DNA from: Hyphomicrobium sp. NDB2Meth4
GTDB taxonomy: Bacteria > Pseudomonadota > Alphaproteobacteria > Rhizobiales > Hyphomicrobiaceae
NCBI RefSeq assembly: GCF_900117445.1
Contig: NZ_FPEJ01000012.1
Location: forward strand, 1-32,114
Direction: 5' to 3'
DNA: 32,114 nucleotides
Shown here: one piece after another, positions 1 to 32,114 of the stretch
Position numbering within the stretch: position 1 is the stretch's first letter
How the letters are laid out: each line of letters begins with the position of its first letter
The notes under the pieces: model-generated
What the model saw: the letters and a program-made list of their open reading frames with translations, nothing else
The model's database searches: none
What the model was told of the DNA's origin: nothing
Translations under genes and position numbers: made by a program

Positions 1-253
1 TCACATAGGGCTTTACGTATGCCGGCGGCATGAGCCGGACCCGATGGCCGAGCTTCTCGATCGTGCGGGCCCAGTGATGCGCGGTCGCGCAGGCCTCGAT
101 GCCGACGAGGCACGGCTCTAGCTTGGCAAAGAAGGCCTCGACCTTCCCGCGGCGGAGCTCACGGCTGAGGACCTTCTCGCCATGTGCGTCGACGCCGTAG
201 GCGTGAAAAACATTCTTAGCGATATCGAGACCGACTGTGACCGGCTGCACCAT
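1..253 (-). CDS. IS110-family transposase, N-terminal part (partial)
   Basis: This is the first 84 or so codons of the same DEDD recombinase found intact at 30731-31759. ATG is at 253, with a GGAGGAAG ribosome binding site just upstream. The visible part contains the first acidic residue of the DEDD site (VGLDIAKN) and the second (GIEAC). The reading frame is open to the window edge and the nucleotide changes I checked against the right copy are silent, so the gene is probably intact. The C-terminal Transposase_20 part is outside the window. Confidence 0.88.
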   Translation of the reverse strand, partial: MVQPVTVGLDIAKNVFHAYGVDAHGEKVLSRELRRGKVEAFFAKLEPCLVGIEACATAHHWARTIEKLGHRVRLMPPAYVKPYV

Positions 254-328
254 CTGACTTCCTCCATCTCATGCCCGAAAACCATACCGGTCTTCGGGCC
301 GGGTGATGGATGCCGTCCACAGCATCAA
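1..328 (-). mobile_element. IS110-family element, left copy, cut by window edge
   Basis: This stretch is the near-identical reverse complement of 30657-30984. It covers the 5' tip, a short 75-bp leader and the N-terminal third of the transposase. Identity with the right copy starts at 328, at AGCATCAA, and runs to the window edge. The few differences include synonymous changes near 110-130. The copy points left, so the two IS copies are inverted relative to each other, with their left ends facing the interior. The rest of the element lies outside the window. Confidence 0.9.
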
Positions 329-722
329 AAGGAGACCTTGTCTCCTATCTAAAAGAGACAGAGCAGAATGCTCCCGTTAGGCCCAGAGGGCGCTGCCGAC
401 GACCGGTTCTCGGCAGCTTCTTCCGTCAGCTGGTTACCAGGAAGCAATCTTTAGCCAGCGGACAGAAACGTCATCTCACCTCAAGCTCCGCTCGCCGAGA
501 GTTGCCGATATGGAAGCTCAGCCACCAGTGCGTCCGCTTACCGGAGCATTCGGGTCGCTTGGGCGAGTGGCCAGAGAATTCGCGTTGCATGCTTGATCTG
601 ATCGGGTGCGCGGCATAGCGGCTCGGAGGTGACCCGAACAAGGATTGTTGCGCCTGACGCTCCGCAAATTTGTCTTGAACAATCGTTCTAGACTCTCTAT
701 GTCTGGATCCGAGGAGAGTGAG
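329..722. other. Intergenic stretch, no convincing gene
   Basis: About 390 bp lie between the IS tip and the TetR gene. Directly beside the IS end is the palindrome GGAGACCTTGTCTCC (331-345). A GCTGCCGA/TCGGCAGC stem (392-417) is followed by a short pyrimidine run and could be a weak terminator. The open frames here lack ribosome binding sites or recognisable products. The stretch may be remnant sequence left by the IS insertion. Confidence 0.6.
677..688. promoter_or_regulatory. Putative TetR operator upstream of the TetR gene
   Basis: GAACAATCGTTC is an inverted repeat (GAAC/GTTC) 34 bp before the TetR start codon. It resembles the core of the palindrome at 1317-1338 (GAATGACCGTTC), so both fit GAAYRAYCGTTC. 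The likely reading is autoregulation plus control of the downstream pair. Confidence 0.5.
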
Positions 723-1301
723 ATGCCCTGGGAAAAGCAGTTCGACAAGCAAGCCGCTCTGGACAAGGCGTTGCAGGCCTTCTGGACGCGAGGCTATGAG
801 GCCACGTCCATGCAGGAGCTCGTCGACTGCACGGGTGTCAATCGCGGGAGCCTTTATGCAACGTATGGCGACAAGCGCGCCCTCTTCATTTCGGCGCTGC
901 ACATGTACGACGATGCGCGTCGACGGATGCTCTCGGAGTTCGAAGCACGCTATCCGCCGCGCGACGCGATCCGGCGTGTGTTTCTGTCGTTCATGACGGG
1001 TCTTACGGAGGACGGCAGCAATCGCGGCTGCTTCATCACCAATACGGCCCTCGAGCTCGCCGCTCACGATGCAGAGATCCGCGACATCGTCGCGACGGCG
1101 CAGCAGGACGTGGAGGATTTCTTCAAACGCATGGTGAAGTGCGGCAAGGCTGCGGGGAACATTGCAGATCATGTGAAGCCGGCAGATGCCGCACGAGGTC
1201 TGCTGGCTTCGCTCCTTGGGTTCGTCGTTCTTGTCCGCAGCCGTCCCGAACCGGCTCTACTTCAGGGGGTGCTCAGCGATGCGTTGCGGCGCCTCGACTG
1301 A
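723..1301 (+). CDS. TetR/AcrR-family transcriptional regulator
   Basis: A 192-residue one-domain repressor of the TetR type. Residues about 8-55 form the DNA-binding domain, with the helix-turn-helix around TSMQELVDCTGVNRGSLYAT followed by the usual GDKRALF. The remainder is the ligand-binding helical domain, with Cys in NRGCFI and MVKCG that might serve as electrophile sensors (inference). The start at 723 was chosen because GGAGAGTGAG precedes it; earlier in-frame ATGs at 645 and 699 lack a comparable site. It lies just upstream of a tautomerase and an AhpD-like gene on the same strand. Similar palindromes lie before this gene and before that pair, so it probably represses both. The effector is unknown. 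Confidence 0.9.
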   Translation: MPWEKQFDKQAALDKALQAFWTRGYEATSMQELVDCTGVNRGSLYATYGDKRALFISALHMYDDARRRMLSEFEARYPPRDAIRRVFLSFMTGLTEDGSNRGCFITNTALELAAHDAEIRDIVATAQQDVEDFFKRMVKCGKAAGNIADHVKPADAARGLLASLLGFVVLVRSRPEPALLQGVLSDALRRLD

Positions 1302-1316
1302 TGATTTTTTTGTCCT

Positions 1317-1338
1317 ATTTGGAATGACCGTTCCAAAT
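1317..1338. promoter_or_regulatory. Operator palindrome before the tautomerase gene
   Basis: The arms ATTTGGAA and TTCCAAAT are perfect over 8 bp around a 6-bp centre (TGACCG). The palindrome lies between the TetR stop and the tautomerase start, about 30 bp before the latter. Symmetry, length and position fit a TetR-family binding site, and its core matches the site at 677-688. Confidence 0.7.
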
Positions 1339-1368
1339 GTTCGACCAGCCAACCAATGGAGAGATGGA

Positions 1369-1584
1369 ATGCCACTCGTACAGATCAAAGGGGTCGGAGG
1401 CTATCTGACCCTCGACCAGAAGAAAGAGATGATCGCCAAGGTGACGGACGCGGTCTTGTCGGTCGAAGGCGAAGGCCTTCGGGACGTGACCTGGGTCACG
1501 ATCGAGGATGTCCAGCCTGGGGCCTGGGGCGTTGGCGGCAAACCCGTCACGGATGACGACCTGCGTCGTCTCGCGGGGCGATAA
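1369..1584 (+). CDS. 4-oxalocrotonate tautomerase-family protein
   Basis: A 71-residue protein of the 4-OT fold. Like the family it starts Met-Pro, and after Met removal Pro1 is the catalytic base. The N-terminal beta strand PLVQIKGVGGYL and the helix QKKEMIAKVTDAVL fit the family; later come TWVTIEDV and GAWGVGGKPV. Length is typical (60-75). ATG at 1369 is preceded by GGAGAG and an operator palindrome. It is followed after 8 bp by an AhpD-like gene, so the two are probably co-transcribed. The substrate is unknown; such TetR-controlled tautomerase/AhpD pairs suggest handling of reactive carbonyls or electrophiles (inference). Confidence 0.88.
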   Translation: MPLVQIKGVGGYLTLDQKKEMIAKVTDAVLSVEGEGLRDVTWVTIEDVQPGAWGVGGKPVTDDDLRRLAGR

Positions 1585-1592
1585 CGAAGGAG

Positions 1593-2168
1593 ATGAGCAT
1601 GACCTACAAAATCAACACGCTTCCACTGCTTTCCATCGAGGGGGCGACGGGCAAGGCCAAGGCCCTGCTCGAAAAGGCCAAGCAGTCGCTCGGCTTTGTC
1701 CCAAACATGTATGGGGCAATGGCGAACGAACCGGCGCTCCTGGAAGTTTATTTGAGCGCCTATGCTACGTTTCGTGCCGAGTGCGGCTTCAGCCCCGTGG
1801 AGCAGGAGGTGATCTTCCTCGTTATCAGCCGCGACAACGGCTGCGACTACTGCGTGGCGGCGCACAGCTTCGTCGCCGATCACATGTCCAAGGTTCCGGC
1901 ATCGATCACGGATGCGATCCGCGACGGACGACCGATCGACGATCCTAAGCTTGCCGCCCTCGCCACCTTCGCTTCACGAATGGTCGCATCCCGCGGACGC
2001 CCGAGCGATGCCGACGTGGCGGCATTCAAGGCCGCCGGCTACGGCGAGAGGAACATCCTGGGTGTAATCCTCGCCATCAGCGTCAAGACGTTGAGCAACT
2101 ACACCAACCATGTGTTCCACACACCGGTGGACGAAGCATTTGCGTCGCGCCTTTGGAAAGCGGCATAG
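1593..2168 (+). CDS. Carboxymuconolactone decarboxylase/AhpD-like peroxidase
   Basis: A 191-residue helical protein of the CMD/AhpD superfamily. It carries the AhpD-type proton relay E72...C84-x2-C87-x3-H91 (NGCDYCVAAH), so a thiol peroxidase activity is plausible. The N-terminal segment LLEKAKQSLGFVPNMYG is typical of the peroxidase-related branch. The start at 1593 has a GAAGGAG site. It follows the tautomerase by 8 bp and shares its operator region. A second protein of the same branch is encoded at 13260-13808 and a divergent third at 21072-21638. The physiological substrate cannot be read from sequence. Confidence 0.88.
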   Translation: MSMTYKINTLPLLSIEGATGKAKALLEKAKQSLGFVPNMYGAMANEPALLEVYLSAYATFRAECGFSPVEQEVIFLVISRDNGCDYCVAAHSFVADHMSKVPASITDAIRDGRPIDDPKLAALATFASRMVASRGRPSDADVAAFKAAGYGERNILGVILAISVKTLSNYTNHVFHTPVDEAFASRLWKAA

Positions 2169-2259
2169 GAGGACGCATTGGGGTGCGGCGTGGCCAGCTG
2201 CACCTCTCGCCCTTCGCAGTGATGGGCGTCGCGAAGCCGATGGGGAGCTTCTGCCCACT

Positions 2260-2832
2260 TCACAGTTCACCCCCCAGTAACTCGTTTGGGAGCGACTTCA
2301 AGAACTCGCGGAACGGCCGTGTCGTACCCATTCCGCGCGAGAAGACCAAGCTGCCCTGCAGCATGATCACACCACGTTCGGCGCGGTTGCGGGCTTCCCT
2401 CTTGTCCACTCCCGCATCAGCCATGACGGCAGCGAGCGCCTCAATCCAGGCTTCGAAGATCTGCTTGATGGCTTTGGTGAACGGCCCTTCGTGAATTCGA
2501 GCCGATGACAGCATGTTGAGCAGACAGGCCTGTTTGCCGCCGGAGTAGAAGGCGTCCAGCTGCCGTGCCATCTCTTTCACCCGATCCGCCGGCGCACCGT
2601 CGCCCTTCAGTGGTGCAAGGATGTGCTCTTCAAGCCAGACCCCGGCGCTGTCGAGAACCTCTCGCGCCATCTGCTCCTTCCCTCCCGGGAAGCGGTGATA
2701 AAGGCTCGCCTTCTTAAGGCCCGTCGCCTCCGACAGCATGGCAAGGGTAGCGCCCTCGTAGCCGACGTCGCGGAACACGCAACTCAACCGATCCATCAGT
2801 TGCTCATCGTCAACCGACGCCTTGCGCCCCAT
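2260..2832 (-). CDS. TetR/AcrR-family regulator, divergent from the DsrE-like gene
   Basis: A 190-residue TetR-type repressor. The helix-turn-helix is in about residues 26-50 (ATLAMLSEATGLKKASLYHRFPGGKE), followed by a C-terminal domain of the TetR_C type with MLQGSLVFSRGMG near the end. The start at 2832 was chosen because AAGGAGATCC precedes it; the longer frame would run through the operator region. The gene is divergent from 2963-3340, and the space between holds two near-identical palindromes containing TACCG/CGGTA. Repression of itself and of the DsrE-like gene is therefore likely. The conserved Cys at QACLLNM is typical of this subfamily and could sense electrophiles (inference). Confidence 0.9.
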   Translation of the reverse strand: MGRKASVDDEQLMDRLSCVFRDVGYEGATLAMLSEATGLKKASLYHRFPGGKEQMAREVLDSAGVWLEEHILAPLKGDGAPADRVKEMARQLDAFYSGGKQACLLNMLSSARIHEGPFTKAIKQIFEAWIEALAAVMADAGVDKREARNRAERGVIMLQGSLVFSRGMGTTRPFREFLKSLPNELLGGEL

Positions 2833-2855
2833 CGGATCTCCTTCCTGGAAATTGA

Positions 2856-2873
2856 TTACCGAACGAACGGTAA
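2856..2873. promoter_or_regulatory. TetR operator 1
   Basis: TTACCGAACGAACGGTAA has perfect TTACCG/CGGTAA arms. It lies 24 bp upstream of the TetR start codon, so its placement suits autorepression. It shares its arms with operator 2 at 2916-2931. Confidence 0.75.
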
Positions 2874-2915
2874 AATTGTGCTTGACATCGCAGGCTTGCT
2901 CCCTCAGTTGAGTTA

Positions 2916-2931
2916 TACCGATCGTTCGGTA
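2916..2931. promoter_or_regulatory. TetR operator 2
   Basis: TACCGATCGTTCGGTA has perfect TACCGA/TCGGTA arms and lies 31 bp before the DsrE-like start. A TTGACA hexamer is at 2882-2887, but the spacing to TTATAC at 2913 is too long for a standard promoter, so the exact promoter is not assigned. Confidence 0.75.
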
Positions 2932-2962
2932 ATAGTCAAACAATTAGCAGGAGTGTTCTTCC

Positions 2963-3340
2963 ATGTCCAAAACAGCAATCGTGGTCTACTCAGATCCCAA
3001 GGCCGGCTCGGAGGAGGCCCTTGGCCGCCTCTTCAATGCGATGTTCGTGGCCTACGAGCTCAAGGAGAAGAAGCAGGAAGTCGCACTGATCTTCCAGGGA
3101 GCCGGCGTCCGCTGGGCAAGCGAGGTCGTGAAGCCGGACCATCCCGCCCACGCCCTCTACAATGCTGTGAAGGACACGATTGTCGGTGCCTGTCGCGGTT
3201 GCGCCGATGTCTTTGGAGCCACCGATGCCGTCAAGTCGGCTGGCGTGCCGCTCGTCAACGAGAAGGCCATCCCTGGGACCTCCGGCATCATCGACCTCTC
3301 GAAGTATCTCGATGCTGGGTATCGCGTGCTGAACTTCTGA
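2963..3340 (+). CDS. DsrE/DsrF-like small protein
   Basis: A 125-residue cytoplasmic protein of the DsrE-like fold. The N-terminal strand KTAIVVYSDP, the helix EALGRLFNAMFVAYELKEKK and the segment VALIFQGAGVRW are typical. Cys77 and Cys80 (ACRGCADVFGA) sit where sulfur-carrying or redox Cys occur in relatives. The start ATG follows an AGCAGGAG site. It is single and is divergent from a TetR gene with two operators between them, so it is probably induced by the TetR ligand. DsrE proteins move sulfane sulfur, but this lone TetR-linked type has no established reaction. Confidence 0.8.
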   Translation: MSKTAIVVYSDPKAGSEEALGRLFNAMFVAYELKEKKQEVALIFQGAGVRWASEVVKPDHPAHALYNAVKDTIVGACRGCADVFGATDAVKSAGVPLVNEKAIPGTSGIIDLSKYLDAGYRVLNF

Positions 3341-3352
3341 GCGATGCGCGCC

Positions 3353-3376
3353 GCGGGCGCTGCTCGCGGCGCCCGC
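3353..3376 (+). terminator. Hairpin after the DsrE-like gene
   Basis: GCGGGCGC pairs with GCGCCCGC around an 8-nt loop, 13 bp after the stop codon. There is no U-tract, so it may be only a transcript-end stabiliser. Confidence 0.4.
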
Positions 3377-3530
3377 CAATCAAGAAGGGAAGAGAGGTCC
3401 TGAACTAACCCTCGACCCGTGATGGCTGACTTGCTCATCGAGACCGGGAGTCGCGACGAGCAAAGCGACTCCTGAGGGTTCGCCGACGCGAAGATGAAAC
3501 CTGCGTAGCCAAGACATGCCTGCGTCCAGT

Positions 3531-3556
3531 GTAACCATCCTCGAAGCCCACCCGAA
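3531..3556 (+). promoter_or_regulatory. ECF-type promoter GTAACC-N16-CGAA
   Basis: GTAACC (3531-3536, preceded by TG) is followed exactly 16 bp later by CGAA (3553-3556). It lies about 50 bp before the start of the small secreted peptide gene. It is one of five exact copies of this bipartite element in the window and is probably read by the sigma factor encoded at 11284-11880. Confidence 0.75.
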
Positions 3557-3606
3557 TATCCGCGACGTGCCACTTGGGGGCACTGTTCCACCCAAAGGAG
3601 AAGAGC

Positions 3607-3750
3607 ATGAAAGCGGTTTTCGCAATCCTCGTCGGCGTGATGGCTCTCGGGGTGACGACGCTCGGCGCCGCTGCCGATGAAAAGACCTGCAAGCCGGGTC
3701 AAGTCTATGACGAGGCGCAGGGCAAGTGCGTCACTCCACGCGGATCCTAG
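3607..3750 (+). CDS. Small secreted peptide with one Cys pair
   Basis: A 47-residue protein. It has a signal peptide (MKAVFAILVGVMALGVTTLGAAA) and a mature part of about 25 residues reading DEKTCKPGQVYDEAQGKC, with two Cys 14 apart that could form a loop disulfide or bind metal. The ribosome binding site AAAGGAGAAG is strong and correctly spaced. A GTAACC-N16-CGAA promoter lies upstream, which ties the gene to the presumed ECF sigma regulon together with the Cys-rich secreted proteins at 17904-18852. No named family is recognised; function unknown. Confidence 0.75.
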   Translation: MKAVFAILVGVMALGVTTLGAAADEKTCKPGQVYDEAQGKCVTPRGS

Positions 3751-3777
3751 GATCGGCGCCGAACTGCGTGAAGCTGC

Positions 3778-5268
3778 GTGACAGGTAGATCACCTCTCCT
3801 CTCGAGGCATGGACGCGCTGCACGGGATGCGGAGGAATTCGCATCCCGCCTGCTCTTGCGGGCGTGGTGGATGGCGGCCATCTCGACCGTTGTCTTCTCG
3901 GCGACGCTCGCAGTGCTCTCAGGCCGGTTTGGCTACGACGTCGACGTCATTGACATGCCCTGTTTGACGCTCGTCGGACTCCTGGTTGGAGCAGGCGCCG
4001 CGTATTCAAGTGGGCTTCCACGCTTGGTCGTGGCGTCCGGATCATCGGGCTCACAACATAGATTCCTGGCGATCGCGCTGACTGCAGGCCTCGTGGCGCG
4101 GCTCATTATGTTCGGAAGCGCGCCGATCCTCGAGGATGACTACAACCGCTATCTCTGGGACGGCGCCGTCACCGCGCATGGCTACAGTCCTTACGCAGTG
4201 CCACCGCTTGCCGTAATCGAAGGCCGCGTTCAGGGCCCGCTGCAAGATCTTGCGGCAGATGCCGGCGCAGCGCTTGGGCGCATCAATCACAAATCCCTGA
4301 CCACGATCTATCCGCCCGTCGCGCAAGGGGCGTTTGCGCTCGCCCATCTGATCGGGCCGTGGAGCCTTGCGGCATGGCGCGGTGTGCTGCTGGCGTTCGA
4401 CGTCGCCACCCTCGGCCTACTCGTTCTGATGCTCGATGTGACCGACCGCTCGCGCCTTTGGTGCACGCTCTACTGGCTCAATCCCGTGGTCCTCAAGGAA
4501 GTATTCAACTCCACGCATATGGAGGCCGTCATCCTGCCCTTTGTGCTTCTCGCGTTGCTGCTGGCAATGCGGCGTCGGCCGCTCGCGGCTAGCACGGCTC
4601 TCGGCCTTGCCGCCGGCGCCAAATTCTGGCCGGCACTATTGTTGCCCTTGATGCTGCGTGGTGCATGGCCCAGGGAGAGGACGAGATCGGCCGCAGCGGC
4701 GCTGGTCTTTGCTGGCCTGTTCACGCTGTGGCTGGCACCCATGGTGATTCACGGTGTCGATGAGGCGAACGGGCTGGTCGCTTACGCTGATGGCTGGCAA
4801 ATCAACAGCGCCCTGTTTCCGGTCATCGTTGGCCTGCTTTCATCGTTCCGGGACTGGATCGGATTCAGCGCTGTAGATGCCAATGGTCTCGCGCGAATGC
4901 TGATTGCGATTCTTCTGGCGGTGTTGGCTCTTTTCCTAGCCCACCGTCGACTGAACGGACTCGATGATCTTATCGCGCGCGCAAGCGTGGCCGTTAGCGC
5001 GCTGGTGCTGCTCTCTCCTGCCCTCTATCCCTGGTACACGGTGTGGATGGCGCCGTTCTTGGTGTTTCGCCCGTACCGGGCGTTTCTCATGCTGACTGCA
5101 CTCATCCCCCTTTACTATTCGTTCTTCCACTTTGCGGCGCGCGGGACCCTCGAGATCTTCAACTCATACGTCGTCCCAGGCATCTGGGCTCCAGTGTGGA
5201 TCGTGCTCTTCTGGGGCATGGCGGGCGCGGCTTTCTCCTATCGTGAGTGCGCAAGGAGTCAGCAATGA
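3778..5268 (+). CDS. GT-C type membrane glycosyltransferase (DUF2029/GT87-like)
   Basis: A 496-residue integral membrane protein with about 10-12 hydrophobic segments. The first large periplasmic loop contains EDDYNRYLWDG (119-129) followed by GYSPYAVPP, the acidic signature of GT-C transferases that take sugars from polyprenyl-phosphate donors. Further family-like elements are TIYPPVAQ, HMEAVILPF, GAKFWPAL and ALYPWYTVW. The start is GTG at 3778, the first possible start after an in-frame stop; no good ribosome binding site is visible, so the N-terminus is uncertain. The stop overlaps the next start (ATGA), so translation is coupled to a polyprenol-sugar synthase-like GT2. The two probably form a donor-making and donor-using pair in the envelope; the acceptor is unknown. 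Confidence 0.82.
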   Translation: MTGRSPLLSRHGRAARDAEEFASRLLLRAWWMAAISTVVFSATLAVLSGRFGYDVDVIDMPCLTLVGLLVGAGAAYSSGLPRLVVASGSSGSQHRFLAIALTAGLVARLIMFGSAPILEDDYNRYLWDGAVTAHGYSPYAVPPLAVIEGRVQGPLQDLAADAGAALGRINHKSLTTIYPPVAQGAFALAHLIGPWSLAAWRGVLLAFDVATLGLLVLMLDVTDRSRLWCTLYWLNPVVLKEVFNSTHMEAVILPFVLLALLLAMRRRPLAASTALGLAAGAKFWPALLLPLMLRGAWPRERTRSAAAALVFAGLFTLWLAPMVIHGVDEANGLVAYADGWQINSALFPVIVGLLSSFRDWIGFSAVDANGLARMLIAILLAVLALFLAHRRLNGLDDLIARASVAVSALVLLSPALYPWYTVWMAPFLVFRPYRAFLMLTALIPLYYSFFHFAARGTLEIFNSYVVPGIWAPVWIVLFWGMAGAAFSYRECARSQQ

Positions 5269-5969
5269 GAGATGGGCGGCGGATCGGCGTCATCATCCCG
5301 GCGCTGAACGAGGAGAACGCGATCGGGCTTGTCATTGGAGATATACCGGCGTGGGTCGATGAGATCGTCGTCGCCGACAACGGCTCCGGCGACGCAACTG
5401 TCTTTGAGGCGTCAAAGGCCGGGGCGCGCGTGGTCAGCGAGCTAGAGCGCGGCTACGGAGCCGCCTGCCAAAGAGGTCTTCAAGCATTGGAGGCTGCCGA
5501 CGTGGTGGTGTTCGTCGACGGCGATTACAGTGACGATCCTCGTCAGATGAGTCTTCTCGTCGATCCCATCCTCTCAGGGACAGCCGATCTCGTGATCGGC
5601 TCGCGCGTCATGGGTCGCGTTGAGCGCGGCGCACTCCTTCCCCAGCAGCGGTTCGGAAACTGGCTCGCCTGCCGCCTGATGCGGTACTTCTTCGGCGCGT
5701 CTTATTCCGATCTGGGACCATTTCGGGCGATACGGGCCGGCGCGCTGGAGAATCTCGCCATGCAGGACCGGGCCTTTGGGTGGACGGTCGAGATGCAGGT
5801 CAAGGCTGCCCGGACGGGAATCGCCACGATGGAGGTACCGGTGAGCTACAGGCGTCGTATCGGCGTCTCGAAGATTTCAGGAACGGTTTGCGGGACGATT
5901 CTTGCCGGACTGACAATTCTGCGCGTCATCTTCAAATTTCGCCATGCGAATTGCAGGGCTGCAGCCTAG
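5265..5969 (+). CDS. GT2 glycosyltransferase, polyprenyl-phosphate sugar synthase-like
   Basis: A 234-residue soluble GT-A fold enzyme of family 2, similar to dolichyl-phosphate mannose synthase-type proteins. The nucleotide-binding strand is IGVIIPALNEENAIG (7-21). VADNGSGD (37-43) and the metal-binding acidic motif VDGDYSDD (84-91) follow. SDLGPFRAI and WTVEMQVKAA are typical of the acceptor half. There are no C-terminal transmembrane helices. ATG at 5265 overlaps the preceding stop by 4 bp, and AAGGAGT lies before it; the earlier in-frame ATG at 5247 is less likely. It probably charges a lipid-phosphate sugar for the GT-C partner. The sugar is not predictable. Confidence 0.85.
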   Translation: MRDGRRIGVIIPALNEENAIGLVIGDIPAWVDEIVVADNGSGDATVFEASKAGARVVSELERGYGAACQRGLQALEAADVVVFVDGDYSDDPRQMSLLVDPILSGTADLVIGSRVMGRVERGALLPQQRFGNWLACRLMRYFFGASYSDLGPFRAIRAGALENLAMQDRAFGWTVEMQVKAARTGIATMEVPVSYRRRIGVSKISGTVCGTILAGLTILRVIFKFRHANCRAAA

Positions 5970-6028
5970 GCTCCTACGGCTAAGCCCTCGGGCGCGAGGC
6001 TTGCCGCCATGGCAGATCTTGAGCTGTG

Positions 6029-6892
6029 TCAGCCCCTGAGCCCGCGCACATAGGCTGCCGTGAGCTGGTGGCGCGGCTGCTCGAACAAGCGACGGCACTG
6101 GTCAAACTCGATCAGAGTGCCGGCGCGGTCATTGACCCAGAAGAACGCCGCGTAGTTGGCAATGCGCCGGGCCTGGCCGAGATTGTGTGTGACGATGACG
6201 ACCGTATAGCGGCCGCGCAGTGTTTCTATGAGATCCTCGACGACCGCGGATGACAGCGGGTCGAGCGCACTGCAGGGCTCGTCCATCAGCAGGATTTCGG
6301 GTTCGAGCACCAGCGCACGTGCCATGCAAAGGCGCTGCTGCTGGCCTCCCGAGAGAGACAGCGCGGCGCCGTCAAGCCGATCCTTGACCTCATCCCAAAG
6401 GCCCACGTCGACGAGGCTCCGCTCGACGCGAGCCGCAAGCTCGCTACGGCCCGTTATGCCGTGCTCCTTGAGTGGCATCTCCAGATTGCGGCGGATGGAC
6501 AGCGGAAACGGATTGGGCTTCTGGAAGATCATGCCGACGCGTTGCCGCAGGGCTTGGACGTCCACGCCGGAGCTGTGGATGTCCGCGCCATCGAGCATGA
6601 TGCGGCCTTCTACCCGGCATCCCGGAATGAGATCGGTCAGGCGATTGAGGCACGAAAGGAGGCTCGTCTTGCCGCATCCCGACGGACCAATGAGCGCCGT
6701 GATGCAACCCCGGTAGATATCCAGGCTGACATCCTTGAGGGCGGGCTTCCCGCCGTAGCCAAGAGACAGGCCATCGACCCGGATCTGCGTCTCAGGCCTG
6801 CAGCATGGAGGGCCCGAAAGCAGCGGACCGACAGTGTACGCCTTCCCATCGACAGCTTCGACAAGGCCTTCGCTCTCGCCGGTGATCGTCAT
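6029..6892 (-). CDS. pstB: Phosphate ABC transporter ATP-binding protein PstB
   Basis: A 287-residue ABC ATPase that energises phosphate uptake. Walker A is GPSGCGKT (69-76), the Q-loop is in FQKPNPFP (123-130), the signature is LSGGQQQR (180-187), Walker B is ILLMDEP (200-206), and the H-loop is in VIVTHN. FQKPNPFP and the spacing are typical of PstB. About 35 extra residues at the N-terminus precede the ABC domain. ATG at 6892 overlaps the pstA stop (ATGA), so it was preferred to the longer frame from 6934. It is the last gene of arsM-pstS-pstC-pstA-pstB, and no phoU follows. The neighbouring arsM suggests a role in phosphate supply under arsenate stress, or in arsenate entry. Confidence 0.93.
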   Translation of the reverse strand: MTITGESEGLVEAVDGKAYTVGPLLSGPPCCRPETQIRVDGLSLGYGGKPALKDVSLDIYRGCITALIGPSGCGKTSLLSCLNRLTDLIPGCRVEGRIMLDGADIHSSGVDVQALRQRVGMIFQKPNPFPLSIRRNLEMPLKEHGITGRSELAARVERSLVDVGLWDEVKDRLDGAALSLSGGQQQRLCMARALVLEPEILLMDEPCSALDPLSSAVVEDLIETLRGRYTVVIVTHNLGQARRIANYAAFFWVNDRAGTLIEFDQCRRLFEQPRHQLTAAYVRGLRG

Positions 6893-7764
6893 GATGCTGT
6901 GATCCTTCGCTTGAGGGTCCTCTCGGCAAGCCACGACGCAGCGCCATTGATGAGAATGAGAAGCGCAATGAGCACGAGCGCGGAGGCATATGCGCTGCGG
7001 TCGCCGCCTGCGACGTTCATTGTGAGGTCGTAGATGTGCACTGAGATGGCGCGGCCCGAGTCAAGCAGTGAGGCGGGCATGCGGTCTACGTAGCCGCTCG
7101 TAAATATCAGCGCGGCTGTCTCCGCCATGGCACGGCCGATTCCAAGCATCAGTCCCGCCACCAGGGCTGGTGCGGCCGCGGGAATGAGCACGTTCACCAG
7201 TGCGCTGGCCTTTGAAATGCCGAGCGCAGCCGCTCCCAGACGCCAGTCGTTAGGGACGGTTCGCAGTCCAGATTCGGCTGTACGAATGAGGATCGGCAGG
7301 ACCATGCACGCCAGCGTCAGCCCGCCGGAAAGTATCGAGAATCCCAGGCCCAGCCACACGCAGAAAAATGCATTGCCGAACAGCCCGAATACAATCGAGG
7401 GGACACCGGCGAGAATGTCGAGGCTGAGGCCAATCCAATATCCGGCACGGCCGCCCGGGCGTGAGAACTCGGAGAGTAGGATCGCGGTAGCTAGGCCCAG
7501 AGGCGCCGAAACGGCAAGCGCGACGGTGAGAATGAGCACTGTAGCGAGCAGAATTGGTGCAATGCCGCCATTGCGTCCGGCGCTACGCGGCGCTGCGGTG
7601 AGGAATTCCCAACCTATACGGTTGGCGCCGTGCCAGACAATGTCGAGCAGGAGCCAGCCGAACGTCGAGGTGATCACCACCACGGCGGCCAACACGAGCA
7701 GCTGGAGTGTGCGGTCGCGCAGAGCGATCCGGTGAGCGCTCCTATAGACGGCGAGACTATGCAT
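6889..7764 (-). CDS. pstA: Phosphate ABC transporter permease PstA
   Basis: An inner-membrane permease of about 291 residues. After a hydrophilic start it has about six transmembrane segments. The permease coupling motif is in ALGISKASALVNVLIPAAAPALVAGLMLGIGRAMAETAAL, the EAA-type loop that contacts PstB. GIAPILLATVLI and GVPSIVFGLF are typical of PstA/PstC. ATG at 7764 overlaps the pstC stop by 8 bp; a GTG at 7782 in the same frame is possible. It pairs with PstC to form the channel. Confidence 0.92.
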   Translation of the reverse strand: MHSLAVYRSAHRIALRDRTLQLLVLAAVVVITSTFGWLLLDIVWHGANRIGWEFLTAAPRSAGRNGGIAPILLATVLILTVALAVSAPLGLATAILLSEFSRPGGRAGYWIGLSLDILAGVPSIVFGLFGNAFFCVWLGLGFSILSGGLTLACMVLPILIRTAESGLRTVPNDWRLGAAALGISKASALVNVLIPAAAPALVAGLMLGIGRAMAETAALIFTSGYVDRMPASLLDSGRAISVHIYDLTMNVAGGDRSAYASALVLIALLILINGAASWLAERTLKRRITAS

Positions 7765-8611
7765 GCACGACCTGGCCACCACTGCGCCGCGCCACAGCCG
7801 CGAGCGCCAGCACCACTGCAGTCAGCGCGAGACCAGAAACGAAGAGCGACGCTCGATGGTCTCCAGTCGCGTAGGCCATCTCGAGCGCAATATTTGCAGT
7901 TAACGTGCGGACGGGATCGAAGAGAGACTTTGGCAGCTGCACGACATTGCCGCTGACCATAAGCACCGCCATGGTCTCACCGAGCGCGCGCGCCGAGGCG
8001 AGCATGACACCGGCAAAAATGCTGGCCTTCGTGGCTGGGATCGCGATGTTGATGATAATGGCTTCCCGCGACAGACCAAGCGCGGCGGCGCCGATCCCGT
8101 ACGCTGATGGCAAGCTCGCCAGGGCGGCTTCTGTCGTCAGCGCAATGGTGGGCAGGATCATTAGGGCGAGGATCAGGCTGCCAGCGAGCAGGCTGGTGCC
8201 TGGCGGGGCAACCTTGAGGATGAGCGGCACGATGACCGTCAGTCCCCACAGCCCAAGCACGACCGAAGGAATGCCTGCCAACAGCACAATCACCCAATGC
8301 AGGAGCCGCCCGACGATTCCGGCCGCATAAAATCGAGAGAAGATGGCTGCGGCCACTCCGAGCGGGGTCGCCAACGCTATCGCCAGCGCCGAGGTTGCCG
8401 CTGACGCAGCAAGCATCGGAACGAGGTTGAACGTGCCCTCAGTCGGATGCCATCCGCGAGCGGAAACGAAGTGGACCAGGCCGTAGCGGGCGATGACCGG
8501 CCACGATTCCTGCATCAAGAAAAGTACGATGAGAATTAGAACGGCAGAGGCGAGTCCGGCTGCGAATGCGAGCCATCGCAGCAGCCGCGCATCACGGGCC
8601 GAGGGGGACAA
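7757..8611 (-). CDS. pstC: Phosphate ABC transporter permease PstC
   Basis: An inner-membrane permease of 284 residues with six predicted transmembrane segments. It has PLGVAAAIFSRFYA, GIPSVVLGLWG and the coupling loop AALGLSREAIIINIAIPATKASIFAGVMLASARALGETMAVLM, all typical of PstC. The best start is TTG at 8611, with GGGAG about 9 bp before it and a 20-bp overlap with the end of pstS; no Met codon occurs before residue 33. It acts with PstA as the membrane channel of the phosphate importer. Confidence 0.91.
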   Translation of the reverse strand: MSPSARDARLLRWLAFAAGLASAVLILIVLFLMQESWPVIARYGLVHFVSARGWHPTEGTFNLVPMLAASAATSALAIALATPLGVAAAIFSRFYAAGIVGRLLHWVIVLLAGIPSVVLGLWGLTVIVPLILKVAPPGTSLLAGSLILALMILPTIALTTEAALASLPSAYGIGAAALGLSREAIIINIAIPATKASIFAGVMLASARALGETMAVLMVSGNVVQLPKSLFDPVRTLTANIALEMAYATGDHRASLFVSGLALTAVVLALAAVARRSGGQVVHA

Positions 8612-9404
8612 AGTACTGCTCCCTGACGAGATCGTAGGCCTCAGCGGACTTCGTAAAGTCGATGAAGGCTTTGGTGAGGCCTTGCGGCTCCGCGCTCGTG
8701 ACCAGGTTCAATGGGCGGGCGAGCGGAAAGCTGCCGTTGCGCACGTTCTCGACGGAAGCCGCGACGCCTGCCATGCCCAGGAGCTTGATAGGTGTCCCTG
8801 CGCGCGCCTCGAACTCGGCGGTTCCAATCGAGACGTAGCCGATCGCCCCTGGGTTTCCGGCTACGGTCTTGATACCCTGCTGGTTATCGCCGATGACTAC
8901 CTGCGCCTTGATATCGCTCGCCTTGAGCTTGAAGTGGTGCAGGAAGAGCTCGAGTGTCGAGCGCCCTTCGGCCTTGTTGACGACCGTGATAGGTCCCGCC
9001 TTGCCGCCGACCTCGGCCCAGTCGGTGATCTTGCCGGTGTAGATATCAACGATCTGCTGGTCAGAGAGGGCGGAAACGACATTGTCGCGATGAAGAATGA
9101 GGCTGACACCGTCGCGAGCAATGGCAAAGGCCTTGAGGTCCACCTCGTCGGATTTAAGCGCGCGCGAAACCATGCCGATGTCGGCAAGACCAGACCTGGC
9201 ATCACCGATCCCTCGCGACGATCCACCCGATTGCACATCAATACGGGTGCCGGGGCTCTTTTCCTCGAACCGCTTGGCCATTTCGGCTGCAAGCGGGGCA
9301 ATGGTGCTCGAGCCGGTGATGACGAGCTTACCTTCGGCCGACGATGCCGGCTGCATGGTGGTGGCAAGTACCAGCCCCGCCAGCAGGAATGTCCCGATAC
9401 GCAT
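8592..9404 (-). CDS. pstS: Phosphate-binding periplasmic protein PstS
   Basis: A 270-residue periplasmic binding protein. A signal peptide (about 1-24, ending PASSA) is followed by LVITGSSTIAPLAAEMAKRF, then VQSGGSSRGI and GLADIGMVSRAL, which line the phosphate site in PstS proteins. RDGVSLILHRDN and IYTGKITDWAEVGG are also family signatures. It belongs to the short PstS type (250-280 residues). ATG at 9404 follows GGAGGAG; the open frame extends further upstream but lacks a signal peptide there. It lies 37 bp after arsM on the same strand. Whether the pocket discriminates against arsenate cannot be seen from sequence. Confidence 0.92.
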   Translation of the reverse strand: MRIGTFLLAGLVLATTMQPASSAEGKLVITGSSTIAPLAAEMAKRFEEKSPGTRIDVQSGGSSRGIGDARSGLADIGMVSRALKSDEVDLKAFAIARDGVSLILHRDNVVSALSDQQIVDIYTGKITDWAEVGGKAGPITVVNKAEGRSTLELFLHHFKLKASDIKAQVVIGDNQQGIKTVAGNPGAIGYVSIGTAEFEARAGTPIKLLGMAGVAASVENVRNGSFPLARPLNLVTSAEPQGLTKAFIDFTKSAEAYDLVREQYFVPLGP

Positions 9405-9441
9405 GCGATCTCCTCCGTGTGGATTGGCGCGAGGCTTGCGA

Positions 9442-10494
9442 CTAACAGCAGGTCGACGCTTGCGACAGCGAACCGTTGCCGGCAGCGAACGGGATATTCG
9501 TGCCGCAGCCCGGGAAGACGCCGTAGTGCGTGGAAAAATCGCCGATGAAGTCGAAGTGGGGTGCGAGCCGGCTCTCTCGCAGCATGTGCCAAGTGTTGCC
9601 ACACACGGGGAACACGCGCCCGAGCTCGATCGCATGGTGGCTGTCGAGATGAAATATGTGCGGCGCTTCAAGTATGCCGCCGCGATAGATCACCGCCTGC
9701 CCGTAATCCTCGCATGCCGGCTCTAGCGCATCGATCTTGAACAGGCGATAGGTCGCCGAATAGAAGCGGGCCGACCCGATTTTCTCCTCGACGTGAGGAT
9801 CGGTGATATCCAGTGGACGGCTGGTGACAAGACGCGGATCGCCAAATCCTGACGCCCGCGCCAGCTCCAGGAAATCGCCCCAATAGAGAGCGCCGCCCAA
9901 GCACTCGCCGTAGACCAGCGGATCATTGCGCAGCGATTCTGGCAGGCGCCGGTCGGCATAGACGTCGGCAAAGTAGAACTCGCCGCCCGCCTTCAGAAGA
10001 TCGAACACGCCCTTGAGCACGGCGCGCTTGTCGATGGAGAGATTGACGACGCAGTTCGAGACGACGACGTCGAAGCTTGCCGGCTCGAGACCGAGCGTTG
10101 CGAGATCTTCGATATAGCCCTGGAGGAAGCGCACATTGGCTTTGGCGTGGCGAAAGCGCTCCATATGCCATTCCACATGGGAGCGTGCCGTTTCGAGCTG
10201 CTCGGGCGTCATGTCGACGCCGACGACCTCTCCGGACGGCCCGACGAGCTGGGCGAGCGCATAGACATCGCGCCCCGAGCCGCAGCCGAGATCGAGCACG
10301 CGACGTCCCTCGATGAGTTCCGGAACCACGAGACCGCAGCCGTAATACTTGGCGAGGACGTCGTCATGGATGTTGGCAAGGAGGGCCTTGATGCGCTCCG
10401 GCATGTTGTCCGGCGTGCAGCAAGCCTTGGTCTTGAGGTCGTCTGAGGTGCGCAGAACCTTCCCGTAGTAGTCCTTCACGATTTCGATATGCAT
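9442..10494 (-). CDS. arsM: Arsenite S-adenosylmethionine methyltransferase ArsM
   Basis: A 350-residue class I methyltransferase that methylates trivalent arsenic. The SAM site is VLDLGCGSGRDVYAL (66-80), with VDMT (93-96) as the ribose-binding acidic strand. The Cys set of the family is present: C25/C26 (KACC), C53 (YYGCG), C148 (SNCVVN) and C198 (GECLGGALYWGD), which match the arsenite-binding and disulfide Cys of characterised ArsM. The protein ends with a vicinal STCC, an extra thiol pair seen in some ArsM. ATG at 10494 follows AGAGGAC. It heads the pst operon and follows the sigma/NrsF pair on the same strand. Together with the glycosyltransferases at 21619 and 25553 it suggests organoarsenical synthesis. 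Confidence 0.93.
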   Translation of the reverse strand: MHIEIVKDYYGKVLRTSDDLKTKACCTPDNMPERIKALLANIHDDVLAKYYGCGLVVPELIEGRRVLDLGCGSGRDVYALAQLVGPSGEVVGVDMTPEQLETARSHVEWHMERFRHAKANVRFLQGYIEDLATLGLEPASFDVVVSNCVVNLSIDKRAVLKGVFDLLKAGGEFYFADVYADRRLPESLRNDPLVYGECLGGALYWGDFLELARASGFGDPRLVTSRPLDITDPHVEEKIGSARFYSATYRLFKIDALEPACEDYGQAVIYRGGILEAPHIFHLDSHHAIELGRVFPVCGNTWHMLRESRLAPHFDFIGDFSTHYGVFPGCGTNIPFAAGNGSLSQASTCC

Positions 10495-10612
10495 TGGGTC
10501 CTCTTTTTTGGCGCGTGGAGGAAAGGGCGATGAGGCCGAGCTCTCCCTCAGGCGCGGACAAAGTGGCGTCGCGCTCCGGGATGCTCAGGGATTGAAAGAC
10601 TGCAGAGGCTGG

Positions 10613-11287
10613 CTATCCGTCGCCGGAGCGTGGCTCGACAAGCGTCCAGCGCAACAAGCGGTCGCCCAGAAAGAAGCCCACGCCTGCGAGAAGGACGACG
10701 GAGCCGAACTGCCAGACCAGCAGCATCACGCTGACATCTTGCGGGTGGAACAGACGCAGGGCCGCGGCTGCCAGCGCGGTCGCCGCAAGGGTGGCAAGAC
10801 CGGTCGTGGACATGGGCGCGATCGGTGCCCCGCGACGCATCATGGCGAAGATGAGCATCGCGGGAAGTAGACTCAAGGCGAAGATGGCGCCAAAGCACAT
10901 CAGGTCGAATTTCAGCCGACCGTCCGCACCGATCTGCACCCATTGGCGCCAGCAGCCCTCGCCGAGGCTCGCGAGCCAAACGATGAGAAACGGCAACGGC
11001 GCAAACCGCTCCCAAACAGGGCGCCCCGGGCAGCCGGCGCAGAACGCAGCGGCGGCGGCCATGACGCTCGTAAGCAACGCGGCGCCGACTTCGATGACAA
11101 AGCGGGGGTCCTGGAGCTTCTCGGTGATATCTGGGCGGACGCCGACAGCCACGACAATGAGCGCGACGTAGGCCACCGAGAGCAAGGCCCAGGCCATGGC
11201 GCGCCAGACGGGGTGCGGAAGCCGTTCGACGGGTTCGGCCTCGCGCGCCAGGCTTCGAATGAGTTGTTCCGTTTCCATCTTGCTCAC
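10613..11287 (-). CDS. nrsF: NrsF-type (DUF1109) membrane anti-sigma factor
   Basis: A 224-residue inner-membrane protein with six predicted helices after a short cytosolic N-terminus (LIRSLAREAEPVERLPHPVWRA) that would bind the sigma factor. The length and the GWERF/VWERFAPLP-type loop match the DUF1109 family, which keeps a cognate ECF sigma inactive until metal or oxidative stress. Cys are at 83, 86 (FCAGCPG), 112 and 131. The Cys I expect near the start of the last periplasmic loop seems to be replaced (ALRLFHPQD). GTG at 11287 overlaps the sigma stop (GTGA), so the two are translationally coupled. No other anti-sigma gene is nearby. Confidence 0.88.
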   Translation of the reverse strand: MSKMETEQLIRSLAREAEPVERLPHPVWRAMAWALLSVAYVALIVVAVGVRPDITEKLQDPRFVIEVGAALLTSVMAAAAAFCAGCPGRPVWERFAPLPFLIVWLASLGEGCWRQWVQIGADGRLKFDLMCFGAIFALSLLPAMLIFAMMRRGAPIAPMSTTGLATLAATALAAAALRLFHPQDVSVMLLVWQFGSVVLLAGVGFFLGDRLLRWTLVEPRSGDG

Positions 11288-11880
11288 ATCTCGCCCTTCA
11301 GCGCCTGCCGCATGGCCTTCATGGCCCTGTGCACCGTCACTTTTAGCGAGGCGATACTCTTGCCCGTTTGCTTCGACGCTTCCTGCAGCGACAGACCCTG
11401 CAGCTTCATGAGCTCGATCGCCTGACGCTGCCCGGCCGGGAGCGCCATCAGCGCCGTCCGCACAAGCTCCTGATCATCACTCACTTGCTCGAAGGTCTTC
11501 GTTTCATCGCCCGCGAAGGTTTCAGGCATGATCTCGACCGTGGTTTCATTGGCGGAGCGGGAGTGGACGCGGCGAGCTGCATCGGCGATCCGACGGGCCG
11601 AGATGGTCATGAGCCAGGGAAGAAACGGCCTTCCGGGATCGTATGTATGCCGGACCGAGTGGACCGACAGGAGTACGTCCTGGACGATGTCCTCGATGTC
11701 TTGCCGGTTCCGCCACCGCTTGCCGACCACGGCTCGAAGGATTGGCAGCATCTCGGACAGCAGGATGGAATAAGCAGTCTGGTCGCCGTCCTGAGCGGCG
11801 CGCATCAGATTGCGCCAGCGCTCCTCGCGGGTATCGCTACGGGACCGGCCGCGGGCATCATTGGTTGTTGGATCGGACAT
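11284..11880 (-). CDS. ECF RNA polymerase sigma factor (SigF/NrsF-linked group)
   Basis: A 198-residue sigma factor with only regions 2 and 4. Region 2 spans about 27-100 (DIEDIVQDVLLSVHSVRHTYDPGRPFLPWLMTISARRIADAARR) and region 4 about 140-190 (ALPAGQRQAIELMKLQGLSLQEASKQTGKSIASLKVTVHRA). A downstream overlapping DUF1109 gene places it in the group that includes Caulobacter SigF. It probably recognises GTAACC-N16-CGAA, which occurs exactly five times in this window. None of those copies is on the minus strand directly before this gene, so autoregulation is not evident; one at 12055 points away. Confidence 0.92.
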   Translation of the reverse strand: MSDPTTNDARGRSRSDTREERWRNLMRAAQDGDQTAYSILLSEMLPILRAVVGKRWRNRQDIEDIVQDVLLSVHSVRHTYDPGRPFLPWLMTISARRIADAARRVHSRSANETTVEIMPETFAGDETKTFEQVSDDQELVRTALMALPAGQRQAIELMKLQGLSLQEASKQTGKSIASLKVTVHRAMKAMRQALKGEM

Positions 11881-12189
11881 GTGACCGGTTCTTATTTTTT
11901 GCTGACGACGTAGCGGCTCATGAACTGAGCGTCACACCCCGCTTCATAGGCTTCTGGCCAGCCTTACGCCTTATATGCGTATACGAATCCGACTGTGAGT
12001 CGTTTCACGCGCATCGCGCTTAAGAGCATGCTTCATGTTGCCGAAAGTGGCTAGGTAACCTTCATCGATGCGGCAACGAAATGCGTAGCAGAGCGGAATG
12101 CGCGCGAGTGTCGGTTTACGGGGGAGTGCCGTGTTGTAGCGCGACACGGGCCGACTTGACGCGTCGCGTCTAGAAGGGTCCCGATCGCT
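11881..12189. other. Intergenic space between sigma and LysR genes
   Basis: About 310 bp without a supported gene. It should hold the sigma factor promoter; TATAAG around 11970 on the minus strand is a possible -10, but no good -35 is seen. It also contains an exact GTAACC-N16-CGAA element on the plus strand (12055-12080) that has no clear target gene. Confidence 0.5.
12055..12080 (+). promoter_or_regulatory. Orphan ECF-type promoter GTAACC-N16-CGAA
   Basis: GTAACC (12055-12060) and CGAA (12077-12080) are 16 bp apart, identical to the elements before the Cys-rich genes. It points right, away from the sigma gene and into the antisense strand of the LysR gene. No plus-strand gene starts before 13260. 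It could drive a small RNA or a transcript antisense to lysR, or be a chance match. Confidence 0.5.
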
Positions 12190-13128
12190 TCAACTCCGTT
12201 CCTCGCCGGATTTGCGGCGCGATCTAGCAGACAAGCCAGCGAGAGCCGAGCGCAACCGCGGCGTTGCAGAATCGATAAAGGCGCGAACCTTTGGGGCTAT
12301 GAGCCGGCTCTCGGGATAGACGAGTTGCACGGGTAGGGCCGGAGGTGCATAGCGCTCCAAGACAGGCACTAAGCGCCCCTCTCGCATCTGCTTTGCCACC
12401 ATATAGGACAATGCAATGGTGATGCCGTTGCCGGCCTCGGCGCCGCTGATTGCAGCCGCAGCATCATTGATCTCGAAGCGCGGTTGGAGGGCTATACGGC
12501 TTGCGCCACGTTCCCCGGCGTAAATCCATTCCCGGTTCTGCATCAAGCCGCTGAAGGCGATGATGGAATGGAGCTTGAGGTCGGCCGGCGCACGTGGAGT
12601 TCCTCGTCTCTCAAGATAGCCGGGACTTGCAACCAGCAGGCGGCGAACCTCGCCCACAGCGCGGGACATCATGCTCGAGTCTGGCAGTTGGCCCACGCGA
12701 AGTGCGACATCGATTCCTTCCTCAATCAGATTGACGACCCGGTCGACCAAAAAGGCCCGTGCCGTCACGCGCGGATGAGCATCGAGAAAGTCCGAAATGA
12801 TCGGCGCCAGGACCGACCGGCCCATCGTCACGGAGGCCGTGATCGTGAGCTGCCCGGTCGGCAAAGCCGCTTCTCCTGATGCCTCCCGTTCCGCCGCCTC
12901 AAGATCTGCAAGGACGAGGCGTGCGCGCTCAGCGAGTACGCGGCCGGTTTCGGTCGGATGAACGCGGCGCGTCGTGCGCGTAAAAAGTTCGACGCCGAGC
13001 CGCGCCTCGAGCGCGGCGATCGCCCGCGTGACAGCAGGTGGGGAGCTGTTCAGACGGGCGGCGGCTTTGGCGAAGCCTCCAGTCTCCGCAACCGCGAGAA
13101 GGACCCTGAGTTCGTGGAACCTATCCAT
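12190..13128 (-). CDS. LysR-family transcriptional regulator
   Basis: A 312-residue LysR protein. The N-terminal winged helix-turn-helix spans about 1-60 (FHELRVLLAVAETGGFAKAAARLNSSPPAVTRAIAALEARLGVELFTRTTR), followed by a linker helix and the substrate-binding domain (GQLTITASVTMGRSVLAPII and onward). The substrate domain is of the CrgA/DmlR-like type common in proteobacteria. ATG at 13128 lies three bases before an ATTATT-N11-AATAAT box. It is divergent from the plus-strand genes at 13260-16043, which are its likely targets. The co-inducer is unknown. Confidence 0.93.
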   Translation of the reverse strand: MDRFHELRVLLAVAETGGFAKAAARLNSSPPAVTRAIAALEARLGVELFTRTTRRVHPTETGRVLAERARLVLADLEAAEREASGEAALPTGQLTITASVTMGRSVLAPIISDFLDAHPRVTARAFLVDRVVNLIEEGIDVALRVGQLPDSSMMSRAVGEVRRLLVASPGYLERRGTPRAPADLKLHSIIAFSGLMQNREWIYAGERGASRIALQPRFEINDAAAAISGAEAGNGITIALSYMVAKQMREGRLVPVLERYAPPALPVQLVYPESRLIAPKVRAFIDSATPRLRSALAGLSARSRRKSGEERS

Positions 13129-13130
13129 GC

Positions 13131-13153
13131 ATTATTCCGATCTGCGCAATAAT
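13131..13153. promoter_or_regulatory. LysR-type box (T-N11-A)
   Basis: ATTATT and AATAAT are perfect inverted arms separated by 11 bp, the classic LysR recognition geometry. The box is in the divergent space between the LysR gene and the AhpD-like gene, next to the LysR start. Confidence 0.7.
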
Positions 13154-13259
13154 ATCTTGCACAGGTAGCGCATTCTTTCAATCGCTCCCAGAGCGCATCT
13201 TCCGCGTGCCGTCGATGAAATGGCGGTCAGCACGTCGAAAGAAGAAGGAGGATGCTCAC

Positions 13260-13808
13260 ATGACACGAATTGAACCGCTCGACCTCGAAGCAGCACCAGC
13301 GGCTTCGCAATCGCTGCTTGCGAGTGTCAAGAAGCAGATCGGCACTGTGCCGAACATGCTCCGGACATTCGCCCACAGCCCAGCCGCTCTCGAAGGCTAT
13401 GTAGGCCTCAGCGGCGCTCTTGCACGCGGCGTACTCGACGCCGCAACGCGTGAGCGCATAGCTTTGGCGGTGGCCGAGATTAATGGCTGCGGCTATTGCC
13501 TGGCCGCGCACTCTTATCTCGGCAAGAACGTCGCGAGACTTTCGGAGGGCGAGATAGAGAAGAATCGCCGGGGAACGTCGGCGGATCCAAAAGCCTGTGC
13601 CGCCGTCGAGTTCGCGGCTCTCGTTGTCGCCAAGCGCGGCCAGGTCGGCTCCGCAGATATCGAGGTCGTCCGCGCTGCGGGCTTCAGCGACGCTGAGATC
13701 GTCGAGATCGTCGCCCATGTCGCGCTGAACACGCTCACGAACTACCTCAACGAGATCGCCAATACGGCGGTCGATTTCCCAGCAGCGCCGGTGCTCAAGG
13801 CTGCTTGA
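13260..13808 (+). CDS. Carboxymuconolactone decarboxylase/AhpD-like peroxidase
   Basis: A 182-residue AhpD-like helical protein. It has the full relay E65...C77-x2-C80-x3-H84 (NGCGYCLAAH). The N-terminal part SLLASVKKQIGTVPNMLRTFAHSPAALEGY resembles the same region in the protein at 1593-2168, so they are paralogues. ATG at 13260 follows GAAGGAGGA; a longer frame from 13206 overlaps the promoter region. It is the first gene of a plus-strand set under a divergent LysR gene. It probably reduces organic peroxides or relays electrons; the substrate is unknown. Confidence 0.88.
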   Translation: MTRIEPLDLEAAPAASQSLLASVKKQIGTVPNMLRTFAHSPAALEGYVGLSGALARGVLDAATRERIALAVAEINGCGYCLAAHSYLGKNVARLSEGEIEKNRRGTSADPKACAAVEFAALVVAKRGQVGSADIEVVRAAGFSDAEIVEIVAHVALNTLTNYLNEIANTAVDFPAAPVLKAA

Positions 13809-13844
13809 GCACTTGCCTGTCTAGTCCCATTCATGGAGTTCAAA

Positions 13845-14852
13845 ATGCTGAACCATATGACATCCAAATTGCCCCTGCGCTCTGCAATTGTGATGGCCGG
13901 CATCGCACTGCCCCTCGCGTTCGTTGGCCCCGCGCCCGCACTGGCGGCCGCCCCTGCCGTCGAGGCGGTGGAACTACAGGTCCACTACCGAGCTGCGAGC
14001 ATCGACGGCATCGAGGTTGCCTACAGAGAGGCAGGTCGTGCCGATGCCCCGGTGATCCTGCTTCTGCACGGCTTCCCGACATCTTCGCACATGTTCCGGA
14101 ATCTCATTCCGGCGCTCGCAAACGGGTACCGCGTTATCGCCCCGGACTATCCGGGCTTCGGCCAGAGCGCCACCCCCGAACGGTCAGAGTTCAAGTACAC
14201 GTTCGACAACTTCGCCAAGCTCGTGGATGGCCTGACCGACAAGCTCGGCGTTTCGCGCTACGCCCTTTACGTCATGGACTATGGCGCTCCCGTCGGCTTC
14301 CGGCTGGCTGCCAGGCACCCTGACCGCGTAACTGCGCTCGTTGTTCAGAACGGCAACGCCTACGTCGAGGGCCTGCAGAAGTTCTGGGAGCCCATCCAGA
14401 AATACTGGGCGTCAGGGAACAAGGCGGACCGCGAGGCGCTTCGTTGGCTGACGTCCCTCAAAGCCACGAAGTGGCAGTATACCCATGGCGTACCCGATAC
14501 CTCGCTCGTCAGCCCGGACACCTGGACGCACGATCAGGCGCAGTTGGACCGCGCGGGCAACCAGGAGATCCAACTCGATCTCTTCTACGACTATCGGACC
14601 AACGTCCCCCTCTATCCCGAGTGGCAGGCCTATTTCCGCAAGCACAAGCCGGCCACGCTCATCATCTGGGGCAAGAACGATCAGATCTTCGTTGCTCATG
14701 GCGCGGCGCCCTACAAGCGCGATCTGCCTGACGCGGAACTGCATCTCCTGGATGCGGGCCACTTTGCGCTCGAGACGAATGGTCCCGAGATAGCTCGGCT
14801 CATCCGAGACTTCCTCGGCAGAAAGGCCCTGATCGAGAAGGCCGAACGATAA
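13845..14852 (+). CDS. Exported alpha/beta hydrolase, epoxide hydrolase/dehalogenase type
   Basis: A 335-residue alpha/beta hydrolase. A signal peptide (about 1-35, ending ALAAAP) suggests export. HGFPTS (75-80) supplies the oxyanion hole and DYPGFGQS follows. The nucleophile position VMDYG carries Asp (about 145) in place of Ser, as in haloalkane dehalogenases and epoxide hydrolases. The acid is in WGKNDQIF (about D279) and the base in DAGHFALE (about H306). ATG at 13845 follows ATGGAG at good spacing; ATG 13833 is an alternative that adds four residues. It follows the AhpD-like gene by 36 bp. The substrate is probably a xenobiotic epoxide, halide or ester. Confidence 0.85.
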
Positions 14853-14934
14853 GCATGGCCCAACGCCGCAGGGCTCTGCGGCCGTCTCTTCCGCAGAGCC
14901 CGCTCAAATCGAATTCCTATCGAAGGAGCCCGCC

Positions 14935-15402
14935 ATGGAAATGAAACCGCCCGTGCCGCCGTTCACCCTGGAAACGGCGATCGAGAAGGTCCGTCTTGCC
15001 GAGAACGCCTGGAACACTCGTGATCCACAGCGTGTGGCGCTCGCCTACACGTTGGACAGCCAATGGAGAAACCGCTCCGAGTTCCCAAGAGGCCGTGATG
15101 ACATCATCGCCTTCCTTACGCGCAAATGGTCTCGAGAGCTCGACTACCGGCTGATCAAGGAGCTGTGGGCGTTCCGCGACAATCGTATCGCCGTACGCTT
15201 TGCATACGAATGGCACGACAGCGACGGCCAGTGGTTCCGCTCATACGGAAATGAGAACTGGGAGTTCGATCCGAATGGTCTGATGCAAAGGCGCTTCGCC
15301 AGCATCAACGATCTCGCGATCACGGAAGACGAGCGGAAGTACCGCTGGCCGCTCGGCGTACGCCCCGATGACCATCCAGGATTGAGTGATCTCGGGCTTT
15401 AA
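14935..15402 (+). CDS. DUF1348 / NTF2-like protein
   Basis: A 155-residue protein of the SnoaL/NTF2-like fold, DUF1348 type. Typical elements are the start [24 protein letters not shown], then [36 protein letters not shown] and the closing KYRWPLG. ATG follows GAAGGAG. It lies between an exported hydrolase and a flavin-binding protein on the same strand. No reaction is established for the family; its size and position suggest an accessory role to the neighbouring detoxification genes. Confidence 0.88.
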
Positions 15403-15428
15403 TTGACATAGCCGTAGGAACGATCGCC

Positions 15429-16043
15429 ATGGGCCACAAATTTGCAGAACTGGCGTTCACGCCGAACGTCAAGGCCGAGCAGGAGGCGCAAGGCAGCCGC
15501 GCATCCTACGCTCGCTTCGAAGTGGGAGAGGACCATCATGACGTTCTCGGTCCGCAGGAGGCTGCCTTCATCGGCATGCGCGACAGCTTCTACATGGCGA
15601 CCGTAGGCGAGACGGGCTGGCCCTACATCCAGCACAGGGGCGGCCCGTCAGGATTCCTCAAGGTACTCGATGAAAGGACGCTTGGATTCGCCGATTTTCG
15701 CGGCAATCGCCAGTATATCAGCGTCGGAAACCTCAAGTCGGACGATCGCGTTTCGCTCTTTCTCATGGACTACGCGAGCAAGACTCGCCTCAAGATTCTT
15801 GGCCAGGCGCGCATTCTCGACCCGTCTGACAACGAAACTCTGAAGCGGTTGGTGCTTCCAGCATACCGGGCCCAGGTCGAGCGGGGGTTGTTGATCAGCG
15901 TCGAAGCATTCGATTGGAACTGTTCGCAACACATAACCCAGAGATTCACGCTGGCGGAGGTCGAAGCCGCGACGGAACCACTCCTCATGAGGATCGGAGA
16001 GCTGGAGCGCGCGCTGCATCAACGAGGAGACGGCGGCGCTTAG
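15429..16043 (+). CDS. Pyridoxamine 5'-phosphate oxidase-like FMN-binding protein
   Basis: A 204-residue split-barrel flavoprotein. The core FYMATVGETGWPYIQHRGGPSGFLKVLDERTLGFADFRGNRQYISVGNL (about 56-105) is the FMN-binding half seen in PNPOx-like proteins. DDRVSLFLMDY and RLKILGQARIL complete the barrel. The C-terminal helix LLMRIGELERALH is an extension typical of this branch. It follows DUF1348 by 26 bp and ends the LysR-linked set. The family includes F420- or FMN-dependent reductases; the substrate is unknown. Confidence 0.85.
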   Translation: MGHKFAELAFTPNVKAEQEAQGSRASYARFEVGEDHHDVLGPQEAAFIGMRDSFYMATVGETGWPYIQHRGGPSGFLKVLDERTLGFADFRGNRQYISVGNLKSDDRVSLFLMDYASKTRLKILGQARILDPSDNETLKRLVLPAYRAQVERGLLISVEAFDWNCSQHITQRFTLAEVEAATEPLLMRIGELERALHQRGDGGA

Positions 16044-16074
16044 CACTCGGCGCGAGCAGCGGCCCTAGCCAAAT

Positions 16075-16758
16075 CTACCGGGCGCTCTCTGATCGGATCC
16101 AGGCCGGGCCATTGCCAATGGTCCGAACGGTCCCGAAGACAGCGGATGTCGGTTCGCCAGTCTGATCATTGTCATTGAAGATAGCGATGTGACGCAGCCG
16201 CGTCGGCTCGTAACCGAAGGCGGCGCGAAAGTCAGCGGAAATATCCCTGGTTTCCGTGAACCAGCGACCGATATCGGCGCGACCGCGCAGCTGCACATAG
16301 CGCAACGACTGAAAGCGCAGCGAAGGCAGCATCGTGCCGTTGGCAATCGGCGTCGAGGTCCAGACATACGCGAGCGTCGGAACATCGCGGTTGAAAAACG
16401 AGGGTTCCCCAAAGACGAACATCAGCATCGCACCGAAATCCTCGCGTGCGATGTCCCTCACGTCAGCGCGGGCGTGGAGGATATCGACTCGCCAGTTCCA
16501 GCGAACAGCACGGAGATCACGGCCCTCAATGTCGAGCTCCTGGTAGAGACCAGACGCAGTGCCGTGCGGCGTGCTGCGAAGGAAAGGACCGCCGGGTCCG
16601 CTCTCGACTGTGTAGCTGTTGACGCCTCGGAATGCAGCGCGCCTTGCTGCAGAGAGCATTTGTGCGGGATCGGCAAGGATTCGATCCTCGGCGCTTGCGG
16701 TTCGAACAAGGTTCCCTGCGGTCAACGCGATAACGGCCATATAGAGAAGACATCTCAT
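16075..16758 (-). CDS. DUF3047 exported protein
   Basis: A 227-residue protein with a signal peptide (about 1-23, MRCLLYMAVIALTAGNLVRTASA). The mature part has LYQELDIEGRDLRAVRWNWRVD, REDFGAMLMFVFGE, LAYVWTSTP and an end segment RLRHIAIFNDNDQTGEPTSA, which fit the DUF3047 family. It lies 18 bp after the DUF547 gene on the same strand, so they are probably one transcript. The family has no known reaction. Confidence 0.8.
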   Translation of the reverse strand: MRCLLYMAVIALTAGNLVRTASAEDRILADPAQMLSAARRAAFRGVNSYTVESGPGGPFLRSTPHGTASGLYQELDIEGRDLRAVRWNWRVDILHARADVRDIAREDFGAMLMFVFGEPSFFNRDVPTLAYVWTSTPIANGTMLPSLRFQSLRYVQLRGRADIGRWFTETRDISADFRAAFGYEPTRLRHIAIFNDNDQTGEPTSAVFGTVRTIGNGPAWIRSESAR

Positions 16759-16776
16759 GCGGACCGTCTCAGGCGA

Positions 16777-17652
16777 TCACCGTTTGATGTCATTGAGGCT
16801 CCAGTCGTAGTCGTACCCGGTGATCGCCATTACGGATTTCAACTGGTTGAGGAGTGGTGCATCGGCATAGGCCTTGAGATGCCGCATTACATTATCGTCC
16901 GAGGTTCCGAAGTCAGCTTTGAACCAATTGTAGATGGATGAGATGACGAGGTGCCCTTCCGCAACGGCCGCGCCGCGCGGATGATTGATATAGGCTCTTG
17001 CAGCAACGTCGAGCTGCTCGCTGAGTCTGGCACCCGTGAACGCCTCAGGCTGAAGATTCGGACAGCCGACGGACGCGCAGTTGACGGCATAGTGCACGCG
17101 CGGATCTTTGAAGACCGGGCGCAGGATGCCGTGCTCGATATCGTCAAGGCTGAGCTCGACGCCCTTGAGGTGCAGAACCTTGGCCTTCCAGGGTCCACCT
17201 GTCAGGGATGCGAACAGGCTACCGCCGAGCGAGATGTCCTTAATCGATGCGATCGGGTAGCGATTGAGCACGATGTCGACGGTCTTGGCATTGTACAGGT
17301 TGGCGAGCAACGCGAACTGCTCGGGACGGTCGAGGCTCGCGAGATCGGTCGCTTCAAGGGCATGAATGTACTCCTTGAGTTGTGACTGTCCGCCTTTCTT
17401 GAAGGCAGCATAATCGACGCGGTTGATGCCATCGGCGCCGGTCTTGACATATTGCTTGAGCAGCCGGTCCCAGGCGGAATGGTCGACGGTCGCGGGTGAG
17501 CCGATTGCTGCCTTGCGCAGAAGCTCGCTGGGCTCGGCAGCGTGTGCTGCCCGTGTCAATATTCCCACGGTCAGAGCGCAAGCGATCACAAGCGTTAGCT
17601 GCATAATGGCGACGCGAGCGAATGGATGGGCAATAGAAACAGGCATCATCAT
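16777..17652 (-). CDS. DUF547 exported protein
   Basis: A 291-residue protein with a signal peptide (cleavage near AHAAEP). The domain carries FALLANLYNAKTVDIVL, GGSLFASLTGGPWKAKVLHLKGVELSLDDIEHGILR and the family signature YAVNCASVGCPNL, with two conserved Cys, then LDVAARAYINHPRG. Three consecutive ATGs lie at 17652, 17649 and 17646; the first is given. A strong hairpin upstream (17727-17763) separates it from the Cys-rich peptide gene. No activity is known; DUF547 genes often occur near redox or metal(oid) genes, an association I infer from general experience. Confidence 0.85.
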   Translation of the reverse strand: MMMPVSIAHPFARVAIMQLTLVIACALTVGILTRAAHAAEPSELLRKAAIGSPATVDHSAWDRLLKQYVKTGADGINRVDYAAFKKGGQSQLKEYIHALEATDLASLDRPEQFALLANLYNAKTVDIVLNRYPIASIKDISLGGSLFASLTGGPWKAKVLHLKGVELSLDDIEHGILRPVFKDPRVHYAVNCASVGCPNLQPEAFTGARLSEQLDVAARAYINHPRGAAVAEGHLVISSIYNWFKADFGTSDDNVMRHLKAYADAPLLNQLKSVMAITGYDYDWSLNDIKR

Positions 17653-17726
17653 CTTTCTGTCGGTGGGCCATTGGCTGAGCGCGAAAGCGCGACGCTCGCG
17701 TTGAGGTTCTGCGAGATTTCGCAGGA

Positions 17727-17763
17727 AGCCCGCACCGCGCTTGCCTCCGCGCGGTCGCGGGCT
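17727..17763. terminator. Strong hairpin between Cys-rich peptide gene and DUF547
   Basis: AGCCCGC pairs with GCGGGCT and, inside, CCGCGC pairs with GCGCGG around an 8-nt loop. The stem is GC-rich, without a U-tract, and lies in a 250-bp gap with no gene. It probably ends or attenuates the Cys-rich peptide transcript. Confidence 0.5.
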
Positions 17764-17903
17764 CCCTGCTTCACCTACGCCCGAAGGGCGCAGGGTCGCG
17801 TCGCCGGCAAGGCGCTAGCGGGGACGAGCGCCTTGAGGAATGACGAATCGGGGATGGGCAGATCGTCATCGAGATGCGACGGACGCGTCTCTAATTTTCT
17901 TTT

Positions 17904-18146
17904 CTATTTCTTTGCGGCGCATGGATTGCAGGGCGACCCTACTTTCTTCGCCGCACATGGATTGCAGGGATTCGAGGCCTTCCTTGCCGCGCAGGGATTG
18001 CAGGCGCCCTTCTTCGGACCGCAAGGATGAGCGGCCTTGGGTTTGCACGGACCGCAAGCGGCCCGGGCCGGTGACACTTCCGCAGCGACGGCCGCCAACG
18101 GCAGAGCAACGGATGCCGCGAGCAGCGATTTTGTAAGCTTACGCAT
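17904..18146 (-). CDS. Secreted Cys-rich repeat peptide (CNPC/CGPC)
   Basis: An 80-residue protein. Residues 1-30 are a signal peptide (MRKLTKSLLAASVALPLAAVAA). The mature part of about 50 residues holds nine Cys at 31, 34, 42, 49, 52, 61, 64, 73 and 76, mostly as CxPC pairs. NPCNPCAAKK is repeated with small changes three times, and the DNA repeats with it. ATG at 18146 follows AGAGAGGA. A near-consensus ECF promoter lies upstream (18193-18218). It resembles the N-terminal part of the next upstream gene. Dense CxxC and Lys suggest binding of thiophilic metal(oid)s in the periplasm (inference); no characterised family is recognised. Confidence 0.85.
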   Translation of the reverse strand: MRKLTKSLLAASVALPLAAVAAEVSPARAACGPCKPKAAHPCGPKKGACNPCAARKASNPCNPCAAKKVGSPCNPCAAKK

Positions 18147-18192
18147 TCCTCTCTTCTCCCTTGATTGCTTGGTGTCGTGGATCGCGATGTAC

Positions 18193-18218
18193 TTCTCGGC
18201 TGCCGGTTGGAAGGTTAC
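18193..18218 (-). promoter_or_regulatory. ECF-type promoter, one mismatch (GTAACC-N16-AGAA)
   Basis: On the minus strand GTGTAACC is followed 16 bp later by AGAA, where the other copies have CGAA. It is 46 bp before the start of the Cys-rich peptide gene, the same arrangement as for its neighbour. Confidence 0.6.
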
Positions 18219-18249
18219 ACACGACGGCGAAGCCACACGCGTGCACTCG

Positions 18250-18852
18250 TCAGCGCTTTGCGTACGTTTTCTGCTGCTCCTCGACATAGGCCGTGAGGGC
18301 GGCGAGCTGCTCGGAGTCCCACGGCAGCGGCTTGCTCATCATCGGCCGTATCAGACAGAACTGAACCATGCCCTCAGCACTTATCGACGCGATGCCGGAA
18401 ACCTCGTCCGGCATCTGGACTTTGTGCGGATAGGGCTGCTTGAAGCTGTCATTGAAGCCCATGAAGTCGCTGTGGCAGCTGGTGCACGCCGTCTCGTTCG
18501 TGCTGAGAGACGCGTCGCTGTAGAGCTTCTCGCCAAGTTGAAGCAGCCGGGCGCGATCGCCAGCAAAGGGCTTGGTGCCGGCCGGGCGCGTAACCTCGGA
18601 TGGCTTGGGTACTGCGAGATCGCCGGCTGCGCACGGATTGCACGGATTGGCGGGCTGTTTCGCTCCGCAAGGCCCCTTGGCGGCGCACGGATTGGACGCG
18701 GACTTGGAGCGTCCCGCCGCGCACGGGCTGCAGGGTTTGGATGCTCTCGGCCGGCAGGGGCCACAGGCGGCGCGGATAGCCGAAGAGCTCGAGGCGGCGA
18801 TGGCAACAGGAAGGGCGACGGCCCCAAGGAGGGCCTTGGTCATCTTGCGCAT
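18250..18852 (-). CDS. Exported Cys-rich domain fused to a c-type cytochrome
   Basis: A 200-residue protein in three parts. Residues 1-28 are a signal peptide. Residues 30-76 form a Cys-rich segment with C30, C33, C41, C44, C56, C62, C71 and C74 (CGPC, CSPC, CNPC), like the neighbouring 80-residue peptide. Residues about 95-200 form a monoheme cytochrome c domain with CTSCH (123-127) and Met171/172 as possible distal ligands (PMMSKPLPW). ATG at 18852 follows CGGAGA. An exact GTAACC-N16-CGAA promoter lies just upstream. It may couple metal(oid) or thiol binding to electron transfer in the periplasm (inference). The fusion is unusual and I know no characterised example. Confidence 0.87.
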   Translation of the reverse strand: MRKMTKALLGAVALPVAIAASSSSAIRAACGPCRPRASKPCSPCAAGRSKSASNPCAAKGPCGAKQPANPCNPCAAGDLAVPKPSEVTRPAGTKPFAGDRARLLQLGEKLYSDASLSTNETACTSCHSDFMGFNDSFKQPYPHKVQMPDEVSGIASISAEGMVQFCLIRPMMSKPLPWDSEQLAALTAYVEEQQKTYAKR

Positions 18853-18896
18853 TGTCGGTCTCCGATACTGGGCTCGTCTTGCGAACGACCCACTTG

Positions 18897-18922
18897 TTCG
18901 TACCGGAAGGCGTGCAGGTTAC
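18897..18922 (-). promoter_or_regulatory. ECF-type promoter GTAACC-N16-CGAA
   Basis: On the minus strand GTAACC (18922-18917) and CGAA (18900-18897) are exactly 16 bp apart. The element is 45 bp before the start of the Cys-rich/cytochrome gene and overlaps the stop-codon end of the preceding gene. Confidence 0.75.
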
Positions 18923-19695
18923 TCTGGAAGCACGCGATCAACGCGCTCGCTGGCGCCAGTGCGCGTCTCGAGCGCAACATCGACCCACGCGATCTGCGCG
19001 TCGATGTCGATCGGCAGCTCCGAGGTTATCTCGAGCCGGCGATCCTCGAAGACGTCGCCGTCGGGGTAGCGGCGCTGCCAGTCCTCTATAGCCGTGTCGC
19101 GCCGGCGCAGAAGGATCTCGACCTGCGGCCGGAATAGCCGCACCACCGCTGTGATCCACCGATTGGTGGCAAGGCACGGATAGGCGTGATCGATGTTGAA
19201 CCGATCGAGCATCGCGATGACGGCGTCCGCGGCATAGAAAGTCTCCCCCGTCACCCATCGGTTGGTCGTGAAGAGTGCGGTCGGCAGTCCCCTGCTGTCC
19301 ATGGCGATCGCGATCAGATGGGAAATGGCATCATCGTCGAGCGGCCGATCAGCTCCGCCCGTATATGGCACTGGCTCGATGTCAAACGGCATCCCCTTCG
19401 CACGAAGGAATGTGTGAAAGTGACCATGCTCGCCGGTTTCCGGGCGATGCGCGTGATAGTAGTACTGCGCCCCCGTCTCGTCGTCGTAGATGTCGCCCTT
19501 GGGATAATGATCGAGCTCGATGAACTCGCCCTGATGCCTAAGGACCTGGGCCACCGGATTTGTTCCCGCCTTTCCAAGCACCCGCAGAGCCTCGAGGACC
19601 TCATCGGCGGCGCGCGACATGCGTCTGAGACTCGGTATTGAAAGGCATTCAAGATCGGCGGTATCTCCCGCCTTGAGCTGGATAGCACTTGACAT
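18919..19695 (-). CDS. DUF6969-like protein
   Basis: A 258-residue protein without signal peptide or membrane segments. A His-rich stretch YYYHAHRPETGEHGHFHTFLR (about 77-97) and the segment TTNRWVTGETFYAADAVIAMLDRFNID followed by CLATNRWITAVVRLFRPQ are its most distinctive parts. I associate this pattern with the DUF6969 family, from memory. The clustered His could bind a metal. ATG at 19695 follows AGGAGA. An exact ECF-type promoter lies at 19739-19764. Together with the adjacent Cys-rich genes it forms the core of the presumed sigma regulon. Function unknown. Confidence 0.75.
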   Translation of the reverse strand: MSSAIQLKAGDTADLECLSIPSLRRMSRAADEVLEALRVLGKAGTNPVAQVLRHQGEFIELDHYPKGDIYDDETGAQYYYHAHRPETGEHGHFHTFLRAKGMPFDIEPVPYTGGADRPLDDDAISHLIAIAMDSRGLPTALFTTNRWVTGETFYAADAVIAMLDRFNIDHAYPCLATNRWITAVVRLFRPQVEILLRRRDTAIEDWQRRYPDGDVFEDRRLEITSELPIDIDAQIAWVDVALETRTGASERVDRVLPE

Positions 19696-19738
19696 AGGAT
19701 CTCCTGCGACGGCGGCAAAGGAGTTCGCGGCTTGGCTA

Positions 19739-19764
19739 TTCGCGCCACCCTGGCGCGGGGTTAC
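19739..19764 (-). promoter_or_regulatory. ECF-type promoter GTAACC-N16-CGAA
   Basis: On the minus strand TGTAACC (ending 19759) and CGAA (19742-19739) are 16 bp apart. The DUF6969-like gene starts 43 bp downstream. Confidence 0.75.
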
Positions 19765-19865
19765 ACCGCGCAGTAGTTCCCCTGACCCGCTCTATTCTTG
19801 ATGAAACCATTTTTGGGACAGAACCGAAGCAGGGCGTAGTCGACGCGCTGCACGGAGATCCAAAA

Positions 19866-20549
19866 ATGCGCAAGCTAGGTCATCGCGGTCCGCTTCGTTG
19901 CTTACCTTCATGCGTGGCTGCCGTGCTCGTCGCGACGGCGCCGGTACCAGCCTACGCACAAGACTTGATCGCGTATTTCTGGGGAGGCGGTCGCGAACAC
20001 GGTGGCGGCCGACATACGCTTTCCTTCAGCCACGACTTCGAGGCCGGTGAGATCATCGTAAGCTTCGCGGACCGCCGACTCTATCACGTCATCCGGAAGG
20101 GACGCGCGACGAGCTATCCGATCGCGGTACCCCGCGAACAGAGTCGCTGGGAAGGCAGAACGGTCGTTTCGATGAAGCGCGAGAACCCGGCCTGGACGCC
20201 AACGGCCAACATGAAGCGTGAGAATCCACGCCTCCCCTCCTGGGTGCCGGGTGGCCACCCCATGAACCCGCTTGGCATACGCGCGCTCTATCTTGGCGCT
20301 ACGACGTACCGGATTCATGGCACCGATGCGCCGTGGACGATAGGGCAGGCCGTCTCGAAGGGCTGCGTCCGTATGTACAATGAGGATGTCCTTGACCTCT
20401 ATCCGAAGATCCCGGTCGGAACCCGGGTCACGGTGACGTGGCAGCGGTTTCAGGCGCATAAAGCAGCATCGAATGCAGATGAAGAGGCATCGGCATCGAC
20501 CATCCTGACCCGCTCAACCAAACACGTGCGCGATGCGAGGGCCGAATGA
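19866..20549 (+). CDS. L,D-transpeptidase (YkuD domain)
   Basis: A 227-residue exported protein. A signal peptide (about 1-31, ending PAYA) precedes the YkuD domain, which starts about 61 (GEIIVSFADRRLYHV). The active site is HGTDAPWTIGQAVSKGCVRMYNEDV with H151 and nucleophile C167, the HxGT...SxGCxR motif. The insert repeats MKRENP at 103 and 116. It would form 3-3 peptidoglycan cross-links or link proteins to the wall. The start ATG follows GGAGAT. The next gene overlaps its end by 17 bp. Confidence 0.9.
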   Translation: MRKLGHRGPLRCLPSCVAAVLVATAPVPAYAQDLIAYFWGGGREHGGGRHTLSFSHDFEAGEIIVSFADRRLYHVIRKGRATSYPIAVPREQSRWEGRTVVSMKRENPAWTPTANMKRENPRLPSWVPGGHPMNPLGIRALYLGATTYRIHGTDAPWTIGQAVSKGCVRMYNEDVLDLYPKIPVGTRVTVTWQRFQAHKAASNADEEASASTILTRSTKHVRDARAE

Positions 20550-20751
20550 GCAAGTCCCCATTCTTGAGAGCGAAATCATATGCCCGCGGTGTGGGTTCAT
20601 CGCGACTGAGGTGATGCCGGTGGACGCGTGCCAATACGTCTACAACTGCAAGCGGTGCGGCCTTGAGATGAAGCCGCGTCCCGGCGATTGCTGCGTGTTT
20701 TGCAGCTACGGCTCGATACCCTGTCCCCCTGTGCAGATCGCCGAAGCATAG
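20533..20751 (+). CDS. Small zinc ribbon-like protein (GDCCVFCSYGS type)
   Basis: A 72-residue protein with nine Cys. CPRC (17-20) and CKRC (39-42) form a zinc-ribbon pair, followed by GDCCVFCSYGSIPCPP (51-66). This is a conserved small family often seen in alphaproteobacteria without known role. The only in-frame ATG at the right place is 20533, overlapping the L,D-transpeptidase end in another frame; no clear ribosome binding site, so coupling is assumed. It is convergent with the NrtS-like gene that ends 24 bp later. Confidence 0.78.
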   Translation: MRGPNEQVPILESEIICPRCGFIATEVMPVDACQYVYNCKRCGLEMKPRPGDCCVFCSYGSIPCPPVQIAEA

Positions 20752-20774
20752 GCGGAATAGGACGTCTCGCCGCT

Positions 20775-21035
20775 TCAGGTATGGCGCCGTTCGTGTCTCA
20801 GTCTGACGGCGACGGCTCCATAGGTGCTCACGCCGTAGGGGACGAGGTATGTGAGCACCAACTTCGGCCAGATGACTGGCTTAGCTCCCAGCAATACATC
20901 GCCCTGATTGATCAGGTTCAAGAGGCTTCCGACGACGAGTGCGACGCTGAGGGAGGTGCGCGGGACGCCATCAGTGGTGGCCAGGTAGATAACCTGGCGC
21001 AGGGTCGACCGTCCATGCATGGCGTCCCCGATCAT
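20775..21035 (-). CDS. NrtS-like small membrane protein
   Basis: An 86-residue protein with two hydrophobic segments (TSLSVALVVGSLLNLI and KLVLTYLVPYGVSTYGAVAV) joined by NQGDVLLGAKPVIW. This arrangement is that of the NrtS family (nitrate/nitrite transporter-like). The start ATG at 21035 has no strong ribosome binding site. It lies 36 bp after the AhpD-like gene on the same strand and may be the last gene of the radical SAM operon. A nitrate transport role is family-based and unproven here. Confidence 0.75.
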   Translation of the reverse strand: MIGDAMHGRSTLRQVIYLATTDGVPRTSLSVALVVGSLLNLINQGDVLLGAKPVIWPKLVLTYLVPYGVSTYGAVAVRLRHERRHT

Positions 21036-21071
21036 TCGTAATGATTGTTGTCATGCCGACCGACACGGCCT

Positions 21072-21638
21072 TCATCGTCGTCGCTGCTCCCCTCCCTGCA
21101 ACGTACAAAACCCCTGCGGAGGGACGTCAAGCGCTGCATTGAACTTCGACGAGAGATTTTGAAATGCGATGAGGCCCGTCAGTTCGACGATAGTATCATC
21201 GTCCCACATCTGCTTGAGGCGCCGGCGCAGGTCGTCGCAGACACCGGGGCGCGTGATGGTCATCGCTTCCGCGTACTCGAGTGCGAGGCGTTCCTCGGGG
21301 CTGAATAGCGCGCTCTCGCGCCAGCGGCCGAGCTGCTCGATCTTGTCCGCAGGGACACCGCGTTTCTCCAGCGTCGCCGAGTTTATGTCGACGCAAAAGG
21401 CACAATGGTTGATCTGCGAGACGCGCACTGTGATGAGCGATCTGAGGGCGGGGCGCAGGGGCGATGACGCGCGGTCGAGGGCGCCATAGAGCAAAGCGAC
21501 CGGGGCAAACACGCGGGGAGACCTGGCCCACAGGAGTCCAGGGTCGAGTACCTGGCCGTAGGTGCGCCTTTGTTTCCAGAAGAAGAGCCGAACCCACCAC
21601 GGATACGCGGAAATGGGATTAGCCGCGACAACGCGCAT
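21072..21638 (-). CDS. CMD/AhpD-like protein lacking relay residues
   Basis: A 188-residue CMD-family protein with CxxC at C79/C82 (NHCAFCVDINS). The usual AhpD Glu twelve residues before the first Cys is Ser (S67), and the His after the second Cys is Asn (N86). Classical AhpD peroxidase chemistry is thus doubtful. An N-terminal extension WWVRLFFWKQRRTYGQV is distinctive. ATG at 21638 follows GGGAGCGA and overlaps the DUF2064 gene by 20 bp. CMD/peroxidase-like proteins accompany arsenosugar-type glycosyltransferase genes in other bacteria, as I recall; this supports a role in the same pathway. Confidence 0.8.
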   Translation of the reverse strand: MRVVAANPISAYPWWVRLFFWKQRRTYGQVLDPGLLWARSPRVFAPVALLYGALDRASSPLRPALRSLITVRVSQINHCAFCVDINSATLEKRGVPADKIEQLGRWRESALFSPEERLALEYAEAMTITRPGVCDDLRRRLKQMWDDDTIVELTGLIAFQNLSSKFNAALDVPPQGFCTLQGGEQRRR

Positions 21639-22227
21639 GCATTCGCTCCCATCGTGGATGCAGCGCGAGCGCGTTCGCGTCGTCGATATCGTCGAGCTGC
21701 GGGAGTCTAGCCACGCTGCGCCCTACGAGATTGGATAGGGTGTCCGCGAGCGCGTACTCCGTCGACCATCGCACCGCGCGAAACGGATCGGGCATGGTGG
21801 GCCGGCGGCGCAGTCCGATGGCCCAATAGCCGCCATCCCCCGAGGGCCCAATGACCGCTTCGTGACCCTCGAGTGCATGAAAAGCGCGCGATATGAGATC
21901 GCGGGTGAGTCCCGGAACATCGCTGCCGATCACAAGCACGGATCCTCGCGGCAGCGCCGCGCAGACGCGTTGGAGCCTCGTTCCAAGATCCCCCTCGCCT
22001 TGCGGGATGAATCCGTACTGCGACGGCCACGGGCCCGATCGATCGGGTGTCACGGCCAGCCAGATCCTCCAGCGCCGATCCGAGCCCAGGTGCTGCAAGG
22101 TATGGGCGAGACTGACCCGCTGAAAGCGCAGCGCCGTGGCCGCGCCAACACCCGCTGCAAGCCGGCGTTTGCCTGTGCCGAAGCTGGGATAGCGTGTGAA
22201 GATCACGAGATGGCGGCTATGGCGCAT
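21619..22227 (-). CDS. DUF2064 / TIGR04282-type glycosyltransferase-like protein
   Basis: A 202-residue GT-A-like nucleotidyl/glycosyl transferase. It has IFTRYPSFGTGKRRLAAGVG (substrate loop), GDLGTRLQRV, VLVIGSDVPGL with its acidic metal site (SDVPGL), and IGPSGDGGYWAIGLRR. These match DUF2064, which NCBI names TIGR04282 arsenosugar biosynthesis glycosyltransferase. ATG at 22227 overlaps the TVP38 gene end. It is in one operon with TVP38, FAD oxidoreductase and radical SAM genes, and a TIGR04283-like transferase is divergent from the operon. With arsM in the same window, an organoarsenical pathway is plausible. The substrate is inferred, not shown. Confidence 0.85.
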   Translation of the reverse strand: MRHSRHLVIFTRYPSFGTGKRRLAAGVGAATALRFQRVSLAHTLQHLGSDRRWRIWLAVTPDRSGPWPSQYGFIPQGEGDLGTRLQRVCAALPRGSVLVIGSDVPGLTRDLISRAFHALEGHEAVIGPSGDGGYWAIGLRRRPTMPDPFRAVRWSTEYALADTLSNLVGRSVARLPQLDDIDDANALALHPRWERMHARCRG

Positions 22228-22933
22228 GATCCTGAACCGGCGAGCCCTTTCCTGCGCCCCTCTTCAAGAAGACCGGCAAGAGCGCGAGCACGCCCAGACC
22301 GACGAGAGCGGCGATCAGTGTTGGACTGAGCACGTCCTTGAGGTGCACGTCGCCGCCGGCGTCGAAAACGTTGCCCAGGCTCGCGCCGAAGGCGGAGTAC
22401 ACGACGGTGCCAGGGATGATGCCGATTGCCGTGGCGATCACGTAGGGGAGCAGGCGCATGCCCAGGAGAGCCGGAGCCAGATTGACAGCCCAGAACGGAA
22501 ACGCCGGGACGAGCCGCAGAAACAAGAGATAATTGAAGGCGTTTCTACTGAACCCCTCGGCCATGCGCCCGAGAAACGGACCTGCACGCTCGCGCAAGGC
22601 GTTGCCGACAGCGGAGCGCGCTATGACAAAGAGCGCTGTCGCTCCGAGCGTGGCACCAACCACTGTCAACGACGCCCCGAGGGGGACGCCGAACAGGAAC
22701 CCGCCGGCAAGCGTCATGATGGTGGCGCCCGGCAAGGACAGGGCGACAATACCGGCGTATGCCAGCACAAAGGCGATGGCGGCCCAACTCCCATATCGCG
22801 CGACGGCCTCCAGCAGCGAGACCCGGTTCTCGCGGAGGGCATCGAGCGTGAGATAGCGGTCGAGATCAAGGGCGAAGGCCGCAACGATCAGGCCAATGAG
22901 AACCATGAGTGGCAGAATGCGTCCAAGTGTCAT
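22217..22933 (-). CDS. TVP38/TMEM64 (VTT domain) membrane protein
   Basis: A 238-residue inner-membrane protein with five to six hydrophobic segments. The VTT/SNARE-associated domain shows LSLPGATIMTLAGGFLFG, LRLVPAFPFWAVNLAPALLGM and IGIIPGTVVYSAFGASLG, the conserved re-entrant loop features. ATG at 22933 overlaps the oxidoreductase stop (ATGA). Relatives are thought to scramble or flip lipids (DedA superfamily). Here it could move a lipid or lipid-linked product of the operon (inference). Confidence 0.9.
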   Translation of the reverse strand: MTLGRILPLMVLIGLIVAAFALDLDRYLTLDALRENRVSLLEAVARYGSWAAIAFVLAYAGIVALSLPGATIMTLAGGFLFGVPLGASLTVVGATLGATALFVIARSAVGNALRERAGPFLGRMAEGFSRNAFNYLLFLRLVPAFPFWAVNLAPALLGMRLLPYVIATAIGIIPGTVVYSAFGASLGNVFDAGGDVHLKDVLSPTLIAALVGLGVLALLPVFLKRGAGKGSPVQDHAP

Positions 22934-24354
22934 CCGAATGCTCCTAGAAAGCGCACTACCCACTGCGTCCGTGCCGAGAAGAGTGTGGGCGTGAAGTAGC
23001 TCCCAGCGGCGCGCTTTGAGATCTCGCTCAGTGTCGGATAGGGAGCGATCACGCCAGCCATGTCACCGATCTTGTGCCCCTTCGAGATCGCCAGCACCCA
23101 GGGCAGAACCAGCTCGCCGGCGTGCGGCCCGACGATCGTTGCGCCGAGAATGCGTCCGCCTCTCCCAACGACCGCCTTGAGAAAGCCCTGCGTGGCAGCT
23201 TCCGCCTGCGCGCGGTCATTCTCCGCAAACTCGGCGCGGACCACTCGAACGCCGTCCCCGTGCAACTTGCGGGCGTCGGCCTCGTTCAGTCCGACCTGCG
23301 CGAGCTCCGGATCGGTATAGGTTACCCACGGCAACGCTTTCGGCGCGTTCCTGGCAGGCAGGCGGAACAAGGCATTTCGCAGGACGATGCCGGCGTGATA
23401 GCTCGCCACATGCGTGAACTGATAGCCGCCAATCACGTCGCCTGCGGCAAAGATGCGCTTATTCGACGTGCGCAGGCGCGCATCGACCTCGATGCCTTTA
23501 GGCGTGTAACGCACACCCGCTTCATCGAGCCCAAGGTGCCTCACATTGGCCTGCCTACCCGTTGCGATTAGCAGGTGCGAGCCTTCGATGCGCCGCGCGT
23601 TGTCGCCGCCCAGCAGGACAGCAACTCCGGAGGCGGTCCTTTCCACTTTTTCGATTCTGATGGCCTCGGCTGTCTCGATGCCTTCGGTGATGAACTGCTG
23701 ACGCACCACGTCGACGGCATCGAGATCATCCTTCGGTAGCATGCGAGCAAGGTCGAGCACCGTCACCCGGGCCCCGAGGCGCCGGTGCGCCTGTGCCATC
23801 TCGCAACCGATCGGTCCGGCGCCAATCACGATGAGGTGCTCGGGGAGAACCGCGTTATCGAAGATCGTTTCGTTGGTGAAGTACGGGACCGCCTCGAGTC
23901 CTCGTATCGGTGGCACGAATGGGCTGCTGCCGGTGGCGATCACAAACCGCCTCGCGCGGATCTTGTAGCTTCCGGCGAGAATAGTACGGCGATCGATGAA
24001 ATGCCCCCGCGCCTCGATAACCCGGCAACCCAGGCCCATGAAGCGCTCGACCGAGTCGTGCGGAGCGATGGCGCCGATGACGTCATGCACATGGCGATTG
24101 GCGGCGCCGAAATCCACATGCGCTTCGACGCCGTTGATGCCGAAGCGCGCGCCGCCGCGTAGGGTCTTAGCGGCTTTCGCGGCCGCCAGCAGGGCTTTTG
24201 AGGGTACGCAGCCGGTATTGAGGCAATCGCCACCCATGCGATGCCCCTCAATGAGCACCGTCCTGGCGCCCATCTGGGCCGCACCCGCTGCGACGGACAG
24301 TCCAGCCGAGCCGCCTCCAATGACGCAAATGTCAGCCTTTATTGTCTCCAGCAT
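22930..24354 (-). CDS. Mercuric reductase/dihydrolipoamide dehydrogenase-like FAD oxidoreductase
   Basis: A 474-residue flavoprotein disulfide reductase. The FAD site is ICVIGGGSAGLS (9-20), and the redox disulfide is GGDCLNTGCVPSK with C44 and C49. NAD(P)H binding is in LIVIGAGPIGCEMA, and the second FAD motif is RIFAAGDVIG. The dimer domain ends near PYPTLSEISKRAAGSYFTP. It lacks the N-terminal metal-binding domain and the C-terminal Cys pair of true MerA, and the Lpd-type His-Glu pair is not obvious. It follows the radical SAM gene by 7 bp and precedes TVP38. The likely role is thiol or disulfide reduction for the operon product. Confidence 0.9.
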   Translation of the reverse strand: MLETIKADICVIGGGSAGLSVAAGAAQMGARTVLIEGHRMGGDCLNTGCVPSKALLAAAKAAKTLRGGARFGINGVEAHVDFGAANRHVHDVIGAIAPHDSVERFMGLGCRVIEARGHFIDRRTILAGSYKIRARRFVIATGSSPFVPPIRGLEAVPYFTNETIFDNAVLPEHLIVIGAGPIGCEMAQAHRRLGARVTVLDLARMLPKDDLDAVDVVRQQFITEGIETAEAIRIEKVERTASGVAVLLGGDNARRIEGSHLLIATGRQANVRHLGLDEAGVRYTPKGIEVDARLRTSNKRIFAAGDVIGGYQFTHVASYHAGIVLRNALFRLPARNAPKALPWVTYTDPELAQVGLNEADARKLHGDGVRVVRAEFAENDRAQAEAATQGFLKAVVGRGGRILGATIVGPHAGELVLPWVLAISKGHKIGDMAGVIAPYPTLSEISKRAAGSYFTPTLFSARTQWVVRFLGAFG

Positions 24355-24361
24355 CTGCGCC

Positions 24362-25372
24362 TCACCGCGGACCCGCGCAGGACGCGCCGCCGAGAACGCA
24401 GAAACGTGCGCAGTGCCTGTGGTTGAGGCTCACCGAGCTGCGCGCGCCATCGAGGGTGGAGGCCATCTCGAAGGCCTCGGCATAGGGCAGAAGCGTGCAC
24501 GCCACTACGGAAGCACGGTCGGATCCCTTGCGTCGCACAACCATGCGCGAATTGGAGCACATGACATCGGATGGGGACTTTCCGAGCTTCTCCCAACACC
24601 CCTCGCTGATCTCCGGCACGTCGCAGTCTTCGTTCATCTCGGGGAACAGCACGAGCTGTGCGGGATCGTCCGCATCAAGCGACAGTCCAAGCGCTGCGAA
24701 CAACGCAGCGTAGCCGCGACGCATTTCGGATTCGGTCATGCCCCACACTGTGCGTCCCGCGACCGAAAGCGTGAAGCCGTTCTTGGAGAGCCAGCGCAGA
24801 CCGTCGATCGTCGGCTGCCAGCTTCGTGGGCCCCTAAGCTCTTCATGCCCGCACTGCTCGAAATGATCGAGCGACACGCGGATGGCCAGGCGATCGGGAA
24901 ATCGCCGCACAAGCTCCAGGAGCTGATCCTTGCGCCGCTGCATCGGCCGCATGGCATTGGTCAGGACGAGGACGGTAAACCCGTGCGCAAGACTGTCCTC
25001 GAGCATTGCGGGAAACTCCGGATTCATGAATGGCTCGCCGCCTGTGAATCCGATCTCGGCCGGCCGGTCGGGCAAGCTTGCGGCCTCATCCAGAAACCTC
25101 CGCACCTCGCCGCACGTGAGATAGGAAAGCCGGTCGTTTCTGGGCGAGGACTCGATGTAGCAGTTGTGACAAGCGAGATTGCAGAGGGTTCCGGTATTGA
25201 ACCAAAGCGTCGCGTAGCCCCGGAAGGGGGCATGAGCCCGCCTTTCGCCGCAGACTGTAAAGTGCTGATTGCCGAACTTGGCAGGGAGCGTGCGCTCGCA
25301 AATCTCCTCAATGTCGGAATTGCTTTCGACTTCAGCGCGGTGCGCCGTGCTTCTCGCTTCTTCGATCGACAT
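24362..25372 (-). CDS. Radical SAM protein with possible auxiliary cluster
   Basis: A 336-residue radical SAM enzyme. C64-x3-C68-x2-C71 (CNLACHNC) binds the SAM cluster, followed by YIESSPRNDRLSYLT, and GGEPFMNPE (111-119) is the SAM-binding motif. The tail HCARFCVLGGASC has C321, C325 and C332, which could hold a second Fe-S cluster. Start 25372 was chosen because GGAGGATGG precedes it and an exact ECF promoter (25404-25429) lies inside the longer frame. It leads an operon with FAD oxidoreductase, TVP38, DUF2064 and CMD genes. It differs from ArsS, whose motif and C-terminal domain are not seen. Substrate unknown: either small-molecule arsenic chemistry or peptide modification. Confidence 0.88.
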   Translation of the reverse strand: MSIEEARSTAHRAEVESNSDIEEICERTLPAKFGNQHFTVCGERRAHAPFRGYATLWFNTGTLCNLACHNCYIESSPRNDRLSYLTCGEVRRFLDEAASLPDRPAEIGFTGGEPFMNPEFPAMLEDSLAHGFTVLVLTNAMRPMQRRKDQLLELVRRFPDRLAIRVSLDHFEQCGHEELRGPRSWQPTIDGLRWLSKNGFTLSVAGRTVWGMTESEMRRGYAALFAALGLSLDADDPAQLVLFPEMNEDCDVPEISEGCWEKLGKSPSDVMCSNSRMVVRRKGSDRASVVACTLLPYAEAFEMASTLDGARSSVSLNHRHCARFCVLGGASCAGPR

Positions 25373-25403
25373 CCATCCTCCGCGACTGGCTTGCGAAGGG
25401 AGT

Positions 25404-25429
25404 TTCGCGGAGGGGGCGGCAAAGGTTAC
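25404..25429 (-). promoter_or_regulatory. ECF-type promoter GTAACC-N16-CGAA
   Basis: On the minus strand GTAACC (25429-25424) and CGAA (25407-25404) are 16 bp apart. The radical SAM start is 31 bp downstream. This links the radical SAM operon to the same promoter class as the Cys-rich genes. Confidence 0.75.
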
Positions 25430-25552
25430 GGAAGTGCTATGCGCAGCAGGGGAGGCCCTGAGCCAGCCCTTCGAATGGAGAAGGGATCGGAAGATTCGCA
25501 TGAGCGCGCCATGCAGGCGTGCAACCTCACGCCTCGCCAGACCGAATAAGGA

Positions 25553-26275
25553 ATGAAGCATCAGAACGCGAACAGCATGCATTCCGCGACTATCGTCCTC
25601 TCCGTTGTGATTCCGCTAAGGTGCAATCATCCGCTCTTGGATCGCTGTCTCGCAGCGTTGATCCATGGAGGAGGCATCGATGACGTTGAGATCATCATAG
25701 CGACGCCCGCCTTCCAGGAGATGTCCAAGGCACGGCCCGAAGCCGGAATTCGCGTCGTCCATGCTCCGCTGGGCAGGGGTGCATGCCTGTCAAGCGGCGT
25801 GCGTGAGGCCAGAGGGGAGTGGGTCCTCGTCCTACACGCGGACACTGTACTGAGCGGTGGCTGGCGAATGGTCGTCCGGAGGTTTATGGAAACCCACGCC
25901 GACAAGGATGTTGCCGGCTATTTCAGGTTTCGCCATGACAGCCCGTCCTTCCAGTCGAGGTGCATCGAAGCGTTTGTCGCCTTACGCTGCGCACTCCTTG
26001 CGTTGCCCTATGGAGACCAGGGCCTTCTGATCCGGAAGGCGTTCTATGATCGCATTGGCGGTTACCGGAGCGACTTTCCGGTCATGGAGGACGTGGACAT
26101 CATCGGCCGGATTGGCCGGCGGCGGCTGCGCTGCCTTGATATTGCGGCAGTGACGTCAGCCGAGCGCTATGCGCACGGTTATGCGCGGCGCGTTCTCAGA
26201 AACCTGCGGTGTCTGTCGTTGTATTTCGGCGGCGTGCATCCTGCCCAAATCGTGAAAATCTACGAGCGCGCATGA
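25553..26275 (+). CDS. TIGR04283-type GT2 glycosyltransferase
   Basis: A 240-residue GT-A family 2 enzyme. VLSVVIPLRCN starts the fold, GRGACLSSGVREARGEWVLVLHADTVL gives the donor site with its acidic HADT motif, and LPYGDQGLLIRKAFYDRIGGYRSDFPVMEDVDIIGRI is the characteristic acceptor part. This pattern matches TIGR04283, named by NCBI as an arsenosugar biosynthesis glycosyltransferase. Starts at 25553 or 25577 are possible; neither has a well-spaced site. It is divergent from the radical SAM operon that carries its DUF2064 partner. The sugar and acceptor are not shown. Confidence 0.85.
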   Translation: MKHQNANSMHSATIVLSVVIPLRCNHPLLDRCLAALIHGGGIDDVEIIIATPAFQEMSKARPEAGIRVVHAPLGRGACLSSGVREARGEWVLVLHADTVLSGGWRMVVRRFMETHADKDVAGYFRFRHDSPSFQSRCIEAFVALRCALLALPYGDQGLLIRKAFYDRIGGYRSDFPVMEDVDIIGRIGRRRLRCLDIAAVTSAERYAHGYARRVLRNLRCLSLYFGGVHPAQIVKIYERA

Positions 26276-26311
26276 GGCGCTGTGGTGCAATAACGCTGAC
26301 GGAGTCATCCG

Positions 26312-26566
26312 ATGCCACTGCCGAAGTCGGAGCGTGCAAAGATTGAGGCGGTGCCATTGTGCGGTCCGCGCACCGCCGATTTCCTGGAGCTGATCGGGGT
26401 CGAGTCTTTTGATGCGCTGGCTGATGCAGATGCCGGTGCGCTGCGGCTCGCGGTCAACGCGGCGCTCGGTCGCCCCCTGATCAATGCCATGGGGGAGCGG
26501 GCTTTCCAGAACGCGATTGAAGCGGCCAGATCGTCGCGGCGCCGACGGGGGAGTCAGAGATTCTAA
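26312..26566 (+). CDS. Small helix-hairpin-helix-like protein
   Basis: An 84-residue basic protein. Residues 10-36 (KIEAVPLCGPRTADFLELIGVESFDAL) resemble a helix-hairpin-helix with a GPRTA hairpin, as in Cdd1-like or DNA-repair HhH domains. The rest is helical with a basic tail (SSRRRRGSQRF). ATG at 26312 is preceded by GACGGAG. It follows the GT2 gene by 36 bp and is followed by an SRPBCC gene. Function unknown. Confidence 0.65.
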   Translation: MPLPKSERAKIEAVPLCGPRTADFLELIGVESFDALADADAGALRLAVNAALGRPLINAMGERAFQNAIEAARSSRRRRGSQRF

Positions 26567-26599
26567 CTGCCCGGTAAGGGTACTTAAGGATGAGGATTC

Positions 26600-27061
26600 A
26601 TGAGCAGCCGTGCCATTGAAACCAAGATCGATATCGCCGCGCCGGTTGAACAGGTCTGGCGGGTGCTTGCCGATTTTTCCGCCTATCCGCAGTGGAGCCG
26701 TTTCATTATGAGCGTCGAGGGGAGCCCAAGGGCGGGAGGGCGTCTTTCAGTTCGTCTCGACGATGGTGGCGGCGCAATGCAGATTCGCCCCCAGGTTCTA
26801 ATCTGCACGCCTTACGAGTTGCGTTGGCGCGGCGTTCTCGGCGCAAGTTTCCTCTTCTCAGGCGAGCACTATTTTCAGCTCGCGCCACTTCCCACTGGCG
26901 GCACACGCCTCACACACGGCGAAGTATTCGGCGGCCTGCTTGTGCCTCTGCTCTGGACGCGCCTCGACACGGCCACACGGCGAGGCTTTCAGGATTTCAA
27001 CGTCGCCGTGCGCGGGCGGGCCGAAGCACTAAATCGCGCGCCGACGAAATCCAATCCGTGA
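26600..27061 (+). CDS. SRPBCC-family protein (polyketide cyclase-like)
   Basis: A 153-residue protein of the START/SRPBCC fold. AIETKIDIAAPVEQVWRVLADFSAYPQWSRFI is the classical start of the domain; GGTRLTHGEVFGGLLVPLLW and a C-terminal helix FQDFNVAVRGRAEAL complete the cavity. ATG follows AAGGATGAGG. It lies 33 bp after the HhH-like gene. It may bind a hydrophobic ligand; no reaction can be inferred. Confidence 0.85.
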   Translation: MSSRAIETKIDIAAPVEQVWRVLADFSAYPQWSRFIMSVEGSPRAGGRLSVRLDDGGGAMQIRPQVLICTPYELRWRGVLGASFLFSGEHYFQLAPLPTGGTRLTHGEVFGGLLVPLLWTRLDTATRRGFQDFNVAVRGRAEALNRAPTKSNP

Positions 27062-27654
27062 AGGCGCGTCGTGGCGTTAGGAGACGGAGCGGCCATCGGC
27101 GTCCCGCCTCGCTGCGATTCTTACTTTTCGAGCACGTCGACTGAGTGCTGATGTTCGCATCTTTTGCACTTCAATTTCGGGAGACGATGTCTCCTACTAA
27201 GGGGCATGCAGCCGTGTCGGCCAAGCCTCGGTAAGGAGGCCGATGTATCGGGTCGATGTCCGCAAACTCGGCGAAGCCGTCATTGCATGGATCGTCGTAT
27301 TGCCGAGATTGCGGACTTCGACCAACAGAATATGCGTGCCTAACAGGCGTCGTCGGCCAGGCCCGCACTAACTTCAGCAGCAGACATCGGCCTCCTGGCG
27401 ATGGAACCAATTTCGTTGACAGAGTCGCCGAGCAACTCGCGCGGGCTTGCGACTGCAGCCGGCGCCGCCGTCTCCCCACTGCAGGACTGACGCCTCCTAC
27501 GCTGACGCAACGCACGCTGCACCGCGATCCGGCGGTGGTCCTCGTCATGCAATTCGGGAAAAGCAAAATATGGCCACTGTGGTCGCCTTTCCGCATGACA
27601 GCGCGAGACAGTCAATGCGAAGTCCTCGGCAACGTCTACGAGAACCCGGAGCCG
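27062..27654. other. Degenerate intergenic stretch
   Basis: Nearly 600 bp between the SRPBCC gene and the next minus-strand gene. A GGAGACGATGTCTCC palindrome (27180-27194) resembles the one next to the left IS tip (331-345). Open frames lack ribosome binding sites and family features. A possible gene remnant lies at 27570-27655. The stretch probably marks the edge of the accessory segment that runs to the right IS. Confidence 0.55.
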
Positions 27655-27655
27655 T
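27570..27655 (+). pseudogene. Possible 5' remnant of a small conserved gene
   Basis: The frame starts MATVVAFPHDSARQSMRSPR, like the first residues of a small conserved alphaproteobacterial protein (M-x-x-VV-x-FP...PR). Similarity stops near 27655, where the opposite gene ends, and the remaining frame is low-complexity. It looks like a gene cut by insertion of the adjacent segment. The family assignment is from memory and weak. Confidence 0.35.
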
Positions 27656-28122
27656 TAGCCCGGACCTGAAATCACTTTTACAGCGTGTCCGATTACCTGG
27701 CCGACGATCTGCGAAGAAACCTGCTTCCACGTTTCCTTCGCCATTTCCTTTCCGGCGCCGGTTGCCGCGTCGGACAAGACCTCGCCAACACTCTTTTCCT
27801 TCGCTTCGGACTTCTTGCCTTCCAGCGCACTTAACGTTGCACTCAGCGCCTCGAATGCCTTCGGCGACAGCACGTATCGTTTCACGTGGGTGCCACTTTC
27901 CCGCATAATCAGATAGCCAGTATCCACGAGCCACTGAAGCGTGTGCGTAACGAACGCGTGCTCCATGCTCTCAGCGTTTTGCTTTGGGTCGGGCTTCTGT
28001 GGTGGAAGCTTGAGAGCCTCAATAACATCCTTGGTATCTATCGCTCGCGCGACGGGAAACTGGTCATACAGCTTGCCCAGCACGTACGCAGCATACAGAT
28101 TAAAGCGCTCAATATTCTTCAT
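27655..28122 (-). CDS. Unrecognised protein with winged-helix-like domain and Gly/Ala-rich tail
   Basis: A 155-residue protein, no named family recognised. Residues about 5-95 look like a winged helix: RFNLYAAYVLGKLYDQFP, EHAFVTHTLQWLVDTGYLIMRE and KRYVLSPKAFEAL. A Lys/Glu linker (about 102-112) leads to a C-terminal amphipathic segment SVGEVLSDAATGAGKEMAKETWKQVSSQIVGQVIGHAVKVI that could contact membrane or another helix. ATG at 28122 follows AGGAAATTG; a GTG at 28170 that overlaps the preceding stop is possible but would run through a hairpin (GCTCCGCT/AGCGGAGC). It is downstream of another unknown gene on the same strand. Confidence 0.7.
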   Translation of the reverse strand: MKNIERFNLYAAYVLGKLYDQFPVARAIDTKDVIEALKLPPQKPDPKQNAESMEHAFVTHTLQWLVDTGYLIMRESGTHVKRYVLSPKAFEALSATLSALEGKKSEAKEKSVGEVLSDAATGAGKEMAKETWKQVSSQIVGQVIGHAVKVISGPG

Positions 28123-28166
28123 TTGCAATTTCCTGATCGCAAAAGCTCCGCTGAAGCGGAGCACAT

Positions 28167-28802
28167 TCACCCCTTAGCCAATTTCTTACGAGTGACAGCA
28201 ACTTGCACGTTGCCCTTTTCATCCTTCATCGAGCAGACAATCACGTTCTCCTCGTTGAGGGCGATCATATGAGTGCCTAGCAGTAATCGGAACTTCCCAA
28301 CCCACTGCCTAATCTCAGGCGCGTTGATCTCCATCTCCAGCGGTGTCTTCGCCGACAAGAGCTTTCTCAGGTTCCCCCTATGCAGATGTGGATGCGTCTT
28401 CGCATACAGCTTCAGCACTTCGTCCTTGGGCAGAGGCGACGGCTCCACCGGGGTAAGGTGGTAATTGACGCCCTTTTCCTCCTTCTCCGCTTTCGTTTGC
28501 TTCACGGTGATGGGATAGAAGTGTGGCCGCAGCTCGGTCAGCCTCTTCAGGATTTCATCCGCCGACCATGCTCGCCCTGACTTGTGCGACTGCAGTCCAG
28601 CGATGTCCCCGTGAGCGACGAGGCAGCTGAGCGCGATCAGTTCGGACAGCAACCTCAGCTGCAGATAACAGAACTCCCGCACGATGGGCGGGGGAAACCC
28701 CGTGCGTCCTGCTAGCGCCTGTTCGATGCATTCAATGCGGACCTTCAGTTCCTCCATCAGGGCCGCATAAAGCTCAAAGCGCTTGGTGATACCCGTCGCC
28801 AT
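28167..28802 (-). CDS. Unrecognised hypothetical protein
   Basis: A 211-residue soluble protein, no family recognised. The N-terminal half is helical (FELYAALMEELKVRIECIEQAL ... VREFCYLQLRLLSELIALSCLVAHGD), and the middle is charged (TVKQTKAEKEEKG). The C-terminal half is beta-rich with LLLGTHMIALNEENVIVCSMKDEKGNVQVAVTRK. The codon use and lower GC in parts fit the accessory segment. ATG at 28802 has no strong ribosome binding site. Both this and the following gene start with a similar KRFELYAAL/ERFNLYAAY phrase, an interesting echo. It is divergent from the RelA/SpoT-like gene. Confidence 0.65.
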   Translation of the reverse strand: MATGITKRFELYAALMEELKVRIECIEQALAGRTGFPPPIVREFCYLQLRLLSELIALSCLVAHGDIAGLQSHKSGRAWSADEILKRLTELRPHFYPITVKQTKAEKEEKGVNYHLTPVEPSPLPKDEVLKLYAKTHPHLHRGNLRKLLSAKTPLEMEINAPEIRQWVGKFRLLLGTHMIALNEENVIVCSMKDEKGNVQVAVTRKKLAKG

Positions 28803-29158
28803 GCCCCGACCCTCGAACCCGCATCGGACAGCATACTAGTGCACCCAGGGCGTCCCATGCCGTCGCATCTTCGATGCACGGTACAAAGCACGGTACAGCC
28901 AATCTTGACGTTCTAGGAAATCCGGCTCTCTCAACAGCTTACCGGCACAGCGTGCGTCCCCTAAAGCAAGCACAACTGGGCAATTTCAACTGGTTGGATG
29001 GATGGTCGGGTGCTGTTGCGCGGTGCCGTTCGACATCTGCTGGGAGATCTAAAACAGAAGTCAGCAGCGCGGCGTGCGAAGGGCCAGGAGGGGACATCTC
29101 GATAGAGTTTGAGCTAAAGTTCGAGACGCGACGAGCCAATTGATTCGGCGAACACAAC
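28803..29158. other. Divergent intergenic region with direct repeat
   Basis: About 356 bp between two divergent genes. GCACGGTACA occurs twice, at 28876-28885 and 28888-28897, a 12-bp period that could be a binding site or recombination trace. An 89-residue open frame at 28874 lacks a ribosome binding site and family features and is not called. Confidence 0.5.
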
Positions 29159-30478
29159 ATGGCTGCAAACGATGCGGCGCTCGAAAGCTTACTGACTGAC
29201 TTCATCGGACGGTACGCTAGGGAGCGCGATCACTACCTAAAAGCGGCACAACTTTGTCAGCAGACGTGCGAAGTCCTGATCGGGCGACCGGGCATTCGGG
29301 CGATGGTGACATCACGAGCCAAAGAAATCCCGAAGCTACGGGACAAGGTGGTGCGTCGGCATCAGAGCAAGAATTACAAGACCGTTGCCGATATAGAGAG
29401 CGATATCGTCGATCGCGCCGGGGTTCGCATAGCGCTGTACTTTCCTGGCGATAGAGATGCGGTCAGCAAGCTTTTGCGTGAGCATTTTGTGGTAGCAGTG
29501 GAGAAGAATTTCCCGCGCGATGCCGAGCCTGTCGCTACATCAAAACGCTTCAGCGGCTACCACGCCAGTCACTTCCGATTGAGACTGAAGGAGGACAGCC
29601 TTGGCAAAAATGAAAAAGCATACGCCCAGGCACTCATAGAAGTTCAGCTCGGATCGGTGTTGATGCACGCTTGGTCTGAGGTCGACCATGATCTCACGTA
29701 CAAGCCGACGACTGGAGCACTCTCGGAGGACGAGCTCGCCATTCTTGACCAGATCAACGGCCTTGTGCTGGCGGGAGAGATCGCGCTTGAAAGGCTGCAG
29801 AAGTCAAGTGAGCGACGATTGGGGAAGGAAGACGCGCCAATCGGCAGCCATTTCGAACTTGCCGCTTTGCTTCACAAGCGTTTTGCAGTGGAGGGACAAG
29901 AGCCCGACGTTGGACGGGTCGACATTTTATGGAACATCCTCCAGCGGGCTGGCTTGGCCAACAAAGCCGCAATAGACAGCTTACTCGCGGAAGTCGATCC
30001 ACTGCCTGACGCTGAGCCAATCTCGGATCAAGTTGTGACGCGCATTCTGAGTGATCGGCCCGAATTATCCCAAGACTATGTTCGTTTGCAGTCCGGTTTG
30101 GTTCCGACGATTTATGGTGTCGGTGAGACACTGGAAACAGCCGACCTTCGCGACCAGATCGGAAGCTTTTTGTCGAACTGGATTGTGCTTGAGCGCACGA
30201 CCACCATACTGGTCCCCACAAGCCAGAGGACTTCGGCGCGGTTGTCAGTGTCTGCCGAGCTCTTAGGCAAGATCGGAGTGAACCAGGATGTTTTCCGGCA
30301 TCTGCGCTTAGTCCGGAACCAGCTCGTCCACGGAATAGAAATTCCGAGTGCGGAAGTGCTGGATCAGGAAAATAAGAAGCTGGACGCCATACTCAGCTTT
30401 CTTGGGCAGCACCCGCGCGAGGATGTACGGCAGGCGTATCGGAAGGCTGCCGCTCCGCTTAACGACGCACGGGGATAG
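29159..30478 (+). CDS. RelA/SpoT-like nucleotidyltransferase with C-terminal HEPN-like motif
   Basis: A 439-residue protein. Residues about 30-185 resemble the (p)ppGpp synthetase fold: SRAKEIPKLRDK (52-63), SDIVDRAGVR (81-90), FSGYHASHF (131-139) and ALIEVQLGSVLMHAWSEVDHDLTYK (158-182). In canonical synthetases the last motif is EVQIRT, so the Arg is Gly165 here, which may alter substrate use. The C-terminal region (about 330-415) is helical and carries LRLVRNQLVHG with R386-x4-H391, the HEPN RNase signature. The start ATG lacks a strong ribosome binding site. It lies beside the right IS and divergent from two unknown genes. A toxin or antiphage role is inferred, not shown. Confidence 0.8.
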   Translation: MAANDAALESLLTDFIGRYARERDHYLKAAQLCQQTCEVLIGRPGIRAMVTSRAKEIPKLRDKVVRRHQSKNYKTVADIESDIVDRAGVRIALYFPGDRDAVSKLLREHFVVAVEKNFPRDAEPVATSKRFSGYHASHFRLRLKEDSLGKNEKAYAQALIEVQLGSVLMHAWSEVDHDLTYKPTTGALSEDELAILDQINGLVLAGEIALERLQKSSERRLGKEDAPIGSHFELAALLHKRFAVEGQEPDVGRVDILWNILQRAGLANKAAIDSLLAEVDPLPDAEPISDQVVTRILSDRPELSQDYVRLQSGLVPTIYGVGETLETADLRDQIGSFLSNWIVLERTTTILVPTSQRTSARLSVSAELLGKIGVNQDVFRHLRLVRNQLVHGIEIPSAEVLDQENKKLDAILSFLGQHPREDVRQAYRKAAAPLNDARG

Positions 30479-30730
30479 AAGATTTGGCGCGCGTATTGGG
30501 ATTGACGCCAGTCGAAGGCACACGCCTATTTCGCGTGAGATGTTGAGGGCATCGGAGTTCATGAACGCCCGCCAGGCGCTCGGCGACTCTGGTCGCTCTA
30601 CCCCCAAGGGCGGACCTGATCAGCTGCGTCATCCTCAGAGTGCTCGATGACCGCTATTGATGCTGTGGACGGCATCCATCACCCGGCCCGAAGACGGTAT
30701 GGTTTTCGGGCATGAGATGGAGGAAGTCAG

Positions 30731-31759
30731 ATGGTGCAGCCAGTCACAGTCGGCCTCGATATCGCTAAGAATGTTTTTCACGCCTACGGCGTCGACGCAC
30801 ATGGCGAGAAGGTCCTCAGCCGTGAGCTCCGCCGCGGGAAGGTCGAGGCCTTCTTTGCGAAGCTCGAACCTTGTCTGGTCGGCATCGAGGCCTGCGCGAC
30901 CGCGCATCACTGGGCCCGCACGATCGAGAAGCTCGGCCATCGGGTCCGGCTCATGCCGCCGGCATACGTGAAGCCCTATGTGAAGACACAGAAGAACGAT
31001 GCAGCCGATGCCGAAGCGATCTGCGAAGCAGTTACGCGCCCGAATATGCGGTTTGCCGAGACGAAGACCGTTGAGCAGCAGAGCGTTCTGGTGCTGCATA
31101 GAACCAGAGCCACGCTGATCACGCATCGCACCCGGATGGGCAACACGATCCGAGCGCATCTCGCGGAGTTTGGCATCACAGAAAACATCGGCCGGATTGG
31201 GCTCTCCCGACTTATCGACATGATCGTCTCGGGCGAAGATGCTCGCATAACCGATGTGACACGCCGCGCACTGATGTGCCTGGCCGATCAGTATCACCTG
31301 TTGCAGAACCAGATCCTTGAGCTCGACCGGCAGGTGATGGCTTGGCACAAGTCCAACGAGGCAAGCAAACGCCTCGCCACGATTCCCGGCATTGGCCCCC
31401 TTGCGGCGAGCGCGCTCGTTGCCTCTGTCGGCAATGCTTCCAGCTTCAAGAATGGTAGGAGTTTTGCAGCGTTCATCGGTCTGGTGCCGAAGCAATCATC
31501 GAGCGGCGGCAAAGAGCGTCTAGGCAGGATATCGAAGCGCGGCGACCACTACCTGCGATGGCTACTCGTCGTCGGTGGCCTAGCGGTAATCCGATACGCG
31601 CAGCGTCACGGCACACGCCGGCCGTGGCTGCTAAAGCTTCTGCAGCGGCGCACGACCAAGATCGCTGCCGTCGCCATGGCAAACAAGATGGCGCGGATCG
31701 CATGGGTGCTGATGGCGCGCGGCGGTGCTTATCACGAACCAGTGCCACAGGCCGCATAG
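30731..31759 (+). CDS. IS110-family transposase (DEDD recombinase)
   Basis: A 342-residue transposase. The N-terminal RuvC-like domain has D10 (VGLDIAK), E53 (GIEAC), D90 and D93 (KNDAADAEAI), the DEDD site. The C-terminal Transposase_20 domain includes LATIPGIGPLAASALVASVGNASSFKNGRSFAAFIGLVPKQ and SSGGKERLGRISKRGD, where the nucleophilic Ser of the family lies. ATG at 30731 follows GGAGGAAG. The frame is intact, so the element may be active. Such recombinases use an element-encoded guide RNA to choose donor and target sites. Confidence 0.95.
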   Translation: MVQPVTVGLDIAKNVFHAYGVDAHGEKVLSRELRRGKVEAFFAKLEPCLVGIEACATAHHWARTIEKLGHRVRLMPPAYVKPYVKTQKNDAADAEAICEAVTRPNMRFAETKTVEQQSVLVLHRTRATLITHRTRMGNTIRAHLAEFGITENIGRIGLSRLIDMIVSGEDARITDVTRRALMCLADQYHLLQNQILELDRQVMAWHKSNEASKRLATIPGIGPLAASALVASVGNASSFKNGRSFAAFIGLVPKQSSSGGKERLGRISKRGDHYLRWLLVVGGLAVIRYAQRHGTRRPWLLKLLQRRTTKIAAVAMANKMARIAWVLMARGGAYHEPVPQAA

Positions 31760-32010
31760 GAACGAGCGGGCCCAACGGGCGCGCTTCACGAGGTTGGAGA
31801 GGGCAAAAGGTAAGTCATGCAGTAACGGTCGACCACCGAGATCAGCAAAACCCAATTGTCCCAGGGCGCCTCGAGCGCGTGCTTTTGATCGGGAGCTGAT
31901 CTTGCGGATAGCATGAAGGCCATCGGTGTTCGCGCCGAGCAAAAAGGCCGGACACATGGGCGCTACCGACCAGCTCTGCGCGACAGACCAGAAAGTCCTT
32001 GCCAACGGGG
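31760..32010 (+). ncRNA. Candidate IS guide (bridge) RNA region
   Basis: A 250-bp non-coding stretch follows the transposase stop inside the element. IS1111-group members are reported to encode their guide RNA in this 3' position. A GCCC-AAC-GGGC stem lies near 31768-31778. The exact ends and loops cannot be fixed from one copy. Confidence 0.35.
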
Positions 32011-32114
32011 TGCCGTTCTCTAATCGCGCCTCCTTTGTCAAGGTTGGGTATTGCCCTTCGAGGTCACGGTTCTCTCCGCGGTCGGCGTGGCCGCCGCAAC
32101 ATCTGGTTCGAAGC

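Follow-up and report, generated by a model that had tools for sequence, protein, structure and literature searches.

The window, the whole 32,114-nucleotide stretch of Hyphomicrobium sp. NDB2Meth4 DNA that was analysed, encodes an ECF sigma factor next to an NrsF-type anti-sigma factor, as an earlier note on this DNA had stated, and Pfam models bear out both genes. The sigma factor has regions 2 and 4 and its gene adjoins that of NrsF (DUF1109), the arrangement of ECF16/sigmaF-NrsF systems. The anti-sigma protein passes the Pfam NrsF model PF06532 (113.6 bits, cut-off 26.8) and fails the NCBIfam AntiSigF_NrsF equivalog NF042994 (21.5 bits, cut-off 300). The list below gives the pair and, downstream, the ArsM-like and pst genes, which possibly continue the sigma-nrsF unit; the order nrsF, ArsM-like gene, pst is the same in the sister species G006 and in the genome G029.

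11284..11880, minus strand: ECF sigma gene, sigmaF/ECF16-like, second clade; Pfam Sigma70_r2 and r4_2
10613..11287, minus strand: NrsF-type anti-sigma gene, with GTG at 11287 and the first ATG at 11278
9442..10494, minus strand: ArsM-like methyltransferase gene, downstream of nrsF; ArsM models below their cut-offs
6029-9407: pstS, pstC, pstA and pstB, after the ArsM-like gene

The earlier note had claimed a recurrent promoter-like motif in this DNA, and its counts were confirmed. Eleven GTAACC hexamers occur in the window (shuffle expectation 3.53); at five of them, 3531 (+), 12055 (+), 18922 (-), 19764 (-) and 25429 (-), CGAA follows at exactly 16 bp, and at a sixth, 18193-18218 (-), AGAA stands in place of CGAA. 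The note put the chance expectation at about 0.04; in 100 shuffles we obtained a mean of 0.02 exact GTAACC-N16-CGAA matches (largest 1). The likeness to Caulobacter SigF that it pointed out also held, the motif being identical to the printed Caulobacter sigmaF motif in the available part of that paper (PMC3511200), and the ECF16 motif is printed as tGTAACc-N16-CGAA (PMC3420878). Five of the six sites lie shortly before a start codon, again as claimed, with the gaps listed here.

3531..3556, plus strand: exact sigmaF-type promoter (predicted), 50 bp from -10 to the start at 3607 of a small secreted peptide gene
3607..3750, plus strand: secreted-looking peptide of 47 aa with two Cys
3778-5268, then 5247-5969: GT87 and GT2 genes, downstream of the 47-aa peptide gene
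12055..12080, plus strand: exact motif, no gene in promoter position
16075-16758: DUF3047 protein (PF11249), beside the DUF547 gene
16777..17652, minus strand: DUF547 protein (PF04784), downstream of the NPC-peptide gene and possibly in its transcription unit
17904..18146, minus strand: secreted-looking NPC-repeat Cys-rich peptide, 80 aa
18193..18218, minus strand: near-exact predicted promoter (AGAA), 46 bp before the start at 18146 of the NPC-repeat peptide
18250..18852, minus strand: secreted-looking NPC-repeat protein with a cytochrome-like C-terminal part (CxxCH)
18897..18922, minus strand: exact predicted promoter, 44 bp before the start at 18852 of the NPC-repeat/cytochrome fusion
18919..19695, minus strand: DUF6969 protein (PF22308, 275.6 bits)
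19739..19764, minus strand: exact predicted promoter, 43 bp before the start at 19695 of the DUF6969 gene
19803..19828, plus strand: GAAACC-N16-CGAA, a candidate promoter 37 bp ahead of an L,D-transpeptidase-like gene (19866-20549)
21072..25372, minus strand: operon of radical SAM (24362-25372), MerA-like flavoprotein (22930-24354), VTT membrane protein (22217-22963), TIGR04282 DUF2064 (21619-22227) and CMD protein (21072-21638) genes
25404..25429, minus strand: exact predicted promoter, 31 bp before the start at 25372 of the radical SAM gene
25521..25546, plus strand: GCAACC-N16-CGAA, a weak candidate ahead of a TIGR04283-like glycosyltransferase gene (25553-26275)

A whole-genome scan, one of the checks that the note had proposed, gave a divided answer. 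Seven exact matches exist in the genome, five of them on the 32 kb contig, which makes up 0.8% of it (binomial P 6e-10 for the clustering). Genome-wide there was no excess of the motif over the reversed control pattern, either among exact matches (7 versus 12) or among one-mismatch matches (167 versus 213); the excess is therefore local, and a whole-genome regulon is unsupported. Outside the contig, one exact match (C15:216828, minus strand) precedes a gene for a small secreted-looking protein, and the second lies within a long frame. The protein gene at C15:216828 is divergent from a frame that by eye looks CsoR/RcnR-like.

Comparison with related upstream regions, the other check proposed, was favourable: each of the window's gene-linked sites has a counterpart upstream of a related gene in a different genus, gene calls in the locus scans being heuristic. 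The 3531 site has an exact counterpart in G029 before related peptide, GT87 and GT2 genes, and the 47-aa peptide is 60% identical to its counterpart there. The AGAA variant at 18193 is also found in G006, with the exact motif in G029; the 18897 site recurs in both genomes; the 19739 site recurs in G006, and a GTAACT variant precedes DUF6969 in G009. The 25404 site recurs in G006, and in Methylocapsa (L059) an exact site lies 31 bp before the gene of a radical SAM protein that by eye is very similar. In the window, the start at 25372 sits inside a longer mechanical ORF (24362-25582). Exact sites were also seen upstream of the DUF547 gene in G028 and, in L059, before a gene that by eye is ArsM-like. 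The 12055 site points away from the sigma gene, toward the 3' end of a convergent LysR gene. Since it is kept in G006 beside a second similar site, 531 bp on and before a longer frame, it is probably an orphaned copy and not the promoter of a gene.

The genome contains a second, canonical-type pair (sigma at C8:481345, 32% identical to that of the window; NrsF at C8:481920), and sites of the same kind occur within about 1.5 kb of 7 of 22 canonical-type loci, so cross-recognition is possible. The promoters might thus be real and yet be read mainly by the canonical-type sigmaF on C8, with the window sigma a minor or a different player. However, no such site was present in 17 kb surrounding the C8 pair or at the other 15 of the 22 canonical-type loci, whereas five of the seven exact sites accompany the window sigma and sites recur beside its close homologues in G006 and G029. 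We consider the C8 factor unlikely to be the main reader.

The site list of the earlier note missed one element, located about 216 bp before nrsF (in 70 homologous rows with a site, the nrsF start was placed by rule):

11498..11523, minus strand: predicted sigmaF-type promoter GAAACC-N16-CGAA within the sigma gene, on the sense strand and directed toward nrsF

G[AT]AACC-N16-CGAA stands at this place in 60 of 81 homologues, compared with 4.0 +/- 1.9 expected from protein sequence and codon usage (calculated for the 78 rows whose first codon encodes Glu or Val, leaving aside three with Asp or Leu). Something other than a promoter could instead constrain the bases, for instance the function of the protein, the structure of the RNA or its translation, and the residues are indeed fairly conserved, as the 78 of 81 rows with Glu or Val illustrate. 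It is synonymous positions, however, that are conserved, and they spell out both elements: Glu is encoded by GAA in 58 of 60 rows (27.7 expected), Val by GTA in 17 of 18 (1.8), Thr by ACC in 62 of 74 (27.5) and Phe by TTT in 61 of 68 (20.9), and 72 of 75 Thr, Ala, Pro or Ser codons read xCG (29.7). The AA of the Asn and Lys codons follows from the amino acids themselves and is uninformative. Among 169 codons, the two with the largest A/T excess encode the Glu/Val and the Phe at this site, and no further copies of the site were found elsewhere in these sigma genes. CGAA follows G[AT]AACC at a spacer of 16 in 60 rows, of 11 in three and of 23 in three, and at no other spacer from 8 to 24. The internal site is also missing from all 26 canonical-type rows, and we regard constraints other than a promoter as a distinctly improbable cause of this pattern. 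The window's own intragenic -35, GAAACC, is a weaker-looking variant.

In the tree, whose alignment retained the trait codons and from which L009-L014 were excluded because their genomes were already among the named loci, the window sigma is one of 89 rows on one side of a starred branch, and the 26 canonical-type homologues are on the other. With a slightly wider pattern, the internal site was detected in 74 of the 89 rows (15 lacked it) versus none of the 26, and an upstream site in 1 of 89 versus 6 of 26. Before the sigma gene, a sense-strand site was present at 1 of 80 loci (79 with the full 400 bp), and on the same strand before the window sigma gene none matched GTAAC-N17-CGAA, even with one mismatch allowed. 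Judged by sequence alone, the window has the GTAACC-N16-CGAA promoters before targets that characterize ECF16 and lacks the autoregulated promoter before the sigma gene.

Homologues of the window sigma gene were examined together with their surroundings in 80 named loci. At a spacer of 16 there were 107 matches in 63 loci, and each of the fifteen spacers other than N15 and N16 gave 0-5. Outside the sigma gene, N16 yielded 93 matches in 59 loci, N15 11, N17 2 and the fourteen other spacers a mean of 1.3 (maximum 4), counts that are not independent, as the homologous sequences are related. Together with the recurrence before related genes, this spacing-specific enrichment supports the window sites as predicted sigma-dependent promoters of a local regulon. 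GAAACC also exceeded its controls outside the sigma gene (17 matches versus a control mean of 4.7), and GAAACC and GTAACT are evidently tolerated -35 variants by this comparison; GCAACC was not clearly enriched (9 versus 5.5). The 19803 (+) site thereby joins the candidates. It is also found at the matching place in G006, but no L,D-transpeptidase-like gene was seen in 40 kb of that genome, which leaves the target of the site unsure. That the cluster arose by chance or from repeated sequence, a reading for which the genome-wide counts could speak, is rejected in view of the shuffles, the binomial P, the differing 16-bp spacers of the window sites, their recurrence in other genera and the spacing peak in 80 loci.

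The anti-sigma factors differ as well. Window NrsF has Cys112, Cys131 and His181 in place of the canonical Cys pair. On the window's side of the tree, Cys112 is found in 73, Cys131 in 78 and His181 in 74 of 80 rows, with Cys at position 181 in none, whereas in all 13 canonical rows Cys occupies both positions conserved in ECF16 NrsF (131 and 181 in Caulobacter) and nothing aligns at 112.

Several described systems come close to the window, as far as the available portions of the papers go. Caulobacter crescentus SigF/NrsF (ECF16) shares the promoter motif, the adjacent NrsF-type gene and a small regulon, but its sigF promoter is upstream, its NrsF carries Cys131/Cys181, and its targets are DUF2282/DUF692/DUF2063/DoxX/YedY (PMC3511200, PMC8224329), as against the NPC peptides, DUF6969 and radical SAM operon predicted here. 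Bradyrhizobium EcfF-OsrA and Sinorhizobium RpoE7-EcfR7 likewise place an ECF16 sigma beside an anti-sigma gene (OsrA is a DUF1109 anti-sigma) and have GTAAC...CG promoters, but EcfF and RpoE7 are each described to act on a promoter upstream of the gene that encodes them (PMC3420878, PMC6180224). In Cupriavidus metallidurans, RpoQ-RsqA pairs an ECF sigma with a membrane anti-sigma; rpoQ-rsqA is divergent from gigPABT, which encodes a small periplasmic Cys peptide and partners, and is reported to be RpoD-dependent (PMC10304878, PMC7563307, PMC11647585). Its targets are the gig genes rather than NPC peptides, and no internal promoter is named in the accessible text. Print agrees in part with the window: rpoQ-rsqA is reported as RpoD-dependent, while EcfF and RpoE7 are described with a promoter before their own gene. 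In the sections available, published descriptions of the sigmaF/ECF16 family name no internal promoter, although one may still be in print, and in a literature set of mostly non-subscription main texts, none of the titles listed concerned a promoter within the gene of an ECF sigma factor.

The Cys-rich products resemble bufferins. These too are small Cys peptides with links to sigma/NrsF genes, and cytochrome fusions are reported for them; bufferins are described, in the accessible text, with DUF692/MNIO enzymes (PMC12452194). DUF692 (PF05114), part of the ECF16 regulon, has no match in this genome, compared with 29 of 60 genomes searched that have one, and a DUF692-linked bufferin reading is rejected for this genome. 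Unlike bufferins, the NPC peptide matched no family at cut-off (best Pfam E 0.092, best NCBIfam E 0.28). The NPC/cytochrome fusion reached 28.1 bits with PF03150 (cut-off 25.6) over a short stretch, and the best Pfam match of the 47-aa peptide, CBM_14, stayed below cut-off (20.5 versus 22.1 bits). NPC matches occurred in 4 of 8 genomes with a close sigma homologue versus 4 of 92 others, and an NPC-type repeat frame lay within about 1.5 kb at 14 of the 30 best-scoring DUF6969 loci read, compared with 0 of 30 NrsF and 2 of 10 DUF692 loci. DUF6969 is present in 75 of 337 class genomes searched; its predicted structure (mean pLDDT 86.3) matched no PDB entry at an E-value of 0.001 or lower, the best being 0.24. 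Literature searches, covering mostly texts outside subscription, returned nothing on DUF6969 and nothing related by title on NPC-repeat strings. An arsenosugar pathway is kept as a lead only, since the ArsM (162.2 versus 263 bits) and ArsS (58.6 versus 300) models are under their cut-offs; TIGR04283 is also below (146.6 versus 182), and of the arsenosugar-type models only TIGR04282 passes (143.5 versus 134).

Sequence comparison establishes the motif, the spacing-specific tie between it and this family of sigma factors, and its reappearance upstream of related genes. On this basis we think it probable that the window holds a compact accessory sigmaF-type ECF regulon whose internal promoter drives its own brake and not its accelerator. 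A periplasmic metal or thiol-reactive signal would be sensed by membrane NrsF via Cys112/Cys131/His181, and NrsF would then free the sigma factor. Sigma-RNA polymerase would read the GTAACC-N16-CGAA promoters, yielding the Cys-rich NPC-repeat peptides, the NPC/cytochrome fusion, DUF6969, the small secreted peptide and the radical SAM operon. It would also fire the promoter in its own gene, giving more anti-sigma but no complete sigma, perhaps on a transcript that also covers the ArsM-like and Pst genes, so that the circuit would limit itself. The earlier note's single stress response thus survives as a supported local regulon, the stress role being suggested by relatives.

Such a promoter predicts that the inhibitor rises while the activator stays flat, which differs from the usual sigma/anti-sigma operon. 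In the accessible data for C. metallidurans, rpoQ is reported as overexpressed after copper (PMC7563307), and a metal-shock table gives similar values for rpoQ (2.19) and rsqA (2.11), if we read its column correctly (PMC11647585); neither favours a flat sigma, RpoQ not being among the rows of our tree. A single predicted switch for metal or thiol stress would link several genes of unknown role, all of which could be tested in one sigma mutant, and codon choice across distant bacteria would record a regulatory element.

We lean slightly toward a wider interpretation, in which a large sigmaF-type clade moved its autoregulatory promoter into coding sequence so that the sigma makes its inhibitor and not itself, the Cys-Cys pair became a Cys-Cys-His metal site, and the switch was coupled here to an undescribed secreted NPC-repeat/DUF6969 module replacing bufferins. 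That module looks like a widespread secreted system. Members of the clade with the internal site came from proteobacteria as well as from assemblies labelled Acidobacteriota and Gemmatimonadota. Among 11 plasmid records picked by hand (the lists held 274 at a looser limit), three had the internal site, three an upstream site and five neither.

The earlier note had claimed five GTAACC-N16-CGAA sites and one variant in the window, and every coordinate is correct. Its statement that they lie mostly just ahead of start codons also holds, five of the six being 31–50 bp from one; the 12055 site has no gene downstream in the window. The features concerned are as follows.

3531, plus: exact site
12055, plus: exact site
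18193, minus: AGAA variant
18897, 19739 and 25404, minus: exact sites
19803, plus: candidate site
10613-11287, minus: nrsF
11284-11880, minus: sigma gene
11498-11523, minus: site within the sigma gene
17904-18146, minus: secreted-looking Cys-rich NPC-repeat peptide
18250-18852, minus: NPC/cytochrome fusion
18919-19695, minus: DUF6969 gene

Shuffled window sequence is expected to contain 0.02 exact sites. The window spans an entire contig (32,114 bases; genome size 4.08 Mb) and holds five of the genome's seven exact sites (chance P 6e-10). The whole-genome scan that had been proposed upheld the concentration of sites in the window, but it gave no genome-wide excess over a reversed control (exact, 7 vs 12; one mismatch, 167 vs 213). 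With no such excess but five of seven exact sites on one contig, the predicted regulon of the window sigma is a local one. One exact site elsewhere (C15:216828-216853 minus, locus L007) lies ~28 bp ahead of the gene for a small secreted-looking protein, with a CsoR/RcnR metal sensor-like frame (named by eye) in divergent orientation, and is possibly a distant regulon member; the second falls inside a long frame. Within the window, GCAACC-N16-CGAA at 25521-25546 plus points at a TIGR04283-like glycosyltransferase and diverges from the radical SAM promoter; enrichment of this variant is not clear in the best 80 loci described below.

An ECF sigma/NrsF pair had been noted near the sites, and the motif with spacer 16 is associated with homologues of this sigma. 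An alignment of eight homologues found at least 398 confirmed relatives, of which the best 80 were scanned. In these 80 loci, spacer 16 gave 107 matches in 63 loci, spacer 15 gave 11, and spacers 8–14 and 17–24 gave 0–5 each. Fourteen of the 107 sit within the sigma gene, all at one position; the 93 extragenic matches occupy 59 loci, compared with 11 matches for N15, 2 for N17 and an average of 1.3 across fourteen other spacers. The extended consensus in the same loci is C-GTAACC-TTT, and the -35 variants GTAACT (24 matches, control mean 0.6) and GAAACC (17, control mean 4.7) are enriched, with no clear enrichment of further single changes. Frames behind the sites, taken by rule as the longest plausible frame (some calls are clearly wrong) and named by eye from translations, include DUF2282-like peptides, thioredoxin-like, DoxX-like, ArsM-like, radical SAM, DUF2064-like and NPC-repeat proteins. 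The likeness to the Caulobacter SigF motif that the earlier note had named agrees with print: GTAACC-N16-CGAA is the sigmaF motif of PMC3511200, and the motif is also printed for group ECF16 in PMC3420878.

Comparison with orthologous upstream regions, likewise proposed, showed that the sites recur in the sister species G006, in genomes G029 and G009, and in Methylocapsa aurea (L059). The G006 sigma, 93% identical to the window's, is the sole close homologue among seven congeners searched. G006 keeps the sites ahead of the NPC, NPC-cytochrome, DUF6969 and radical SAM genes, as well as the 12055, 19803 and intragenic sites; it has a second site similar to 12055 before a YiiX-like frame (named by eye). 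The 3531 site has a counterpart in G029 upstream of related peptide-GT87-GT2 genes; these genes did not turn up in the part of G006 examined. Further exact sites in G029 precede NPC, NPC-cytochrome and DUF692 genes, a GTAACT variant precedes DUF6969 in G009, and an exact site in Methylocapsa precedes a radical SAM protein resembling the window's. No site was found within the 40 kb examined in G030, whose sigma is 49% identical. Methylocapsa also has an exact site upstream of an ArsM-like frame (by eye; L059 2493 minus and 9801 plus), and is the only row with both upstream and internal sigma-gene sites.

Codon constraint predicts a sigmaF-type promoter inside the sigma gene, upstream of nrsF. 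Among the best 80 loci plus the window, 60 of 81 homologues carry G[AT]AACC-N16-CGAA at the shared intragenic position on the sense strand (GAAACC is the window's own -35), a median of 216 bp from the nrsF start (range 176-342, 70 rows). The amino acids and codon usage at each locus predict 4.0 such sites (sd 1.9) in the 78 rows whose first codon is Glu or Val. Glu is GAA in 58/60 and Val is GTA in 17/18; Thr is ACC in 62/74 rows and Phe is TTT in 61/68. The AA of CGAA is forced by Asn/Lys codons, and the codon ahead of it ends in CG in 72/75, for Thr, Ala, Pro or Ser alike. Among 169 codons, the Glu/Val and Phe codons show the greatest A/T excess. Other copies of the pattern number 0 in the same sigma genes and 1 in the 700 bp downstream of them, and the peptide patterns used to find loci do not overlap this stretch. 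At the starred branch of a 115-row tree, the internal site is present in 74/89 rows on the window's side and 0/26 on the canonical-type side, and an upstream sense-strand site in 1/89 vs 6/26.

NrsF differs as well. Among 80 proteins of the window's side, 78 have Cys131, 73 have Cys112 and 74 have His at position 181. Thirteen canonical-type proteins (10 from genome-search loci, including the genome's own C8 copy, and 3 from plasmids) have Cys at both classic positions (131, 181), the two shown to matter in Caulobacter NrsF (PMC3511200). The Cys-Cys-His set is more suggestive of a putative metal site than of a thiol pair. The C8 copy (G000:C8:481345-482525, L184) belongs to the genome's second sigma/NrsF pair, which is of the canonical type. 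A DoxX-like frame comes after this pair, and RND-efflux-like frames lie on either side (all named by eye); the 17 kb examined there contained no site of the GTAACC-N16-CGAA type.

Motif, spacing, recurrence, codon constraint and residue swap are read directly from sequence; every transcription step, the inducer and product function we infer. A signal at NrsF would release the sigma, which would transcribe from the local promoters, while nrsF would simultaneously be transcribed from inside the sigma gene. Print on relatives is mixed for this circuit. For EcfF, as for RpoE7, the promoter acted on lies ahead of the sigma's own gene, which is what the canonical side leads one to expect; C. metallidurans rpoQ-rsqA is described as RpoD-dependent, as the window's clade would predict should RpoQ belong to it. 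In Caulobacter, copper raises both sigF and nrsF (PMC8224329), and a metal-shock table lists rpoQ and rsqA with similar values (PMC11647585). Reported overexpression of rpoQ after copper (PMC7563307) slightly lowers the odds of the proposed reading. By neighbourhood and motif, the predicted system counts among sigmaF/ECF16 systems, broadly defined; the Cys pair of NrsF, the promoter upstream of the sigma gene and the content of the regulon set it apart from the canonical definition, and on those three points we describe it as a variant clade.

The Cys-rich products are secreted-looking NPC-repeat peptides, for which no family reached its cut-off in Pfam and NCBIfam model searches. DUF692-linked bufferins were ruled out because the window's genome has no DUF692 match (29/60 genomes searched have one). 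DUF6969 is present in 75/337 class genomes searched. An NPC-type repeat frame lies within ~1.5 kb in 14/30 best-scoring DUF6969 loci, against 0/30 NrsF and 2/10 DUF692 loci, and a sigmaF-type pattern matches in 3/30 DUF6969 loci examined. A further 14 larger stretches were read, of which 13 had been picked for their NPC frames. Some NPC proteins among the neighbours there end in a cytochrome P460-like part (the two tested scored 26.0 and 26.9 bits against a cut-off of 27), and a protein with an FGE-sulfatase domain also occurs (146.2 bits for the one tested). Across the class, DUF6969 and secreted-looking NPC-repeat proteins (window 18919-19695; L188-L231) repeatedly occur together, often alongside an NPC/cytochrome P460-like fusion and in some cases alongside an FGE-sulfatase-like protein; in G064:C22 (L185), whose genome has no NrsF match, long NPC-repeat frames lie close to a frame that looks DUF6969-like by eye. 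Modelling of DUF6969 gave a confident structure (mean pLDDT 86.3, pTM 0.86), with several His invariant among 28 rows and no PDB fold match at E 0.001 or better. Arsenic or similar chemistry may be involved, to judge from the radical SAM operon, the Pst transporter and the ArsM-like and TIGR04282/TIGR04283-like proteins; of the arsenic-named models, TIGR04282 alone passes its cut-off.

A terminal overlap of 20-399 bases was looked for at the contig ends and not found. G+C drops from ~27,000 onward, and an IS110-family transposase-like frame (by eye) occupies 30731-31759, close to the contig end.
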